Below, in pieces: positions 1-61,741 of a stretch of 61,741 nucleotides of DNA. The position numbers and the translations under genes were made by a program. Position 1 is the first letter of the stretch. Each line of letters starts with the position of its first letter. The notes beneath the pieces were generated by a model. That model worked only from the letters and a program-made list of their open reading frames with translations. It had not been told where the DNA came from and searched no databases. The DNA is from Bacteroidaceae bacterium (lineage in GTDB: Bacteria > Bacteroidota > Bacteroidia > Bacteroidales > Bacteroidaceae), in NCBI GenBank assembly GCA_017940565.1, contig JAGAYH010000015.1:1-61741 (forward strand), read 5' to 3'.

Positions 1-1
1 C

Positions 2-109
2 CTCCTCCTTACCTGTCCCTATCACCCTGTCATTTACGTCATCCTTGCTCTTATCATCTGCTACCTGATTACGTGGGGTTATCTCAGGGCCAAAAGACAG
101 CTGCAATAA
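2..109 (+). CDS. C-terminal tail of a membrane protein (partial)
   Basis: The window opens inside a reading frame that runs 35 codons to a TAA stop. The visible part has a strongly hydrophobic stretch (VIYVILALIICYLITWGY) followed by a short basic, glutamine-rich tail (LRAKRQLQ). This looks like the last membrane helix of an inner-membrane protein with a cytoplasmic tail. Too little is present to name a family; a transporter is a guess. A hairpin follows the stop within ten bases, so this is the end of its transcript. Confidence 0.5.
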   Translation, partial: LLLTCPYHPVIYVILALIICYLITWGYLRAKRQLQ

Positions 110-113
110 AGAC

Positions 114-157
114 CTCGGGCCACCTTGCTTGTTGCAAGGTGGCCCCGAGTTATTCTA
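114..157 (+). terminator. Rho-independent terminator
   Basis: A stem with left arm CTCGGGCCACCTTGC and right arm GCAAGGTGGCCCCGAG (one bulged C), closed by the loop TTGTT, is followed by TTATTCTATT. It sits 4 bases after the stop of the partial membrane gene and 16 bases before the end of the opposing gene, so it may serve both. Confidence 0.75.
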
Positions 158-173
158 TTACGGCTGCGGCCAA

Positions 174-929
174 CTACTCTTCTGCCGTCTCGTCGTCGTA
201 AGATGTCTTCGTGAAATCAATGCTGCCGTTAGGCGCCTCTTTGGCGGGTTCTGCGGGTGTGTCGGCCACTGTTTCTGTTTCTTCGGCACCCTTTTCGGTC
301 GCCTCGGCCGGTGTTTCGCCGGCATTGTCAATAGCAGGCTCTCCTTCGCCACCAGTCGTCTCAGCAGTCTCCACCACGGGCGTTTCCGTTTCAGGCTGCA
401 TCAGTTGGCGGCGTACCTTGCGGAAGATGATGGCCGAGAGCAATTCCTCCAGACCATAGACCACACACGCCATGCCCAGCACCGTTGAAACCAACGCCTG
501 ATTGCTGCCACTGTACACAAATATGAATATGGCGGCCACGGCTATCAACAGCGGCACTACGAAGAAAAATGCCGACACCGGCACCAGTTTCTTGAAGCGC
601 ATCACACTCACCAGCTCGCCCACCGATGCCAGCAGCAGGAAGGCGGCCAATACATATTTAATATAAGGCGTGAGCGCACTGTAACACACCATCAGCAACA
701 GGCCGAAGAGCAGGCTGCCCACACCGACGAGCGGAAAGATGGGGCGCATCGATTCCTGGCCGCCGCGCATTCGGAAATAGGCCACGATGGACACCAGACC
801 GGGGATGAGAAACAGGATGCCGATGATGATTACCAGGGCTTCAGTCGTTTTATCGGGGAATGCCAGCAGCAGTCCGCCTATGCTCAGCGCACAGAGCGCA
901 CGGAAAGTAATGGATTGAACGTATTTCAT
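174..929 (-). CDS. DUF308/HdeD-like multi-pass membrane protein
   Basis: A 251-residue protein. About the first 180 residues contain six or so hydrophobic segments in the pattern of the DUF308/HdeD family (for example FLIPGLVSIVAYF and LLFGLLLMVCYS). The last 70 residues are an acidic, low-complexity tail rich in Glu, Thr, Ala and Pro, probably a flexible cytoplasmic extension. HdeD is linked to acid resistance in E. coli, but the function in Bacteroidales is not known. The start was placed at the ATG of MKYVQS because the upstream in-frame extension is polar and leads straight into that methionine. A possible promoter (TACTTTCG, complement of 964-971) lies upstream. Confidence 0.7.
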   Translation of the reverse strand: MKYVQSITFRALCALSIGGLLLAFPDKTTEALVIIIGILFLIPGLVSIVAYFRMRGGQESMRPIFPLVGVGSLLFGLLLMVCYSALTPYIKYVLAAFLLLASVGELVSVMRFKKLVPVSAFFFVVPLLIAVAAIFIFVYSGSNQALVSTVLGMACVVYGLEELLSAIIFRKVRRQLMQPETETPVVETAETTGGEGEPAIDNAGETPAEATEKGAEETETVADTPAEPAKEAPNGSIDFTKTSYDDETAEE

Positions 930-1003
930 CTTTCTAAGGATTGAAAATGGAGATTTATTTTCTGCGAAAGTACAAAAGTTTTCCCGATTGACAAAAAAAG
1001 TCG

Positions 1004-1011
1004 TAATTTTG
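1004..1011 (+). promoter_or_regulatory. Bacteroidetes -7 promoter element (TAATTTTG)
   Basis: TAATTTTG matches the Bacteroidetes -7 consensus TAnnTTTG and lies 20 bases before the ATG of the histidine phosphatase. No good TTTG -33 box is at the usual distance, so the call is tentative. The short leader implied is common for this group. Confidence 0.45.
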
Positions 1012-1031
1012 TTTCGCATTTCTACTCACAA

Positions 1032-1601
1032 ATGATTGAGCTCTACATCACCCGTCACGGCGAAACCCTAGAAAACGCCAGTCAGATACTCCAAGGCCAC
1101 CTGCCCGGTCACCTCAGCGAACTCGGTCTGCAACAAGCCCGTGAGCTCCGCGACCGGCTGGCCCACATGCCTTTCGACCATATTGTCGTGAGCGACCTGC
1201 AGCGCGCCCTCGACACGGCCCATATCGTCAATGCCGACCGCCAGTTGCCCCTAACCGTCACCCCTCTGTTGCGCGAGCGCGACTGGGGCGAGTACACCGG
1301 TGTCCGCATCCGCGATGTCCAGTCGCGCCGTGTCAGCGACTTCCCGCCCAGTGTGGAAAACGCCGAACAGCTCAGCCGGCGCGCCCGCCGGTTTCTCCAA
1401 TTCCTCCTCAACCATTTCGACGGACAGACCGTTCTTGCCATAGGCCACGGCTATTTCGACCGGTGCATCGTGGCCGAAATCGAGGGCAAGATACCCCACG
1501 ACGTTCCCCGCTGGGGCAACGCCGAAGTGCGCCACATACGCTTGGACCGCCACGCCAAGGCGCTGAAGCCCTGCGGAGGCAACGAAGTCAGTGCCGACTG
1601 A
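1032..1601 (+). CDS. Histidine phosphatase family protein (phosphoglycerate mutase-like)
   Basis: A 189-residue member of the histidine phosphatase (RHG) superfamily. The phospho-acceptor motif TRHGET is at residues 7-12 and the second catalytic histidine is in AIGHGYFDR near residue 150. An acidic catalytic residue is likely in ERDWGEYTG. The family includes phosphoglycerate mutases, sugar phosphatases and the alpha-ribazole phosphatase CobC, so the substrate cannot be fixed by sequence alone. It stands alone between a divergent membrane protein gene and convergent mfd. CobC activity is possible because the cobalamin locus lacks a classical cobC, but it is about 30 kb away and outside that operon. 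Confidence 0.85.
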   Translation: MIELYITRHGETLENASQILQGHLPGHLSELGLQQARELRDRLAHMPFDHIVVSDLQRALDTAHIVNADRQLPLTVTPLLRERDWGEYTGVRIRDVQSRRVSDFPPSVENAEQLSRRARRFLQFLLNHFDGQTVLAIGHGYFDRCIVAEIEGKIPHDVPRWGNAEVRHIRLDRHAKALKPCGGNEVSAD

Positions 1602-1637
1602 CACCACATCCATACATCCCCCTCCCCATCTGCACGC

Positions 1638-1776
1638 ACCGAAGCGGCGTTTCAAAAATCAAAGGCGGCGTCTCAAAATTTTGAGACGCCGTTTCTGCGC
1701 GACGAAGTCCCACTTGTGAGCGACGAAATCAGACCTCCTACGGAGAAATGTCAAAAAAATTGGGATTGTTTTGGGA
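1638..1776. repeat. Long palindrome element A1 with flanking 21-base units
   Basis: The centre is a perfect 24-base palindrome at 1667-1690 made of GGCGTCTCAAAA and its exact reverse complement. A related half unit, GGCGTTTCAAAAATC, precedes it. Two 21-base units beginning GCGACGAA follow it. Bases 1665-1776 align by eye over about 110 bases with the element at 20484-20593. It lies between convergent genes (histidine phosphatase and mfd), where the palindrome probably acts as a two-way terminator, although the flanking T runs are weak. Confidence 0.7.
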
Positions 1777-1804
1777 CAGATATAGGCGGCATGCCCCCCG
1801 GTCA

Positions 1805-4800
1805 TCAATCGGGCTCCATCGCGGCCATGTCGCGGAGCACTTGGAGGGCTTCGGTGGCCGTGGGCACGGCCTTCACCACCATGCGGCGCTTCTGCTTCAC
1901 CTCGCCGAGGGTGCAGCGACGCAGGTTGTGGGTGATGTATGCCAGACTGCGGCCGAAGGTGGCGCTGCGGTAGAAGGCGCTGTCGGGATTGGAGACGAAG
2001 TAGAGCATCATCTGGCCGTTTTTCAGCAGGATGCGCTCCATACCGAGGCTGCGGCCCAAGCGGCGCAGGGGGACGATGTTCATCAGGTCGAGCCCTACCT
2101 GCGGAATGGCGCCGAAACGGTCCACCAGCCGCTGTTTGAAGGCTTCCAGCTGTTCCTCGGTCTGCAACGAGTCGAGTTCGCGGTAGCAGGCCATGCGCTC
2201 GGCACTGCCGGGGATGTATTCCTCAGGCAGATAGAGCGGCAAGTCGGTGTCGATGGTGCAGTCGTCGACGAAAAGGTCGCCCTTGAGTTCATTCGTGGTC
2301 TGGGTGTCGTCGGCATAAAGTTCAGAGAACTCGTCGTTGCGCAATTCGGTGACAGCCTCCGTAAGAATCTTCTGGTAGGTTTCATAGCCCAGGTCGGCAA
2401 TGAAACCGCTCTGCTCGGCTCCGAGCAGATTGCCGGCCCCGCGGATGTCGAGGTCCTGCATGGCTATTTGTATGCCGCTGCCCAGTTCACTGAAGTTTTC
2501 CACAGCCTCGAGCCGGCGGCGGGCATCGGAGGGCAGGTCGGCCAACGGCGGAGCCAACAGGTAGCAGAAGGCCTTGCGATTGCCCCGGCCCACACGGCCA
2601 CGCATCTGATGGAGGTCGCTCAGACCGAAGTGGTCGGCATTGTCGATGATAATGGTGTTGGCGTTAGGTATGTCGATGCCGTTCTCCACGATGGTGGTGG
2701 AGAGCAGCACGTCGAAATCGTGGTTGATGAAGCCCATGACAATCTTTTCCAGCGCTTCGGGCGGCATCTGGCCGTGACCGATGGCCACACGGGCGTCGGG
2801 CACATGCTTGAGGATGAGCTTTTCGACCTCGGCCAGTTTGGCAATGCGGTTGCAGACGAAGAACACCTGGCCGTTGCGGCTGAGTTCGAAGTTGATGGCG
2901 TCGGCTATTACCTCGTGTCCGAAGCGGTGTATCTCCGTGCGTATGGGGTAGCGGTTGGGCGGCGGTGTCTGGAGCACAGAGAGGTCGCGGGCACCCATGA
3001 GCGAGAACTGGAGGGTGCGCGGTATGGGCGTGGCGCTCATGGTAAGGGTATCGACGTTGACACGGAGCTGGCGCAACTTCTCCTTCACGGCCACGCCGAA
3101 CTTTTGTTCTTCATCGATGATGAGCAGGCCGAGGTCCTTGAACTGCACCGTCTTGCTGATGAGCATGTGGGTGCCGATGACAATCTCCACCTGGCCGTTT
3201 TTCAGGCCGTCCTTTATTTCCTTGGCCTTGGCGGCCGACCGGGCCCGGCTGAGATATTCCACCCGCACGGGGAAATCCTTCAGACGGTCGCAAAAAGTGT
3301 GGTAATGCTGATAGGCCAATACCGTCGTAGGCACAAGCACGGCCACCTGCTTGCCGTCGGTGGCGGCCTTGAAGGCGGCGCGCACGGCTATCTCGGTTTT
3401 GCCAAAGCCCACGTCGCCACAGACGAGGCGGTCCATGGGCCGCTGGCTCTCCATGTCGTGCTTCACCTCCTGGGTGACGCGCAACTGGTCGGGGGTGTCT
3501 TCGTAGAGGAAGCTGGCTTCCAGTTCGTGCTGCATGTAACTGTCGGCACTGAACGCAAAGCCCTTCTCCTGCCGTCGCTGGGCATAGAGGCGGATGAGGT
3601 CGCGGGCGATGTCCTTGATTTTCTTCTTGGTGCGGTCCTTCAACTTTTCCCAAGCTCCGCCGCCAAGACGGTTCAGGCGGGGGGCTTCGCCCTCACTGCC
3701 CTTGTACTTGCTGACCTTGTTGAGCGAATGGATGGAGACATAGACCACGTCGTTGCCGTGGTAGATGAGTTTCATCACTTCCTGTTCCACTCCGCCCGTA
3801 ACCACATGGACCAGTCCGACGAACTGGCCGATGCCGTGGTCCACATGAGTAACATAATCGCCGGGTTCAAACTGGTTGAGTTCTTTCAGCGACAGGGCAA
3901 CCTTGCCACTGCGGGCACGGTCGCTCTTGAGGTTGTATTTATGGAAACGGTCAAAAATCTGGTGATCGGTGAACACGCAGACACGCAGGTTGTCGTCGAC
4001 GAAACCGGCATGAAGGGTACGCCGCACGGGAGTAAACAGGACCCGGCTGTTTATTTCATCGAAGATGTCGCGCAAGCGCTCGTTCTGCTTCTCACTGTCT
4101 GCAAGAATATACACTTTGTAGCCTTCGGCTATGCTGCCAGCCAACGAGTCGGCCAAAAGGTCAAAGTTCTTATGGAACAACGGCTGGGGCGAAGTCTGAA
4201 ACTTCAGTCGGGTGCCAGCCATGCGGTCGGGACGATATCCGAGAATGACCTGACGGAAAGCCTGACTCTCTGTTTTCAACTCGTCACTGCGAAGCAAGAA
4301 TAATTTTTTCATCTTGCCGTTAAGTTCCGCCTCGCTCATGCCGGTGGCAGATGTGGAAGTCATCTCGATGAGCGCCTGCTGGGTGAACCCTTCTTCGTAA
4401 ATACGTCCCACAGCTTCCGTCACATACTGTGGACTGCGCCACACCGTCAGGCTGCCTTGGGGTAAGAAATGGAGCAACGACACCCGCCCGACAGACTGTT
4501 CGTCAACAGCAGGCACTATCACGGCCTCGTCTTTACGTGACTCGCTCAACTGACTTTCCACGTTGAAGGTACGGATGCTGTCCAACTCGTCACCGAAGAA
4601 ATCCAAACGATATGGCAATTCGGAACTGAATGAAAAGACATCCAAGATGCTGCCACGCAGTGCAAAGTCGCCCGGTTCATAGACATAATCGGTACGGTGC
4701 ATGCCCAAATCAAGCAACTGGTGTTCCAAGTCGGACAAATCATAACTGTCACCCACCCTAACGCGAAGAGAACGGGCCGAAAGTGTTTCCTGCTCCACCA

Positions 4801-5191
4801 CCTTGGAAGCCAAAGCTTCCGGAAAAGTCACAATAAAAAGTGAAGGGCTATCTGACGAGAGCCGCGAGAGCACTTCGGTGCGGAGTATCTCGTTGGCGGC
4901 ATCACGCTGGCCATATTTCACAGCCCGGCGGAAGGCCGAGGGGAAAAACAACACACGCTGCTCACCCATGAGTTGCACCAAATCATGATAGAAATAGCCG
5001 GCTTCATCTTCATCGTTGAGCACAAAGAGTACTGAAGAGGAAAGTTCAAGCGCGGCAAACACCAAGGCTGGCGACGAGCCTTGCAAGTTTTCCAAAAAGA
5101 CGGGCGACAGACTGCCGTCGGCCAACACCCGCCTTAGAGCCTTGACCTGAGAGTGACGCGAGAACAACGCCAAGAGACCGTCTGCATTCAT
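1805..5191 (-). CDS. mfd: Transcription-repair coupling factor Mfd
   Basis: An 1128-residue protein of normal Mfd length. Mfd removes RNA polymerase stalled at DNA lesions and recruits UvrA for nucleotide excision repair. The N-terminal third has the UvrB-like fold region. The RNA-polymerase-interacting domain follows, with YVTHVDHGIGQFVGL. The translocase has Walker A GDVGFGKTE, the DEEQ form of motif II in LLIIDEEQKFG, and motif VI QMRGRVGR. The C-terminal TRCF domain is present. It begins 7 bases after the stop of dnaX on the same strand, so the two are probably co-transcribed. It ends facing the A1 palindrome. Confidence 0.97.
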   Translation of the reverse strand: MNADGLLALFSRHSQVKALRRVLADGSLSPVFLENLQGSSPALVFAALELSSSVLFVLNDEDEAGYFYHDLVQLMGEQRVLFFPSAFRRAVKYGQRDAANEILRTEVLSRLSSDSPSLFIVTFPEALASKVVEQETLSARSLRVRVGDSYDLSDLEHQLLDLGMHRTDYVYEPGDFALRGSILDVFSFSSELPYRLDFFGDELDSIRTFNVESQLSESRKDEAVIVPAVDEQSVGRVSLLHFLPQGSLTVWRSPQYVTEAVGRIYEEGFTQQALIEMTSTSATGMSEAELNGKMKKLFLLRSDELKTESQAFRQVILGYRPDRMAGTRLKFQTSPQPLFHKNFDLLADSLAGSIAEGYKVYILADSEKQNERLRDIFDEINSRVLFTPVRRTLHAGFVDDNLRVCVFTDHQIFDRFHKYNLKSDRARSGKVALSLKELNQFEPGDYVTHVDHGIGQFVGLVHVVTGGVEQEVMKLIYHGNDVVYVSIHSLNKVSKYKGSEGEAPRLNRLGGGAWEKLKDRTKKKIKDIARDLIRLYAQRRQEKGFAFSADSYMQHELEASFLYEDTPDQLRVTQEVKHDMESQRPMDRLVCGDVGFGKTEIAVRAAFKAATDGKQVAVLVPTTVLAYQHYHTFCDRLKDFPVRVEYLSRARSAAKAKEIKDGLKNGQVEIVIGTHMLISKTVQFKDLGLLIIDEEQKFGVAVKEKLRQLRVNVDTLTMSATPIPRTLQFSLMGARDLSVLQTPPPNRYPIRTEIHRFGHEVIADAINFELSRNGQVFFVCNRIAKLAEVEKLILKHVPDARVAIGHGQMPPEALEKIVMGFINHDFDVLLSTTIVENGIDIPNANTIIIDNADHFGLSDLHQMRGRVGRGNRKAFCYLLAPPLADLPSDARRRLEAVENFSELGSGIQIAMQDLDIRGAGNLLGAEQSGFIADLGYETYQKILTEAVTELRNDEFSELYADDTQTTNELKGDLFVDDCTIDTDLPLYLPEEYIPGSAERMACYRELDSLQTEEQLEAFKQRLVDRFGAIPQVGLDLMNIVPLRRLGRSLGMERILLKNGQMMLYFVSNPDSAFYRSATFGRSLAYITHNLRRCTLGEVKQKRRMVVKAVPTATEALQVLRDMAAMEPD

Positions 5192-5198
5192 CTTACTG

Positions 5199-7025
5199 CT
5201 ATAACTCCACTTGAAGATTGAGGTCCTTCTGCAAACGGCTGAGAGCTTCGTTTCGACTCATCATCTCCTCAAACTGCTCCTTGGGGTCATAGCGTTTCAA
5301 CTGTTCAACAGAGATTTCTACCAGTTTGATTTCAACGCGGATCTTATGGTTATTGAGCTGCTGTTGCAAATAAGCTTCGATACGGGGCACATAGGGACGG
5401 ATCAAATTGCGAAGCATTTCATTGAAAACAGCCACCTCGATCTTTTCATTCTCTTTAAGTTTCAACTCCAAACCCTGTAAGCGCATGCTGGCCACATGGT
5501 CTTCTTTGTCTAGCAACAGGGCAAATTGTTGCCAATAATACAACAACTCTTTCTCGCCGAAGGGCACTTCACCCAAAACACTCGGCATTTGGAGGGCTGG
5601 CGATGCTGCTTCCGATGCCGGCTCAGGCGTTTTGTCCTCTGAAGGAACGGTCTTGGCCAGAGTGGAAGGATTTAGGTTTATCTTAGGAATCTTGGTTACC
5701 TTAGGGATTGGTGCAGAGTCAGATTTCTTCGAAACTGCAGGCACAGCAGGTTCTGCAGCCTGTTGAGCCGAGGGTCCGGGATGAGCCGCAACGGTTGCCT
5801 CAGGCTTGGCTGCGGGTGAGACAAGAGCAGATTGAGCCGCAGACTTCGGCATTGAAGTGGCGGCTTTCACATTAGTGTCTCGAAACAGGGGTTTTAATGT
5901 CTTTTGGGGGCGGGCCCCCGCACCGGGGTCTTCCTCATCAAACTGTGCCGTTTCTATTAAGGTGATTTCCACTGCAAGACGCTTGTTATAGGCGTTCTTA
6001 TATTCGTTTGAGCAACGGTCACAGCGGGCGATGGCATAATATAAAAATTTCAAGGGGCACTGCTTCGCCTGCTCTGCATAACGTGTTCTCAAATTGGCCG
6101 CCACATCAAGCAAAGAGACGGTCTCCTCGTCACGACTCACAAGCAAGTTGCGCAGATGACTGGCCAAACCGCCCATGAAGACACCGCCGTCGAAACCTTT
6201 GTTCACAATATCATTGAACAGCATTAAGGCCGCACTGACCCGATGCTCAAGCAAAATTTCCGTCATCTGGAAATAGTAGTCATAATCCAGGAAATTCAAG
6301 CTTTTCAACACACTCTCATGTGTAATGTTTCCACCGGAGAAGTTGGTCACCTGGTCAAAGATGGACAAGGCGTCGCGCATGCCACCGTCGGCCTTCTGGG
6401 CGATGAGGTTCAAAGCATTTTCCTCATAAGTGATGCCTTCTTTCTCAGCCACCATCTTCAAATTTCCGATGATATCTTCAATTTCCATACGATTGAAATC
6501 GAAGATCTGACAACGGCTCAATATCGTGGGAAGTATCTTCTGCTTTTCTGTCGTAGCCAGGATGAAAATGACATACGAGGGCGGCTCTTCCAGCGTTTTA
6601 AGCAAAGCATTGGCAGCACTGGGCGAAAGCATGTGCACCTCGTCAAGGATTATCACTTTATACTTACCCAACTGCGGCGGAATGCGTACCTGCTCTATAA
6701 TGACACGCACATCGTCCACCGAATTGTTGGCTGCGGCATTGAGTTCCTGTATGTTCATGCTGCGCTGCTCGTTGAACGAAACACAACTTTCGCAAGCATT
6801 GCACGCTTCACCGTCCTCATGCGGACTCAGGCAGTTTATGGCTTTCGCAAAAATGCGGGCACAAGTGGTCTTGCCCACACCGCGCGGACCACAGAACAAA
6901 TAGGCGCTGGCCAGTTTGTGACTGGTAATGGCACGCTTCAATGTATCTGTCAAAGCCCGCTGGCCCACAACGTCGTCAAACGTCTGTGGACGGTATTTGC
7001 GAGCGGATACGATAAAATCCTTCAT
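5199..7025 (-). CDS. dnaX: DNA polymerase III subunit gamma/tau
   Basis: A 608-residue clamp-loader ATPase subunit. Residues near 45 carry Walker A GPRGVGKTT, followed by a zinc-binding cysteine cluster (C then CNACESC), Walker B IILDEVHML and sensor motif LSRCQIF. Residues about 390-490 are a Pro/Ala/Lys-rich linker, and the C-terminal 120 residues form a tau-like domain. The start MKDFIVSARKYRPQTF is typical of the family. It is the first gene of a dnaX-mfd pair, divergent from the ftsB-like gene. A heptameric slippery site for a shorter gamma form was looked for and not seen. Confidence 0.96.
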   Translation of the reverse strand: MKDFIVSARKYRPQTFDDVVGQRALTDTLKRAITSHKLASAYLFCGPRGVGKTTCARIFAKAINCLSPHEDGEACNACESCVSFNEQRSMNIQELNAAANNSVDDVRVIIEQVRIPPQLGKYKVIILDEVHMLSPSAANALLKTLEEPPSYVIFILATTEKQKILPTILSRCQIFDFNRMEIEDIIGNLKMVAEKEGITYEENALNLIAQKADGGMRDALSIFDQVTNFSGGNITHESVLKSLNFLDYDYYFQMTEILLEHRVSAALMLFNDIVNKGFDGGVFMGGLASHLRNLLVSRDEETVSLLDVAANLRTRYAEQAKQCPLKFLYYAIARCDRCSNEYKNAYNKRLAVEITLIETAQFDEEDPGAGARPQKTLKPLFRDTNVKAATSMPKSAAQSALVSPAAKPEATVAAHPGPSAQQAAEPAVPAVSKKSDSAPIPKVTKIPKINLNPSTLAKTVPSEDKTPEPASEAASPALQMPSVLGEVPFGEKELLYYWQQFALLLDKEDHVASMRLQGLELKLKENEKIEVAVFNEMLRNLIRPYVPRIEAYLQQQLNNHKIRVEIKLVEISVEQLKRYDPKEQFEEMMSRNEALSRLQKDLNLQVEL

Positions 7026-7047
7026 TTCTTATTCAGTTATTATTGCG

Positions 7048-7055
7048 CAAAGTTA
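7048..7055 (-). promoter_or_regulatory. -7 promoter element for dnaX (TAACTTTG)
   Basis: The complement reads TAACTTTG, matching TAnnTTTG, 22 bases upstream of the dnaX ATG. No convincing -33 TTTG box accompanies it. The divergent ftsB-like gene has its own TATCTTTG at 7100-7107. Confidence 0.5.
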
Positions 7056-7128
7056 TAAAAAAGTCGCTTAAACGATGCCTTAGGTTGGAAGGAATTATTT
7101 ATCTTTGCGCCATATTCGCAGTAAGTCT

Positions 7129-7428
7129 ATGTCAAAAATACGCTCTTTTTGGAATTTTATCTGCCGCTACAAGTACATAGTGGCCATTATCGTATTCATT
7201 GCCGTCGTCGGTTTTCTTGACACCAACAGCTATTTCAACATTGCCAAACTCAAGAAAGAGGCCAGCCTGCTGGAGCGGGAGAGAGACAACTACATGTCGC
7301 AATATGAACGCGACACGAAACAGCTCCATGAACTCGAATCCAGTCCCAAAGCCATGGAGCGCATCGCCCGTGAACGCTATTTCATGAAAAAACCCAACGA
7401 GGACATATATATTATTAAGGACAACTGA
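7129..7428 (+). CDS. FtsB/DivIC-family septum formation protein
   Basis: A 99-residue single-pass membrane protein of the FtsB/DivIC family, which forms part of the FtsQLB-type division complex. A short basic N-terminus (MSKIRSFWNFICRYKY) is followed by one helix (IVAIIVFIAVVGFLD), then a coiled coil rich in Lys and Glu (residues 37-75), and the family tail motif ERIARERYFMKKPNEDIYII. The ATG at 7129 is preferred over an upstream TTG because the extra residues are poorly hydrophobic and overlap the likely promoter TATCTTTG. The next gene starts 16 bases downstream and is probably co-transcribed. Confidence 0.88.
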   Translation: MSKIRSFWNFICRYKYIVAIIVFIAVVGFLDTNSYFNIAKLKKEASLLERERDNYMSQYERDTKQLHELESSPKAMERIARERYFMKKPNEDIYIIKDN

Positions 7429-7444
7429 CTCCCGGCATCTTGAA

Positions 7445-7813
7445 ATGAAAGCACTGACCCCATTACAAAATTTCCTGTTCCAATTAGGCGGTTGCCTTCT
7501 CATAGGCGGCCTCTTCCTGCGCATCCTCAACTTGCCACAAATCGGCACTTGGATCTATTGCATCGGTGCCATCGCTTTTGCTGCCATGCAGTTGGTCAAC
7601 CGCTACGAAGGCCCGTCCCTCACCATCCGACGCTTGCGCCGCCAACAAATCTTGGGGGCTTTCCTGCTCATTCTTAGCGGCGCGCTGATGATGGCACAGG
7701 ACTGCCAGTGGATGTTCAAGAGGAACCAATGGGTTGTGTGCCTCATGGTAGCCGCCATACTGGAGGTGTACACGGCCTTCCGTATTCCCAACGAATTGAA
7801 AAAAGAGGAATAA
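7445..7813 (+). CDS. Small conserved four-helix membrane protein
   Basis: A 122-residue hydrophobic protein with about four membrane segments (FLFQLGGCLLIGGLFLRIL, GTWIYCIGAIAFAAMQLV, ILGAFLLILSGALMMA and WVVCLMVAAILEVYTAF). A basic loop, IRRLRRQQ, lies between the second and third. I do not recognise a named family. It follows the ftsB-like gene by 16 bases on the same strand and probably shares its transcript, which hints at a cell-envelope role but does not prove it. Confidence 0.6.
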   Translation: MKALTPLQNFLFQLGGCLLIGGLFLRILNLPQIGTWIYCIGAIAFAAMQLVNRYEGPSLTIRRLRRQQILGAFLLILSGALMMAQDCQWMFKRNQWVVCLMVAAILEVYTAFRIPNELKKEE

Positions 7814-7958
7814 CAGCCCGCCTGCTTCAATTTTGATTTTTTTACAAATACACGGGCCACAACCTCGTATTTCAACACACTTTAACGTCCTTTTCTGAAA
7901 CAAGCATAAAAGTCCTTGTTTTTGATTAATAAAAGACGCAATATATCTACAAGATTAC

Positions 7959-7966
7959 TATATTTG
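7959..7966 (+). promoter_or_regulatory. -7 promoter element (TATATTTG)
   Basis: TATATTTG fits TAnnTTTG and lies 25 bases before the ATG of the DUF4369 lipoprotein. No matching -33 TTTG is at the expected distance. Confidence 0.45.
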
Positions 7967-7991
7967 CACTGAAAAAGTCAGACACGAACTG

Positions 7992-8771
7992 ATGATGCAA
8001 AGCAATTCGAACATTTGCAGCGATGCTCATGCGCCCACTGCCTCCACCAGAAAAGGCCGTGGCGCACTACGTTTTTGCTATACTTGGCTCGCCTGCCTCT
8101 GCCTCATGGCATGCAGCACCCAGTACAACATCAACGGCGACTCCAGTGTCTCTACCCTTGACGGACGGATGCTCTACCTGAAAGCCGTCACTCAGGACAA
8201 CAGCATGGAAAACATTGACTCCTGCGAAGTCGTCCACGGCAAATTCACGTTCATGGGCACGATGGACTCCATCTGTATGGGCGAGCTCACCATGGACAAC
8301 ATCAGCGTCATGCCCGTGGTCATTGAGAATGGCGATGTCACCATCTTCATCAACGAAATGGAGCAACGGGTTGTCGGCGGCTCACTCAACAACAAGCTCT
8401 ACCAGTTCCTCAACGCCCGCAACCAGTTGGAAAACGAAATCATGGAGCTTTCCAGCCAGGAAGCCCGCGCCATCCTCTCGGGCAACAGCTCCATCGACCT
8501 TCACTTTAAACTACAGGAAAAGATGGACAAAGTCTATGCCAAGATTGAGCGCCTTGAGGCCAATTTTGTCATTGACAACAGCGACAACATCCTGGGCCGC
8601 TCCTTCTTCATGGAACTGTGCAACCGCACCCCCGGGCCCATGCTGACCCCACAGATGAAGCACATTCTCAAGAAAGCACCGGCCAAATTTCTCCGACAGC
8701 CTTTCGTAGAAAACTATGTGCGGGCCGCCGAAGCCAACCATCGTTTCATCCGACAGATGAACAGTAACTGA
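7992..8771 (+). CDS. DUF4369 domain-containing lipoprotein
   Basis: A 259-residue predicted lipoprotein. Its N-terminus is unusually long and polar (about 25 residues) before the hydrophobic core and lipobox WLACLCLMAC, so the mature protein would start at the cysteine near residue 41. The following beta-rich domain (NGDSSVSTLDGRMLYLKAV ... CEVVHGKFTFMGTM) matches the DUF4369 pattern seen at the N-terminus of many Bacteroidales thiol-disulfide proteins. No thioredoxin CxxC motif is present. Instead a helical region follows (residues 130-190). Function unknown. No later methionine lies before the signal, so the long N-terminus is kept. Confidence 0.7.
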   Translation: MMQSNSNICSDAHAPTASTRKGRGALRFCYTWLACLCLMACSTQYNINGDSSVSTLDGRMLYLKAVTQDNSMENIDSCEVVHGKFTFMGTMDSICMGELTMDNISVMPVVIENGDVTIFINEMEQRVVGGSLNNKLYQFLNARNQLENEIMELSSQEARAILSGNSSIDLHFKLQEKMDKVYAKIERLEANFVIDNSDNILGRSFFMELCNRTPGPMLTPQMKHILKKAPAKFLRQPFVENYVRAAEANHRFIRQMNSN

Positions 8772-8804
8772 TACTTCCCCCACAGAAGTCCGACCTTTAA
8801 CGGC

Positions 8805-8840
8805 AAAGGCGGCGCCTCAAAATTTTGAGGCGCCGCCTTT
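8805..8840. terminator. Perfect 36-base palindrome A2, two-way terminator
   Basis: AAAGGCGGCGCCTCAAAA is followed directly by its exact reverse complement, giving an 18-bp stem or cruciform with T runs on both strands. It sits between the convergent DUF4369 lipoprotein gene and the DUF4091 gene. It belongs to the same family as the palindromes at 1667, 13231 and 61702. The preceding bases (CAGAAGTCCGACC) resemble the flank of the other copies. Confidence 0.8.
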
Positions 8841-8857
8841 GTTTGCTCAAGAGGCCG

Positions 8858-10597
8858 CTACTCCAACTTCTGCAGTCCGGCCTTGGCGGTATTCATCATC
8901 TTGTTGATGTCCACATCGGCAGGCATTTTGTTTGCGCTCAGAGGCTTGAGCAGTTGTTTAATGGCCTGCTTCAACTTGGGTGTGGCTCCGGCCTCAAGGA
9001 TGCGCAGTTTCTCATACTGCTGGATACCTTCCACCAGACGCTCAAAGCGGATACTGCTACCTTCGGGATATACCAGGAAGCAGTCGCCCGAGGCCCAGTC
9101 GCGGGCCGGATAGCGGGTGTCGTAATAAGGATTCTTCACCCAACTGTTGTAGGCCCAGCGCAGGTAGCCGTTGTACCCTACGGCATAGGAGTGCCAGCCC
9201 AGATAGGCCGACTCGGCGGGCGGGGAGAACGTGAACGTGTTGGGACGGTCGGGGCTGCAGCAAGTGTAGAACGTGGTTCTCTGGCCTTTGTCCATGCGCT
9301 GTTGCAGCGACGGGCCTTCAAACAGCTTGTAGCGGTAGCCTACGCTCACGTCATACACAAACGAAACCACAGCGGGATCGTAGTTGAAGGCACCGGCCAC
9401 GCGGTAGTTCGGGTCGGCCTTCTTCACCAGATCGTAGGCGGCCTGCAACTGCTTCATGGGACGCTCGTCCATGGCGATGCAGGTGCGGTCGAACCAGCCC
9501 TTCTGTTTCAGGTGGGCGGCAAAGTCTTTCAGGAACGGCAGCAGGAAGGCTTCGTAGTCCTTCTCGCCGGGCTTGCTGGCCACATACTTCACCGTACTGG
9601 AAGCCACATCGAAATACTCAAACTTATAGTGCCACGGCACGATGGAATAGCAGTCGATCTGTTCCGTAATGCCGCACGACATCATAAACTCCACCCAGCG
9701 GTCGAAGACCGAGTAGTCATACTTCCACGAGCCGTCGAGCTGCTTCATTTTCACTATCATGCTCTCGAAGGGGTCATACGTCTGGCTGTTCCACGGGTGC
9801 TGGATGACAGAGCAGGTGATGACCTTCTGTCCGGCCTCTGCCAAGCGTGTCATCACGGGACGCATACGGTCAAAATGTTCCTTGCTCCACAGCGGCACGT
9901 TGAAATAACGCGCTACGGAATAAGGATTCTGCCACAGATCAAGATGGAACGCCCAGTCCTTCGGTTCGGGCAGCACGCGGTTCACCACATCCACGGTGAA
10001 AGGCAGACTCTTGCTTCCGTCCTTATACTTCACCGTCAGCGTGCCCTTATACTTGCCGGCCTTGGCACTCTGCGGCACGCGCACGTCAATCCACAGCGGA
10101 CGTGTGGTCTGTGCCGGAGCGAACGACGTCTTGTTCTCCATCGGGTGCAGCGGGTCGGCCACCAGCATCGAGTCCTTGTGGGTCATGTCGCAGTCGCCGA
10201 GCACATAGCCCACCTCGTAGGTCTTCACTGCCGACGAGGGGATTACATCACTGCCCTTGCGCAGGTCGCTCACCTGCACCGAGTAGGCCAATTTCTCCGG
10301 CGTCACGATGACAGCCTGCGCTGAAACGCGTTCGCCGCGCCAGGCATGCAGACGGACAGTGGCAGCCAACTTTTCGGCTGGCACTGCGCTGCGGCTGTAG
10401 CGCACATCGGTGCTGCCCCACCCCAGCATCAGGTTCTTCACCCCCTGCCAGGCCGTGTCATCTGACGGCGCGGGGTCCTTTGCCTCGCGGTTAGCAAATT
10501 TCGCTTCCAAGTCTTCGTCTTGCGCCATAGCAGGGCAGGCCAAGACCAGGCCGAAAGCCACCAAAGCCATGCGGCCAATCGTTTTAAGAGTCTTCAT
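8858..10597 (-). CDS. Secreted DUF4091 / GH123-like glycoside hydrolase
   Basis: A 579-residue exported protein with a clear signal peptide (MALVAFGLVLACPAMAQ). An N-terminal beta-sandwich (about residues 45-215) is followed by an alpha/beta barrel carrying the DUF4091 region. The motif CIAMDERPMKQL near residue 390 has the adjacent Asp-Glu pair used by GH123 beta-N-acetylgalactosaminidases for substrate-assisted catalysis, which suggests action on N-acetylhexosamine glycans. The motif WAYNSWVKNPYYDTR near the C-terminus is typical of DUF4091 proteins. It is monocistronic, with promoter TAAATTTG upstream and palindrome A2 downstream. The exact substrate is inference. Confidence 0.8.
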   Translation of the reverse strand: MKTLKTIGRMALVAFGLVLACPAMAQDEDLEAKFANREAKDPAPSDDTAWQGVKNLMLGWGSTDVRYSRSAVPAEKLAATVRLHAWRGERVSAQAVIVTPEKLAYSVQVSDLRKGSDVIPSSAVKTYEVGYVLGDCDMTHKDSMLVADPLHPMENKTSFAPAQTTRPLWIDVRVPQSAKAGKYKGTLTVKYKDGSKSLPFTVDVVNRVLPEPKDWAFHLDLWQNPYSVARYFNVPLWSKEHFDRMRPVMTRLAEAGQKVITCSVIQHPWNSQTYDPFESMIVKMKQLDGSWKYDYSVFDRWVEFMMSCGITEQIDCYSIVPWHYKFEYFDVASSTVKYVASKPGEKDYEAFLLPFLKDFAAHLKQKGWFDRTCIAMDERPMKQLQAAYDLVKKADPNYRVAGAFNYDPAVVSFVYDVSVGYRYKLFEGPSLQQRMDKGQRTTFYTCCSPDRPNTFTFSPPAESAYLGWHSYAVGYNGYLRWAYNSWVKNPYYDTRYPARDWASGDCFLVYPEGSSIRFERLVEGIQQYEKLRILEAGATPKLKQAIKQLLKPLSANKMPADVDINKMMNTAKAGLQKLE

Positions 10598-10625
10598 AAT
10601 CTTGTATTCGTTTTTATTTTCCTTG

Positions 10626-10633
10626 CAAATTTA
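10626..10633 (-). promoter_or_regulatory. -7 promoter element for the DUF4091 gene (TAAATTTG)
   Basis: The complement reads TAAATTTG, 28 bases upstream of the DUF4091 start codon. No clear -33 box. Confidence 0.45.
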
Positions 10634-10719
10634 CTTTTTTATTGGCATTCTGCAGAGTATTTTGCACTTTTTATTCACAACATCTGCATGAATTGCCGCT
10701 GATGGCACTTTTCTTCAGA

Positions 10720-10782
10720 ACCAAATCCGCTTTCGTTGCGACTAAATCCGTTTTCGTTCTTCACAAATCCGTTTTCGTCAGT
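10720..10782 (+). repeat. 63-bp triplet array B1 (three 21-base units)
   Basis: Three consecutive 21-base units start at 10720, 10741 and 10762. Their 17-base cores are ACCAAATCCGCTTTCGT, ACTAAATCCGTTTTCGT and CACAAATCCGTTTTCGT, each followed by a 4-base spacer. The array lies in the 293-base gap between the DUF4091 gene and ffh, about 60 bases upstream of the ffh -33 region. The same 63-bp layout recurs nine more times in the window. Confidence 0.85.
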
Positions 10783-10839
10783 TTGGTATTAGTTACTCCC
10801 ACCCGGAACAGGCCTGAGACGAAAACAAGTTTTCTTTTC

Positions 10840-10870
10840 TTGCCTTTTCACTCGTTTATTCGTAACTTTG
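10840..10870 (+). promoter_or_regulatory. Promoter of ffh (TTGC / TAACTTTG)
   Basis: TTGC at 10840-10843 is followed after 19 bases by TAACTTTG at 10863-10870, close to the Bacteroidetes consensus. It lies 20 bases before the ffh ATG and supports that start over longer in-frame extensions that run back through repeat B1. Confidence 0.6.
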
Positions 10871-10890
10871 CACTCCATAAAGAAAACGAT

Positions 10891-12228
10891 ATGTTTGAAA
10901 ATCTTAGCGAAAGACTTGAACGGTCGTTCAAGATACTCAAAGGTGAGGGCAAAATCACCGAAATCAACGTTGCCGAAACACTGAAGGATATCCGTCGCGC
11001 CCTGCTCGACGCCGACGTGAACTATAAGGTAGCCAAGACCTTCACCGACGAGGTGAAGCAGAAGGCTTTGGGCCAAAATGTGCTGACAGCCGTGAAGCCC
11101 GGGCAGTTGCTCGTGAAAATCGTTCACGACGAACTGGCGCGCCTTATGGGCAGCACGGCCAGCGACCTGGTGTTGGAAAGCCGCCCGTCGGTCATTCTGA
11201 TGTCAGGCCTGCAGGGCTCGGGTAAGACCACCTTCTCGGGCAAACTGGCCAACTGGCAGAAGACGAAGAAAAACCGCAAGCCTCTGCTGGTGGCCTGCGA
11301 CGTCTATCGTCCGGCTGCCATCGAACAGCTCAAGGTGGTGGGCGAGAGCGTCGGTGTGGACGTTTACACCGAGCCGGGCAACATGAATCCCGTGGAGATA
11401 GCCCAGAACGCCCTACGCGAAGCCAAGCAGAAGGAATACAATCTGGTCATCGTCGACACCGCCGGACGCCTGGCCGTGGACGAGCAGATGATGAACGAGA
11501 TAGCCAATCTGAAAGAAGCGCTCCACCCCGACGAAACGCTCTTCGTGGTGGACTCGATGACGGGTCAGGACGCTGTGAACACGGCGAAGGAATTTAACGA
11601 GCGGCTCGACTTCAGCGGTATCGTGCTGACAAAGCTCGACGGCGACACCCGCGGCGGTGCGGCCCTGAGCATACGCACCGTGGTGGACAAACCCATCAAG
11701 TTCATCGGCACGGGCGAGAAGATGGACGCCCTCGACGTGTTCCACCCCGAACGCATGGCCGACCGCATCCTGGGCATGGGCGACATCGTTTCCCTCGTGG
11801 AGCGCGCCCAGGAACAATATGACGAGGAGGAGGCCCGCCGCCTGCAGAAGAAGATTGCCAAAAACAAGTTTGACTTCAACGACTTCCTGAAACAGATTCA
11901 GCAAATCAAGAAGATGGGCAACATCAAGGAGCTGGCCTCCATGATACCCGGTGTGGGCAAGACCCTGAAGGACGTGGACATCAATGACGACGCTTTCAAA
12001 AGCATCGAGGCCATCATCTACTCCATGACACCCTACGAACGCGCCAACCCGGCCTGTCTCAACCAAAGCCGGCGCACACGCATTGCCGCCGGGTCGGGCA
12101 CGAAACTGCAGGAGGTGAACCGCATCTTAAAACAGTTTGAACAGATGCGAAAAATGATGCGCATGATGACCGACAGCAAGATGAACACCATGCTCAACAA
12201 CATGAAGAACATGAGCATGCCCAGGTAA
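10891..12228 (+). CDS. ffh: Signal recognition particle protein Ffh
   Basis: A 445-residue GTPase that binds 4.5S RNA and signal sequences and targets nascent membrane proteins to FtsY. The N domain starts MFENLSERLERSFK. The G domain has G1 GLQGSGKTTF, the DVYRPAA motif, G3 VDTAGRL and G4 TKLDGDTRGG. The C-terminal M domain is methionine-rich and ends NNMKNMSMPR. An upstream in-frame extension exists but passes through repeat B1 and the promoter, so the ATG at 10891 was chosen; it gives the normal family length. folD follows after 40 bases on the same strand. Confidence 0.97.
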   Translation: MFENLSERLERSFKILKGEGKITEINVAETLKDIRRALLDADVNYKVAKTFTDEVKQKALGQNVLTAVKPGQLLVKIVHDELARLMGSTASDLVLESRPSVILMSGLQGSGKTTFSGKLANWQKTKKNRKPLLVACDVYRPAAIEQLKVVGESVGVDVYTEPGNMNPVEIAQNALREAKQKEYNLVIVDTAGRLAVDEQMMNEIANLKEALHPDETLFVVDSMTGQDAVNTAKEFNERLDFSGIVLTKLDGDTRGGAALSIRTVVDKPIKFIGTGEKMDALDVFHPERMADRILGMGDIVSLVERAQEQYDEEEARRLQKKIAKNKFDFNDFLKQIQQIKKMGNIKELASMIPGVGKTLKDVDINDDAFKSIEAIIYSMTPYERANPACLNQSRRTRIAAGSGTKLQEVNRILKQFEQMRKMMRMMTDSKMNTMLNNMKNMSMPR

Positions 12229-12268
12229 ATTTGAGATTTGACAATAATAAAACCATAAGGACAACGAT

Positions 12269-13147
12269 ATGCAACTGATAGACGGCAAGGCCACGGCAAT
12301 GGCCATAAAACAAGAGATTGCGCAACGCGTGAAGGAAATCGTCGCCAACGGCGGCAAGCAACCCCACCTGGCCGCCATTCTGGTGGGCCACGACGGCGGC
12401 AGCGAGACCTATGTGGCTGCCAAGGTGAAGGCCTGCGGCGAGTGCGGCTTCAAGTCGAGCCTCATCCGCTTCGATAGCGACGTGACCGAAGAGGACCTGC
12501 TCAACAAGGTGCAGGAACTCAACGATGACCCCGACGTGGACGGTTTCATCGTGCAACTGCCCCTGCCCCGCCACATCAGCGAGCAGAAAGTGATCGAAGC
12601 CATTGACTACCGCAAGGACGTGGACGGCTTCCACCCCATCAACGTGGGCCGCATGGCCATCGGCCTGCCCGCCTTCATCAGCGCCACGCCACGCGGCATC
12701 CTGGAACTGCTCCGCCGCTACAACATCGAGACTTCCGGCAAGAAATGCGTCATCCTTGGCCGCAGCAACATCGTGGGCAAACCCATGGCCCAACTGATGA
12801 TGCAGAAACAGTTTGGCGATGCCACCGTCACCGTGTGCCACAGCCGCTCAAAGACGTTGAAGGAAGAATGTCAGGAAGCCGACATCATCATCGCTGCCAT
12901 CGGTCAGCCGGGCTTCGTCACCGCCGACATGGTGAAGGAAGGTGCCACCGTGATCGATGTCGGCACCACCCGCGTGCCCGATGCCACGAAGAAGAGCGGT
13001 TTCCGCCTCTCCGGCGACGTAAAGTTTGACGAAGTAGCGCCCAAGTGCGCCTACATCACCCCCGTACCCGGCGGCGTAGGTCCCATGACCATCTGTTCAC
13101 TGATGCAGAACACCCTGCTCGCCGGAGAACGAGCCATATATAAATAA
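12269..13147 (+). CDS. folD: Bifunctional methylenetetrahydrofolate dehydrogenase/cyclohydrolase
   Basis: A 292-residue FolD, which interconverts 5,10-methylene- and 10-formyl-tetrahydrofolate with NADP in the cytoplasm. The substrate site has the catalytic lysine in [11 protein letters not shown] and the motif [10 protein letters not shown]. The cofactor domain has [13 protein letters not shown] and the C-terminal signature [10 protein letters not shown]. The length is normal. AAGGAC lies about 8 bases before the ATG. It probably shares the ffh transcript and ends at palindrome A3. Confidence 0.97.
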
Positions 13148-13190
13148 AGGTTTTCTGCCAAGATTTTCACCCTGGAATCGGACGTTTCGT

Positions 13191-13302
13191 AAATGCATGG
13201 TTTTCATCAGGTGTCAAATTAGGCAAATTAGAAACGGCGTCTCAAAATTTTGAGACGCCGTTTCTGCGGTCCGAAGTCCCACTTCTGGGCCCCAAAATCA
13301 GA
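13191..13302. repeat. Long palindrome element A3, probable two-way terminator
   Basis: A perfect 34-base palindrome at 13231-13264 consists of GAAACGGCGTCTCAAAA and its reverse complement. Two 21-base units follow (CCGAAGTCCCACTT and CCCCAAAATCAGAG) and resemble those at 1701-1742. The element lies between convergent folD and the lpxA-like gene, and its right edge supplies the TGA stop of the latter. The bases before the palindrome (TTTTCATCAGGTGTC) resemble those before the copy near 20480. Confidence 0.75.
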
Positions 13303-14077
13303 GTTTTCCCATAACGCCTATCTGCGTTTCTCTCAGGAACTGCATCACGCGATCGCGCTCCTCGCTCTGGGGCACCTGGTCTTCAATCTGCATGATGGCA
13401 TCGAAGAGGCTGGTGTTGCCGCCATAGACCAAACGGTAGGCATTGGCCAGATGGTTCTGCACCTTGGCATCAACACCGGCATTGGTGAGCACGGTGGCAT
13501 TGACGCCGGCATACTTGATGGGATTGTGGGCTGCCACAATGTACGGCGGGATGTCACGGCTGAAGCGGCATCCGCTCTGTACCATGGCACACGTGCCGAC
13601 ACGCACACCGGGGTTGGCTATGACGTTGGAGGAAAGGATGGCTCCGCGATGAATCTGGCAACTGCCTGCTATCTTCGTGCCGTAACCGATGACACAGTCG
13701 TTATCTACTACGGTGTCGTGGCTGATGTGAACGCCTTCCATAATAAAGTTGTCATTGCCGATGCGTGTTTCACCGGAAGCAAAAGTGGCACGGTTGATGA
13801 CAACGTTTTCGCGGATGGTGTTGCCGTCACCGATAACGAGTGTGGTGCGATCGCCTTTATACTCGAAGTCTTGCGGCACGGCACCGAGCACTGTGCCCTG
13901 ATAGACGGTGTTGCGGCTGCCCAAGCGGGTGCCTGCCATAATGCTGACGTAGGGATAGATGACGCTGTGGTCACCTATTTCCACATCGCTCTCAATATAG
14001 GCGAAGGGATATATCGTGACGTTGTTGCCTATCTTGGCCGACGGGTCAACAAATGCTTGTGGACTGATGTTACTCAT
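13298..14077 (-). CDS. lpxA: LpxA-like UDP-N-acetylglucosamine acyltransferase
   Basis: A 259-residue left-handed beta-helix acyltransferase with hexapeptide repeats from residue 8 to about 175. The family motifs are present: PQDFEYKGD, GDGNTIRENVVINRAT and the presumed catalytic histidine in GVHISHDTVV. LpxA adds a 3-hydroxyacyl chain to UDP-GlcNAc in lipid A synthesis. The usual AGHV motif is replaced by IAGSCQ. It therefore resembles the second, LpxA-like paralogue found in Bacteroidales rather than the canonical enzyme, and lipid A activity is not certain. It starts 18 bases after the efflux outer-membrane gene and is the last gene of that operon. Confidence 0.75.
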   Translation of the reverse strand: MSNISPQAFVDPSAKIGNNVTIYPFAYIESDVEIGDHSVIYPYVSIMAGTRLGSRNTVYQGTVLGAVPQDFEYKGDRTTLVIGDGNTIRENVVINRATFASGETRIGNDNFIMEGVHISHDTVVDNDCVIGYGTKIAGSCQIHRGAILSSNVIANPGVRVGTCAMVQSGCRFSRDIPPYIVAAHNPIKYAGVNATVLTNAGVDAKVQNHLANAYRLVYGGNTSLFDAIMQIEDQVPQSEERDRVMQFLRETQIGVMGKL

Positions 14078-14095
14078 GATTGGTTTCTTTTAGGG

Positions 14096-15478
14096 TTATT
14101 TCTGTCCGCCTCCGAGTGCGTAGTAGAGATTTACCACGGCCTGCATGCGGTAGAAGTCGTTGCTGACTTTAGACAGCTGGGCCTGTAGCAATGACTGCTG
14201 GGCGCTGATGATGTTCAGGTAGTTGTAATTCTGACTCATCTTGAACATCTTTTCGGCCACCTCGACATTGCGTTCCAGACTTGCCGTTTGTTCTGCCAAA
14301 AGCGCACTGCGCCTGGTGGAACTTTGGTATAACATGAGGGCGTTGCTGACCTCACTGCCTGCGTTGAGTACACTCTGTTGCCAAGCCAGGAAGGCCTGTT
14401 CCTGCTGAGCTTCGGCCACCCGCAACTGGGCGGTGAGCTGACCGCGCATGAAAATGGGCTGCGTGACACTGGCCACAGCAGAAGCCAACAGTTTGCCCGG
14501 GTTGACAATGCCCATACCGCCATTGTTGGTCCAAGCAGCCTGGCCGCTGATGGTCAATGCCGGATAGAAGGCGGCGCGGGCGCGGTTGACATTATAATAA
14601 CAGTTGGCCAATTTCATCTCGGCAGCGTGCACGTCGGGACGGTTGGAAAGTACCTGTACAGGCACACCGACACTGAATGTCTCAGGCAACGACTGCTGGT
14701 CGAGTTTGCCACGGGGAATCTGGTGAGGTGCTTCACAGAGCAGCACGCTGAGGGCATTCTCCGTTTCACGAATCTGACGCTCTATCTCCGGGATGCTGGC
14801 CTGAACGCTCAAGTAGTTGGCACGGGCCGACTGAACGGCCGACTCGTCAGCACCGGCCAGTTTCTTCTGGGCCACCATGAGGTCGTAGGTTTTCTTGGTG
14901 AGTTGCTCGGTGTTGCGTGTGATTTCCAACTGACGGTCAAGCATCAGCAGCGTATAGTATGCATTGGCGATTTGTGAAATCAAGCCCGTCTGCACTGCAC
15001 GCTGGTAGTCCTGAGCCTGCAACATGGCGGCCTGCTGGGCACGCTTGGCATTGGTGAGCGAGCCGAACAGATCGACCGACCAACTGCCTTCCAATGGCAG
15101 GGAATAGATTTGGGTGGCTTTACCCATATCCCACGAAGACAGCGTGCCTGAAGCTCCAATCTGGAAGGCTGGCCAGAAAGCCAGACGGGCGGCCTTGAGC
15201 ATGGCCTTGGCCTGCGACACCGAAAGGGCTGCGGTCAGCAGATTGGTGTTCTTAGCCAAGGCAGAGTCGATGAGCTGCTGCAGACAGGGATCGGTAAACA
15301 CCTGGCGCCAGGGCGTGCTGCCCAGAGTGGTAGTATCATTGGCTGACAAATAGCCTGTCAGCGTGGCCGTATCGCGGTAGAGACCGGACGTGAGCACATC
15401 AGGACGCTGATATTTCTTGTATATGCCGCAACTGCTCAGCAGCATCGTGAATGACAGTATATATATGAGTTTCTTCAT
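14096..15478 (-). CDS. RND efflux outer-membrane lipoprotein (TolC/OprM family)
   Basis: A 460-residue outer-membrane channel lipoprotein of the NodT/OprM family. The lipobox is LSFTMLLSSC. Two internally repeated outer-membrane efflux domains follow, with the long alternating coiled-coil helices typical of TolC (for example LISQIANAYYTLLMLDRQLE). FSVGVPVQVLSNRPDVHAAE is a family signature. It forms the tripartite pump with the two genes upstream; the gap to the pump gene is 6 bases. Substrates are unknown. Confidence 0.92.
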   Translation of the reverse strand: MKKLIYILSFTMLLSSCGIYKKYQRPDVLTSGLYRDTATLTGYLSANDTTTLGSTPWRQVFTDPCLQQLIDSALAKNTNLLTAALSVSQAKAMLKAARLAFWPAFQIGASGTLSSWDMGKATQIYSLPLEGSWSVDLFGSLTNAKRAQQAAMLQAQDYQRAVQTGLISQIANAYYTLLMLDRQLEITRNTEQLTKKTYDLMVAQKKLAGADESAVQSARANYLSVQASIPEIERQIRETENALSVLLCEAPHQIPRGKLDQQSLPETFSVGVPVQVLSNRPDVHAAEMKLANCYYNVNRARAAFYPALTISGQAAWTNNGGMGIVNPGKLLASAVASVTQPIFMRGQLTAQLRVAEAQQEQAFLAWQQSVLNAGSEVSNALMLYQSSTRRSALLAEQTASLERNVEVAEKMFKMSQNYNYLNIISAQQSLLQAQLSKVSNDFYRMQAVVNLYYALGGGQK

Positions 15479-15484
15479 CGTTGG

Positions 15485-18400
15485 TTAGGCTTTAGTTTCT
15501 TTTGAAGATTTCATGGGGTGCGTGTACTGCTTGAGTTCGCTGTCGCCTTCACCCGAAACGAGACCGGTGAAGTGCATGGGACGGAACTTCTCCTGTAAGC
15601 TTTGGAAGAACACGAACAGGGCAGGTACGATATAAATCTGGCATATCATACCGATGAGCATGCCACCTACGGCCGCGGCACCCAGCGTGCGGTTACCGTT
15701 GGCACCGACACCCATGGCGAACATCATAGGCAAAAGACCGATGACCATGGCGAGCGACGTCATCAAGATAGGACGCAGACGCGCACCGGCACCGAGGATG
15801 GAACTGTAGGTGATGGCCATACCGGTTTCGCGGCGTTCAAGGGCAAACTGCACAATCAGAATGGCGTTCTTAGCCAACAGTCCAATCAGCATAATAAGCG
15901 AAATCTGCATGTATATGTCGTTGTTATGGCCGAACAGCTTAGTGAACAGGAAAGCGCCTGCCAGTCCGAACGGGATGGACAAGATGACAGAAAATGGCAA
16001 GAGATAACTCTCATACTGAGCGCTCAGAATCAAATATACGAAGACGATACAGAGCAGGAAGATAAGGGCCGTGGAGTTACTGGCTTTCTGCTCTTCGCGT
16101 GTCAGACCGGAGAATTCATAGCCATAGCCTTGCGGCAACACGTCTTTGGACACTTCGGCAATGGCATTGATGACTTCACCCGAAGAGAAACCGTCGTTCG
16201 GTGTCACGTTGGCATTGATACATGTGAAGAGATTGAAACGGTTGATGTTGGCAGGACCATAGACGCGGTTCAGCGAGCAGAACTCGTTGACAGGAGCCAT
16301 ACCGGCCGGCGTGCGTACGAAGATATTGTTAAGACCTTCCGGTTTCATACGGCTCTCCACATCACCTTGTATCATTACACGGTAGAGTTTGCCGTAAGCA
16401 TTAAAGTTGGATGCATAAAGTCCTCCATAATATCCTTGCAATGTGGTAAGCACCGTCGATGGCGAAATACCGGCCTGCTTACACTTGGCCACGTCCACGT
16501 CAATCATATACTGAGGATAGTTAGGATTATAGGACGTCATGGCCACCTGCACTTCAGGTCGTTTGTTGAGCTCAGCCAGGAACTCCTGGGCTATGCCGAA
16601 GAACTTGTTCAGGTCGCCACCGGTCTTGTCCTGCAAGGAAATTGAAATGGCATTCGTAGCCGAGAAACCGGGAATCATAGGCGGAGCGAAAGCCAAAATC
16701 TGGGCATCCTTGATGCTGGCCGTTTGCAGATAAATCATGCCAAGGACGGCACGCACGCTTTGTCCCATGTTTCGCTCGGAGAAAGGTTTCAGTTTGATGA
16801 TAAATGTAGCTTGGTCGGAACCCTGGCCTGCAATGAAGTTGTAACCCACCAATTGCTCACGGCTGAGAATGGCCGGATTGGAAGCCAACATGGAATCTAC
16901 TTGGTCTATCACCCGCTGAGTACGCGCTTGGCTCGTTGCGGGCGGCATGGAGATGGTACAGAACATTACGCCGGTATCTTCATCGGGCACCAGACCCGTC
17001 TTGGTGGAATTCATGGACCAAACGAGTACAATAACACCGACAACAAGCATTATAACCACCAACAACGGTTTTTTAATCAGTTTCTCCACGCCCTTCTTAT
17101 ATTTTGCCGTCGTTTTCTCAAACGAGGCATTGAAGGACGTATGGAAACGATCGACAAGACTCATCTTCTTTCCCTCTTCGTTGCTTTGCGGTTTCAAGAA
17201 GATGGCACAGAGAGCCGGTGACAGCGTTAAGGCATTCAAGGCCGATATCACAATGGAAACGGCCATAGTGATACCAAATTCTTTGTAGAACGTTCCGGAG
17301 GTGCCGCCAATGAACGATACAGGAATGAACACGGCCGACATAACCAATGTAATGGAGATGATGGCACTGGATATTTCGTTCATGGCATCAATGCTGGCTT
17401 GCATGGCACTCTTGTATCCCTGGTCCAACTTGGCGTGGACGGCCTCAACAACCACGATAGCGTCGTCCACCACAATGGCGATGGCCAACAACAGGGCCGA
17501 AAGGGTCAGCAGGTTCACCGAGAAGCCAAATATCTTCAGGAAGAAGAATGTTCCAATCAGCGACACCGGCACGGCTATCAGAGGTATCATGGTCGAACGG
17601 AAGTCCTGAAGGAATACATAAACCACGAAGAACACCAATATCAGTGTAATGATTAAGGTCTTGACCACTTCTTCGATACTGGCATAGAGGAATTCCGTTA
17701 CATCATAGTTAATCTTGCACACCAGTCCCGGGGGGAAACTCTTGGCTTCCTCTTCCATCACGGCCTTACAAGCCTTGGCAATTTCGTTGGCATTGGAGCC
17801 TGCCACCTGCTGCACCATGGCCATCACCGAAGGATGGTTGTTGTTCTTCATGGACACCGAATACTGCAAGCCGCCCAGTTCTACCTTGGCCACGTCTTTC
17901 AGTTTCAGTGTCTGCCCGGTGGAACTGCTGGTCAGGATGATATTGCCGAATTCCTCTGCCGTTTGCAGACGGCCGCGGTAACGCATGGTATATTCGTAAG
18001 CCATGTCGCTCTGTTCGCCAAACGAACCGGGAGCGGCCTCCACGTTCTGTTCTGCCAACGCAGCCGAAATGTCGGTAGGCATCAGCCCGTATTGCTTCAT
18101 CACATCGGGCTTCAGCCAGATACGCATCGAGTAGGTTTTCATACCCGGGCTCTGCACATCGCCTACACCCTGCACACGTTTCAACGCCGGCACGATATTG
18201 ATGTTGGCGTAGTTTGTCAGGAACTCGTCGTCATAGCGACCGTCCTCGGATGTCAGTGAGAACATCACCACCTGCGAAGTCTGACGCTTCGACACGGTAA
18301 CGCCGACGCGTGTCACTTCGGCCGGCAACAGGGCCTGGGCCTGCTGCACACGGTTTTGCACATTGACAGCAGCCATGTCGGCATTGATACCCTGCTCAAA

Positions 18401-18682
18401 AAACACGGTAATGCTGGCACCGCCGGAGTTTGTGGCCTGAGAAGTCATGTAGGTCATGCCCTCCACACCATTGATACTCTCTTCCAAGGGAGCCAGTACA
18501 GAGTTTTCCACTGTCTTGGCATTGGCACCCGTATAGTTCGTCCACACGCTGATGGTGGGCGGCGCAATGTCGGGATACTGCTCAATAGGAAGCGTCACCA
18601 ATCCAATGATACCCAAGATAACGATAATAATGGATATCACCGTCGAGAGTACCGGACGCTTTATAAAGTTTGTAAATGTCAT
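15485..18682 (-). CDS. RND multidrug efflux pump (AcrB/MexB, HAE1 family)
   Basis: A 1065-residue inner-membrane proton antiporter of the HAE1 group. It starts with the first membrane helix (FIKRPVLSTVISIIIVILG). The paired proton-relay aspartates are in TM4 in the motif LAIAIVVDDAIVVVEAV. Two large periplasmic loops and twelve membrane helices are inferred from the length and hydrophobic pattern. It lies between the membrane fusion gene (44 bases upstream) and the channel gene. The family exports drugs, bile salts and detergents; the substrate here is not determined. Confidence 0.95.
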   Translation of the reverse strand: MTFTNFIKRPVLSTVISIIIVILGIIGLVTLPIEQYPDIAPPTISVWTNYTGANAKTVENSVLAPLEESINGVEGMTYMTSQATNSGGASITVFFEQGINADMAAVNVQNRVQQAQALLPAEVTRVGVTVSKRQTSQVVMFSLTSEDGRYDDEFLTNYANINIVPALKRVQGVGDVQSPGMKTYSMRIWLKPDVMKQYGLMPTDISAALAEQNVEAAPGSFGEQSDMAYEYTMRYRGRLQTAEEFGNIILTSSSTGQTLKLKDVAKVELGGLQYSVSMKNNNHPSVMAMVQQVAGSNANEIAKACKAVMEEEAKSFPPGLVCKINYDVTEFLYASIEEVVKTLIITLILVFFVVYVFLQDFRSTMIPLIAVPVSLIGTFFFLKIFGFSVNLLTLSALLLAIAIVVDDAIVVVEAVHAKLDQGYKSAMQASIDAMNEISSAIISITLVMSAVFIPVSFIGGTSGTFYKEFGITMAVSIVISALNALTLSPALCAIFLKPQSNEEGKKMSLVDRFHTSFNASFEKTTAKYKKGVEKLIKKPLLVVIMLVVGVIVLVWSMNSTKTGLVPDEDTGVMFCTISMPPATSQARTQRVIDQVDSMLASNPAILSREQLVGYNFIAGQGSDQATFIIKLKPFSERNMGQSVRAVLGMIYLQTASIKDAQILAFAPPMIPGFSATNAISISLQDKTGGDLNKFFGIAQEFLAELNKRPEVQVAMTSYNPNYPQYMIDVDVAKCKQAGISPSTVLTTLQGYYGGLYASNFNAYGKLYRVMIQGDVESRMKPEGLNNIFVRTPAGMAPVNEFCSLNRVYGPANINRFNLFTCINANVTPNDGFSSGEVINAIAEVSKDVLPQGYGYEFSGLTREEQKASNSTALIFLLCIVFVYLILSAQYESYLLPFSVILSIPFGLAGAFLFTKLFGHNNDIYMQISLIMLIGLLAKNAILIVQFALERRETGMAITYSSILGAGARLRPILMTSLAMVIGLLPMMFAMGVGANGNRTLGAAAVGGMLIGMICQIYIVPALFVFFQSLQEKFRPMHFTGLVSGEGDSELKQYTHPMKSSKETKA

Positions 18683-18726
18683 TGTTTCTTATTTTAGGTT
18701 GGCTCTGCACGAAACGTGGCCAAATT

Positions 18727-19932
18727 TTACTTTTTACTGAATGCTTTCTTCATTTCCTTGTAATTTCCCTGAATGGCTCCCAATTTCTGAGCCTCTTCAA
18801 TGGACTTCTGGTACTCGGCTTCCGTAACGGGTTTTATTTCCATGCCGTCGGTAAGTTTGGTAATGCCTCGGGTTACGATGCGGTCACCCACGGCCAGTCC
18901 CTTCATCACAATGTAGTTCTGCCCGTCGTTCTGCGGATTTACCTCAATGGCCGTGTACTTCACCTTGTTGTCCTTGCCTACAACGTAAACGAAGATTTTA
19001 TCCTGCACCTCGGTTGTGGCCGACTGCGGGATGATAATGCTGTTTTCAGCCTTCTGGGGGATGACGATGGAGCCGGAGCCTCCTGAGCGCAACAGGCGTT
19101 CGGGGTTCGGGAAGTCCGCACGTATCTGCACGGCGCCCTGAGCATCGATGACACCGCTCACGGTTGTCACCTTGCCCGGATGTTCGTAGATGCTGCCGTC
19201 GAGCAGTTGCAGGCGCACGGCGGGGAATTCACCCGTCATGCGGTTGCCATTGGCTGCGCGCGTCATGTCGAGCACCTGCTTCTCGTTCATGGAGAAGTAA
19301 ACGTACATTTCACTGCTATTCGACACCGTTGTGAAGGGCTGTGCCATGCTGGGGCCCACCAGGCTGCCCACACGGAACGGGATGCTGCCGATAACACCGC
19401 TGGTAGGGCTCGTCACGTTGCAGTACGACAGATTGTCGCGGGCGGCCGACACGGCAGCCTGGGCCTGGGCCACGGCAGCTTTTGCCGTCTGCAGATTGTT
19501 CTCCGCCGTCTGCAGGTCGAAATCGCCTATGATGTTCTGATCATGCAATTCTTTTTTATTATTATAGGTCAGTTCGGCTGTTGCCTGGGCCGTCTTGGCT
19601 GAATTCAGGGCGGCTTGGGCCTGGTTGAGCGCGGCACGATACTGCACGTTGTCTATCGTGAAGAGCACTTGCCCTTGACGCACCGTAGCCCCTTCGTCCA
19701 CGCAAAGCCGGGTAATGAAACCGGAAATCTTCGGACGGATTTCTACGTCCTGCTTTCCTTTGATTGACGCAGGATAAGTGGCTGTCAGTTCCGTTGTTGT
19801 GGCTTCAACACTGGCCACAGGATATTCATTTGACGTGGGCAGGCCGCCCTGTTGCCCGCACGACACCACCAGCACGGCGCTTACCGCGAGGCTCATTGCA
19901 GTCAGTAACTGCTTTACAGCTTGATGCTTCAT
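18727..19932 (-). CDS. RND efflux periplasmic adaptor (membrane fusion lipoprotein)
   Basis: A 401-residue AcrA/MexA-type adaptor that links the inner-membrane pump to the outer-membrane channel. A signal peptide ends in the lipobox VSAVLVVSC. The lipoyl/barrel-sandwich halves surround a coiled-coil hairpin (ALNQAQAALNSAKTAQATAE). VTSPTSGVIGSIPF is a family motif. It is the first gene of the adaptor-pump-channel-lpxA operon. No TetR or MarR regulator gene is next to it. TAACTTTG upstream (complement of 20016-20023) is the probable promoter. Confidence 0.94.
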   Translation of the reverse strand: MKHQAVKQLLTAMSLAVSAVLVVSCGQQGGLPTSNEYPVASVEATTTELTATYPASIKGKQDVEIRPKISGFITRLCVDEGATVRQGQVLFTIDNVQYRAALNQAQAALNSAKTAQATAELTYNNKKELHDQNIIGDFDLQTAENNLQTAKAAVAQAQAAVSAARDNLSYCNVTSPTSGVIGSIPFRVGSLVGPSMAQPFTTVSNSSEMYVYFSMNEKQVLDMTRAANGNRMTGEFPAVRLQLLDGSIYEHPGKVTTVSGVIDAQGAVQIRADFPNPERLLRSGGSGSIVIPQKAENSIIIPQSATTEVQDKIFVYVVGKDNKVKYTAIEVNPQNDGQNYIVMKGLAVGDRIVTRGITKLTDGMEIKPVTEAEYQKSIEEAQKLGAIQGNYKEMKKAFSKK

Positions 19933-20015
19933 AAATCTTTCTTATTTTTCTTATATTATTATTATCCGTTATTTGTAGTTCACTGAAAAACGGCTGTGCA
20001 CGCCGTATTGGGGTG

Positions 20016-20023
20016 CAAAGTTA
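20016..20023 (-). promoter_or_regulatory. -7 promoter element of the efflux operon (TAACTTTG)
   Basis: The complement reads TAACTTTG, 84 bases upstream of the adaptor start codon. No good -33 box. It lies just beyond the 3' end of the leucine-rich-repeat stub, so transcription from that stub could also feed the operon. Confidence 0.45.
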
Positions 20024-20048
20024 CAATTTTTCGCTGTAATAGACAGGC

Positions 20049-20231
20049 CTATAAGCTCTGTAAATGCAACCAAGATGTTAAAAAACGCAATTTGGACACA
20101 CCGGTCAGTCCTGAAATATACTCGCGGAAGACTTGGTCGGGAAAGTTGGTCCCATTGAGCACGACAGAGGCCCGCACATTGGCTATGCAGAGCAGGAGGC
20201 AAAGCAGAGAGAGAATATTTAATCTTTTCAT
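20049..20231 (-). pseudogene. Truncated N-terminus of a leucine-rich-repeat surface protein
   Basis: A 60-codon frame encodes a good signal peptide (MKRLNILSLLCLLLCIANVRA) followed by VVLNGTNFPDQVFREYISG. NxTNFPDxxFRxY is the first-repeat signature of BspA-like/internalin-like leucine-rich-repeat proteins of Bacteroidales. After about residue 43 the similarity stops and the frame ends, so the body of the gene is lost. A promoter-like TACCTTTG remains upstream (complement of 20264-20271). It is read here as a remnant; a functional short exported peptide is possible but less likely. Confidence 0.55.
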
Positions 20232-20454
20232 TTATGTCATTCTATTAAATTCGTTATTCCCTGCAAAGGTAGAAATAATCTGACAAACGGGGGGGTCAGA
20301 CTGTTTTTTCCGGCGTATGAACCGGATGTGACGAAATGGTGTGGCACGAGTAGCGCAGGGGGAGTAACGGACCGTGAGTCCCAAACAGCCCGTCAGGGCA
20401 AGAGTGTCAATATTTTTTGGAATGTTTTTGGCAGTTTAGTAATCCATTGATTTT

Positions 20455-20600
20455 CATCGGGTCTCGGATATACTGAGACAGAAGCGGCGCCTCGTCATTT
20501 TGAAACGCCGTTTCTGCGCGACGAAGTCCCATTTGTGAACGCCGAAATCCGGCCTCCGCGGATGGTTTGTCAGGATTTTTTGAATTTTTGGGAAACAAAA
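20455..20600. repeat. Degenerate palindrome element A4
   Basis: This copy has GCGGCGCCTCGTCATTTTG facing AAACGCCGTTTCTGCGCG, so the palindrome is imperfect. The following 21-base units (ACGAAGTCCCATTTGT and ACGCCGAAATCCGGCCTCC) match the copy at 1701-1742 closely, and the collinear similarity continues to about 20593. Unlike the other copies it lies between two genes on the same strand. The rest of the 19933-20659 gap holds the leucine-rich-repeat stub and a terminator; 20283-20454 shows nothing recognisable. Confidence 0.65.
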
Positions 20601-20633
20601 AGCGGTGTGCCCGCCTGTAGGGGGCACACCGCT
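20597..20633 (-). terminator. Rho-independent terminator of the porin gene
   Basis: On the minus strand AGCGGTGTGCCCC, loop CTACAGGC, GGGCACACCGCT and then TTTTG form a strong stem followed by T residues. It begins 27 bases after the porin stop codon. Confidence 0.85.
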
Positions 20634-20659
20634 ATGGGTTGTCTTCCGATGGTCAGGAA

Positions 20660-21733
20660 TTAGAAGAAGATGCTGGCGCGAACGAGGGCGGCCGTGGTGC
20701 TTTCACCGCTGGTGCGGATGAAGTGTACGCCCGGCTGGATTTCCACGTTCTTGAAGATGGGCAGAGCATATTCCACTTCGACGTCACTTTCGTGAACGCC
20801 GTCGCTGAAGTAGGCGCGGCAGAGGTTTACACCCAGGCGGCTGCCCGGCAGGAGCACGTTCTTAACCACGGCACCGGCGTTGTAGTACTGGTAAGCGTAG
20901 TTGACCTTCTCTTTGGAAACCACGCCGCCGAGGGTAACGGCCACAGGATAGGCTCCGGTCACGACGGGCTGGTCGATGTGGGCCATCCAGGCTGTGCTCT
21001 TGTGCTTGTCAATCTGACCGGGCTGGAGGGCGTCGGCGTAGGCAATGCCGGCACGGTATTCGCCGATGTAGTTGTCGTCGTCGGCATCCTTATAGATAAC
21101 CTGTGCAATGTCCATGATGCCGTCGTGTCCCGGGCGGAAGTTGAAGACGCGCGACCACTGGCGGGAAGCCACACCGTTGAAGAGGCTGTTCTTCACGGTC
21201 AGGCCGGGCACGATTTCCCAAGTGAGGTTGAGACCCAGGGCCTGCTGGTGGTAGCAGGGCATGTACCAACGGTTGCCGAATACGGGAGGCGTCACGATGG
21301 AGGTGTTCAGGAAGAGGGAGTTGGTCGGGGTAACGAAGAACTCGCCGGCTTTGAACACACCGAACTTGGCGCTGAGGTTGTCCAGAATCTGCTGGGTGAT
21401 GTTGAACTGCGACAGGGTGAGGAAGTTGCCGATGGGCAGGTTGGTGAAATACTGGCGGTCGTTGGCCACGCTCCACCATCCGCCGTGTTTTTCCATACCG
21501 ATGTCGTGGAAGCCGCCGAGCTCACCGGTGAAGGTTGCGCCCTGCCACAAGGGAGCCTTGGCGGTGAGGAACATGAGATTGGCGTTGTTCCAACGGCCTT
21601 CAAAATTGGTGTTCACTTCCGTGCATACAATTCCGGAGAATTCCACGGGGAGAGCCTTGTCTTGAGCCGAAGCCATGACACACATCATTCCTGCTGCGAG
21701 GAATGCCAAACTTTTCTTAGCAAATCTTTTCAT
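20660..21733 (-). CDS. Outer-membrane porin, carbohydrate-porin (OprB)-like
   Basis: A 357-residue exported beta-barrel protein. The signal peptide is KKSLAFLAAGMMCVMASAQ. The body alternates hydrophobic and polar residues in many strands and ends in a phenylalanine-terminated strand (AALVRASIFF), as expected for outer-membrane barrels. Segments such as FEGRWNNANLMFLTAKAPLW and FGVFKAGEFFVTPTNSLF resemble OprB-type carbohydrate porins. The substrate is unknown. The second in-frame ATG (MKRF) was taken as start, three codons inside the longest frame. TATATTTG (complement of 21841-21848) is the likely -7 element. Confidence 0.65.
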   Translation of the reverse strand: MKRFAKKSLAFLAAGMMCVMASAQDKALPVEFSGIVCTEVNTNFEGRWNNANLMFLTAKAPLWQGATFTGELGGFHDIGMEKHGGWWSVANDRQYFTNLPIGNFLTLSQFNITQQILDNLSAKFGVFKAGEFFVTPTNSLFLNTSIVTPPVFGNRWYMPCYHQQALGLNLTWEIVPGLTVKNSLFNGVASRQWSRVFNFRPGHDGIMDIAQVIYKDADDDNYIGEYRAGIAYADALQPGQIDKHKSTAWMAHIDQPVVTGAYPVAVTLGGVVSKEKVNYAYQYYNAGAVVKNVLLPGSRLGVNLCRAYFSDGVHESDVEVEYALPIFKNVEIQPGVHFIRTSGESTTAALVRASIFF

Positions 21734-21840
21734 AAATCGCATTATTTTATTGGGTTACTATCTTTTCCGCTCTGACAGAGCCCGCCAGCCCTGTGGGTAT
21801 GAACAAAAAATCCCGAACAGACTGACGACTCCTCGGGATG

Positions 21841-21848
21841 CAAATATA
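21841..21848 (-). promoter_or_regulatory. -7 promoter element of the porin gene (TATATTTG)
   Basis: The complement of CAAATATA gives TATATTTG about 107 bases upstream of the porin start. The implied long leader is AT-poor and contains no recognised riboswitch. Confidence 0.4.
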
Positions 21849-21931
21849 CGATAAATATTTGTATTACCTCTTTTAACACAAAAAAATTTTTGTTGAAACC
21901 GTTTTTTTTGCATTTCTGGCGTTTCCTGCCG

Positions 21932-21959
21932 TTGGAATGCGGATTTTTACGTATCTTTG
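21932..21959 (+). promoter_or_regulatory. Promoter of lolD (TTGG / TATCTTTG)
   Basis: TTGG at 21932-21935 and TATCTTTG at 21952-21959 are 16 bases apart, shorter than the usual 19-20. The -7 element lies 40 bases before the ATG at 22000. Confidence 0.45.
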
Positions 21960-21999
21960 CTGTTCCACCCGGACCACAAGTCCCCCCAAACAGGACCGC

Positions 22000-22707
22000 A
22001 TGATAGACATTCAAGGGATAACGAAAAGTTTCGACAGCCTGCAAGTGCTCAAAGGCATCGACCTCCACGTTGACAAAGGCGAGGTGGTGAGCATCGTAGG
22101 CCCCAGCGGCGCCGGCAAGACGACCCTGCTGCAAATCGTCGGCACGCTCGACCGCCCCGACACCGGCAGCGTGGTCATCGACGGTGCCGACGTGTTCGCC
22201 ATGAAGGCCAAGAACCTGGCCCAATTCCGCAACGGCCACATAGGCTTCGTATTCCAGTTCCACCAGCTGCTGCCCGAGTTCAGCGCATTGGAAAACATCA
22301 TGATTCCCGCCTTCATAGCCGGACAGAGCGAGCGCAAAGCCCGCCAGCGGGCCATGGAACTGCTTAACTTCATGGGGCTGACCGACCGTGCCGACCACCG
22401 GCCCAAGCAACTCTCAGGCGGTGAAAACCAGCGCGTGGCCGTGGCCCGCGCCCTGGTCAACCATCCCGACGTCATCCTGGCCGACGAGCCCTCGGGCAGC
22501 CTCGACAGCCGCAACAAGGCGGAACTGCACCAATTGTTCTTCGACTTGCGGCGCGAGTTCGGCCAAACGTTTGTCATCGTCACCCACGACGAGAGCCTGG
22601 CAGCCCTGACCGACCGCACCGTCCACATGAAAGACGGACTTATCATTGACTCTGACACCCCCATGACACCCACAGCGCCATCCGATGAAACTGGGACACT
22701 ACAATAA
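22000..22707 (+). CDS. LolD-like ABC transporter ATP-binding protein
   Basis: A 235-residue ATPase of the LolD/MacB group. It has Walker [11 protein letters not shown]-loop [11 protein letters not shown], signature [15 protein letters not shown], Walker [13 protein letters not shown] and H-loop VTHD. LolD powers release of lipoproteins from the inner membrane, but no LolC/E permease is adjacent, so its partner must be elsewhere. The ATG at 22000 ([11 protein letters not shown]) fits the family start. It overlaps the next gene by 23 bases, which indicates translational coupling. Confidence 0.85.
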
Positions 22708-23518
22708 ACTGCGCATCGTCCGCTTCACCGACCACGGTGCCGTGCTCGACGGCGACGGCATTGACGTGCTGATGCCCAAGAAATATACCCGGGAGGACCA
22801 ACACCCGGGAGACGAGGTGGAGGTGTTTGTCTATCTGGACCAAAGCGACCGTCTCGTGGCCACGACAGAGCGCCCCTATGCCGAGGTGGGACAGTTTGCC
22901 TACCTGCGCGTGGCCTGGACCAACCGCTACGGAGCCTTCATGGACTGGGGGCTGACAAAAGATCTCTTTGTGCCGTTCAGCGAGCAACGGCATCATTTCA
23001 TGAAAGACAAATCCTACCTTATATATATATACATCGACGACCAGACGGGACGCATTGTGGGCACATCGAAACTGGACCGCAACCTGTCAACCGACTTTCC
23101 TGACGTTAAAGACGGCGACGAAGTGGATGTGCTCGTGTGGAAAAAGACCGACCTGGGCTTCAAGGTCATCGTCAACAATGCCTACGAAGGCCTCATCTAC
23201 GACAGTGAAATCTTCCGCCCCGTCACAATCGGACTGCGCCTGCAGGCCTTCGTGAAAAACGTGCGCCCCGACGGCAAAATAGACATTATCCTGCAACACA
23301 GCGGAAGGCAACTTGTCGATGACATATCGGAACAACTCATTGCTACTCTCGAAGCCAACGGCGGTTTCCTGCCCTACGGCGACCATACACCGCCCGAAAT
23401 CATTGCCAAAGAGTTTCATATCAGCAAAAAAGCCTTTAAACGCACCCTCGGCGCACTCTACCGGCAACACATCGTCACCATCACGCCTGAGGGCATCCTG
23501 CTCAACGCCACCGACTGA
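22685..23518 (+). CDS. CvfB-type S1 RNA-binding protein
   Basis: A 277-residue protein of the CvfB/YitL family: tandem S1-like RNA-binding domains (including [20 protein letters not shown] and [20 protein letters not shown]) and a C-terminal winged helix ([20 protein letters not shown]). In Staphylococcus CvfB affects virulence gene expression; the role in Bacteroidales is not known. It overlaps lolD by 23 bases. Confidence 0.88.
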
Positions 23519-23578
23519 ACTGAAAGCGCACACAGAATGGTCACAAGGGCCCACTTTGTGTCCTTTTTTCCCTTTTTC

Positions 23579-23610
23579 TTTGTTCATGCACCGGTTTTTT
23601 ATTATTTTTG
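23579..23610 (+). promoter_or_regulatory. Promoter of the metallophosphoesterase gene
   Basis: TTTG at 23579-23582, then 20 bases, then TATTTTTG at 23603-23610 is a near-perfect Bacteroidetes promoter. It lies 20 bases before the GTG at 23630 and overlaps any longer reading frame, which supports the GTG start. Confidence 0.65.
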
Positions 23611-23629
23611 CACATCAATAGTCAATATT

Positions 23630-24454
23630 GTGCACATCATAAAACGAAATTTCATCACCCGCTACATCCTGCTGGCCCTCGTTCTGCTGGGCCATCAAGG
23701 GTGTGACCTCATAGAATACCATCCCTACGACGCACGTCTGGAAGGCCCGTTACACATGACCGCCTCCATGACCGCACGCATTGTAGAGCAGTGCGCCGGT
23801 AAGGACACCCTGCGTTTTGCCCACATCAGCGACACCCAGCGCTGGTATGACGAAACGAAAGAACTCGTCAGAGCCATCAACCGCCGTGGTGACATCGACT
23901 TCGTCATCCACACAGGCGACCTCTCTGACTTCGGGCTCACCAAAGAATTCGTGTGGCAGCGCACCATACTCAACGGCCTCGACATGCCCTGGGTCTGTGT
24001 CATCGGCAACCACGACTGCCTGGCCACGGGCGAAGACGTTTACCACACCATGTTCGGCGACGACAACTTCAGTTTCAACGCCTCCTTTGCCCATTTCACC
24101 TGCATCAACACCAATGCGTTCGAATACGACTATTCCGCCTCTATCCCCGACTTCAACTTTATCAAGCACGACATCTCAGCCGTGCCCGACAGCATCAGCC
24201 AGACCATCGTAGCCATGCACGCCAGGCCTGGCTCCGAGCAATTCAACAACAATGTGCTCGACTACTTTGCCCAAATGCTGAACAACTATCCCGGGCTTGC
24301 CTTCTGCATCTGCGGCCACGACCACCACACCGAAGTGCTCCACCCCTTTGACGACGGTGTTCCTTACTACGAATGCGGCAGTGCCAAAACGCGCACTTAC
24401 ATTGTCTATACCCTCACACGCGATTCTTTCACTTATGAAGCCGTTGAAATATAG
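23630..24454 (+). CDS. Metallophosphoesterase lipoprotein
   Basis: A 274-residue calcineurin-like phosphoesterase. It carries the metal-site series HISDTQ, HTGDLSDFG, VIGNHDC, AMHARPG and CGHDHH, a complete set except that the first motif is DTQ rather than DxH. A signal peptide ends in the lipobox ALVLLGHQGC, so it is probably a periplasm-facing lipoprotein. The GTG at 23630 was chosen because it places a normal signal peptide just after a strong promoter. Its end overlaps the next gene by 20 bases. The substrate is unknown. Confidence 0.8.
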   Translation: MHIIKRNFITRYILLALVLLGHQGCDLIEYHPYDARLEGPLHMTASMTARIVEQCAGKDTLRFAHISDTQRWYDETKELVRAINRRGDIDFVIHTGDLSDFGLTKEFVWQRTILNGLDMPWVCVIGNHDCLATGEDVYHTMFGDDNFSFNASFAHFTCINTNAFEYDYSASIPDFNFIKHDISAVPDSISQTIVAMHARPGSEQFNNNVLDYFAQMLNNYPGLAFCICGHDHHTEVLHPFDDGVPYYECGSAKTRTYIVYTLTRDSFTYEAVEI

Positions 24455-25184
24455 CCTGCCGCTCCTGCTCCTGGCCCTGTTCGCCGTGACTGTCAGTGCC
24501 TCCGACTGGCCTGCAGACGATAAAATCCGTCTGATTGCCATCAACGACAGTCTGCTCACCGATACCCCCGACTCTGTGGCCGTAGAAGACTTTGACTCTC
24601 TTCAAAACCGTTCCTCACGTTACGAACGCATCGTGCGCCGCTACCATAAATTCTGGATGGGCATGGTGCCCAGTCATATCAAAGTGCAATACGCAGGCAG
24701 CATCGGACTATTCTCCATCGGCATGGGATGGCACTACGGCGGCCGCCAGCACCGCAAATGGGAAACCGACCTGCAATTCGGCTACCTGCCCCGCTACCAC
24801 CGGCGCACCGGCAACTTCATCCTGACCGCCCGCGAAAGCTACATTCCCTTCCGGGTCCGGCTGGGCGACAACCTCGACATTGAGCCCCTCTCCTGCGGAC
24901 TTTTCTTCAGCAGCATATTCGGCGAGGAATACTGGCGCGAACAGCCCTCGCGCTACCCACGGAAGTATTATGGTTTCTCCACCTCAATACGGGCCAACGT
25001 ATTCATAGGCCAGCGCCTCCGCTTCGGCATCCCCTCCAGTGTGCGTAAACGCAACAACAGCCTCACCGCCTACTACGAGCTCAGCGCCAGCGAGCTCGAC
25101 CTCATCAGTTTCAGCACAAACCGCTGGGTCTCCCTCTGGGATATCCTCAGTCTCTCAGTCGGCATCAAGTTTGACCTGTTCTAA
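24435..25184 (+). CDS. Exported outer-membrane beta-barrel protein of unknown function
   Basis: A 249-residue protein with a signal peptide (YSLPLLLLALFAVTVSASD). After a polar segment there are alternating strand-like stretches (IGLFSIGMGWHYGG, WETDLQFGYLPRY) and a C-terminal phenylalanine (LSVGIKFDLF), which fits a small outer-membrane barrel. I recognise no named family. It starts inside the end of the phosphoesterase gene (20-base overlap), so the two are translated together and may act on the same surface process. Confidence 0.65.
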   Translation: MKPLKYSLPLLLLALFAVTVSASDWPADDKIRLIAINDSLLTDTPDSVAVEDFDSLQNRSSRYERIVRRYHKFWMGMVPSHIKVQYAGSIGLFSIGMGWHYGGRQHRKWETDLQFGYLPRYHRRTGNFILTARESYIPFRVRLGDNLDIEPLSCGLFFSSIFGEEYWREQPSRYPRKYYGFSTSIRANVFIGQRLRFGIPSSVRKRNNSLTAYYELSASELDLISFSTNRWVSLWDILSLSVGIKFDLF

Positions 25185-25202
25185 TTCTTCAAATAAATCA
25201 AC

Positions 25203-25244
25203 GACCGGCCCTGCAAGCTTTTGCTTGCAGGGCCGGTCCTTTTT
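25203..25244 (+). terminator. Rho-independent terminator
   Basis: A perfect 16-bp stem (GACCGGCCCTGCAAGC and its complement) with a TTTT loop is followed by CTTTTTG on the plus strand. It lies 18 bases after the barrel-protein stop and between convergent genes. Confidence 0.9.
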
Positions 25245-25287
25245 GTTCTCAGGCAACGGCCAGAAAAAGTCAAACAAACGGTGACGC

Positions 25288-25605
25288 TTAAATGACGACA
25301 GCGGTGCCGCTGGTGGCGACCATGAGCATAGAGCCGTTAGACCCGATGGTCTCGTAGTCGACGTCGATACCCACGACGGCGTTGGCTCCCATGGCACGGG
25401 CACGCTCCGCCATTTCCTGCATCGAGGTGTCCTTGGCTTCAATCAGCACCTTTTCATAGGCAGCAGAGCGGCCTCCGACAAGGTCGCGGATGCCAGCAAA
25501 GATATCTTTCAAAATGTTAGCACCGATAATGGTTTCACCTGTCACCACACCCTTGTATTCACGGATGGTGTGACCTTCAATCTGCGGGGTTGTTGTCAGT
25601 AACAT
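25288..25605 (-). CDS. YbjQ/UPF0145 family protein
   Basis: A 105-residue protein matching the YbjQ (UPF0145, putative heavy-metal-binding) family, which forms pentameric rings. Family features visible are the start [26 protein letters not shown] and [19 protein letters not shown]. The function is not established. It follows the HEAT-like gene by 54 bases on the same strand. Confidence 0.9.
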
Positions 25606-25659
25606 AATTATCTTAGTAAAATATTTCAGATGTTATTTCCATCCGGTGGGGTTTTGCCG

Positions 25660-26181
25660 CTACCGATATTTGCCGCTGAGAATCTTCTTGATCAAACCAA
25701 CCACAGCCGGCCTGTAGCTGTCCGCGTCCATCGATTCAAGGGTACGCCTCAGTTCCTCCGACAACTCGGGATAGAATTGACACATGCGGAAGGCCAGTTT
25801 CATGCAGAGAGCCTGCACGCCGGGAGGCTCGCCCACACTGGCCATGTGCTCCAGGCAGAAATCCAGGAAGTCGGTTCGCAAGGTGTGTTTCTGCATCTTC
25901 ATACGTTCAATGATACCAAGCGTCAGCCTTCTCACCGACGTATTCCCCGTCTGCATGGCAAGGTCTGTCAACGCGTCGAACAATACCTGAAGTTCCGCCA
26001 ATTCCCTGTCGCTGGCCTTGGTCAGTCCCCACAGGGCGCTCCTCGCCACCCGATGGTCTGCATCGAACACATATCTACGTGTGAAACCACGGAAATCTCC
26101 CAGGGCCTTCACCTCTTGGTAAATCTCCCGCGCACCACCCTCGCTGAAGGTCTGTTGCAGTCTTTCTCGCGTTATTGGCAT
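25660..26181 (-). CDS. Hypothetical helical repeat (HEAT-like) protein
   Basis: A 173-residue, almost entirely helical cytoplasmic protein with no signal peptide. Segments such as HRVARSALWGLTKAS and TSVRRLTLGIIERM resemble HEAT or armadillo-type repeats, which suggests protein-protein contact. I do not recognise a named family. TACATTTG upstream (complement of 26191-26198) is a plausible promoter, and the gene probably heads a two-gene operon with the YbjQ gene. Confidence 0.6.
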   Translation of the reverse strand: MPITRERLQQTFSEGGAREIYQEVKALGDFRGFTRRYVFDADHRVARSALWGLTKASDRELAELQVLFDALTDLAMQTGNTSVRRLTLGIIERMKMQKHTLRTDFLDFCLEHMASVGEPPGVQALCMKLAFRMCQFYPELSEELRRTLESMDADSYRPAVVGLIKKILSGKYR

Positions 26182-26312
26182 ACGGCACTACAAATGTACG
26201 CAATTCGCTAATGACGGCCAAACGATTTGTTGAAAAAGCATTTACAAAAAAGACCGGAAACCCGATGATTTCTCATGAGTTTCCGGACAGATCAATGTTA
26301 ACCATATTTATT

Positions 26313-26387
26313 GGGTGCCCGGTGGGACTCGAACCCACGACATTCAGAACCACAATCTGACGCTCTAACCAACTGAACTACGGGCAC
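26313..26387 (-). tRNA. tRNA-His (GTG anticodon)
   Basis: The minus strand folds as a tRNA. The acceptor stem is GTGCCCG with CGGGCAC, the D arm contains AGTTCAGTTGGTTAGAGC, the anticodon loop TGTGGTT holds GTG, and the T arm contains GGGTTCGAGTCCC. An extra G before position 1, which is typical of tRNA-His, is present at 26388 and faces C73. A full CCA end is not encoded. The upstream promoter is TTTG (complement of 26446-26449), 20 bases, TACTTTTG (complement of 26418-26425). Confidence 0.97.
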
Positions 26388-26417
26388 CATCAAGGGTACT
26401 TTCCGAAAAAAGCGATG

Positions 26418-26449
26418 CAAAAGTACAACTTTCCGGCGGTTCGGCCAAA
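26418..26449 (-). promoter_or_regulatory. Promoter of tRNA-His
   Basis: On the minus strand TTTG, a 20-base spacer and TACTTTTG match the Bacteroidetes consensus at the standard spacing, about 30 bases before the mature tRNA. Confidence 0.65.
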
Positions 26450-26552
26450 CTTTTTGGTATTTTTATTCCCGTGCCGCCGTTTTTTCTCGTTTTCCGGCGC
26501 AGGACGTTTACGAATCACGCTTCTGTCAATGCGGGCGACGCGCCAATGAAAG

Positions 26553-26615
26553 ACTAACTCCGTTTTCGGACGCACTAAATCGGATTTAGGAAAAACCGAC
26601 TGCGTTTTCGTTCCG
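26553..26615. repeat. 63-bp triplet array B2
   Basis: Three 21-base units start at 26553, 26574 and 26595, with cores ACTAACTCCGTTTTCGG, ACTAAATCGGATTTAGG and ACCGACTGCGTTTTCGT. The middle unit is in the opposite sense to the outer two at the CCG/CGG centre. It lies in the 26182-26756 gap, which otherwise holds tRNA-His, its promoter and the CotH promoter. Confidence 0.8.
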
Positions 26616-26671
26616 CCGTTAGGCAGCTGCTTCCTGTGCGGGACGGATGGCGTTTTTTTATGGGCTTTTAT

Positions 26672-26702
26672 TTTGCGTTCTCAATAAGTTGCATTAATTT
26701 TG
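26672..26702 (+). promoter_or_regulatory. Promoter of the CotH gene
   Basis: TTTG at 26672-26675, exactly 19 bases, then TAATTTTG at 26695-26702 is a perfect match to the Bacteroidetes promoter. The start codon follows 54 bases later. Confidence 0.7.
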
Positions 26703-26756
26703 CTGAGATTAATGCATTGCTGCCGCTTCGGTTGCAGCCGTGCGTAACCGTCTACA

Positions 26757-29700
26757 GTGATGAAGAAAGCGCTCTGCTGGCTATTGCTATTCGTTGCCGG
26801 GGTGTCTGCGGTGCAGGCAGCCGACGACGGTGGGCTCGACATGGGTTACAACACGTCGTGGACAGCCCGCATATTCTATAATCCGGGGCGCGGTTTCGAC
26901 AACAGTTGGCCGCAACTGTGCCAAGCCCGCGAGGGAGATGTCTATACGGTGAGTCTGCCTTATGCCACGGCGCAGCAGTGGCAGGCGCAGGTGCAGTTTA
27001 AGACCCCCGTGACGCTGATGAAGATGCACACCTACCGCCTGACGCTGGTAGCCAAAACGCTGTCGGGCGACCCCTGCCCCATGACGGTGGTGCTGGCCGA
27101 AAACGAGAACGACCAAGTCAGGGCGGCCTACCTGGAGACGGTGGCCAACGGCGACACGGTGGTGATAGACGACATCGCGGGGACGGACATCGCCGACATG
27201 AAGCTGTGGTTCGACTTCGGCGGCAACAGCCAGGGGACCAAGGTGGAGATTTCGGGCATTTCGCTGGTGGACAAAAACAATTCGGTGCCGGAACGGTGGG
27301 TGGGCTCGGTATATTACACCCAGTGCTACTATGCCCCCGGCGGACAGCGCACGGCCGACCCCGACATTGAGGGCACGGTGCCGTCGCTGGCCTGGACGTT
27401 GCCCGATTTCAAGGACTCGGCGTGGGAAAAGGCCGAGATGCCCATCGGCAACAGCGGTTTCATCGACGTCGTGAGAACCATTTGGCAGGGCAGTCAATAC
27501 AACAACTACTGGATTCGCCGCAACTTTACGCTGGACGAGGTAAAGAGCACCTCACGCTATATGCTCGATGTGCTCCACGACGACACGTATGCCATCTACG
27601 TGAACGGCCATCTCATCGATGAGGCCGACGACTGGACCATCGGCAAGGAAGCCATCCACTTTGAAATACCCTACTTGTTCCTCAAGCAAGGCAACAACGT
27701 GATAGCCGTGTATCAGCAGCAGAATGTGGGCGGCAAATTCTTCGACTGCGGACTGACCGTCACTCCCGACTATTACGATGAATCTGACGATGTCAATCCG
27801 GCTGAGGCCCTTGTGGCCAACGAAATCCAAGTGGCCAACATCGACCGCTTCATCGACCACTCGTTCAACTACGGTGCCTGGTTGGAACTATACAACACCA
27901 CCGACAAGACCGTGAATCTGGGCGGGCTCTACCTCAGCGACGACCCGGACTACCCTACCAAGTACATGATACCCATGAACTACGGCACGGTGAAGCCCCA
28001 TGGCTATGCCACCCTGTTTTTCGACCACAACGCCGCCGACGGCACTTACGGCCCTACGGCCAACAAGCAGGTGCGCTTCAATCTGGACGATGCCGGCGGC
28101 ACCATCTATGTGGCAGACAACGCAGGCAAAGTATTCATCGAACAAGACTATCCTCCCTCCGTGTCACGCTGCTCCTATGCCCGCCAAACCGACGGCACGG
28201 GCGAATGGGCACTCACCGGAGAACCTACACCCGGCGCTTCAAACAACAGCAGCGACTTCTCTGACGAACGCCTTGACGCCCCGCAACCCGACACCGATTC
28301 GCGGCTGTTCATTGAACCCTTTACCGTCAACGTGACCATTCCCGAGGGAGCCACCCTCAGATACACCACCGACGGCTCCACTCCCGTCGAGTCAAGTCCG
28401 GTAAGCGCCGACGGCGTGTTCCAAATCAGCAGCACCACCCCCCTGCGCCTGCGGCTGTTCCAAAAAGGTTGCCTGCCCAGCCCCGTGACCACCCGCAGCT
28501 ACATCCGGCGAGACAGGGACTACTATCTGCCCATACTGTCCATCAACACCGCGCACGACAACCTCTACGGCGACTCCATCGGTGTCTATTGCCAGGGAGT
28601 GAACGGGGTGACGGGCCATGGGAACAATTCGGTGCGCAACAACCTGAACATGGACTGGGTGCGGCCTGTCAACATGGAATACATCACCGCTGACAACCGG
28701 ATGGTCATCAACCAGGAAGCCGAATTCGGCATTATCGGCGGTTGGAGCCGACTCTATGCCCCCAGTTCGTTCCGACTGAAGGCCAAGGCTATCTACGAAG
28801 GGAACAAATCGTTCAACTACCCGTTCTTCCACACCAAGCCCTACAACAAATACAAGGAACTGCTGGTGCGCAACGGTGGCAACGACAACGATTCCAAAGC
28901 CCACGGACGCATCAAAGACGCCATCATCCAGCAAACGCTCTCGACGAGCGGCGTCTATGTGGATTGCCAGGCCCTGCAACCCACCCACGTCTTCTTCAAC
29001 GGCCAGTACATCGGCATGCTCAACCTGCGCGACCCAAGCAACAAGTACTTCGCCACGGCCAACTACGGCTACGACAAGGACTTCATGGACGCCTTCGAAT
29101 ACTCTAACGGCTATTTCCAGAAAGCCGGTGACAACAAAGCATACAACGAATGGGTCAGTCTGGCAGCCAATGCTTCCGACGAAGCCACCTACGATGTATT
29201 GCGCGACCGGGTGGACATGGACGAATACATCAACCACGCCGCGGCCATGACATATATCGGTTCCTCCGACTGGATTTGCAACAATAACAACCTGAAAGGC
29301 TTCCGTTCGCGTCCCGACGGCAAGTTCCACATTGTGCTCTTCGACGTGGACTGGGGCTTCAAGAACGCCCAGGGCCTCTCCACCCTTATGGGCAGCAACG
29401 CCAACGACTACATCCGCACGTTCAAGAACATGATGAAAAACGCCCGCTTCAAGCGCCAGTTCATCGACAGCTATTGCCTCATGCACGGCAGTGTATTCAC
29501 CCCGGAGCGCTCCAAAGCCGTCGGCGACAGCCTGGCCCGCCTCTTTGAACCTGCTCTGGCCTTTGAGGGAAAGCAGCCGTGGACATCGTACAACGAACTC
29601 GTGCCAAACATGACTGACGAAAGCCGGCGTGAACAGCACATTCAGGCTCTGCGAAACACCATGGGGCTTGGCCAGGGCATGCACGTGAAGCTCTCGGCCA

Positions 29701-31094
29701 ATATCCCTGAAGCCCAGCTGCGTGTAAACTCTCTTAACGTGCCTCTCAACCGTTTCGACGGCACACTCTTCGCCCCCGTCACGCTCGAAGCCTCGGCTCC
29801 CGCAGGCTACAACTTCGCCGGATGGCAGACCAACAAGAGCGTGTCTCTCATTTCTTGGGGCGATGCCTGGAATTTCTGGGACAAGGGCAGCCTCGACCTC
29901 GTTGTCTGGGCCGATGTTGACAATAGCAACAACTGGACGCTTGGCCATGCTCCCATTGGCTACGGCAAGAGCGACATAGCCACAACGACTCAAGCCAATC
30001 TGCCCTGTTACTACTTCCAAAAAAACGTCACCTTCGACGATGAACCGGAAAACGCCGTGGCCATCACCCTCAACTACGTGGCCGACGACGGTTTCATTGT
30101 CTATGTCAACGGCACAGAGGCCGCACGCCACCTCATGCCGGAGGGCAGGCCCGGCTACGACACCTTCGCCACCGACTACGCTCCGGGCAATCCCGACAGA
30201 GGCAGCATCACCCTGCCAAAATCGCTCTTCCGCAAGGGCGAAAACATCATCGCCGCCGAAGTGCACAACAACAAGCTCGCCTCCACCGACATCTATTGGG
30301 ACGCACAGCTCATTCTGAAAACGACATCGGGCGAAACCTTCGCCACCGAGCGCACCGTCACTCTTGCCACCGATGCCGACCAGACCCTGACCGCCGTGTT
30401 TGAGCCCATTGACTCGATATACCGGCGTTATGCAGGCGCCACGCCCATCATAATCAATGAAGTCAGTGCTGCCAACGCCATCTATGCCAACGACCACTAC
30501 AAGCGCAACGACTGGTTGGAGCTCTACAACACCACCGCCGACACCATCGACATCAATGGCATGTATCTCTCCGACGACATCGACAACCGCACAAAATACC
30601 GCATCCGTGCCGACGCCGTCAGCACCCTCATCCCGCCCCACGGCCATCTCATCGTCTGGGCCGACCAGCTCGACCCGCTCCGCCAGCTGCATGCCGGCTT
30701 CAAACTGGGCAATCGCGACGGCGAGTGCGTCATTCTCACCGCCGGTGACCTGTCGTGGAGCGACACCCTGCGCTACGTGCCCCACACGGGTGAAGAAAGC
30801 GTGGGCCGCTATCCGGACGGCGGCAAAAGGGTCTTCCGCATGACGCGCCCCACCCCTGCTGCCGCCAATCAGCTCACCACCTACGCGACCTGGCTCTACG
30901 GCAACGATACCGATTTCGACCCATCTTCGGTTGAAGGCATCGCCACGACAACTGCAGGCCGGAGTCCCGTTGCAGAAACCCACTGGTACTCCCCCAGCGG
31001 CCTGCGTCTGACAGCACCGCAGCGCGGCATAAACATCGTGAAATCCATACACGAGGACGGCACCGTCACCACGCGCAAAGTGGTGGTGAAATAG
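26757..31094 (+). CDS. Large secreted CotH kinase / lamin-tail domain protein
   Basis: A 1445-residue exported protein. Approximate order: signal peptide 1-22 (CWLLLFVAGVSAVQA); jelly-roll carbohydrate-binding-like domain 25-175; a second jelly roll to 345; lamin-tail domain 355-490 (WLELYNTTDKTVNLGGLYLS); chitobiase C-terminal-like domain 510-590 (LRYTTDGSTPVE); CotH kinase-like domain 595-900 with LLVRNGGNDNDS and LFDVDWGF; another jelly roll about 1030-1170; a second lamin-tail domain about 1230-1370; and a C-terminal segment (YSPSGLRL ... RKVVVK) like Bacteroidales type IX secretion sorting tails. CotH proteins phosphorylate other proteins in spore coats; the substrate here is unknown. 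It is monocistronic, with a strong promoter and the B3 hairpin after it. Confidence 0.85.
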   Translation: MMKKALCWLLLFVAGVSAVQAADDGGLDMGYNTSWTARIFYNPGRGFDNSWPQLCQAREGDVYTVSLPYATAQQWQAQVQFKTPVTLMKMHTYRLTLVAKTLSGDPCPMTVVLAENENDQVRAAYLETVANGDTVVIDDIAGTDIADMKLWFDFGGNSQGTKVEISGISLVDKNNSVPERWVGSVYYTQCYYAPGGQRTADPDIEGTVPSLAWTLPDFKDSAWEKAEMPIGNSGFIDVVRTIWQGSQYNNYWIRRNFTLDEVKSTSRYMLDVLHDDTYAIYVNGHLIDEADDWTIGKEAIHFEIPYLFLKQGNNVIAVYQQQNVGGKFFDCGLTVTPDYYDESDDVNPAEALVANEIQVANIDRFIDHSFNYGAWLELYNTTDKTVNLGGLYLSDDPDYPTKYMIPMNYGTVKPHGYATLFFDHNAADGTYGPTANKQVRFNLDDAGGTIYVADNAGKVFIEQDYPPSVSRCSYARQTDGTGEWALTGEPTPGASNNSSDFSDERLDAPQPDTDSRLFIEPFTVNVTIPEGATLRYTTDGSTPVESSPVSADGVFQISSTTPLRLRLFQKGCLPSPVTTRSYIRRDRDYYLPILSINTAHDNLYGDSIGVYCQGVNGVTGHGNNSVRNNLNMDWVRPVNMEYITADNRMVINQEAEFGIIGGWSRLYAPSSFRLKAKAIYEGNKSFNYPFFHTKPYNKYKELLVRNGGNDNDSKAHGRIKDAIIQQTLSTSGVYVDCQALQPTHVFFNGQYIGMLNLRDPSNKYFATANYGYDKDFMDAFEYSNGYFQKAGDNKAYNEWVSLAANASDEATYDVLRDRVDMDEYINHAAAMTYIGSSDWICNNNNLKGFRSRPDGKFHIVLFDVDWGFKNAQGLSTLMGSNANDYIRTFKNMMKNARFKRQFIDSYCLMHGSVFTPERSKAVGDSLARLFEPALAFEGKQPWTSYNELVPNMTDESRREQHIQALRNTMGLGQGMHVKLSANIPEAQLRVNSLNVPLNRFDGTLFAPVTLEASAPAGYNFAGWQTNKSVSLISWGDAWNFWDKGSLDLVVWADVDNSNNWTLGHAPIGYGKSDIATTTQANLPCYYFQKNVTFDDEPENAVAITLNYVADDGFIVYVNGTEAARHLMPEGRPGYDTFATDYAPGNPDRGSITLPKSLFRKGENIIAAEVHNNKLASTDIYWDAQLILKTTSGETFATERTVTLATDADQTLTAVFEPIDSIYRRYAGATPIIINEVSAANAIYANDHYKRNDWLELYNTTADTIDINGMYLSDDIDNRTKYRIRADAVSTLIPPHGHLIVWADQLDPLRQLHAGFKLGNRDGECVILTAGDLSWSDTLRYVPHTGEESVGRYPDGGKRVFRMTRPTPAAANQLTTYATWLYGNDTDFDPSSVEGIATTTAGRSPVAETHWYSPSGLRLTAPQRGINIVKSIHEDGTVTTRKVVVK

Positions 31095-31141
31095 CCGGAC
31101 GCAACAGACGGACCGCGTCTCAGAAAACGGCCCTTGGGTTT

Positions 31142-31204
31142 TACAAATCGGACTTGTAATTCACGAAAACGGATTTAGTCTGCACTAAATCCGTTTTCGT
31201 TTTT
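31142..31204. repeat. 63-bp triplet array B3
   Basis: Three 21-base units start at 31142, 31163 and 31184. The second core (ACGAAAACGGATTTAGT) and third core (ACTAAATCCGTTTTCGT) are exact reverse complements separated by CTGC, so the array contains a 17-bp hairpin. It fills the gap between convergent cotH and cbiB, and its last base touches the cbiB stop codon. Confidence 0.85.
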
Positions 31205-31205
31205 C
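31163..31205 (+). terminator. Repeat-derived terminator after the CotH gene
   Basis: A perfect 17-bp stem, 4-base loop CTGC, then TTTTTC on the plus strand. It is made of two units of the 63-bp repeat, which suggests the repeat has been taken over as a terminator. On the minus strand no T run follows. Confidence 0.65.
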
Positions 31206-32163
31206 AGAAACAATACGTCAGGGCCGCCACGAGCCCGACGGCCATGACTTCAGCCAAGAAACAGACGCGCAGGCTTGTGGGCAGGTCGCCGTCTGTGAGC
31301 GGACGCGGATTGTCACCAATGTAGGGTTTCACCACGGGGCGGCCGAAATAGTCGTGAGTACCTCCGAACCGGCAGTCAAGGCAAGCCGCCAGCGCCGCCT
31401 CGGGCCAGCCGCTGTTGGGCGAGGCATGGCAGGGGCCGTAGTGCCGGACAAAGGCAAGGAGGTGGCGGAAGCCTTTACGGCGAGCCTTACCGCAAAGGGC
31501 CAACAGCGTGTAGGCCACAATCATAAGCAAGGCCGTGAGACGTGCAGGGATGTAGTTGGCCACATCGTCCTGCCGGGCCGACCAGAAACCGAACTCACGG
31601 TATCGCGGCGTGCGGTAGCCCAGCATGGAGTCGAGCGTATTGACCATTTTATACGCCACCATGCCCGGCACGCCCAGCAGGAGGAACCAGAAGAGAGGGG
31701 CCACCACACCGTCGGAGAGGTTCTCGGCCAAAGTTTCAAGAGCCGCCGTGCGCACCTCGTTTTCCGAAAGCACCGCCGTGTCACGTCCTACGATGCGGGC
31801 CACCCTGCGCCGCCCTGCGTCGAGTCCGCGCCTGAGAGCACTGAACACCTCGCGCACTTCATACCGCAACGTGCGGCCGGCCAAGGAGTAAAACACCAGA
31901 ACCGCGGCAACGGCCATCTTCAGCCATGAATACGGTGCGAGCAGGTGCAACAGGAGCCAGACGGAAACATAGGCCAGCACCACGCTGACAATGGCCAGCA
32001 CGGCCCCCTTGGCCCTACGGCAGCGACCGTGGTTCAAGCGGTGTTCACCAAACGCTATCCACCGTCCGAAGGCCACTACCGGATGGGGCAAACGGGCAGG
32101 ATCGCCGAAAAGCAGGTCGGCCACCCAGCCTAAGACAACCGACAAACTATTCACAGGTATCAT
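31204..32163 (-). CDS. cbiB: Adenosylcobinamide-phosphate synthase CbiB
   Basis: A 319-residue membrane enzyme that joins (R)-1-amino-2-propanol phosphate to adenosylcobyric acid. Family features are the start with DLLFGDPARLPHPVVAFGRW, ETLAENLSDGVVAPLFW, YKMVNTLDSMLGYR and HYGPCHASPNSGWPEAALA, plus several membrane helices. It is the last gene of the cobalamin operon and overlaps the aminotransferase gene by 17 bases. Confidence 0.95.
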   Translation of the reverse strand: MIPVNSLSVVLGWVADLLFGDPARLPHPVVAFGRWIAFGEHRLNHGRCRRAKGAVLAIVSVVLAYVSVWLLLHLLAPYSWLKMAVAAVLVFYSLAGRTLRYEVREVFSALRRGLDAGRRRVARIVGRDTAVLSENEVRTAALETLAENLSDGVVAPLFWFLLLGVPGMVAYKMVNTLDSMLGYRTPRYREFGFWSARQDDVANYIPARLTALLMIVAYTLLALCGKARRKGFRHLLAFVRHYGPCHASPNSGWPEAALAACLDCRFGGTHDYFGRPVVKPYIGDNPRPLTDGDLPTSLRVCFLAEVMAVGLVAALTYCF

Positions 32164-33175
32164 GGCCGGTGCTTAGGGTTTTCTTAATAGCGGCAACCAG
32201 TTCGTCATTCTCGGCAGGCGTTTGCACGGCTATGCGAAAATGGGCCGGCGTGAGTCCATGAAAATTGGATGCGTCACGAATGAGTATGCCATGGTCCTGA
32301 GCCAAGCGTTGTTTCAAGTCAGCTGCCGTGCCACGGAGAAGACGGCAAAGGAGGATATGCGTGTCGGAGGGATGCACCCCGATGCCACCCACCTGCTGCA
32401 ATGCCTGAGCCACACGCTCGCGTTCTTGCAGCAAGGCGGCAAGGGGCAAGGCGTATTGGTTGCGATGAGCCAAAAGATACAAGGCCGCTTCCTGAGCCAG
32501 GCTGTTGACACTCCAGGGCATCTGCAACCCACGCAAACGGCCGGTGAGCGTCTCGGGAGCCGTGATATAGCCAATGCGCAGACCGGGAACGGCAAATTCT
32601 TTCGTCATGGAATGAATCATGACTACGTTGGGCAAAGCCACAGCCTCGGCAGCGCTCACCAGAGGCTCGGGGGTGAAAGGCGCATAACTGGCATCGATGA
32701 CAAAGACAGTATCGGGATGTTCTCGTATACAATCGGTCAGAACGTCGCGCTCCAGCACCGTACCCGTGGGGTTGTTGGGATTGCACAGCCAGAACATGTC
32801 GCTGCATCCCTGCCACTCAGCCAAACCGTTGACATGGCAGAGCCTATGCCCATGGACGCGGCAGGCATCGGCATATTCGGCAAACGTTGGCGAGAGAATG
32901 GCCGTCCGACTTCCACGGAAAGCCTGCGCCACCAGGTAAATGGCCTCTGTGGCTCCGCTGGTGACCATGACATGACGGGAAGAAATCCCCAACATGGCCG
33001 CAACGGTCTGCTCCACACGGACAGGCGAAGGCTCGGGATAGTTCTTTACCGAATGAAGACAGCGGGCCAGATGGGCAAACAGGGGCTCGTGATTGAAATG
33101 GTTATAGACATTCGAACTGAAATTGATGCGAATGTCCGGATAATTGAATACGTCGTCGCCGTGACCGTTTATCAT
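32147..33175 (-). CDS. cobD: Threonine-phosphate decarboxylase-like aminotransferase (CobD/CobC type)
   Basis: A 342-residue PLP enzyme of aminotransferase class I/II. The PLP lysine is in IHSMTKEFAVPGLRIGY; NPNNPTGTVL and the start INFSSNVY are also family features. In the cobalamin pathway it decarboxylates threonine phosphate to the aminopropanol phosphate used by CbiB, which is encoded next to it with a 17-base overlap. A histidinol-phosphate aminotransferase is the alternative by family, but the context favours the cobalamin role. Confidence 0.88.
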   Translation of the reverse strand: MINGHGDDVFNYPDIRINFSSNVYNHFNHEPLFAHLARCLHSVKNYPEPSPVRVEQTVAAMLGISSRHVMVTSGATEAIYLVAQAFRGSRTAILSPTFAEYADACRVHGHRLCHVNGLAEWQGCSDMFWLCNPNNPTGTVLERDVLTDCIREHPDTVFVIDASYAPFTPEPLVSAAEAVALPNVVMIHSMTKEFAVPGLRIGYITAPETLTGRLRGLQMPWSVNSLAQEAALYLLAHRNQYALPLAALLQERERVAQALQQVGGIGVHPSDTHILLCRLLRGTAADLKQRLAQDHGILIRDASNFHGLTPAHFRIAVQTPAENDELVAAIKKTLSTGHDTCE

Positions 33176-33189
33176 AATTTTTTAGTTTA

Positions 33190-34638
33190 CTAATTCAGAG
33201 GATTACTATAACTCATTATTTTGTACAAGCGAGGTATATCAACATATTGCCGCACATGGGCAGCCAATTTGTCGTATTGATTCTCACGGAAGGACTCCAC
33301 ATTCATTTTTGGCGTCACATGGTTTGCCGACTTCAGAATATAATCGATGACAACCGGGTTGTCAAGGCATCCGTGTATGTAAGTTCCGATACAATTGTTC
33401 TTGATGACAAAAGGCTCTGAAGCCGTGGACCGGCCTTGGTGGATTTCGTAACCTTTGCAACGTACTCCCTGAAAAACAAATTCGACCTGTCGCGTCGTTT
33501 TCTCCGGAGTCATGGTTGTATCAATGGGCAACAGTCCCAAACCGGGCAGTGAGGTCAGCGAACCTTCGACCCCGTCGGGGTCACTGACCGTATGGCCCAG
33601 CATCTGAAAGCCGCCGCAAATGCCGACTACGGTTTTTCCCCTTGCATGTTCGCGCAGTATGGCACCGGCCATGCCGCTCCGCCGCAATTCATACAAGTCA
33701 TCAAGCGTGGCCTTGGTGCCCGGCAGGACAATAATGTCGGCTTGGGCCAAATCGTCGGGGTTGGCCGTATAGAAAAGAGTGACACGTCCATCACGCTCCA
33801 AGGTGTCGAAATCGGTGAAGTTGCTCAGATGATGAAGAAGCACCACGGCAATTTTTTTGCAGCCCTGCATCTTTCCGGAGACCTGTGCCCCTTTCACTTT
33901 CCTTTCGAGAACAACGCTGTCTTCAGCATCTATTGCAATGTCGTGGAAGGTTGGAACAACGCCCAAGACCGGAACGCCACAAATATCCTCAAGCATCTGC
34001 CGACCTTCGCTGAACAGACGCATGTCACCCCGGAATTTGTTTACGATGATTCCACGGATGAGTTGCCTGTCCTCTGGCCGTTGCAAGGCAATACTTCCGT
34101 AGCACGAAGCAAACACGCCTCCGCGGTCGATGTCGGCCACCAGGATGACCGCCGCACCGGCATGACGCGCCATTGACAAGTTTACCAGGTCGGTGTCGCG
34201 GAGATTGAGCTCCGAGATACTGCCGGCACCTTCCAGAACGATGGGATTATATTGGCTTTGCAGGCGGTCGAAGGCCTCACACACCGCTTTGCGCAACACT
34301 TCCTGACGTTCCTTGCGAAAATAGTCGTAGGCCGAGCGGTTGCCAACGGGTTTGCCCAGGAGGACCACCTGCGTGGTGTGCTCTGAGTTTGGCTTAAGCA
34401 GGAGCGGGTTCATATCGGCGCAGGGTGGCAAGCCACAGGCTTCGGCCTGCACGGCCTGGGCCCGTCCTATTTCCAGCCCGTCGGGCGTGGCATACGAGTT
34501 GAGCGCCATGTTTTGCGCTTTGAACGGTGCCGGACGGTATCCGTCTTGCAGGAAAATGCGGCACAGGGCTGTTGACAGGATGCTCTTGCCGACATCACTG
34601 CCTGTGCCGGCCAACATGACAGGTCTTAGAGTTTCCAT
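33190..34638 (-). CDS. cobQ: Cobyric acid synthase
   Basis: A 482-residue glutamine-dependent amidotransferase that amidates four side chains of adenosylcobyrinic acid a,c-diamide. The N-terminal synthetase domain has VMLAGTGSDVGKS and APFKAQNMALNSY. The C-terminal glutaminase domain has the nucleophile in VVGICGGFQMLG and the catalytic histidine in CIGTYIHGCLDNP. The ATG for METLRPVM was chosen; it gives the usual family start and a 13-base overlap with the preceding cobB fragment. Confidence 0.95.
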   Translation of the reverse strand: METLRPVMLAGTGSDVGKSILSTALCRIFLQDGYRPAPFKAQNMALNSYATPDGLEIGRAQAVQAEACGLPPCADMNPLLLKPNSEHTTQVVLLGKPVGNRSAYDYFRKERQEVLRKAVCEAFDRLQSQYNPIVLEGAGSISELNLRDTDLVNLSMARHAGAAVILVADIDRGGVFASCYGSIALQRPEDRQLIRGIIVNKFRGDMRLFSEGRQMLEDICGVPVLGVVPTFHDIAIDAEDSVVLERKVKGAQVSGKMQGCKKIAVVLLHHLSNFTDFDTLERDGRVTLFYTANPDDLAQADIIVLPGTKATLDDLYELRRSGMAGAILREHARGKTVVGICGGFQMLGHTVSDPDGVEGSLTSLPGLGLLPIDTTMTPEKTTRQVEFVFQGVRCKGYEIHQGRSTASEPFVIKNNCIGTYIHGCLDNPVVIDYILKSANHVTPKMNVESFRENQYDKLAAHVRQYVDIPRLYKIMSYSNPLN

Positions 34639-35198
34639 AATGCTTCCAATGTGGTTTCGGCCCAATACCAGTGGGTGTAACCGGCCAATACGTTTTTATA
34701 TCTGTACAGTGGGGTGCCCACGGCCTCACCCCGGGCGGAGCGTTGCAGACAAAGCCGCCGTAAACCGGCTTGTGGCTGTTCTTCGCAGACGGAAGAGTAA
34801 TGAAATTCGTGGCCACGGACAACTGTATTGCCTACTGTCATCTGCCGATAGCCCAAATGCAGCCTCGCATTGCGCATAGTGGCCCGAAGGGGCAGGACAC
34901 CGCACATGGCTCTTCCGTCTATGTCGCGGCAAAGGAACATGAAACCGCCGCACTCTGCAAACACGCGGCCGCCGTCTTCGGAATAGTCGTATATCGACTG
35001 GCGCATACTTTCGTTAGCCTCCAGTCTGTCGGCAAACAGTTCGGGATAGCCTCCCGGAAGATAGAGTCCGTCACACGGCGGCAACATCTGGTCGCGAAGA
35101 GGCGAGAAATAGACCACTCGGCACAGCTGTGCCAAAGCATCCACATTGGCTTTGTAAATGAAGTTGAACGCTTCGTCGTTAGCTATGGCTATTGTCAT
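34626..35198 (-). CDS. cobB: Cobyrinate a,c-diamide synthase, C-terminal glutaminase part (split CobB/CbiA)
   Basis: A 190-residue frame equal to the C-terminal glutamine amidotransferase domain of CobB/CbiA. It starts MTIAIANDEAFNFIY (the linker-to-domain junction in intact enzymes) and carries LYLPGGYPELFADRL, the nucleophile in VFAECGGFMFL and RGHEFHYS. It lies in the +1 frame relative to the N-terminal part and overlaps it by 20 bases. Either the gene is frameshifted, or the enzyme is made as two coupled polypeptides. The break falls exactly between the two domains. Confidence 0.85.
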   Translation of the reverse strand: MTIAIANDEAFNFIYKANVDALAQLCRVVYFSPLRDQMLPPCDGLYLPGGYPELFADRLEANESMRQSIYDYSEDGGRVFAECGGFMFLCRDIDGRAMCGVLPLRATMRNARLHLGYRQMTVGNTVVRGHEFHYSSVCEEQPQAGLRRLCLQRSARGEAVGTPLYRYKNVLAGYTHWYWAETTLEALWKL

Positions 35199-35880
35199 CG
35201 TCCTGTTGTGTCTTTATGGTTGTAAGCAATCGGTCCACGTCCACATGGCGTTCTATTTCTTCAGCCGCAGAAGTTATCAGGCGTTCCATCTGTGCCTGCT
35301 CCTGAACCGTAAGTCCCAAATGGCGGCTGGGAACCGTCAGTTGTGCATTGCGAGACAAGTATCCGAAGCACTCTGCGCCGGCATCGCCGCAAGCCTGCCG
35401 GAGCATGTCGTACTGGCGTTCGGAGGCCACAAAGTTAAAGACCACACCGGCCAATTGCAGTTCGGGCCAAAAGTGGCGGAATCCGTAAATGAGCGGAGCA
35501 ACACTGTATGCCACCGACTGGGCACTCACTAACAGCAGTACGGGCAGCTTCAGGAGCGTCGCCACTTCGGCCGCGCTGCCACGGGCACCGTCGTAGCCGT
35601 CGAATAGTCCCATGGCCCCTTCGGCCACACGCACATCGGCCCCGCGGCCATAGCGGTCGAAGAGTGCTCTTACGTGTTCCGGCGAAGCCATAAAGGTATC
35701 CAGGTTGACGGAAGCGACACCCGAGGCCTGACGGTGGTACAGGGGATCTATATAGTCGGGACCGCACTTGAAAGGCTGCACTTTCAAACCACGATGACGT
35801 AACACGCGCAGCAGACCTGCCGTAAACGTGGTTTTGCCACAGCCTGAAGCCGCAGCACCTATCAGAACAGAGCGACACAT
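35179..35880 (-). CDS. cobB: Cobyrinate a,c-diamide synthase, N-terminal ATPase part (split CobB/CbiA)
   Basis: A 233-residue frame equal to the N-terminal domain of CobB/CbiA, which with ATP and glutamine amidates the a and c side chains of cobyrinic acid. Walker A is GAAASGCGKTT; PFKCGPDYIDPLYH and VAEGAMGLFDGYDGARGS are family motifs. It runs out in DRLLTTIKTQQDDDNSHS and a TAA, where an intact enzyme would continue into the glutaminase domain found in the next frame. It overlaps cobS by 19 bases at its start. Confidence 0.85.
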   Translation of the reverse strand: MCRSVLIGAAASGCGKTTFTAGLLRVLRHRGLKVQPFKCGPDYIDPLYHRQASGVASVNLDTFMASPEHVRALFDRYGRGADVRVAEGAMGLFDGYDGARGSAAEVATLLKLPVLLLVSAQSVAYSVAPLIYGFRHFWPELQLAGVVFNFVASERQYDMLRQACGDAGAECFGYLSRNAQLTVPSRHLGLTVQEQAQMERLITSAAEEIERHVDVDRLLTTIKTQQDDDNSHS

Positions 35881-36659
35881 AGCGACAAATAGAATAAGAT
35901 TTCAGTGACTATGAACGTTGCACCGCAGCAGTCGCCGGTGTATCCCCCGATACGGCGGTGCATCAGCAGGAACAGCACCCCTGCTCCCGCCATAGGAAGC
36001 AGCAAGGCCTGTAAGAAAATCCGCGCACCGGGCACACCATCCGGTGCAAACACGCTGAAAAGCAACAGCGGCAGCACGCCAAGCACCAGGCTCGCCACGC
36101 GCTCTGCGAGAGGGGTCGTGGCATACACCAGTTTGTTCTTAGCCTCACTTTCGCTGCGAGCATAGGGCAGGAAGTACACTATGGTTGAACTGATCCATTT
36201 GCTCAGAGAGTCGGCAATCACGAAAACGAGCGGCGACCAGCCTGCTTCGAGCAACGACGTGAGACTGTTGAAGAAGACCAAAGCATACAGCGTCAACCCA
36301 AGTACGCCATAGGTGCCGATGTGCGAGTCTTTCATTATTTTCAGTACGCTCTGCCGGTCGCCACCACCGCCGAAGCCGTCGCAGAAGTCAGCAAAGCCGT
36401 CTTCATGGAGTGCTCCCGTCAGGACCACACGGGCCGTCATGGCTAGCACTACGGCCATACCTGCCGGCAGGCCCGTTTCAAGAGCGCCCCAGGCCACAAG
36501 GGCCATCACGCCGCCCGTGAGCCAGCCGGCCAAGGGCCACAAGGGTACCAGGCCCTCGAAGTATTCGCGTTCCACCTTGACGATGCGCCACAGCGGAAGC
36601 CGCGTGAAGAACATCAGGGCCGCCACGATGCGTTTAAAAGTATTTCGTAATGTTGGCAT
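35862..36659 (-). CDS. cobS: Adenosylcobinamide-GDP ribazoletransferase (cobalamin synthase)
   Basis: A 265-residue integral membrane enzyme that joins GDP-cobinamide to alpha-ribazole (or its phosphate). Family motifs are ALMFFTRLPLW near the start, LTGALHEDGFADFCDGFGGG, MKDSHIGTYGVLGL and the C-terminal IGGYTGDCCGATF. The start MPTLRN gives normal length; the longer upstream frame lies inside cobT and is not hydrophobic. It overlaps the end of cobT by 26 bases. Confidence 0.95.
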   Translation of the reverse strand: MPTLRNTFKRIVAALMFFTRLPLWRIVKVEREYFEGLVPLWPLAGWLTGGVMALVAWGALETGLPAGMAVVLAMTARVVLTGALHEDGFADFCDGFGGGGDRQSVLKIMKDSHIGTYGVLGLTLYALVFFNSLTSLLEAGWSPLVFVIADSLSKWISSTIVYFLPYARSESEAKNKLVYATTPLAERVASLVLGVLPLLLFSVFAPDGVPGARIFLQALLLPMAGAGVLFLLMHRRIGGYTGDCCGATFIVTEILFYLSLCVALF

Positions 36660-37710
36660 GACTGAAATTGTCCATTTCGTTAAACATTTTGACGGCCGAA
36701 ACCACGATGGGGTATGCACAAAGGGCCCCGGTGCCCTCGCCAAGCCGCATGTCCAGGTGCAGCAGCGGTTCTGCGCCCATGGCATCGAGCATTAGCTTGT
36801 GGCCGCCTTCGTCGCCCTGATGGCCAAAGACGGCATAGTCCTTCACGGCCGCGTCCATCTGTGAAGCAGCCAGCATACAGGCCGTCATGATGAAACCATC
36901 GACCAGGACAATCATCTTCTCCTCGGCCGCATGCAGCATGGCACCGATGGCAGCCGCCATTTCGAAGCCCGCAAAGTGGCGTATCGTATCCGTCACCCCG
37001 GTATAGTCGCCGGCATGGTCACGCTTCAGGGCCTCAAAACGCGCGAGAGAGTCTTCAAGCACGGACAACTTGTGACGTATGCCGGCATCGCCCAGGCCAC
37101 TGCCCGCCCCCACACATTTGACCAGGGGAATGGCGGTGAACAAATGCATCAGAATGCTCGACGGCGAGGTATTTCCCACCCCCATTTCGCCAATTCCTAT
37201 CACATTGCATCCCTCGGCCCGGCAGGCATCCACCTGTTCCGCGCCCACTTGCAGGGCCTGAGCCCACTCCTGACGGCTCATGGCCGCTTCGTAGCGAAAA
37301 TTGCGCGTGCCAAACCCTATCTTGCGCGACACAAAACGGATATCGTCCGCACTATCTCCGATATAGTCCGCACTATCTCCGATATAGTCCACCCCGACAT
37401 CCACCACGCGCAGTTGGAAGCCATGTTGCCGGCACAGTACATTGACCCCGCCGCCACCGAGGCAGTAGTTACGCATCTGTTGTCTCGTCACTTCGCGCGG
37501 CGAAGCCGAAACACCCTCACGCTCAATCCCGTGGTCGCCGCCGAAAAGCAGATGACAAGGACGGATAAGCCGGGGATGGAGCGAATGTTGTATCAAAGCC
37601 ACTTGCATAGCCAGCGTTTCCAGACGGCCGAGCGAACCTTTGGGCTTGTTCAGGTTGTCGAGCTTGTCTTGTATGGCCGGCATCAAATTTCTGTCAACAG
37701 GTTGTATCAT
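36634..37710 (-). CDS. cobT: Nicotinate-nucleotide-dimethylbenzimidazole phosphoribosyltransferase with repeat insert
   Basis: A 358-residue CobT, which makes alpha-ribazole 5'-phosphate from a lower-ligand base. Family motifs are NKPKGSLGRLE, FGGDHGIEREGVSA and the catalytic glutamate in RLGEGTGALCA. Between VVDVGVDY and RKIGFGTRNF intact relatives carry a short loop. Here the tandem IGDSADYIGDSADDIRF is encoded by the 63-bp array C1. The insert keeps the frame and lies in a surface loop by its position, so the enzyme may still work. Downstream cobS overlaps by 26 bases. Confidence 0.93.
   Translation of the reverse strand: MIQPVDRNLMPAIQDKLDNLNKPKGSLGRLETLAMQVALIQHSLHPRLIRPCHLLFGGDHGIEREGVSASPREVTRQQMRNYCLGGGGVNVLCRQHGFQLRVVDVGVDYIGDSADYIGDSADDIRFVSRKIGFGTRNFRYEAAMSRQEWAQALQVGAEQVDACRAEGCNVIGIGEMGVGNTSPSSILMHLFTAIPLVKCVGAGSGLGDAGIRHKLSVLEDSLARFEALKRDHAGDYTGVTDTIRHFAGFEMAAAIGAMLHAAEEKMIVLVDGFIMTACMLAASQMDAAVKDYAVFGHQGDEGGHKLMLDAMGAEPLLHLDMRLGEGTGALCAYPIVVSAVKMFNEMDNFSHANITKYF
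37330..37392. repeat. 63-bp triplet array C1 inside cobT
   Basis: Three 21-base units start at 37330, 37351 and 37372. Two of them share the same 17-base core ACTATCTCCGATATAGT; the first is more diverged (ACAAAACGGATATCGT). Translated in the cobT frame they give the tandem YIGDSAD. Confidence 0.85.
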
Positions 37711-37735
37711 GTCTTTATCTTGTTTCAGAGTTCTT

Positions 37736-38269
37736 TTACTTTATCTTCACGGGAATGCCACAGGCCATGAAATAGACTTCATCGGCCCGGGCGGCCAGGT
37801 ACTGGTTGAACCATCCCAACAAATCGGTGAAACGGCGCTGCAAGTCATTCGCACTCGTTCCGCCCAGCCCAATCTCGTTGGTCACAAACAGGAATGTGGC
37901 CTCCTGAGCCGTAAACCGGTCAAACTCCCCGCGCATTTCCTCAAGCACGGCATCCACGTCGCAACAGCCCGTTCCGCCTTCCTCACGGGCAAATTTGCTG
38001 AAATAGTTGGTGGCCCACAGGGTGCAACAGTCTATCAGCACCACACGGCCCGACACATCGTGGGAACTCAGGTGAAATTCCTCTTCTATATTCGTCCATT
38101 CCGGACCACGCCGCTGCTGATGACGGCGCACGCGCTCGGCAAATTCGTCATCCCACACATGAGCCGTGGCCATATAGACAGGATGGTCCGACAAGGTCAG
38201 CGCCAACCGCTCGGCAAATTGGCTCTTGCCCGAGCGCTGGCCTCCGGTGATTGCAATAATCCGTTTCAT
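37736..38269 (-). CDS. cobU: Adenosylcobinamide kinase / phosphate guanylyltransferase
   Basis: A 177-residue CobU, which phosphorylates adenosylcobinamide and transfers GMP to it. Walker A is ITGGQRSGKSQFAE at the N-terminus, with YMATAHVWDDEF, HQQRRGPEW and LFVTNEIGLGG as family motifs. It overlaps the HAD gene upstream by 4 bases (stop/start ATGA) and is followed by cobT after 25 bases. Confidence 0.95.
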   Translation of the reverse strand: MKRIIAITGGQRSGKSQFAERLALTLSDHPVYMATAHVWDDEFAERVRRHQQRRGPEWTNIEEEFHLSSHDVSGRVVLIDCCTLWATNYFSKFAREEGGTGCCDVDAVLEEMRGEFDRFTAQEATFLFVTNEIGLGGTSANDLQRRFTDLLGWFNQYLAARADEVYFMACGIPVKIK

Positions 38270-38751
38270 AACAGTTTTTTAACGTCAGTAAGTTCTACAA
38301 TGATGTAAGCGACTGGCTGCGGGGGCACAAAATCGTGCTGCCAGCGGTTGAAAAGCATGGCATCGATGCCCGCACGCAGGGCACCGAGCATGTCGGTGTC
38401 GAAGTTGTCGCCGATGACCAGCGTGGTGGCGACAGTTGCCCCCGTCCTCCGCAACGCTTCCCCGAAGAAACGCGCGTCGGGCTTCTCCACACCCACGTCT
38501 TCACTGGTTATAAGCGTGGAAAAGTTGGCCGACAGCCCCGTCAGTTCGAGCTTTTCCCGCTGCTCGGCCGTACTACCGTTCGTGCAGACGTGCAGACGGT
38601 AGCCACGGTGCTTCAGATAGTCCACCATGTCTGCCGCTCCCGCCACACACACGTCGGTATCAGGCGAGCCTGCGTCCTCAGTGGCCAGCCGACAGGTATC
38701 GTATAGCGTGTTGTCCAAATCGATAAAGATGTCCGAATACTTGTGTTTCAT
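38266..38751 (-). CDS. Capless HAD-family phosphatase in the cobalamin operon
   Basis: A 161-residue HAD phosphatase with all four motifs: DLDNTLYD, CTNG, the lysine in GVEKPDARFF, and VIGDNFDTD. Only about 40 residues separate motif I from motif II, so the usual C1 cap domain of YjjG-like relatives (about 230 residues) is missing. It is coupled on both sides by 4-base overlaps with the permease gene and cobU. The operon has no classical alpha-ribazole-phosphate phosphatase, so this protein is a candidate for that step. That is inference from context only. Confidence 0.8.
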   Translation of the reverse strand: MKHKYSDIFIDLDNTLYDTCRLATEDAGSPDTDVCVAGAADMVDYLKHRGYRLHVCTNGSTAEQREKLELTGLSANFSTLITSEDVGVEKPDARFFGEALRRTGATVATTLVIGDNFDTDMLGALRAGIDAMLFNRWQHDFVPPQPVAYIIVELTDVKKLL

Positions 38752-39749
38752 TTTCTACGCAACAAGATGGTCAGTGCGACGGGGGCTCCGATGAGAGCCG
38801 TCACGGAATTGACAGGCAGCGCACCCGCCATGCCCGGCAGCCGGGCAATGAGATTACACACCAGGGCCAATGCCGCACCGGCGAAGAGCGTGGCAGGAAG
38901 CAGCGTGCGGTGGTCGGCCGTGGCAAAAAGGCCCCTGCTGATGTGGGGAACAGCCAAGCCGAGGAACATGATTGGGCCGCAATAGGCTGTCGTGATGGCC
39001 GTGAGAATGCCTGCGGAGCTGATGATGAGCATGCGCGCCCTGCGGATGTTCAAGCCCAGGTTGGCTGCATAGCGCTCGCCCAACAGAAGGGTGTTGAGGG
39101 GTTTTGCCAACAACATGGACAATGGGCAGAGCAAGGCCATCAGACTTACGAAGACACGCACTTGTCCTCCCGTGACGCGGGCAAAGGAGCCGAGCCCCCA
39201 AATGACGTAAGCGCGTATGTCTTCTTCATTGGAAAAGTATTTCAGCACGCCTACGATGGCGCTGGCTATGTATCCGATGAGCACACCTACGATGAGCAAT
39301 GTGGCGCGTCCCTCAACCTTGCGCGAGAGCCAGACCATCAGCATCATGGCCAGCAGAGCGCCCGCTATGGCTGCGACGGTCAGCGCCGTATTGCCCACCA
39401 CGCCGAAGCGTGACAGGACGTGGCCACCAAACGCTCCGCTCATCAGTACGACAAAAGCCACTCCTAAGCTGGCGGCACTGCTTACCCCAAGCACAGACGG
39501 CCCGGCCAAGGGGTTTTGAAAGACGGTCTGCATCTCCAGTCCTGCCACCGACAGGCCAGCTCCGCAGGCTATGGCCGTAAGTGCCTGCGGCAGGCGCGTG
39601 TTGAGGACTATGTTGGTGAACACTTCGTTGTCGGAGCCCTGGCCAAAGAGTATGCCCGCCACTTCGCCCAATGGGATGGGCACGGAACCTACCATGAGAT
39701 TCACGATGGCCAGCACGACAATGCTCAGGACTAAAATCAGCATTTTCAT
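38748..39749 (-). CDS. BtuC/FecCD-type ABC transporter permease
   Basis: A 333-residue inner-membrane permease of the FecCD family, used for vitamin B12, heme and siderophore import. Typical motifs are NTRLPQALTAIACGAGLSVAG, QNPLAGPSVLGVSSAASLG and GPIMFLGLAVPHISRGL. Placed in the cobalamin operon it is most likely the BtuC partner of the BtuF-like lipoprotein encoded at 48708-49844. No BtuD ATPase gene lies in the operon. It overlaps the HAD gene by 4 bases. Confidence 0.9.
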   Translation of the reverse strand: MKMLILVLSIVVLAIVNLMVGSVPIPLGEVAGILFGQGSDNEVFTNIVLNTRLPQALTAIACGAGLSVAGLEMQTVFQNPLAGPSVLGVSSAASLGVAFVVLMSGAFGGHVLSRFGVVGNTALTVAAIAGALLAMMLMVWLSRKVEGRATLLIVGVLIGYIASAIVGVLKYFSNEEDIRAYVIWGLGSFARVTGGQVRVFVSLMALLCPLSMLLAKPLNTLLLGERYAANLGLNIRRARMLIISSAGILTAITTAYCGPIMFLGLAVPHISRGLFATADHRTLLPATLFAGAALALVCNLIARLPGMAGALPVNSVTALIGAPVALTILLRRK

Positions 39750-39753
39750 TGGC

Positions 39754-41553
39754 TTATCTGTTTTTAATCAGTTTCACTTCCAGTTCGCCCGAGGGGAACA
39801 CCTGGCGGCAATGCATCAGACACAGGCTGCGCAGTGACTCGAAAAACGCCGGCGGCATCAGTTCCCACAACTCGCGGGCGAGAGTTATTTTATTGACAAT
39901 GGCTTCAGCGTGTTCCACTCCGGCCGATGCGGCCACCCGGGTGAGGAACGTCTTGTTCATAGTGACTTGGTGGGAATGTGTGTTCAGATGTCCTTCGGCC
40001 AGTTTCACGGCTTTGCCTATCATGATGCCCACTATCACACGACGGAAGCCCAATGACTCGCAACGACGCAGGGCATCGCCGATAAAATTGCCGTAATGCA
40101 CCACGCGCAATTCGGGATTGTCGGCCCGAAGGGCGTCTTCTCCCTGTTTGCCCGAGACCAGGCCCACCGCATCGCAGCCTATGGCCCTGGCAACCTGCAG
40201 TTCACGGCCGATGCTCTCGATGAACGCTTCATTGGAAAGGGGATACACGATGCCCGAGGTGCCTATGATGCTGATTCCGTCCCTTACGCCCACCCGCTCG
40301 TTGAAGGTGCGCCGGGCTATCTCCCGCCCGTTCTCAACGAAAACGGATATATTCGCGTCCATATCCGATATAGATTTCACTATCTCCGACATCATCCGGC
40401 GCGGAACGGGATTGATAGCCGCCTCTCCCACTTTCAGGCCCAGGCCGGGCAGGGTGACCACGCCCACACCCTTGCCCCGGAGGAAACGGATGCCTTCATG
40501 CCGGCCGGGTATCAGTTCCACACGGGCCGTAATGCGGCATCCGCGCGTCACGTCAGGGTCGTCGCTGAAATCTTTCAGCACACTGGCTTCAGCCCATCGG
40601 TGCCCGCCTTCCTCAACCGTGCGGACACTGTCGACGGCAACGGTTATGACTTCCGAATCGGGCAGTTCCACGTCCACTTCGTCATACTCTACGCCTTCCA
40701 TCAGGGCCAGTGTGGCGGCCTTGACGGCAGCTGTGGCAACGGTGCCCGTAGTCAGTCCCGTGTGGAGCGGGAAAAAGTCCGGCACCGCCCGCTCTATGGC
40801 GCGACGGAGCCCGTGCATGCCGGCAACGGTCTGACAACAGTCCTTGCAAGAGAAATAGTCCAAATAGTTTGGAGCCTTCAGCACGAATATCTGCAAACCT
40901 AATTCCGATGCAGCCCTGACTTTGGCTTCAAAACCACCGCTGTCGCCACTCTCTTTCGTCACTATGGCATCGCACCGGACCTCTCTCATCAGCGCCAGTT
41001 CCTCCTCGAATGTGGGCAAGGCACCGGACGGATTGTAAAAGACGAGCTTGCTTTCAGGGAAACCCCACGCTGCCGCACGCGCCAGGCTCTCCTGGCGCGG
41101 CAGAATGCGGAAAAACGTTTCGTGACTCCGCCAATAGTCTTTCAATTTCCCGATAGTGTTCACGCCGGAGAGAGCCAGAAGCCGACGCGGGCCACTATGG
41201 TTCAACTGATCCACAAGTTCATCGTAGCTGGAACACCATACGATGTCCCGGGACGACTGGTTCGACACGTCATAACGCCTCTGGTAGCGCACAACGGGCA
41301 TGCCCGAGGCGGCAACACTGCGGTGCAACGCCTCGGCAAAGGGATGCGAGGCATCTACAATGAGCCGCACGCCCCGGTCTTTGCAAAAACGGATGATATC
41401 GTCGGACGTCATGGCACCGACAAGGCGCTTGCCATGACGCATGGGCACGTCCTGCATGTCACTCAACGTGGAATAATAAAACTCTTTCCCAGATTGATCA
41501 CACACCTGGGCAGCCACGCGCCCTTCTGTCGTACCTCCGAAAACCAATATCAT
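39754..41553 (-). CDS. CbiJ-CbiD fusion (cobalt-precorrin-6A reductase / C1-methyltransferase)
   Basis: A 599-residue bifunctional corrin-ring enzyme. Residues 1-250 are the CbiJ/CobK reductase (VFGGTTEGRVAAQVCD, LIVDASHPFAEALH). From about residue 255 the CbiD methyltransferase begins at HTGLTTGTVATAAVKAAT and continues with VELPDSEVITVAV, GIVYPLSNEAFIESIGREL and GKAVKLAEGHLNTHS. Within the CbiD part the stretch SEIVKSISDMDANISVFVE is encoded by the 63-bp array C2, without a clear change in length. It overlaps the CbiG-CbiF gene by 4 bases. Confidence 0.92.
   Translation of the reverse strand: MILVFGGTTEGRVAAQVCDQSGKEFYYSTLSDMQDVPMRHGKRLVGAMTSDDIIRFCKDRGVRLIVDASHPFAEALHRSVAASGMPVVRYQRRYDVSNQSSRDIVWCSSYDELVDQLNHSGPRRLLALSGVNTIGKLKDYWRSHETFFRILPRQESLARAAAWGFPESKLVFYNPSGALPTFEEELALMREVRCDAIVTKESGDSGGFEAKVRAASELGLQIFVLKAPNYLDYFSCKDCCQTVAGMHGLRRAIERAVPDFFPLHTGLTTGTVATAAVKAATLALMEGVEYDEVDVELPDSEVITVAVDSVRTVEEGGHRWAEASVLKDFSDDPDVTRGCRITARVELIPGRHEGIRFLRGKGVGVVTLPGLGLKVGEAAINPVPRRMMSEIVKSISDMDANISVFVENGREIARRTFNERVGVRDGISIIGTSGIVYPLSNEAFIESIGRELQVARAIGCDAVGLVSGKQGEDALRADNPELRVVHYGNFIGDALRRCESLGFRRVIVGIMIGKAVKLAEGHLNTHSHQVTMNKTFLTRVAASAGVEHAEAIVNKITLARELWELMPPAFFESLRSLCLMHCRQVFPSGELEVKLIKNR
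40337..40399. repeat. 63-bp triplet array C2 inside the CbiJ-CbiD gene
   Basis: Three 21-base units start at 40337, 40358 and 40379, with cores ACGAAAACGGATATATT, TCCATATCCGATATAGA and ACTATCTCCGACATC. The match is weaker than in other arrays. The protein aligns with CbiD relatives without an obvious insertion, so part of the match could be chance. Confidence 0.55.
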
Positions 41554-43277
41554 GACTGCGACGGACGGAACAGGTGAGCAAAATTCTTATCATAGAGCCG
41601 GCTCTCACCCTGACGGTTGTCAATGGCCTCGCCCACCACGATCATGGTGGTCAAACTGAGGTCGTTTTCTTCCACAATCCGCGCAAGGTCTTTCAACTGC
41701 CCGCGCAAGATGCGCTGCTGCGGCCATGTGAGTTTATGGCACACGGCTACAGGCGTCTCCGGCGGATATCCTCCCGCCAACAGTTCAGTTTGTACCTCGC
41801 GGGCCAGCGTTGCCGACAGGAAAATGCACATGGTGCTCTGGTGAGCGGCCAGCAGATGCAGTCTTTCAAGGTCCGGCACGGCCGTACGCCCGCTTCCGCG
41901 GGTAAGAATAATGGTTTGGCATTGCTCAGGTATGGTAAACTGGCTCCGCAACTCGGCAGCCGCAGCCAGGAAGCTGCTTATGCCTGGCGTGATATGGTAG
42001 CTCATGCCGTGGGAGTCGAAGAAGGCCATCTGCTCACTTATGGCTCCGTAGATGCAAGGGTCACCCGTGTGGAGCCGAACTACCAGACAGCCGCGGTCGT
42101 AATAGGTTTTCATCAGGTTCTGTTGTTCGTGCAAGGTCATATCCGCACTGCTGCGCACCGTAGCTCCGGGTTTGGCACATTCGGTGAGAGCTTTGGGTAC
42201 AAGACTTCCGGCATAGAGTATCAGGTCGGCTTTCTCCAGAAATTTTCTTCCGCGTACGCTCACCAAATCCGGGTCACCGGGGCCGGCACCTACGATTTCG
42301 ATGTGGCCGTGCTGCTTCTGCTCGGCAACGGCATAGGTGTAGTAACGGCCATCGACCGCTCCTTTCTGCTTTTCCACGATGAGCCGTTGCCCGTCTGCCA
42401 TGGCCGAAGCCTCAGCCACGCTTCCGCTACCGGTAACTCCGGCCACCTTCTCGCTGGCATTGGGCACGGCGACGGCATCGAGGACTTCGGCCGGGTAAAT
42501 ATGGACTTGGGCTTGCGGCATCCGCTTACCGAGAACTGCCAGTACGGGTTCGTCGCGCTTCAGTTCAATGGTGTTGATACTGTTTACGGCTTCGGGAGAG
42601 ATACCTTGTTCTTCCAGTTTCGCCAACAGCTCTCCGGCGGCGGCAAGCGGGAGTTGCTTCTGACAACCGAAACCCAAACGGAGACAACGCGGGATGTATT
42701 GGATGTCGGCTTCCGTTCGCAGACGATAGCTTACGGCGATGGTCAGTTCAAAATCGGTTTGCGATTGCCGGTAGTCATCGTACGAACGGAACACCGTGAC
42801 ATGCTCCGGACAGGTATGCAGCAACTGTCGTGTGTCGCGGTCATCCCATTCCAAGAGCAGCGCGGTGGGTCGGCCGCTGACAAACTTGGCTATGTTTCCA
42901 TTCATTACAGCACGTTCCACAGGAACCATGCCCCACCCGAACTCCTGTGCCAGCGTGTCGAGAGGCCACAATCCGGCGTTATCGCTCTGAGTTGTGACCA
43001 CGGCTTGTCCTCCGGTGATTTGCGCAATGCGGCGTGCCAGGTCGTTAGCTCCGCCCACGTGGCCGCTAAGCACGGGGATGACCCAACGGCCTGTGGTATC
43101 GACGCACACCACAGCGGGGTCGGTGTATTTATCACGGATGAGCGTCTGCAGTTTTCTCACACAGATACCCAGAGCCCCGATGAAGACCACGCCATCGCGG
43201 TCATAGGGCGGCAGGGCTCCGCTTATTTTCTCGGCCAAAGCCTTTCCGCGTTCTCCTATATATTCATAGTGTATCAT
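41550..43277 (-). CDS. CbiG-CbiF fusion (cobalt-precorrin-5A hydrolase / precorrin-4 C11-methyltransferase)
   Basis: A 575-residue bifunctional enzyme. The N-terminal CbiG part (about 1-310) has VFIGALGICVRKL, VIPVLSGHVGGANDLARRIA and LGFGCQKQLP and opens the ring lactone with loss of acetaldehyde. The C-terminal CbiF/CobM part begins at HIEIVGAGPGDPDLVSVRG and has YAGSLVPKAL, VRLHTGDPCIYGAI and TPGISSFLAAAAEL, the SAM-dependent C11 methyltransferase. The linker near residues 305-330 is charged. It overlaps the neighbouring genes by 4 bases at both ends. Confidence 0.94.
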   Translation of the reverse strand: MIHYEYIGERGKALAEKISGALPPYDRDGVVFIGALGICVRKLQTLIRDKYTDPAVVCVDTTGRWVIPVLSGHVGGANDLARRIAQITGGQAVVTTQSDNAGLWPLDTLAQEFGWGMVPVERAVMNGNIAKFVSGRPTALLLEWDDRDTRQLLHTCPEHVTVFRSYDDYRQSQTDFELTIAVSYRLRTEADIQYIPRCLRLGFGCQKQLPLAAAGELLAKLEEQGISPEAVNSINTIELKRDEPVLAVLGKRMPQAQVHIYPAEVLDAVAVPNASEKVAGVTGSGSVAEASAMADGQRLIVEKQKGAVDGRYYTYAVAEQKQHGHIEIVGAGPGDPDLVSVRGRKFLEKADLILYAGSLVPKALTECAKPGATVRSSADMTLHEQQNLMKTYYDRGCLVVRLHTGDPCIYGAISEQMAFFDSHGMSYHITPGISSFLAAAAELRSQFTIPEQCQTIILTRGSGRTAVPDLERLHLLAAHQSTMCIFLSATLAREVQTELLAGGYPPETPVAVCHKLTWPQQRILRGQLKDLARIVEENDLSLTTMIVVGEAIDNRQGESRLYDKNFAHLFRPSQS

Positions 43278-44440
43278 ATGGCTTTCATTATGGTTATCGG
43301 ATTATGGTTATCCACCGTTATTGTATGGACCGGGTTGCACGTCATGTCCGCTTCGGCTGCGGCTTCCAAAAACAGCTGACGGCTTTGCCCGCTCACGGAA
43401 TTGAACACCACGCATCCGCCGGGCTTCAACACCTCTTTTATGCGCTTCAGCATGGCCTTCAGCCGGCCGCCATGGCCTCCTATGAAGACGGCATCGGGGC
43501 GTTCGAAGGCAGAAAGGTCCGCCTCCATGAAATCACAAGCCACCATTTCGATGCCGGGAGCCCCGAAACGGCGTGCATTTTGCGTCATGAGCACATCACC
43601 TTCGCTACGCCGTTCGAAAGCCCTGACATGCAGGTGAGGAAACTGCAGACGCGCTTCGATGCTGACGCTCCCGGTGCAGGAACCGATGTCCCAAAACGTT
43701 TTGACGTCGTTCAGAGAGAGGGCGGCCAGCGTACACAGGCGCACCGGCATCTTGGTTATCATTTTCTCACGCCCGTTTAGAAGGGCGAAGTCGCCCTCTG
43801 GTAAGCCGAAAGGCCGGTGCCGGGGCGAGATTTGTTCCATCAGCACACAGTTGGGCTGCTCCACAGCCATGCCTTCGCCGTATTCCCTGACGCGTTCCCC
43901 GTCATCGTTGCCCATGTGTTCGCCCACGTACAGGCGGTAGTTGGTGTAGCCGTAGTCCACCATGCGTTTCCAGATGGCCTCAGGCGTTTTCGTGCGGTCG
44001 GTCAGGCAACCTATGAGCCGCTCTCCCCGTATCAGTGCCTCGTCAAGCCCGTCCCAGCCGCGTCCGGTCAGCGACACGGCGCGCATATCTTGATATGGTT
44101 TGTTCAGACGATGGGCTAGCATCTGCAATGAGTTGAACGCGGGATATACGGTCAGCCGGCAGTCGGGAAAGACGCGCAACAGGGTGGCGGCAAAACCATA
44201 GAACAGCGGGTCGCCCGAGGCAAACACGACGATCGATTCATGTGCCCCGTAACGGGCAAACACGTCATCCAGCGGCGCAGCTATGTCTATCCACTGCGCC
44301 TCTGCGGGCAGCAGCGGAGCCACCAGGGCATGGTGGCGGCGACCGCCCGAAAACACGCGCGAACGGGCAATCATGTCGCGCACCTCTTTGGTCAACGAGG
44401 GCACGGGAGCGTCTGTGAGGCCTATGACATCAAACTTCAT
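43274..44440 (-). CDS. cobL: CbiE-CbiT fusion (CobL, precorrin-6Y C5,15-methyltransferase)
   Basis: A 388-residue enzyme that methylates C5 and C15 and decarboxylates the C12 acetate. The CbiE part begins MKFDVIGLTDAPVPSL and has VFASGDPLFYGFAATLL. The CbiT part has the SAM motif FWDIGSCTGSVSIEA and DAVFIGGHGGRL. The ATG at 44440 was chosen. An in-frame extension of 23 codons (MRTKSDIVETKSDIER...) is open because it is encoded by array C3; it does not resemble any CbiE start. The gap to the preceding gene, 97 bases, is the second longest in this tightly packed operon. Confidence 0.92.
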   Translation of the reverse strand: MKFDVIGLTDAPVPSLTKEVRDMIARSRVFSGGRRHHALVAPLLPAEAQWIDIAAPLDDVFARYGAHESIVVFASGDPLFYGFAATLLRVFPDCRLTVYPAFNSLQMLAHRLNKPYQDMRAVSLTGRGWDGLDEALIRGERLIGCLTDRTKTPEAIWKRMVDYGYTNYRLYVGEHMGNDDGERVREYGEGMAVEQPNCVLMEQISPRHRPFGLPEGDFALLNGREKMITKMPVRLCTLAALSLNDVKTFWDIGSCTGSVSIEARLQFPHLHVRAFERRSEGDVLMTQNARRFGAPGIEMVACDFMEADLSAFERPDAVFIGGHGGRLKAMLKRIKEVLKPGGCVVFNSVSGQSRQLFLEAAAEADMTCNPVHTITVDNHNPITIMKAI

Positions 44441-44443
44441 GAC

Positions 44444-44506
44444 TTCTATATCGGATTTGGTTCGTTCTATATCGGATTTGGTTTCCACTATATCGGACTT
44501 CGTTCG
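44444..44506. repeat. 63-bp triplet array C3 before cobL
   Basis: Three 21-base units start at 44444, 44465 and 44486, with cores TTCTATATCGGATTTGG (twice) and CACTATATCGGACTTCG. It fills most of the 97-base gap between the CbiH-CbiC gene and cobL. Read in the cobL frame on the minus strand it encodes a heptad KSDIERT-type repeat. Confidence 0.85.
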
Positions 44507-44537
44507 CACGAAACGTGTCCCACCGCTTTTTCAGCGG

Positions 44538-45935
44538 CTACACATCGCGCCCGGGACGGAGCCGGGGAGCGTCGTCGTAGGTCAGCACGCTGTTGACCAG
44601 CGTTGCCGCCAGATTACTGCCGCCCTTGCGCCCTTGGATGATGATTTTCGGAACGTCGGTAAACGTCTTGACGGCGTGCTTGCTCTCTTCCACATGGACG
44701 AAACCCACCGGCGCAGCCACGATGCCAGCAGGACGGCAACGGCCGCGGCGCATCAACTCGCAGAGTTCAAGGAGAGCTGTGGGCGCGTTGCCGAAAGCAT
44801 AGAGCGCCGTGGGATATTCTTCAGCCGCCAAGCGCATGGCGGCCTGCGCTCTCGTTATCTGCTGCTCGCGGGCCATACTCAGGGCGCGCTCGTCGTTGAT
44901 ATAGCACACCACATCTATGCCCAGACGCTCCAGAGCACCCTTGCGGATGCCGCTCATGACCATAGTGACATCGGTCACAATGGTTTTTATCTCACCGTGG
45001 CACACCCTGGCGTACATCGTGCCCGTGGCATCGTCGTCCATCCACAGGAGACGCTCCATTTCAAAGTCTGCCGTCGTATGGATGGCGTGCAGCAGAGGCC
45101 ACAATCGCCACAGCGGCACCGACGGGTCGGACAACTGGCCGCGTATGGTCTCGAAGGACTGCATCATAATGGCTTGCCCCGGCCGCGGCGACGACTCCGT
45201 GGCGCGGTAATAGCCCCTGGGAGTGATGAAACGGCCTTCGTCGGCATACGACTGGCTGTTGCCGATGATAACGACCGTGAACATATCGACATCGTCGGGA
45301 TTGAAGGCCCCCAGGGTGGTCACACACGTGCTCTGGTCAGCCCGTCCGGCCTGCTTCACATAGCCTACCACCGTGTCAGCGGCACGCGACTGTAAGAAAA
45401 TCTCGCGCAGACGGTGCAACTGCCAATAACGGCCGTGCGAACGCGGATTATAGACCGCCGTAACAAAGTCTGCCTCGGCTGCAGCACGTATGCGGCGCTC
45501 GATAAGCGGCCACGGCGTCATCAGATCGCTGAGCGAAACAACACAAAAGTCGTGACCCACGGGCGCACCGAGGAGTGCGGCGGCCTTCTGAAAGGCACTG
45601 ATACCCGGATACACCACTATCTCAGCCTGGGAACGCAGCTCACGGCGCATTTCATAGACAAGCGACGCCATACCATAGATGCCGGCATCGCCACTCGAAA
45701 CGACACACACCGTCTGCCCCTCCTTGTCGGCATAGTCAAAGGCCAGGCGCGCACGGTCGCGCTCCTGCTTCATACCGGTATCGACACAGCGGGCCCCGGC
45801 CTTAAGATAAGGTTCTATAAACTGGAAATAGTATTTGTAACCTACGACAACGTCGCTCCGGCGCAGGGCTTCGACGGCAGCAGGAGTGATGTCCTCCGCA
45901 GAACCAGGGCCAATGCCTACAACATATATCTTCAT
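44538..45935 (-). CDS. CbiH-CbiC fusion (precorrin-3B C17-methyltransferase / precorrin-8X methylmutase)
   Basis: A 465-residue bifunctional enzyme. The N-terminal CbiH/CobJ part has the SAM-methylase start MKIYVVGIGPGSAEDITPAA, VSSGDAGIYGMASL and TAVYNPRSHGRYWQL. From about residue 250 the CbiC/CobH part has the region HAIHTTADFEMERLL, TDVTMVMSGIRK, ALYAFGNAPTALLEL and GFVHVEESK. It contracts the ring and moves the C11 methyl group to C12. It follows the second TonB receptor by 19 bases. Confidence 0.95.
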   Translation of the reverse strand: MKIYVVGIGPGSAEDITPAAVEALRRSDVVVGYKYYFQFIEPYLKAGARCVDTGMKQERDRARLAFDYADKEGQTVCVVSSGDAGIYGMASLVYEMRRELRSQAEIVVYPGISAFQKAAALLGAPVGHDFCVVSLSDLMTPWPLIERRIRAAAEADFVTAVYNPRSHGRYWQLHRLREIFLQSRAADTVVGYVKQAGRADQSTCVTTLGAFNPDDVDMFTVVIIGNSQSYADEGRFITPRGYYRATESSPRPGQAIMMQSFETIRGQLSDPSVPLWRLWPLLHAIHTTADFEMERLLWMDDDATGTMYARVCHGEIKTIVTDVTMVMSGIRKGALERLGIDVVCYINDERALSMAREQQITRAQAAMRLAAEEYPTALYAFGNAPTALLELCELMRRGRCRPAGIVAAPVGFVHVEESKHAVKTFTDVPKIIIQGRKGGSNLAATLVNSVLTYDDAPRLRPGRDV

Positions 45936-45954
45936 TATCGGGAAAAAACTTGTT

Positions 45955-48123
45955 TCAATACTTTAATCTGACGCTCACGATGAAGGAACGCCCGGGACTG
46001 ATGGTGGAAAAGTTGGCATTCCAGGGCGAAGTGTCGCGCTGGTTAAACACATTCTCGACTCCCAGGCCGGGTTCCACGACAAAGTGCGCCATCGAAACGG
46101 TGTGGCGCGTCGTAAGGTCCCACTGGCTGTAACCGTCGGCGTATCCGTAGGTACTACTGTAGCGACGGCTCTGGATGTGTCCGTTGAGAGTGACGTTAAG
46201 GTGGTAATTGCTCCAGTCATGATCCCACGAGGCAAAGACATTATAGACATTGCGCACGCTTTTGTCCACAGGCGACTCCGTAAACAGATACTGCTGCGTT
46301 TTCTTGTCAAGACTCCGCGTCTTGGCTTTGCTGTCGGTGTAAGCATAGCTCCCGCTAAGGGTAAAACCACAGGGTAGCAGGAGTTTCAGCGAGACATTGA
46401 CGCCACAGAGCGAGGCACGGTCGATGTTGTCCCGCTTCCGTATGGTTGTCCATCCCTCGGAATAGAGCGAAGAAAGGTGACTGTCGCCATCGATTTCGGC
46501 CTGCGTCAGCGTACGGTAGTTTATCATGTCGCGAATCTTGTTGACAAAACCGCTGACGGAGGCTGTCATCCACTTGTTGCCGTACTCGAGATTGAGGTTG
46601 TAGAAGTTGTTCTTCTCCGGTTTCAGTGACGGGTTGTACAAGGTGTAGCGTGCGGTGGTCTTGGCCTGGTCTGTGGCATACAACTGCGAGAGCGAGGGGG
46701 TGCGATAGCCGCCGGCGTAGCTCGTTCTCACGCGAAATCCGCCGACATGGTAGAATAGGCCCACGTTAGGTGTGAAGGCCGAGCCGAAGTGTTCGTTGTG
46801 GGCCAGACGGAAAGCCACAACGGCTTCCAGACCTCCCGCAATCTTTATTTCATCTTGGGCAAAGACATTGTAGGTGGCTGTCGTTTCAAAACGTATGTTG
46901 TCGCTTTGGCTGTGCAGGCTCTCCTGTATCAGTTGCAAGCCGGCAGAGAGTTTGTTCCAGCCGGCCAGTCGGAAGATGCCTCTCAGAGTTTCATCGGTGT
47001 AGTGGGTACGTTTGCGCGTTTCGTCGTAGGCCTCTTTGTCCGCAGTCTGCCAATAGTCGTATTTTGACGAGAAATTGTCACTGTAAACGTCCAGATAGAT
47101 GTAAGCACGGCGGTTGGGTGCCCATCGGGCTCCGGCCCCGTAGGTATAGGACTTGTGGTAGAGGTCGTAGGTGTAGGCCTGGCGCTCGCTATAGGTATAG
47201 TTTTTCTCGCCGGTTGCGGCATTCTTGGCGGTTTTCTGGGTGAAATAAGTGGCCTTCTGCGGTCTGTCGGTGCGGTAGTCATAGTAAGAGCCTCGCAGGT
47301 AGGCCGACCAGCGTTCGTTGAATTTCCATTCGAGTTTTTCTGTGATATTGTCGCTTTTGAATGCGGTTGACATGGGGCGGCCGGTCAGTTTCAGCACCTC
47401 GCTGCCGCCTTCATCGAAGGCCTGATAATGGTTCACCTGCCAGTTGTCGGCTTGTTGGTGGCCGTAGGAGGTGTGGCTGGAGAATTTGCCGGCATTTACG
47501 TCCAGGTTAATCTCTTCCTGCAGCCGCCCGTGGTTCATCAGTTTGGTATAAGCCGAAGCCGTGAGAGGCTCATGGCTGTCGTCGGTAATGATATTGATGA
47601 CCCCGGCGATGGCTTCGCTGCCGTAGAGGGCACTGGCTGCGCCGCTGAAGATTTCAACCCGCTTGACGTTGGCCATGTTGATGCGGTTCCAGCGGTCGTC
47701 GCCGCTGATGCGCTTGCCGTTCTCGAGGATGACGACATAGTCGTCGCTCACACCGTTGACATTGACAAAGGTGCCCATGCCGTTGGTGTGGGTCGTGACG
47801 TTGGTCGTCAGCCTGGACAAGGCTTCCTGCAGGTTGGAGGCATGGGTGTCCTGCAAATCTTTCGACGAGATGACTTTTACGGCCACCGGCGAGTTGTCTG
47901 CGCGGTGGTAGGTGCCCGTTCCCGTCACCACCACTGGATTAAGTACGATTGACTTCAGTGAATCGGCTCCACGGGAAACCTTCTGCTCCTGTCCGAAGGC
48001 CGTCTGGCTGCATGCGAGACAGGCGGCCAGAAGGACTATGTCCCATTTGGAGCGGACTATGTCCGATTTAGACAAGAACAAATCGGAGATGGAATGGCGT
48101 TTTGCCGGGTTGTTGATTGTCAT
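45955..48123 (-). CDS. TonB-dependent receptor with repeat-encoded N-terminus
   Basis: A 722-residue outer-membrane receptor. The plug domain begins near residue 60 (VLNPVVVTGTGTYHRADN, VKRVEIFSGAASALYGSEAI) and the barrel ends in VSVRLKY. In the cobalamin operon it probably imports a corrinoid or its precursor. The first 30 residues are unusual: SDLFLSKSDIVRSKWDIV is encoded by the 63-bp array C4 and runs straight into the signal peptide core IVLLAACLACSQTAFG. No later start codon precedes the signal core, so the repeat appears to provide its N-region. Confidence 0.88.
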   Translation of the reverse strand: MTINNPAKRHSISDLFLSKSDIVRSKWDIVLLAACLACSQTAFGQEQKVSRGADSLKSIVLNPVVVTGTGTYHRADNSPVAVKVISSKDLQDTHASNLQEALSRLTTNVTTHTNGMGTFVNVNGVSDDYVVILENGKRISGDDRWNRINMANVKRVEIFSGAASALYGSEAIAGVINIITDDSHEPLTASAYTKLMNHGRLQEEINLDVNAGKFSSHTSYGHQQADNWQVNHYQAFDEGGSEVLKLTGRPMSTAFKSDNITEKLEWKFNERWSAYLRGSYYDYRTDRPQKATYFTQKTAKNAATGEKNYTYSERQAYTYDLYHKSYTYGAGARWAPNRRAYIYLDVYSDNFSSKYDYWQTADKEAYDETRKRTHYTDETLRGIFRLAGWNKLSAGLQLIQESLHSQSDNIRFETTATYNVFAQDEIKIAGGLEAVVAFRLAHNEHFGSAFTPNVGLFYHVGGFRVRTSYAGGYRTPSLSQLYATDQAKTTARYTLYNPSLKPEKNNFYNLNLEYGNKWMTASVSGFVNKIRDMINYRTLTQAEIDGDSHLSSLYSEGWTTIRKRDNIDRASLCGVNVSLKLLLPCGFTLSGSYAYTDSKAKTRSLDKKTQQYLFTESPVDKSVRNVYNVFASWDHDWSNYHLNVTLNGHIQSRRYSSTYGYADGYSQWDLTTRHTVSMAHFVVEPGLGVENVFNQRDTSPWNANFSTISPGRSFIVSVRLKY
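48033..48095. repeat. 63-bp triplet array C4 at the start of the second TonB receptor
   Basis: Three 21-base units start at 48033, 48054 and 48075, with cores GGACTATGTCCCATTTG, GGACTATGTCCGATTTA and AGAACAAATCGGAGATG. It lies inside the coding region, from about codon 10 to codon 30. Confidence 0.75.
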
Positions 48124-48138
48124 GATAGTTATTGTATT

Positions 48139-48696
48139 TTATTTTTGTGTTCTGCGCCAGACGATGTCGCTGGCGCCGGCGTCGCGGTTGAGTTTGCGCG
48201 CCAGCACGAAGAAATAGTCGCTCAGTCGGTTAACGTAAGCCAGCACGAGCCCGTCCACATCGGCACCGGTCTCTGCCAGACGGAGCACGCAACGCTCTGC
48301 ACGGCGGCACACCGTGCGGCAAATGTGTGCCACGGCCGCTGCCCGGCATCCTCCGGGCAATATGAAAAGCCTCAACGGCGGCAGCAGAGCCTGCAGGCGG
48401 TCTATCTCGGCCTCTATGGCCGCCACCATCCCGGGCTCCACGATGTTGCCCTGCCGCGGGGCCATCGCAGAGGTGTCGGTGGCCAGATATCCGCCGACAA
48501 TGAAGAGTTGTGTCTGCACCTGAGTGAGAAATTGGCGGTCGCTGGCCTCGGTGCAGTAGCCGATAAGCAGGCCAGCATAGGAATTGAGTTCGTCAACGGT
48601 GCCGTAACTCTCCAGCCGCTCGCAACATTTGCTGACGCGCTGGCCGCCAACGAGCGAAGTCTGGCCGTGGTCGCCGGTTTTAGTGTATATAGGCAT
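48139..48696 (-). CDS. pduO: PduO-type cob(I)yrinic acid a,c-diamide adenosyltransferase
   Basis: A 185-residue ATP:corrinoid adenosyltransferase of the PduO family. It shows the start MPIYTKTGDHGQTSLVGG, the ERLESYGTVDELNSYAG segment, the ATP-binding RTVCRRAER and YVNRLSDYFFVLAR. It attaches the 5'-deoxyadenosyl group needed by CobQ and later enzymes. One deviation: the usual GG-A-H stretch reads LPGGCRAAAVAHICR. It lies 11 bases after the BtuF-like gene. Confidence 0.93.
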   Translation of the reverse strand: MPIYTKTGDHGQTSLVGGQRVSKCCERLESYGTVDELNSYAGLLIGYCTEASDRQFLTQVQTQLFIVGGYLATDTSAMAPRQGNIVEPGMVAAIEAEIDRLQALLPPLRLFILPGGCRAAAVAHICRTVCRRAERCVLRLAETGADVDGLVLAYVNRLSDYFFVLARKLNRDAGASDIVWRRTQK

Positions 48697-48707
48697 GATA
48701 TTCCGTT

Positions 48708-49844
48708 TTATTTCAACAATTTATAGTACTTTGGCTCATAGGTCGGCAAGAGTTCAGGGTGGAAGGCCTTCACGAAATCGGCCAACAGCAGTTGCGGCTG
48801 CACACCAGCCAACTCACGGTAAGGGGTTTTGGCAAAATTACAGAAGATGACGCGCCCTTTTTTGTAGGCATCCATCGTGGCATAGCGGGGGTCTTCCTTG
48901 GCAAGTGTCTGCAGGGTGAACTCATCGGCGTGGCTGCCGTCGGTTTGCCAGAAATCGGCATGGAGACCGCGGGCATAGACGGCCTCGAAGTCGAGGGTGG
49001 TACCTCCCGAATCCTCATTGTCGCTCATGATATAGTCTGCTCCGGCGTCCTTGAAGAGCTGTGCCATATAGCTGCGCCCGCCTGCGACATACCAACCGTC
49101 ACGCAACTGGCGGCCACTGACGACTGTGGGGCGGCGATGCAGGCTGTCGTAGCGCTGCACCTCGTTTTTCAAAGCCAGATACTCCCTTTCTATGGCGGCA
49201 AAAACGGCATTGGCGCGACGCGTCTCGCCAGTAAGCAGACCGATGAGCTTTATCCACTCGGCCTGACCCAAGGGATTGGTCTCCTTATAGCCATGATGCG
49301 GTATCAGAGGAATACCCGATTCCTTCAACGACTCGAATCCGCCGTGCTTCGAGGCAGACACAAAAATATAGTCGGGACGCGCGGCAATGACTGTCTCAAG
49401 GTCAAAATTGCCTTCCTTGCCTATGCGCACCGTAGCGCCGCTACGCATCTGTTCTTTGATACGTGGCGAAAAGAGATTGCGCAGCGAATTGATGCCAACA
49501 ATCCTGTCTTCCAGGCCAAGTATCTCGAAATTTCCCAGTTGGAGCGCCGTGGTGCAGATGAAACGCCTGGCTGGCTGACGGACCACCAGATGTTCCTCTT
49601 GCTTGTCGGCGACAGACGGGTCGGGATTGCTGATATAAACGTGGATGCCGTCCGGCTGATAAGCCAACCGCAAGCCCCTGGCATAGCGGAACGCCACCGT
49701 GTCGCTGCAAGCGTCGGCATGAGCCAGGACAGAGTCCATCTGAGCTGTGAACGACAGGGATTCTTTCGTCTTATTCTCTTGATTTCCACAAGAAAGCAGC
49801 ACAAACAGAGACAGGAAAGCCACACTTGTTTTCTTCATCTTCAA
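48708..49844 (-). CDS. BtuF-like ABC transporter substrate-binding lipoprotein
   Basis: A 378-residue periplasmic binding protein of the FecB/BtuF class. The lipobox is FLSLFVLLSC, followed by NQENKT with no acidic export signal, so it is probably held on the periplasmic side. The two lobes are joined by a helix, and IVGINSLRNLFSPRI and RPDYIFVSASKHGG fit the family. In this operon it should deliver a corrinoid to the BtuC-like permease encoded at 38748-39749. The order TonB receptor, chelatase lipoprotein, binding protein resembles the Porphyromonas iht heme locus. Confidence 0.88.
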   Translation of the reverse strand: MKMKKTSVAFLSLFVLLSCGNQENKTKESLSFTAQMDSVLAHADACSDTVAFRYARGLRLAYQPDGIHVYISNPDPSVADKQEEHLVVRQPARRFICTTALQLGNFEILGLEDRIVGINSLRNLFSPRIKEQMRSGATVRIGKEGNFDLETVIAARPDYIFVSASKHGGFESLKESGIPLIPHHGYKETNPLGQAEWIKLIGLLTGETRRANAVFAAIEREYLALKNEVQRYDSLHRRPTVVSGRQLRDGWYVAGGRSYMAQLFKDAGADYIMSDNEDSGGTTLDFEAVYARGLHADFWQTDGSHADEFTLQTLAKEDPRYATMDAYKKGRVIFCNFAKTPYRELAGVQPQLLLADFVKAFHPELLPTYEPKYYKLLK

Positions 49845-49930
49845 AAGAACTACGAAACGGGACGACCAGATATTTCCATACCTGGAAGTCCCATTTTCTA
49901 CTTTACTACAATATTAAAATCTCTAAGCTT

Positions 49931-51001
49931 CTATTCTTCTTCTGCAAACATCTCGGCAGCCTCAACCGTGTGCTTCTTCCAGATGGCACGGAAGTTGGCA
50001 TAATCGCCCAGGCCTTTGAGAATACAGTTGTTGGCTGTGTTAGCATCGTTGCCGTCGTAGGCACACTTGAAACCTTCTCCCTGGAAGAATTCGCGCCAAC
50101 TGTCTCCTTCGTTCTCAATGCCCGACATGTCGTTATGGGCATGGTCGCCGGCAATGCACATCAGAGCGTGCAGCGTAACGGTTGTCCCGGCCTTGACGGA
50201 CTGGTCCTTCATGCGGCCGTAGAGATCATCAAGCAGGTTGCCCTCCATGTCAACGGTGGCAACAAAGTAGTTCTTGTTGATTTTCTGCAAAGCCGTTTCG
50301 AGCTGTGTGTAGCGCACGTTTCCATTGCCGTAGTTATAGCCTTCGGGGTTGCCATGACCAAGGAAAGCCATCACATTGTCACCCTGCACATACTTGCTGA
50401 AATTGGAGTTGATTGCTTTGGCCACAGCCTCCACGTCTTCTTCTTCAGCCATCAGCGGGCCGCCGACAAACACTTTGACACCGCTTTCCAGGTAGGTTTC
50501 GTCAAGGTCACCATAGATATTGTTCTTAAAGTCCTTGATATAGTTGTCACGCAGACGCAGGAATTCTTCACCCGGAATCACGTGCAACGACTGCACACGC
50601 ACCTCTTCGTACTTCTGGCGTCCAATGGCCTCGAGCCAGAAGTTGGGAGCGTAGAAGTCTTGGCTGGCATAGTGCTCGCCGGCACGGCTTTTGTTGATGC
50701 AAATGGCTGATGTGAACGAGAAGTAGACATCATAATCCTTGAAGGCAGCGTCTTTTTCATAGTCGGCCACGATGCCTTTGAACGTGTTGTGAGCATTTTC
50801 CCATGTAGAACCGAAGGCTACCAGCAGAAGGGCTTTCTTGTTGCCGCTGCTGGCTTTCTTGCTTTTCACTTGACTCTCTACTTGCGAAAGATACTTTGTG
50901 AAGTTCTCGCTTTGTGAGTCATCATCGTCAGAACAAGCCACGAAACTTGCCGACATCACCATGGCCATCATAGCCACCATAAGAATTTTAATCTTCTTCA
51001 T
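49931..51001 (-). CDS. cbiK: Exported CbiK-like sirohydrochlorin cobaltochelatase lipoprotein
   Basis: A 356-residue protein with a lipoprotein signal (MVAMMAMVMSASFVAC). From about residue 57 it matches CbiK, which inserts cobalt into sirohydrochlorin. The core starts KKALLLVAFGSTWENAHNTF, with the histidine motifs AFLGHGNPEGYNYGNG and MCIAGDHAHNDM. After the lipidated cysteine comes SDDDD, which matches the Bacteroides lipoprotein surface-export signal, so it may sit on the cell surface. The related IhtB/FetB of Porphyromonas gingivalis is a surface heme-binding lipoprotein. It overlaps the first TonB receptor gene by 14 bases. Confidence 0.85.
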   Translation of the reverse strand: MKKIKILMVAMMAMVMSASFVACSDDDDSQSENFTKYLSQVESQVKSKKASSGNKKALLLVAFGSTWENAHNTFKGIVADYEKDAAFKDYDVYFSFTSAICINKSRAGEHYASQDFYAPNFWLEAIGRQKYEEVRVQSLHVIPGEEFLRLRDNYIKDFKNNIYGDLDETYLESGVKVFVGGPLMAEEEDVEAVAKAINSNFSKYVQGDNVMAFLGHGNPEGYNYGNGNVRYTQLETALQKINKNYFVATVDMEGNLLDDLYGRMKDQSVKAGTTVTLHALMCIAGDHAHNDMSGIENEGDSWREFFQGEGFKCAYDGNDANTANNCILKGLGDYANFRAIWKKHTVEAAEMFAEEE

Positions 51002-53114
51002 TGTAATTGTGTTTTAGGTTTGAGTTATTGTTATTGTTTTTTAGGGTTTTCCCTTTGTGGAATCGGATTACGAGCGATGCAAAGAGGGTGGTTCCGGGCG
51101 TTGTTGTGCCCAGATGCCGCAGATGTGGTGTACGGTCCACATAATTGAAGATATTGTCGATACCGGCCTCCAGACGATAGGTTGTGTTCCTGGCATGACC
51201 CAAATCGTGTGTGGTCGAAAGTCGCCACAGCTGGTATGCCTTGCCGTTGCCGTAGTTTTCATAGTGGCGTGTCGATGACGTGCGGCCATACAGGCCTATG
51301 CCCAGTCGGTAGCTTTGGGTGAAACGGTGGTTCCAGGTGGCAAACACGTTGCTCTTGTGATGGGCCGTACCGTCAATGGTCAGACGTTGCAGCCGCTCGG
51401 TTTCCTCATCGTACACCCTGCCCTTGGCCTGCAGATAGCTATAACCGCCGCCCAGCGTTATTTCACGTGTCACATTCCATTTCAGGTTCACGTCGATGCC
51501 CGTGGTATAGGCTTTCTCCAGATTTTTATATTCTCTCACGAAGGCCGGGTCGTATCTGAGTATGAGCTCCCCGGGTGCCTGACTGGCCGGAATGGTCACC
51601 AGATTGATCATGTCGTGCACCCTGTTGTAGTATCCCGTGATGCTCACACTAAAGTTTGATACGGCGTACTCACCGTTGAGTGAAACGTAGTTGCTCACCT
51701 GCGGCTTCAGGCTGGTGTTGCCCAGAAAGAGGCGCACGCCGCCCATGTCGCGCACATAGCGGTAGTGCATTTCCTTCAGTGTGGGCGATTTGAAGCCTTG
51801 TGCCCACGACGCACGCAGTTTATAGTTGCCCAAGCTCAGCATGGACGACAATTTGGGTGTAAGATGCACGCCAAACTGTTCGTTATGATCCACGCGCAAG
51901 CCGGCAGTCACGTTCAAGCGTTTCAACGGATTCCATTCGTCCTGTGCATAGAGTGCCTGCGTCCAGTCAGTGGCACGCCGGTTGTCGATACGCAGGGGTG
52001 CTTTCAGCCAGTCGTGGCGAAAGTCGTAGCCAACCGTCATCCGGTGATGTCCGGACAGTTCTGACACGCCCTTCAGCTGCACCATCGTGCGCCGTTGGTC
52101 TGCCTGCAGGGCGCGGTCGCCATCGTAGTATATATAATAAGGATTGGTTTTGTCGCCAGTTTCCACCAACCAGCCTTCATCAGAAGTGTAGTCGTAGAAA
52201 TAGCCGTGACGGTTCCAGCTGACGTCGGCCGTCAGGTGATGGCGTTCTTTCAGGTGCCACGCCCATCCTGCCGACAGGGCGGCATCGTCGTAGGAGAGGT
52301 CGTAACCATGCACGTCGGCCACGGCATACTTGCCGTTGGGACGGAAGATGCGCTTGTGATACCACATGCCGTCGGCATAGACCTCCATGCCTTCGGCCGG
52401 CTGCCATGTCAGGCGCTGCGACAGTTGATAGAGCCGGTTACGGTTCACCGTTTTGTTGCGCGAGTCGGTAATGACGCGGCCGCCGATTTGCGCAGGGTCT
52501 TCCACGCCCGTGTTTTGCCAGCCGTCGCTGCGGCGGTAGTGGAAATTCGTAAAGCTCTGCACCCTTCCGAAGGTCAGTCCCACGGCGTTGTGCTGCCGCA
52601 GGTCGCCATAGCTGCCGCCACGCGTCCCGTTTTCCAGCAGCCACCCCTTGGCGGGTTTGCGGGTAATGATATTGATGACGCCGGCGATGGCGTCTGAGCC
52701 GTAGAGTGCCGACGAGGCGCCCTTGACTATCTCGATGCGCTCTATACGTGCCGGGTCGATGAGCCCCAGGTCGTTCTGGCCGCCATTGTCGCCGTGCAGG
52801 CGCTTGCCGTCAACGAGAATGAGGATGTAGGAGTTGCCCAGCCCGTTCATTTGCATCTGGCTGCCCATGTCGTCTTCGCTGAAGGCGAAACTGGCCGTCA
52901 GTCCGCCGAGTATTTCCTCGAGACTGCGGCCGCCATATTGCTGCAGTTCCCGCCGTGTGACCACTTCGGTCTGTACGGGAACATCTTTCAGCCGGTGCTG
53001 AGTACCCGTAGCCGTGACAACCACTTCGGGGAGCGTGTCATACTTTTCCTGGCCGCGGGCAGCCACCATAACGAGCACCACAAGGGCGCACCATGTCAGT
53101 CTTTTAATCTGCAT
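50988..53114 (-). CDS. TonB-dependent receptor behind the cobalamin riboswitch (BtuB-like)
   Basis: A 708-residue outer-membrane receptor. Signal peptide LTWCALVVLVMVAARG is followed by a short TonB-box region (LPEVVVTATGTQHRLKDVPV), the plug with IERIEIVKGASSALYGSDAI, and a 22-strand barrel ending near TTLFASLVIRF. As first gene after an adenosylcobalamin riboswitch it most likely imports vitamin B12 or related corrinoids. Its partners are the CbiK-like lipoprotein and BtuF-like protein that follow. No BtuG-type surface protein is present. Confidence 0.9.
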   Translation of the reverse strand: MQIKRLTWCALVVLVMVAARGQEKYDTLPEVVVTATGTQHRLKDVPVQTEVVTRRELQQYGGRSLEEILGGLTASFAFSEDDMGSQMQMNGLGNSYILILVDGKRLHGDNGGQNDLGLIDPARIERIEIVKGASSALYGSDAIAGVINIITRKPAKGWLLENGTRGGSYGDLRQHNAVGLTFGRVQSFTNFHYRRSDGWQNTGVEDPAQIGGRVITDSRNKTVNRNRLYQLSQRLTWQPAEGMEVYADGMWYHKRIFRPNGKYAVADVHGYDLSYDDAALSAGWAWHLKERHHLTADVSWNRHGYFYDYTSDEGWLVETGDKTNPYYIYYDGDRALQADQRRTMVQLKGVSELSGHHRMTVGYDFRHDWLKAPLRIDNRRATDWTQALYAQDEWNPLKRLNVTAGLRVDHNEQFGVHLTPKLSSMLSLGNYKLRASWAQGFKSPTLKEMHYRYVRDMGGVRLFLGNTSLKPQVSNYVSLNGEYAVSNFSVSITGYYNRVHDMINLVTIPASQAPGELILRYDPAFVREYKNLEKAYTTGIDVNLKWNVTREITLGGGYSYLQAKGRVYDEETERLQRLTIDGTAHHKSNVFATWNHRFTQSYRLGIGLYGRTSSTRHYENYGNGKAYQLWRLSTTHDLGHARNTTYRLEAGIDNIFNYVDRTPHLRHLGTTTPGTTLFASLVIRFHKGKTLKNNNNNSNLKHNYNEED

Positions 53115-53120
53115 AAAGTT

Positions 53121-53143
53121 CCTGCCCCTATCCTGGGGGCCGT
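53121..53143 (-). promoter_or_regulatory. Hairpin over the ribosome-binding region (riboswitch expression platform)
   Basis: On the minus strand GCCCCCAGGATAGGGGC can form a short GC hairpin ending about 9 bases before the ATG of the TonB receptor gene. It lies between the riboswitch aptamer and the start codon, as expected of an expression platform that blocks ribosome access when cobalamin is bound. Formation and switching are inferred. Confidence 0.5.
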
Positions 53144-53154
53144 CATTAACTTCT

Positions 53155-53325
53155 TAAGAGACGTGGCAGGTCTTCTGGCTTTCCATAGGTCCAACGTCTT
53201 CCCACTTGCGCAGTGACTTTGGTGTTGAACCTTCAACAAAATGGATTACAGCTGCAGGAACAGCTCAGGTCTTTCACCTGATTCCCTTGAGCAGGGCGGC
53301 CGCAGGCCGCCTGTTACCAAATCTC
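53155..53325 (-). ncRNA. Cobalamin (adenosylcobalamin) riboswitch
   Basis: On the minus strand the conserved core appears in order: GGTAACAGGCGGCC, GGGAATCAGGTGAAAGACCT, GAGCTGTTCCTGCAGCTGTAA, and the B12 box AGCCAGAAGACCTGCC (complement of 53165-53180). These match the cobalamin riboswitch consensus, including the GCAGCTGTAA junction. It precedes the TonB receptor gene and, by layout, the whole operon down to cbiB. The exact ends are approximate. Confidence 0.93.
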
Positions 53326-53329
53326 AGTG

Positions 53330-53361
53330 CAAAAGTACACATTTCGGCCGAAACGGGCAAA
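53330..53361 (-). promoter_or_regulatory. Promoter of the cobalamin operon
   Basis: On the minus strand TTTG (complement of 53358-53361), 20 bases, then TACTTTTG (complement of 53330-53337) is a full Bacteroidetes promoter. The implied transcript start, about 7 bases downstream, falls at the 5' edge of the riboswitch. Confidence 0.75.
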
Positions 53362-53436
53362 CCTTTCCGACATCTTTTTCCGCTTTTCTTTTTTACGTCA
53401 CCTGCCCCGTGACTTTTCCGGCGCCGCGTCATGGGA

Positions 53437-53499
53437 AAGAAATCCGTTTTCGTCTGTTCTAAATCCGATTTAGTACGCACCAAATCCGATTTAGGCTCC
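53437..53499. repeat. 63-bp triplet array B4
   Basis: Three 21-base units start at 53437, 53458 and 53479, with cores AAGAAATCCGTTTTCGT, TCTAAATCCGATTTAGT and ACCAAATCCGATTTAGG. It lies about 75 bases upstream of the cobalamin promoter. The rest of the 53115-53637 gap is the riboswitch, its promoter and the terminator of the ROK gene. Confidence 0.85.
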
Positions 53500-53580
53500 C
53501 GCGACCGCCGCCCCGCGTCTCCGCGAAGCGGTCAGGGCAGGCCATCCCGGGCCTTTGGCTCACATACCTTAATATAATAA

Positions 53581-53617
53581 GGGAGTCCGAAACGTCTGTC
53601 GTTCCGGACTCCCTTTA
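53581..53617 (-). terminator. Hairpin terminator after the ROK kinase gene
   Basis: GGGAGTCCG and CGGACTCCC form a stem around AAACGTCTGTCGTTC, itself partly paired. It lies 20 bases past the ROK stop codon on the minus strand. The following T run is weak (TTATTAT). Confidence 0.6.
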
Positions 53618-53637
53618 TTGTCTCTTGCGGCCGACGG

Positions 53638-54738
53638 TTATCGGTCCAGTTCGTTCAGAGCAAAATTGTAGGCGCCCAGGTTTATGGCCAGGCTGGTGCT
53701 TAGCGACGACACCATGACGCCCGTTTTCTTGGCGCACACGTAGGGTACGCGCCTGCCGCTGCCGGGCACGCCGACCTCGGTGGCTTCTCTGCGGAGCATG
53801 GCGGCCAGGTCGCCGGCATCATTGAGATTGTAAACGTCCATTTGCAGACGCGGCACGCCCGATTGGCCGAAACGCTGCATCTCGCCGCGCATTTCCTCGA
53901 GCATGGCGGGCACGAAGAAGGGCGCTGCCCCGCTGAGCCCGCCGCCAATGGCCACCACGCCGTCGATAAGTGTCAAGGCGTAGCACAAGGCGTTGCCCAG
54001 ACCGTGGCCAAAACGTTTCCACGTCTCCACGGCTGCCTCCCGGTGGCCTTCACGCCGGCCGGCGGCAATGTCGCAGATGTCTTTCGGCGACACATCTGCC
54101 GACGTGCCGGACAGTTCGGCATACATGCGCCTGACGGCGTGGATGGAGACAGACTCTTCAGCAATCATTTCGGGATGATACAGGTCGCGGAACACCCACA
54201 CGTCGCCTCCGCACCCGTTGTCGCCCGTGAGCAGCTCGCCATTGAGCACTACGCCGGCACCGAAACCCGTGCCGAGGGTGACACCGATGAGGTTGCGGTA
54301 GCGTTTCTGATTGCCCGCAGCAGCCAGTTGGGCATTGAGCCAGGGCAACGTGCCTGCCAGGGCTTCACCATAGGCATAGAGGTTGCCGTCGTTGTTGATA
54401 TACACCGGCAGGCCAAAACGCTCCTCGAGAAAACCTTTCAGGGCCACACCGCCGCGGAATGCCGGCAGGTTGGGCAAGTCGCCGATGACACCGTTCTCAT
54501 AGTCGGCAGGACCGGGAAAGGCGAAACTGATGGCTACCGGCCGTTCGTCCAACGCCTGGAGCACGGCGCCGAAGCCCTGCTCCATGGTTTTCAGACAGAG
54601 GTCGAGGTCGTGGGCCCCGCTGTCCATGCGCACCGGTGCCACAGCCTCACGGTTGCCTCGGATGGCAGAGAACACGAAATTGGTGCCGCCGGCATCAAGT
54701 GTCAGGACAGTGCGCAAATCGTTGGTGTAGTCTTTCAT
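53638..54738 (-). CDS. ROK-family sugar kinase
   Basis: A 366-residue ROK protein. The phosphate-binding motif is LTLDAGGTNFVFSAI at the N-terminus; ISFAFPGPADYENGVIGDLP, the catalytic aspartate in YINNDGNLYAYGE, and VTLGTGFGAGVV follow. A cysteine/glycine-rich GDNGCGGDVWVF stands where many ROK proteins have their zinc-binding cysteines, and only part of that set is visible. No DNA-binding domain is present, so it is a kinase rather than a regulator. It follows the GH127 gene by 13 bases and may phosphorylate the released sugar or glucose. Confidence 0.88.
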   Translation of the reverse strand: MKDYTNDLRTVLTLDAGGTNFVFSAIRGNREAVAPVRMDSGAHDLDLCLKTMEQGFGAVLQALDERPVAISFAFPGPADYENGVIGDLPNLPAFRGGVALKGFLEERFGLPVYINNDGNLYAYGEALAGTLPWLNAQLAAAGNQKRYRNLIGVTLGTGFGAGVVLNGELLTGDNGCGGDVWVFRDLYHPEMIAEESVSIHAVRRMYAELSGTSADVSPKDICDIAAGRREGHREAAVETWKRFGHGLGNALCYALTLIDGVVAIGGGLSGAAPFFVPAMLEEMRGEMQRFGQSGVPRLQMDVYNLNDAGDLAAMLRREATEVGVPGSGRRVPYVCAKKTGVMVSSLSTSLAINLGAYNFALNELDR

Positions 54739-54751
54739 CTTGTTTCAAATA

Positions 54752-56737
54752 TTATTCTACTGCTTCAATTTCTTTCGTACCTTGCGGGAACCATACCTTC
54801 ATCTGCTTGGCACCGCGGTGGTCCCACAGATGATAAGGCACGAGGGTGAGATGGTCGCGCTCGGTCTTCACATAACCTTCGCCATCGAGGCTGAGGTGCT
54901 GGGCAGCTACGCGGATGCCCACCTGCTTGCCCCCGAAGAGGTTGGTCGGATAAGTCTGCTCCACGTGCGGACGCTTGGGCAGGGCGTAGGTGAACACGCC
55001 TTTGGGGTTGTCGGCCGTTTCAGCGCAATAGACGATGGGACCGCGCTCGAAGCACACCATGCCGTTGTCGGCTTTCACCTGAGGATTGGCCTTGACGGTG
55101 CGCACCGGCATGTCGAAGTGAACGCTCACCTTGTCACCCTTCTTCCATTGGCGGTTGAGGTGCAGATAGCCTTTAGCTTCGTCGCCCTTCACCGGTTGGC
55201 CGTTCACGCGCACCTCATAGCTCGGCCGCTCATTGTCGGCATAGGTGTAGAGGTCGCTCGGCACGGGCTTGTTCTTCACCCAACCGGGAATACGGATGGC
55301 CAGGTCGAAAGCCTTCTGGCCGGTTTTCTCCACGGTGAAGGCGATGTCGCCGTCGTAGGGATAGCCCGTCTGCTGCGAGAGCACCACTTGTTTGCCGGCC
55401 ACGTCGAGTGTGGCGCGGTTGGAAAGGAAGAGGTTGGCATAAACCGTCTTGTCCTTAACGGCATAGACGTAACCGGGCAGCGAGGGGATGAAACGGCAAA
55501 TGTTGCTCGGGCAGCAGGCACAGCCGAACCATTCGCTGCGCTCGTAACCGCCGTGGCAGGCCAGCGGATTGGGATAGAAGAAGCTGTTGCCTTCGACCGA
55601 AACGCCGGAGAGCAGGCCGTTGTAGAGCGTACGCTCCAGCATGTCGATGTATTTGCTCTCGCCGTGGAGCAGGAAGAGGCGCTGGTTGAGGAATGTCAGG
55701 CCGATGGCGGCACAGGTCTCGTTGTAGGCCGTTTCGTTGGGCAGTTCATAGTTCTTGCCAAAGGCCTCGCCGTTGGCCGTGGCACCGATGCCGCCGGTGA
55801 TATAGAGCTTGTTGTTGGCAATGTTGTCCCACAGGCGGTCGATGATGTGGATATAGTTCTCGTCGCCGGTCAATGCGGCCAGGTCGGCCACTCCGGAGTA
55901 GAGATACATGGCGCGCACGGCGTGGCCCACCACTTCCGTCTGGTCGGCTACAGGCTTGTGCGACTGGATATACTCCCACTTGGTCTTCGTCTTGCCGCGG
56001 TAATCGATGAAATAGCGCACTTCGTCGAGATATTCCTTCTTGCCGGTGGCCAGATAGAGTTTCACCATAGCCAGTTCAATGCCCTGATGACCGGGGATAA
56101 CCATGGCCTGGCCGGGGTTGGGGCCAACCTCACGGCAGATGCAGTCGGCAAAGCGGATGGTGGCATCGAGCAGCGCCCGCTTGCCCGTAGCCTGCCAATA
56201 GGCCACGGCAGCCTCGGCCAGGTGGCCGAAGCAGTAAAGCTCGTGCGAACCGCCTTCCTCGCCTTCCCAACGGGTCTTGCCCGTGCCCGGATGTATCTTC
56301 GTGGGATTGCACGTACGGGCCGTGTACAGGTAGCCGTCGGCTTCCTGGGCGGCCACGATGAGGGTGATGAGGCTGTCAACGTAGCGCTCCAGGCGCTTGT
56401 CGGGGTAAGTCTGCAGGCTGTAGGCGGCCCCTTCGATGACTTTATAGACGTCGCTGTCGTCGTACTGGTATTGCGGCAATTTGTTGTCGGCCGAGGGATG
56501 GGCCGCACGCACGAAATTGTCGATACGTCCCGTCTCTTCGCTCTTGCGGAAAGCCAGGGGGATGGTCACGTCGCGGCTGGCCTGCAGGCGGGCGTTCCAG
56601 AAACCGTCGTCCACCTTCACAGAGGTGAAGGGCACCGGCGTGATGGGGTAATTGACTGAAATTTGAGACACTTCGTTGCGGGCAAAGCCTTGCAGGGCGC
56701 ACAGCACCGCAGCAAAAAACAATACTGATTTCTTCAT
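54752..56737 (-). CDS. Secreted GH127 glycoside hydrolase (beta-L-arabinofuranosidase family)
   Basis: A 661-residue exported protein (signal SVLFFAAVLCALQGFA) of family GH127 (DUF1680). The zinc/catalytic set is visible as ETCAAIG (glutamate and cysteine) and WFGCACCPSN (two further cysteines). The helical barrel motifs GGSHELYCFGHLAEAAVAYW and YITGGIGA also fit. Members remove beta-L-arabinofuranose from plant glycans; the exact linkage is not known. The start was set at MKKS, two codons inside the longest frame. The promoter is TTGG, 19 bases, TACCTTTG on the minus strand (complement of 56766-56796). Confidence 0.9.
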   Translation of the reverse strand: MKKSVLFFAAVLCALQGFARNEVSQISVNYPITPVPFTSVKVDDGFWNARLQASRDVTIPLAFRKSEETGRIDNFVRAAHPSADNKLPQYQYDDSDVYKVIEGAAYSLQTYPDKRLERYVDSLITLIVAAQEADGYLYTARTCNPTKIHPGTGKTRWEGEEGGSHELYCFGHLAEAAVAYWQATGKRALLDATIRFADCICREVGPNPGQAMVIPGHQGIELAMVKLYLATGKKEYLDEVRYFIDYRGKTKTKWEYIQSHKPVADQTEVVGHAVRAMYLYSGVADLAALTGDENYIHIIDRLWDNIANNKLYITGGIGATANGEAFGKNYELPNETAYNETCAAIGLTFLNQRLFLLHGESKYIDMLERTLYNGLLSGVSVEGNSFFYPNPLACHGGYERSEWFGCACCPSNICRFIPSLPGYVYAVKDKTVYANLFLSNRATLDVAGKQVVLSQQTGYPYDGDIAFTVEKTGQKAFDLAIRIPGWVKNKPVPSDLYTYADNERPSYEVRVNGQPVKGDEAKGYLHLNRQWKKGDKVSVHFDMPVRTVKANPQVKADNGMVCFERGPIVYCAETADNPKGVFTYALPKRPHVEQTYPTNLFGGKQVGIRVAAQHLSLDGEGYVKTERDHLTLVPYHLWDHRGAKQMKVWFPQGTKEIEAVE

Positions 56738-56765
56738 AAACAACTTATTTTATACACTTTGCTCA

Positions 56766-56796
56766 CAAAGGTACGAATATTTAAGAAAAGAGCCAA
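56766..56796 (-). promoter_or_regulatory. Promoter of the GH127-ROK operon
   Basis: On the minus strand TTGG, 19 bases, TACCTTTG (complement of 56766-56773), 28 bases upstream of the GH127 start. Confidence 0.6.
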
Positions 56797-56828
56797 GAAA
56801 GAATGCACTGTTTTCTCCGCTCTGAACA

Positions 56829-56891
56829 ACGAAAACGCATTTGGAACGTACGAAAACGGAGTTAGTTTGGACTAACTCCGTTTTCGTTACC
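56829..56891. repeat. 63-bp triplet array B5
   Basis: Three 21-base units start at 56829, 56850 and 56871. The second core ACGAAAACGGAGTTAGT and third core ACTAACTCCGTTTTCGT are exact reverse complements across the 4-base spacer TTGG, giving a 17-bp hairpin. It lies in the 56744-57164 gap with the GH127 promoter and a terminator; 56892-57087 shows nothing recognisable. Confidence 0.85.
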
Positions 56892-57087
56892 CCATTTGGC
56901 GCGTTCACCGCACCCGAGACAACGCGTTGCCACAGAAACGAGGCTTCGCCAACGGGGGCGCCCTACTTCAACGATGACACCCGTCGCGAGCCTTACTTTG
57001 GTGCCACAATAGAACGTCAGCGCGGCGTTGTCGCTGGGTGTACACGGCATACGCTTCCGGGCAAAATCTCCACTGTTCACTGCTTTG

Positions 57088-57130
57088 CAAAAAACAGCGG
57101 CTGACGCTCTGAAATGAGAGCGTCAGCCGC
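57088..57130 (-). terminator. Rho-independent terminator of the UDP-glucose dehydrogenase gene
   Basis: On the minus strand a 14-bp perfect stem (GCGGCTGACGCTCT and complement) is followed by GTTTTTTGC. It begins about 35 bases past the stop codon. Confidence 0.88.
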
Positions 57131-57164
57131 CATACTTATAACTTTTGAGCTATAAAATGAAGTT

Positions 57165-58481
57165 TTAAGGACGACCGATAGATGTGTAGTCGAAACCCAT
57201 GCGGTGCATTTCTTCGGGCATGTAGATGTTGCGCCCATCGATGACCAAACTGCCCTTCATACGTTCTTTCACTTTCCGCCAGTCAGGCATGCGGAACTGC
57301 ATCCACTCCGTAGGCACCAGCAGGGCGTCGGCTCCCTCGACGGCATCGTATATGTCAGTGGCGAAATAGATTGTCTCGCCCAGGCGACGGCGACCTTCGT
57401 TCATGGCCTGCGGGTCGAACGCACGCACCTGACAACCGGCTTTGAGCAACAAGTCAATGGTGACGAGCGACGTTGCCTCTCGCATGTCATCAGTTTCGGC
57501 CTTAAAGGCTAAGCCCCAAATGGCAATGGTCTTACCCGAAAGCTGACCGCCATAGTAGGCGTTCAATTTACGGAAAAGTACAGTTTTCTGTTCTTTATTC
57601 ACCTCTTCCACAGCCTTGAGCACACGCATGTCGTAACCATTCTCTTCGGCGGTATGAACCAACGCCTTCACGTCCTTGGGAAAGCACGAGCCACCATAGC
57701 CGCAGCCGGGATAGAGGAATTTGCTGCCGATGCGCGTGTCGGTGCCGATGCCTTTGCGGACCATGTTTACGTCGGCTCCCACCAGTTCGCAGAGATTGGC
57801 AATGTCGTTCATGAAACTGATGCGCGTGGCCAGCATGGCGTTGGCGGCGTATTTTATCATCTCGGCCGAAGGAATGTCGGTGAAGATGACACGGAAGTTA
57901 TTCAGCAGGAAAGGATGGTACAGACGCGACAGCAATTCTTTGGAACGCTCACTGTCCACACCGACGACTACGCGGTCAGGACTCATGAAGTCTTTCACGG
58001 CTGTGCCTTCCTTGAGAAACTCCGGATTGCTGGCCACATCGAATGGTATGCTGACACCGCGCTTGCGCTGTTCCTCCAGTATGGTCTGGCGTACTTTTTC
58101 GGCCGTGCCTACGGGGACGGTGCTCTTAGTGATTACCACCACGTATTTTGTCATGTGGGCTCCCACTTCACGGGCCACTTCAAGCACGTAACTCAAGTCG
58201 GCACTGCCGTCTTCGTCGGGCGGCGTGCCAACAGCAGAGAATATCAGTTCCACATCGTTCAGACAATCCCGTAAACGGGTGGTGAAATGGAGTCGGCCGG
58301 CCGTCTGATTATTGCGCACTAAGATGTCTAATTCACGTTCGTAAATGGGGATGACACCTCTTTTGAGATTCTCAATCTTTCGCTCATCCACATCGACACA
58401 AGTCACGTTGTTGCCCATTTCGGCAAAACAGGCGCCAGAGACGAGTCCTACATACCCTGTACCAACTACTGCGATATTCAT
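57165..58481 (-). CDS. ugd: UDP-glucose 6-dehydrogenase
   Basis: A 438-residue NAD-dependent enzyme that oxidises UDP-glucose to UDP-glucuronate for capsule or polysaccharide synthesis. The N-terminal nucleotide fold is VVGTGYVGLVSGACFAEMG. STVPVGTAEKVR and the catalytic cysteine motif PGCGYGGSCFPKDVKAL are present, and the C-terminal UDP-binding domain has AIWGLAFKAETDDMREA. The length is normal. It starts about 100 bases after secG; a terminator lies between, so it is probably transcribed separately, although no clear promoter was found. Confidence 0.96.
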   Translation of the reverse strand: MNIAVVGTGYVGLVSGACFAEMGNNVTCVDVDERKIENLKRGVIPIYERELDILVRNNQTAGRLHFTTRLRDCLNDVELIFSAVGTPPDEDGSADLSYVLEVAREVGAHMTKYVVVITKSTVPVGTAEKVRQTILEEQRKRGVSIPFDVASNPEFLKEGTAVKDFMSPDRVVVGVDSERSKELLSRLYHPFLLNNFRVIFTDIPSAEMIKYAANAMLATRISFMNDIANLCELVGADVNMVRKGIGTDTRIGSKFLYPGCGYGGSCFPKDVKALVHTAEENGYDMRVLKAVEEVNKEQKTVLFRKLNAYYGGQLSGKTIAIWGLAFKAETDDMREATSLVTIDLLLKAGCQVRAFDPQAMNEGRRRLGETIYFATDIYDAVEGADALLVPTEWMQFRMPDWRKVKERMKGSLVIDGRNIYMPEEMHRMGFDYTSIGRP

Positions 58482-58513
58482 ACTGCTTTTTTATAATTCT
58501 ACATTTTCAACGC

Positions 58514-58545
58514 CAAAAAGACCATCGGACTGCTCTGATGGTCTT
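58514..58545 (-). terminator. Rho-independent terminator after secG
   Basis: On the minus strand AAGACCATC, loop AGAGCAGTCC, GATGGTCTT and TTTGG form a terminator about 40 bases past the secG stop codon. Confidence 0.75.
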
Positions 58546-58582
58546 CGTTAGGTATATCTTCTTTTTAAAAAGAAATTTTGAT

Positions 58583-58948
58583 TTACTGCTGTCCTCCTTC
58601 GGGAGCCGGAGCCTGCTGCTGGGCGTCACCGCCAGTGGGCATCGTGGTCGTAGCACCCTGTTGTGGAACGGTAGGCACGGGAGCCGTGGTGTTGGTCTTC
58701 ATCAGAACGGAAGAATCCACATTCTGCTTCGGCAGGGCATAGGCTGCGGCCACACTCAGAACGACCATAGCAATGGCCAGGCCCCAGGTGGTTTTCTCAA
58801 TGACATCGGTCGTCTTGCGCACACCCATAATCTGGTTGGACGAGGCAAAGCCAGATGCCAGGCCACCGCCTTTGGATTCCTGAATCAGTACAATCAGCGA
58901 CATCAGGATGGATGCCAATACAATCAAAATAATGATAATTGCGTACAT
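58583..58948 (-). CDS. secG: Preprotein translocase subunit SecG
   Basis: A 121-residue SecG, an accessory subunit of the SecYEG channel. Two membrane helices (YAIIIILIVLASILMSLIVLI and WGLAIAMVVLSVAAAYAL) flank the family loop QESKGGGLASGFASSNQIMG. The C-terminal 45 residues are a Pro/Gln/Thr-rich tail. It follows the TPR-like gene by 4 bases, the last gene of the sigma-54 activator - lptE - TPR - secG operon. Confidence 0.95.
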   Translation of the reverse strand: MYAIIIILIVLASILMSLIVLIQESKGGGLASGFASSNQIMGVRKTTDVIEKTTWGLAIAMVVLSVAAAYALPKQNVDSSVLMKTNTTAPVPTVPQQGATTTMPTGGDAQQQAPAPEGGQQ

Positions 58949-58952
58949 GCTT

Positions 58953-59711
58953 TTATTGCTTTTTACTTTTGTTTATCAGTATCAATTTTTCCAAAAATCG
59001 GATTTGGTCTGCAAAGTAACCATTTTTTTTTGGATTATTCAAGTATAGAGCCCGTATAATTTCCAATGCGCGCTCATATTTCTGTTGTTTTATGTAGATT
59101 TGAGCCAATGTTTCGGTAAAAAATGCTTCCGAGGGGCGTTCATCTTCGTCATCTTGCGCGTCCGGTTCGGTTGTTTCCATGTCCGCCGGTTCGGACAAAA
59201 GCGGCTTCCTCCGGGTGCGTTTTTTCTTCGGTGAGGTTACGAAATCTTCCTCCAGCACTTCCTTCACCGGTTCTTCCTCCTTCTGGCGTTCTTGCTCGTC
59301 GAGTTGCATCAGATAGGCGGCATAGTCTTGGGCCGCATCGGCCGTGACAGGCTTGCGGTGCGACGTTTCCACGGGCAAATCGGTCAGGAAGTTTTCTATC
59401 AGCGACATGGTACGGTCCGCGCCTTCGTCGGCCGTCGTTTCGTCTGTGGGCAGCGTTTCAGGCGATATTTCATAATGCTTGCCCTCCACGGCATTGAACA
59501 GGGCGGCACGGTCGGCCAGCAACACGGCCGAACGTCGCAGTTCGTCGTTATATTCGGGATCGTGCAGCTGGTAAAGATTCTCCAGCAACAGCAGGCGCGC
59601 CGTCTGGTAATACGGATAGCGCTCCACCAGTTGCCGGAGCACAGGCAGTGTATCGCGTGTCAGACGTTCGCTGTTTCTGACCAATTCTATCAGTTTACCT
59701 TCCGTTTCCAT
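58953..59711 (-). CDS. Hypothetical protein with C-terminal TPR-like repeat
   Basis: A 252-residue cytoplasmic protein. An N-terminal helical region (VLRQLVERYPYYQTARLLLL) is followed by a charged low-complexity middle (about residues 110-195, with KKKRTRRKP). The C-terminal TETLAQIYIKQQKYERALEI is a tetratricopeptide-type repeat. Function unknown. The ATG at 59711 was chosen over a TTG five codons upstream. Its start overlaps or abuts the lptE end, so the two are coupled. Confidence 0.7.
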   Translation of the reverse strand: METEGKLIELVRNSERLTRDTLPVLRQLVERYPYYQTARLLLLENLYQLHDPEYNDELRRSAVLLADRAALFNAVEGKHYEISPETLPTDETTADEGADRTMSLIENFLTDLPVETSHRKPVTADAAQDYAAYLMQLDEQERQKEEEPVKEVLEEDFVTSPKKKRTRRKPLLSEPADMETTEPDAQDDEDERPSEAFFTETLAQIYIKQQKYERALEIIRALYLNNPKKNGYFADQIRFLEKLILINKSKKQ

Positions 59712-59719
59712 CCGTTTTT

Positions 59720-60232
59720 TTACCAATCGGCCACCGTGGCGTTGAATATCTGGTCCACGATGTCGTCTATCATTTGCTGAACCAGTGTTTCCTGCACGGC
59801 TTGCAGCTGTTGCGACGAGTCGTATTCTGTCGTTGCCGTAAACCGGCGTTCAAAGTCCTGGGCATGTTTCTTGTTGTTCACAAAGCGTACGTTCACCGTC
59901 ATCTTCAGTTGCACCTGCGCGGAGTATCCCGAGGCCGACACCGATTTGTTGAACTGGCTGTAGTCCACTATTTCGCCCGACAGTTGCAGGTCGCCGTTGC
60001 GCTTCACCTGGCGCAGGCGGGTCTGCTTGGCGAAGACATCCTGCAACTGGTTGTTGAACATCGAGTGCATCGGAGCCCACACATAGGCCGAGCGCAGCGG
60101 GAAGTCGCCGAACTGGATGGTCTTCGTCGTGTTGTAGTCTATCGAAGAGCTGTTCAGTTTATACGACACCGTGCACGAGGCCAGTGCCACGACCGACAGT
60201 AACAAGGCTATATGTTTCAAACTACGAAGCAT
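59720..60232 (-). CDS. lptE: LptE-family lipopolysaccharide assembly lipoprotein
   Basis: A 170-residue lipoprotein with lipobox LLSVVALASC. The remainder, with SIDYNTTKTIQFGDFPLRSA and NGDLQLSGEIVDYSQFN, matches the Bacteroidetes LptE family, which plugs LptD in the outer membrane during LPS insertion. It starts 65 bases after the sigma-54 activator stop, in the conserved activator - lptE - TPR - secG order. Confidence 0.88.
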   Translation of the reverse strand: MLRSLKHIALLLSVVALASCTVSYKLNSSSIDYNTTKTIQFGDFPLRSAYVWAPMHSMFNNQLQDVFAKQTRLRQVKRNGDLQLSGEIVDYSQFNKSVSASGYSAQVQLKMTVNVRFVNNKKHAQDFERRFTATTEYDSSQQLQAVQETLVQQMIDDIVDQIFNATVADW

Positions 60233-60297
60233 CAGACTACCGTTCTGTTTTATGAATTATGAAATAAGTTCTGAATTATGACTTATGAATAAAAAAA

Positions 60298-61479
60298 TCA
60301 CTCCAGCCCGTAATCCTTTATTTTGCGGTAGAGCGTGCGTTCCGAAATGCCCAATTCGGCCGCAGCCTCCTTGCGCACGCCGTGGTGACGCTCCAGGGCG
60401 CGGAGTATGGCATCCTTTTTCACGTCATCCATCGAGAGCAAGGTGCTTTCGGACTCCACATACTCGTCCACGGTCTGCGGCTCACCGGGCTCGTTCATCA
60501 CCTGCGCCGGCAGGGTCACGTGACTGTAGTTCATTCCGCCGTGGCCGTCGGCCAGGGTCTTCATCTGCTCACGCAGTTCGGTGATGTCCTTGCGCATGTC
60601 GAAGAGGATCTTGAAGAGCAACTCGCGCTCGTTCTGGTAGCTGTGGGCCGACTCCTGCCCTCCCACGGCCACCAGTTGGCGGCTGCCGCTGTCGCGCGGT
60701 ATGTAGCGTTCCAGTATTTCCGGCGTAATCTCGCGTTCCTCCGAAGTGACCGACATGTTCTCCGTCACGTTCTTCAGCTGGCGCACGTTGCCAGGCCAGC
60801 TGTAACCCATCAGATACTGCTTGGCCGGCTCCGTCAGCCTGACGGGCGGCATCTGGTATTTCTCGCTCATCATCAGGGCAAACTTGCGGAACAGCAGCAC
60901 AATGTCCTCCCCGCGGTCGCGCAGCGGCGGTACCGCCACGGGAATGGTGTTGAGACGGTAGTACAGGTCCTCGCGGAACTTGCCCTCGCTGATGGCCTTA
61001 GGTATGTTCAGATTGGTGGCGGCCACAATACGCACGTCGGTCTTGCGCACCTCGCTCGACCCCACGCGGATGTATTCGCCCGTCTCCAGCACGCGCAGCA
61101 GACGCGCCTGCGTCGACAGGGGCAGTTCGCCCACTTCGTCCAGGAAAAGCGTCCCGCCGTTGGCCGCGCCGAAGTAACCCTCGCGTGAATCGATGGCTCC
61201 GGTGAACGACCCCTTTTCGTGGCCGAACAGTTCCGAATCGATGGTGCCTTCGGGAATGCTACCGCAGTTCACGGCAAAATATTTCTTGCCCTTCCTGGCG
61301 CTGTGGTCGTGAATCAGACGGGGAATCACTTCCTTGCCCACGCCATTCTCGCCTGTGATGAGCACACTCAGGTCGGTGCGCGCCACCTGCAGGGACACGT
61401 CGAGCGCACGGTTCAGGCCCTCGTAGTTGCCCACGATGTCGTAGCGCTGTTTCACTTGACGCAATGCCGCTTCGTTCAT
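60298..61479 (-). CDS. Sigma-54-dependent transcriptional activator (no receiver domain)
   Basis: A 393-residue bacterial enhancer-binding protein. The AAA+ domain starts almost at the N-terminus: Walker A GENGVGKE, GSFTGA in place of the usual GAFTGA loop, Walker B GGTLFLDEVGELPL, and RFREDLYYRL-type sensor KFREDLYYRLN. The C-terminal Fis-type helix-turn-helix is GVRKEAAAELGISERTLYRK. The lack of a receiver or sensory domain means control must come from elsewhere. It is the first gene of the lptE/secG operon, behind promoter TTGG, 20 bases, TAATTTTG. Confidence 0.93.
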   Translation of the reverse strand: MNEAALRQVKQRYDIVGNYEGLNRALDVSLQVARTDLSVLITGENGVGKEVIPRLIHDHSARKGKKYFAVNCGSIPEGTIDSELFGHEKGSFTGAIDSREGYFGAANGGTLFLDEVGELPLSTQARLLRVLETGEYIRVGSSEVRKTDVRIVAATNLNIPKAISEGKFREDLYYRLNTIPVAVPPLRDRGEDIVLLFRKFALMMSEKYQMPPVRLTEPAKQYLMGYSWPGNVRQLKNVTENMSVTSEEREITPEILERYIPRDSGSRQLVAVGGQESAHSYQNERELLFKILFDMRKDITELREQMKTLADGHGGMNYSHVTLPAQVMNEPGEPQTVDEYVESESTLLSMDDVKKDAILRALERHHGVRKEAAAELGISERTLYRKIKDYGLE

Positions 61480-61500
61480 ACCTTATTTATATAGAGAATG

Positions 61501-61532
61501 CAAAATTACAACTTTTTTCTGATATATGCCAA
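61501..61532 (-). promoter_or_regulatory. Promoter of the sigma-54 activator operon
   Basis: On the minus strand TTGG (complement of 61529-61532), 20 bases, TAATTTTG (complement of 61501-61508), 21 bases before the start codon. Confidence 0.6.
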
Positions 61533-61590
61533 CTTCCGCCCATTTCTCCTCGGCAACGCCCGCATAAACTCCCGCCGGCGTCACAGACCG

Positions 61591-61653
61591 ACTATATCCG
61601 ATTCGCGTCCGTCCATATCCGATATAGGCCGTTCCGTATGCGTTTTGCTCATG
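61591..61653. repeat. 63-bp triplet array C5
   Basis: Three 21-base units start at 61591, 61612 and 61633, with cores ACTATATCCGATTCGCG, TCCATATCCGATATAGG and TCCGTATGCGTTTTGCT; the last is degenerate. It lies upstream of the sigma-54 activator promoter. Confidence 0.7.
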
Positions 61654-61663
61654 TCTGCCCGAG

Positions 61664-61735
61664 CCGCCGAATCACAAAGCGACGTTTCAAAATTCACAAA
61701 CGGCGCCTCAAAATTTTGAGGCGCCGCCTTTAAAA
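61664..61735. repeat. Long palindrome element A5 at the window edge
   Basis: A perfect 26-base palindrome at 61701-61726 (CGGCGCCTCAAAA and complement) is preceded by the half unit GCGACGTTTCAAAATTC. It has the same order as the copy at 1643-1690 and lies only about 10 bases beyond array C5. Confidence 0.7.
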
Positions 61736-61741
61736 GTCCAA

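Follow-up and report, generated by a model that had tools for sequence, protein, structure and literature searches.

Evenly spaced arrays of three phased 21-base units in a Bacteroidaceae genome point to a putative chromosome-wide protein docking system

The operators of Lrp/AsnC regulators, as described for Ss-LrpB, combine three sites, each near-palindromic, on the same face of the helix with two or three turns between centres (PMC2995911, PMC4046817), and the cited account of Ss-LrpB has these sites bound by three interacting dimers and counts 37 regions bound genome-wide (PMC4046817). The arrays reported here likewise carry their putative sites on one helix face, with a period of 21 bases (two turns), but occur about once per 5 kb, evenly and in two interchangeable wordings. 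REP and BIME elements resemble the arrays in being short, palindrome-like units that number hundreds per genome and lie mostly between genes, and the cited description assigns REPs GTAG and CGTC tags (PMC3733652); the arrays differ from them in being fixed at three units and evenly spaced. Uptake sequences (DUS/USS) are described as genome-wide, even, divided into species dialects and accumulated in place (PMC1939737, PMC3630211), all of which recalls the arrays, but they number thousands per genome, whereas the arrays are 63-base phased triples that rarely fall in genes. The BrickBuilt MITE of Porphyromonas gingivalis, also from the Bacteroidales, has intergenic tandem units of about two turns; its account gives a 23-base unit, 19 places, and leader and tail ends (PMC4596501), whereas the present arrays lack these ends and are far more numerous.

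All ten 63-base arrays of the original prediction are present in the window (the whole stretch of 61,741 nucleotides analysed) and read as described, each with three units at a 21-base period, although the best register shifts two starts by one or two bases, to 44445 and 48035. Contexts follow our own gene calls, which apparently missed genes around EF-G/SecY. We call these ten family A. They lie in divergent gaps at 10720..10782 (already in the earlier list; score 62) and 26553..26615 (score 56), in a convergent gap at 31142..31204 (score 59), and in tandem gaps at 44445..44507 (score 64), 53437..53499 (score 68), and 56829..56891 (score 63). Two are inside genes, at 37330..37392 (gene 36634-37710, minus strand; score 56) and 40337..40399 (gene 39754-41553, minus strand, CbiJ-CbiD; score 50), and a third, at 48035..48097, falls at the 5' end of gene 45955-48123 (minus strand) as called (score 47). 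The tenth, at 61591..61653, is weak (score 30), against scores of 47-68 for the other nine. The list of ten was real but incomplete, having missed five arrays of a second, GAAACGSCGTTTC-like family, B, whose geometry is identical to that of A. These occupy convergent gaps at 1639..1701 (three units; score 69), 8783..8845 (weaker; score 30), and 13229..13291 (score 49), a tandem gap at 20479..20541 (score 39), and 61674..61736, a 21-base tandem repeat whose first base is 83 past that of the A array at 61591 (score 52). Rfam at gathering score matched none of the window arrays; its two matches in the window, a cobalamin riboswitch and a tRNA, are both off the arrays.

The genome (G000) is a draft, 63% complete, of which 826 of 1790 kb were sampled. 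These 826 kb hold 147 arrays and shuffled DNA holds none. The 17-mer, at up to three mismatches, has 129 matches on the forward and 142 on the reverse strand of the genome, while the pattern read backwards has 0 and 2. Distances of up to 200 bases between unit matches in 453 kb were 21 (80 pairs), 42 (30), and 63 (1), with no others, and 60 triples were found against 0 in three shuffles. A motif-free triple-palindrome score over the 826 kb picked out 254 positions when the period was set to 21 but 1-26 at each other period between 19 and 29 (ten in all); one shuffle gave 0 at period 21. These counts place the array signal above chance. Model R1 was built from 46 of 60 arrays, and its genome search scored no more than 150 candidates per genome, with both strands counted. 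The three core unit positions are occupied in 73-100% of arrays and the flanking positions in 0-3%. The claim that the copy number is always three thus stands for both families in G000, but not for other species of the genus, some of which have arrays of four or five units; the copy-number check named in the original prediction favours it in G000 and goes against it in other species. Varying units, 4-base spacers, and groups of only three at dispersed places separate the arrays from CRISPR.

Arrays occur in G000 at about one per 5 kb, mostly between genes. Taken together, the A and B arrays are evenly spaced, with a coefficient of variation (CV) of 0.48 against 0.74 +- 0.06 for random intergenic placement (minimum of 500, 0.61), while neither family is even by itself (A alone, 0.81; B alone, 0.85). 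When the A arrays were left where they are and the B arrays were assigned at random to gaps lacking A, none of 1000 trials reached the observed evenness. The three strong arrays deep in genes sit in gap-free spans of 6.3-7.1 kb, where only 13 of 286 gap-free spans exceed 6 kb; the span around C48:122715, a weak array within a gene (score 24), measures just 2.2 kb. The stretches C48:1-64k and C55:1-24k are free of arrays, and seven proteins from the former compared with Pfam (three unmatched, four of ordinary families) did not account for the absence. Contigs differ in their A:B ratio, to a degree matched by 0 of 5000 permutations. We do not claim alternation of A and B, which is perfect over 15 arrays in C47, because overall 85 of 134 neighbours are of the same class against 83.3 expected within contigs. 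Nor do we claim a tie between A and AT-rich regions (local GC 0.546 vs 0.553, p = 0.2).

Places are usually shared with the nearest relative, a sister species (G015; draft, 68% complete), while the letters are often rewritten. In a comparison covering 46 of 298 gaps (252 unmapped), 19 of 22 array-bearing gaps also bear an array in G015, compared with 3 of 24 array-free gaps (p = 7e-7). Gaps with arrays are longer; restricted to gaps of at least 200 bases, the counts are 14 of 15 and 2 of 6 (p = 0.011). Array by array, 21 of 26 were matched; the comparison excluded arrays scoring below 30 in G000 or below 17 in G015, and 111 of 137 G000 and 29 of 55 G015 arrays were unmappable. The family had changed in 10 of the 21 matched arrays, G015 labels being given by a rough text rule. 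At the place of 44445, G015 has a degenerate triple, and at that of 48035 a family B array.

Further afield, several sampled relatives have 21-base arrays of other wording and copy number, in a period scan whose cluster counts include some simple and coding repeats. Such arrays, worded differently from species to species, extend across several members of the genus and reach at least one further genus of the family. What these species have in common may thus be how the units are spaced and phased, and not a sequence.

These results point to a putative chromosome-wide protein docking system, and not to an ordinary repeat. Among the roles that had been offered for the arrays, a site for a regulator or nucleoid protein is the one we favour, for the helical phase, even spacing, shared places, and in-gene arrays that differ from G015 by substitution. 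Each array would be a platform for a putative sequence-reading DNA-binding protein, probably three dimers abreast, and because the units are two turns apart the dimers would stand on one helix face, able to touch. Lrp-type sites two or three helical turns apart (PMC2995911) and the wrapping of DNA by three Ss-LrpB dimers (PMC4046817) are precedents in the cited descriptions. The chromosome would be selected for about one platform per 5 kb, as would suit a nucleoid organiser that acts on DNA at intervals by bending, bridging, or insulating it; platforms would sit mainly in intergenic gaps and would occasionally be encoded within a gene, chiefly far from any gap. The wording may shift between forms that are tolerated (A and B) without a change of place or of three-site geometry. 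We put it at a little under an even chance that the arrays serve a chromosome-organising protein as helically phased docking sites whose spacing is under selection.

A difficulty for docking is that one protein would have to read both A and B. The array at C48:122715 in its short span, the array-free stretches, and the uneven A:B ratio also count against it, as do the terminator-like folding and convergent-gap preference of B described below and the near constancy of the Lrp recognition helix. Lrp/AsnC, the sole protein family tried as a reader of the arrays, gained no support: in the helix reading, which covers four of 17 genomes with a match (G000, G007, G010, and G013), the recognition helix of the single Lrp-type gene tried is nearly constant though the motifs differ. 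Lrp is therefore unsupported as the specificity factor, since its helix hardly varies between these four genomes.

A first alternative, also raised in the original prediction, is that the arrays are mobile repeats of REP or MITE type, short elements whose copying depends on an enzyme encoded elsewhere and which are by now mostly fixed and diverging. The many dispersed, mostly intergenic copies are compatible with it, as are the arrays of two other genomes (G008 and G037), which have inverted-repeat ends and shared flanks and resemble the tandem-repeat BrickBuilt MITE. However, neither in-gene array compared with G015 at the residue level is a clean 63-base insertion: the array at 40337 has the same length in G015 with letters substituted, and that at 37330 has 21 bases (7 residues) more than G015 and 9 residues more than G011, G013, and G018. 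Two families with a common spacing swap at the same places, and target immunity, which could account for the regular spacing, would not account for a change of wording at an unchanged place. The search for a REP-associated Y1 transposase (PF01797) gave 0 in both G000 and G015 and 4 of 19 among genus genomes; the absence is not final because both drafts are incomplete and the gene could lie in a missing part. With no clean in-gene insertion, places shared with G015, and no REP transposase found in either draft, the mobile element is weakened, and we regard it as unlikely.

The arrays might instead mark transcription boundaries, B acting chiefly as terminators and A chiefly as upstream regulator sites, with their evenness arising solely from similar transcription-unit lengths. 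Family B folds strongly on both strands (z about -5) and lies in convergent gaps in 18 of 49 classified gap arrays, against 12 of 88 for A (Fisher p = 0.0025), while A, which shows neither clear strong folding nor a clear convergent-gap preference, is in divergent gaps in 26 of 88. The suggestion of a terminator source fits B in part, but not A or B at divergent gaps. The unit of A is no true palindrome but mostly an unlike pair of half-sites, ACGAAAAC with ACTAAATC, ACTAACTC, or ACTATATC, whose arms are less alike (likeness 0.595) than random half-site pairs (0.644, sd 0.008). That the arms are not kept complementary argues for half-sites read by a protein, and a hairpin is rejected as the selected feature of A. 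Against boundaries as the general explanation, B substitutes for A at the same G015 places, divergent gaps included; arrays in tandem gaps lie nearer the upstream stop, unlike usual operators (median 158 bases before the next start for A and 236 for B); and random gaps are less even than the arrays. We consider this account improbable.

Among other candidates, the orientations of A units, judged by inspection, are mixed, which sets aside an orientation signal like KOPS or Chi. A CAAATAAAG-like family C, seen at three places, was not counted because its profile slid into AT-rich sequence, and profile D was merged with A.

In uptake-driven accumulation, arrays preferred by a DNA-uptake receptor would arise where they stand through mutation together with biased uptake (molecular drive), with dialect-like wording; even spacing would follow because one array per fragment suffices. 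Origin in place, even spacing, and species-specific wording are all compatible with this, and the cited descriptions of uptake sequences report even spacing and molecular drive (PMC1939737) and dialects (PMC3630211). The uptake sequences described are about 10-12 bases long and not phased triples (PMC3630211), however, and the exact three-unit, two-turn geometry is left unexplained. A ComEC-type gene is present in 18 of 19 genus genomes, but this says little because 10 of 14 control genomes, E. coli included, also have it. The explanation seems to us a doubtful one. A role in topology or curvature, in which phased A/T tracts bend the DNA or arrays act as gyrase sites relieving supercoils at intervals, is very improbable: AAA/TTT tracts lie on average about one turn apart in A and B, supercoil relief would favour even spacing, and E. 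coli BIMEs bind gyrase, but the CGTTCCATNGNCTGGAACG-type units of another genome (G005) keep the period without A tracts.

Returning to docking, we tentatively suggest, as a possibility rather than an expectation, that the chromosome is measured in intervals of about 5 kb by three-dimer platforms that recur across species, with place and geometry selected and the letters free to move between equivalent codes. To our knowledge, it is not settled how bacterial chromosomes are divided up over distances of a few kilobases, nor have regularly placed anchors written in the sequence been established; we also know of no uptake signal in the phylum of this genome. If uptake bias were the cause, arrays with fixed places but changing wording would still be an unusual uptake signal. 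If the arrays are anchors, they would offer a countable set of sites in which spacing, unit number, and phase could each be altered.

The window corresponds to contig C41 of G000, a 1.79-Mb draft genome (63% complete) whose closest protein relatives among named genomes are Bacteroidales, led by a metagenome genome of the Bacteroidaceae (74% identity). Each of the ten 63-base arrays in the original prediction was present in the window. An iterated, symmetric profile, run on 453 kb made up of the window plus 20 further stretches, placed unit pairs within 200 bases solely at distances of 21 (n = 80), 42 (n = 30), and 63 bases (n = 1), and found 60 triples vs none in shuffles. A larger census of 826 kb of G000, with shuffled DNA as control, gave 147 arrays (0 in shuffles): 96 of family A, which includes the ten, and 51 of family B, a second wording of the same geometry with cores such as GAAACGGCGTTTC likewise spaced at 21 bases. 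Family B arrays lie at 1639, 8783, 13229, 20479, and 61674 in the window. A motif-free score picked out 254 positions at period 21 vs 1–26 at each of ten other periods (19 to 29). Successive unit positions were occupied in 90, 100, and 96% of family A arrays (the four flanking positions in 0–3%) and in 73, 100, and 86% of family B arrays (surrounding positions, 0–2%). Because the three positions are mostly occupied and those flanking them nearly empty, the unit number of three is real in G000, as had been claimed. The arrays are a real, strongly non-random feature, more widespread than first noted.

The families differ in wording and were also compared for symmetry and folding. The arms within a family A unit were less alike than random half-site pairs (0.595 vs 0.644, sd 0.008), so hairpin pairing is not the kept feature of this family; in the arms of 260 units, its commonest half-site, ACGAAAAC, was counted 113 times. 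Family B arms were slightly below chance (0.619 vs 0.653, sd 0.013) and its dyad across the spacer above chance (0.710 vs 0.651, sd 0.014). Folding was strong for family B (mean z of −5.1 for one strand and −5.2 for the other) and reached −1.9 and −2.3 for family A and −0.3 for random gaps (40 sequences each). A third wording, CAAATAAAGCCTTTATTTG, also with three units at 21 bases, was seen at loci L098 (232 and 17339) and L166 (11162).

In their spacing, families A and B act as a single system. Their combined intervals (n = 130) had a mean of 4955 bases and a CV of 0.48, vs 0.81 for A alone and 0.85 for B alone; in the window by itself the CV was 0.36 over 13 intervals. In a control region excluding the array-free parts of contigs C48 and C55, the observed CV of 0.48 (n = 129) compared with 0.74 ± 0.06 for random gaps weighted by length (minimum 0.61 of 500) and 0.90 for uniform placement. 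When A was held fixed and B dealt to random A-free gaps, the CV was 0.606 ± 0.052, and the observed value was reached in 0 of 1000 trials. Some A/B pairs start exactly 63 bases apart (C9:10728/10791, C47:8311/8374). The share of A was uneven between contigs (0 of 5000 permutations equally uneven); on C47 the families alternated without exception over fifteen successive arrays, a pattern not significant across all contigs. Arrays were lacking from C55:1-24k, which contains EF-G and SecY genes and is presumably the ribosomal-protein cluster, and from C48:1-64k, where a frame of 5592 residues was called (C48:21853-38628).

The nearest relative, G015 (aligned pieces average 79% identical), carried 55 arrays (35 labelled B, 20 labelled A) across 339 kb. 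Twenty-one of the 26 mappable G000 arrays with a score of at least 30 had an array at the same place in G015, ten of them with the family switched; conversely, 23 of 26 mappable G015 arrays were matched in G000. Five lacked a counterpart (37330, 40337, 44445, C28:12156, and C28:98075), the place of 44445 containing a degenerate triple and, for C28:12156, a G015 array mapping to a neighbouring gap. An array was present in G015 for 19 of 22 array gaps vs 3 of 24 array-free control gaps (p = 7e-7), or 14 of 15 vs 2 of 6 for gaps of at least 200 bases (p = 0.011). Place is therefore kept while wording changes.

A two-unit pattern occurred at 204 places in G000, five in G015, one in G011, and none in the remaining 43 genomes searched. 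Matches listed for the array sequence model, counting both strands, numbered at least 154 in G000, 55 in G015, 10 in G013, 8 in G011, 4 in G008, and 2 in G009, with none in the other 13 genus genomes among the matches listed. In sampled stretches of each genome, counts of period-21 clusters (partly simple or coding repeats, e.g., in G016 and G007) compared with the top count at any of nine other periods as follows: G005, 7 vs 1; G016, 11 vs 3; G011, 9 vs 1; G008, 9 vs 1; G009, 2 vs 0; G004, 2 vs 1; G037, from another genus of the family, 4 vs 2; G012, 4 vs 3; G013, 1 vs 1; G007, 2 vs 5; and G018, 0 vs 0. Arrays of G005, G008, and G037 had four or five units, those of G008 (L120-L125) and G037 (L210, L233, L234) with inverted-repeat ends; G037 additionally had arrays at period 22 built from an ATGTTTT-type unit. 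Elsewhere in the Bacteroidota, 80 loci showed a weak period-21 excess that was partly AT-rich noise (132 vs 25–65 at six other periods); L002 contained a clear array and L006 a likely one.

Family A arrays lay in tandem (50), divergent (26), and convergent (12) gaps and inside genes (7; 1 unclassified), and family B arrays in tandem (25), convergent (18), and divergent (6) gaps (2 unclassified), the convergent preference being stronger in B (Fisher p = 0.0025). In tandem gaps both were closer to the upstream stop; the median distance to the following start was 158 bases for A and 236 for B. The three strong arrays deep in genes (37330, 40337, C26:30395) sat in spans free of gaps and 6.3–7.1 kb long, when only 13 of 286 such spans exceed 6 kb, and two weak ones in spans of 6.0 and 2.2 kb; arrays seem to enter genes chiefly where a gap is unavailable. 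A clean 63-base insertion was seen at neither in-gene array compared (37330, 40337). The array region of gene 36634-37710 (−) was 7 residues longer than in G015 and 9 longer than in G011, G013, and G018, and these outgroups mark G000 as the changed one at 37330. That of gene 39754-41553 (−) equalled G015 in length with substitutions throughout, and we infer the direction of change at 40337 from this single comparison. The latter gene is a single-frame CbiJ-CbiD fusion (precorrin-6A reductase and cobalt-precorrin-5B methyltransferase), neither part of which is interrupted by the array. Elsewhere in the window, a cobalamin riboswitch (Rfam RF00174, 74 bits) at 53148-53336 (−), directly upstream of a TonB-receptor gene (50988-53114, −), is followed by the family A array at 53437, and a 1445-residue open frame (26757-31094, +) had no NCBIfam match at E 1e-10.

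The two-helical-turn phase, fixed unit number, evenness, and retained place point to a protein platform: the arrays would be platforms for a candidate DNA-binding protein. Of the rival explanations, accumulation driven by uptake comes closest to explaining the evenness and wording switches. Neither it, nor an origin as mobile repeats, nor a role as transcription boundaries or in topology covers phase, evenness, and wording switches together. Two reports describe sites of Lrp type separated by two or three turns and DNA wrapped by three dimers (PMC2995911, PMC4046817). Of the 19 genus genomes, 16 had a single Lrp-type gene, one had two such genes, and the other two had none; we do not propose Lrp itself as the array-binding protein because its recognition helix was nearly constant in the four genomes read. 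A family A array (L212:2214) lies an estimated 300 bases or so upstream of the sole Lrp-type gene found in G000, an adjacency that may be coincidental given one array per 5 kb.

Judged by title or the opening of the abstract, none of the open-licence papers listed on repeats or the nucleoid in Bacteroidales or Bacteroidetes describes these arrays; the nearest published relative found was BrickBuilt (PMC4596501). Our verdict is that they are new as a variant of dispersed phased binding-site or REP-like arrays. From the spacing of the putative protein platforms we infer a chromosome-organising role, and we propose, as a testable idea, that the arrays may help to space the chromosome.
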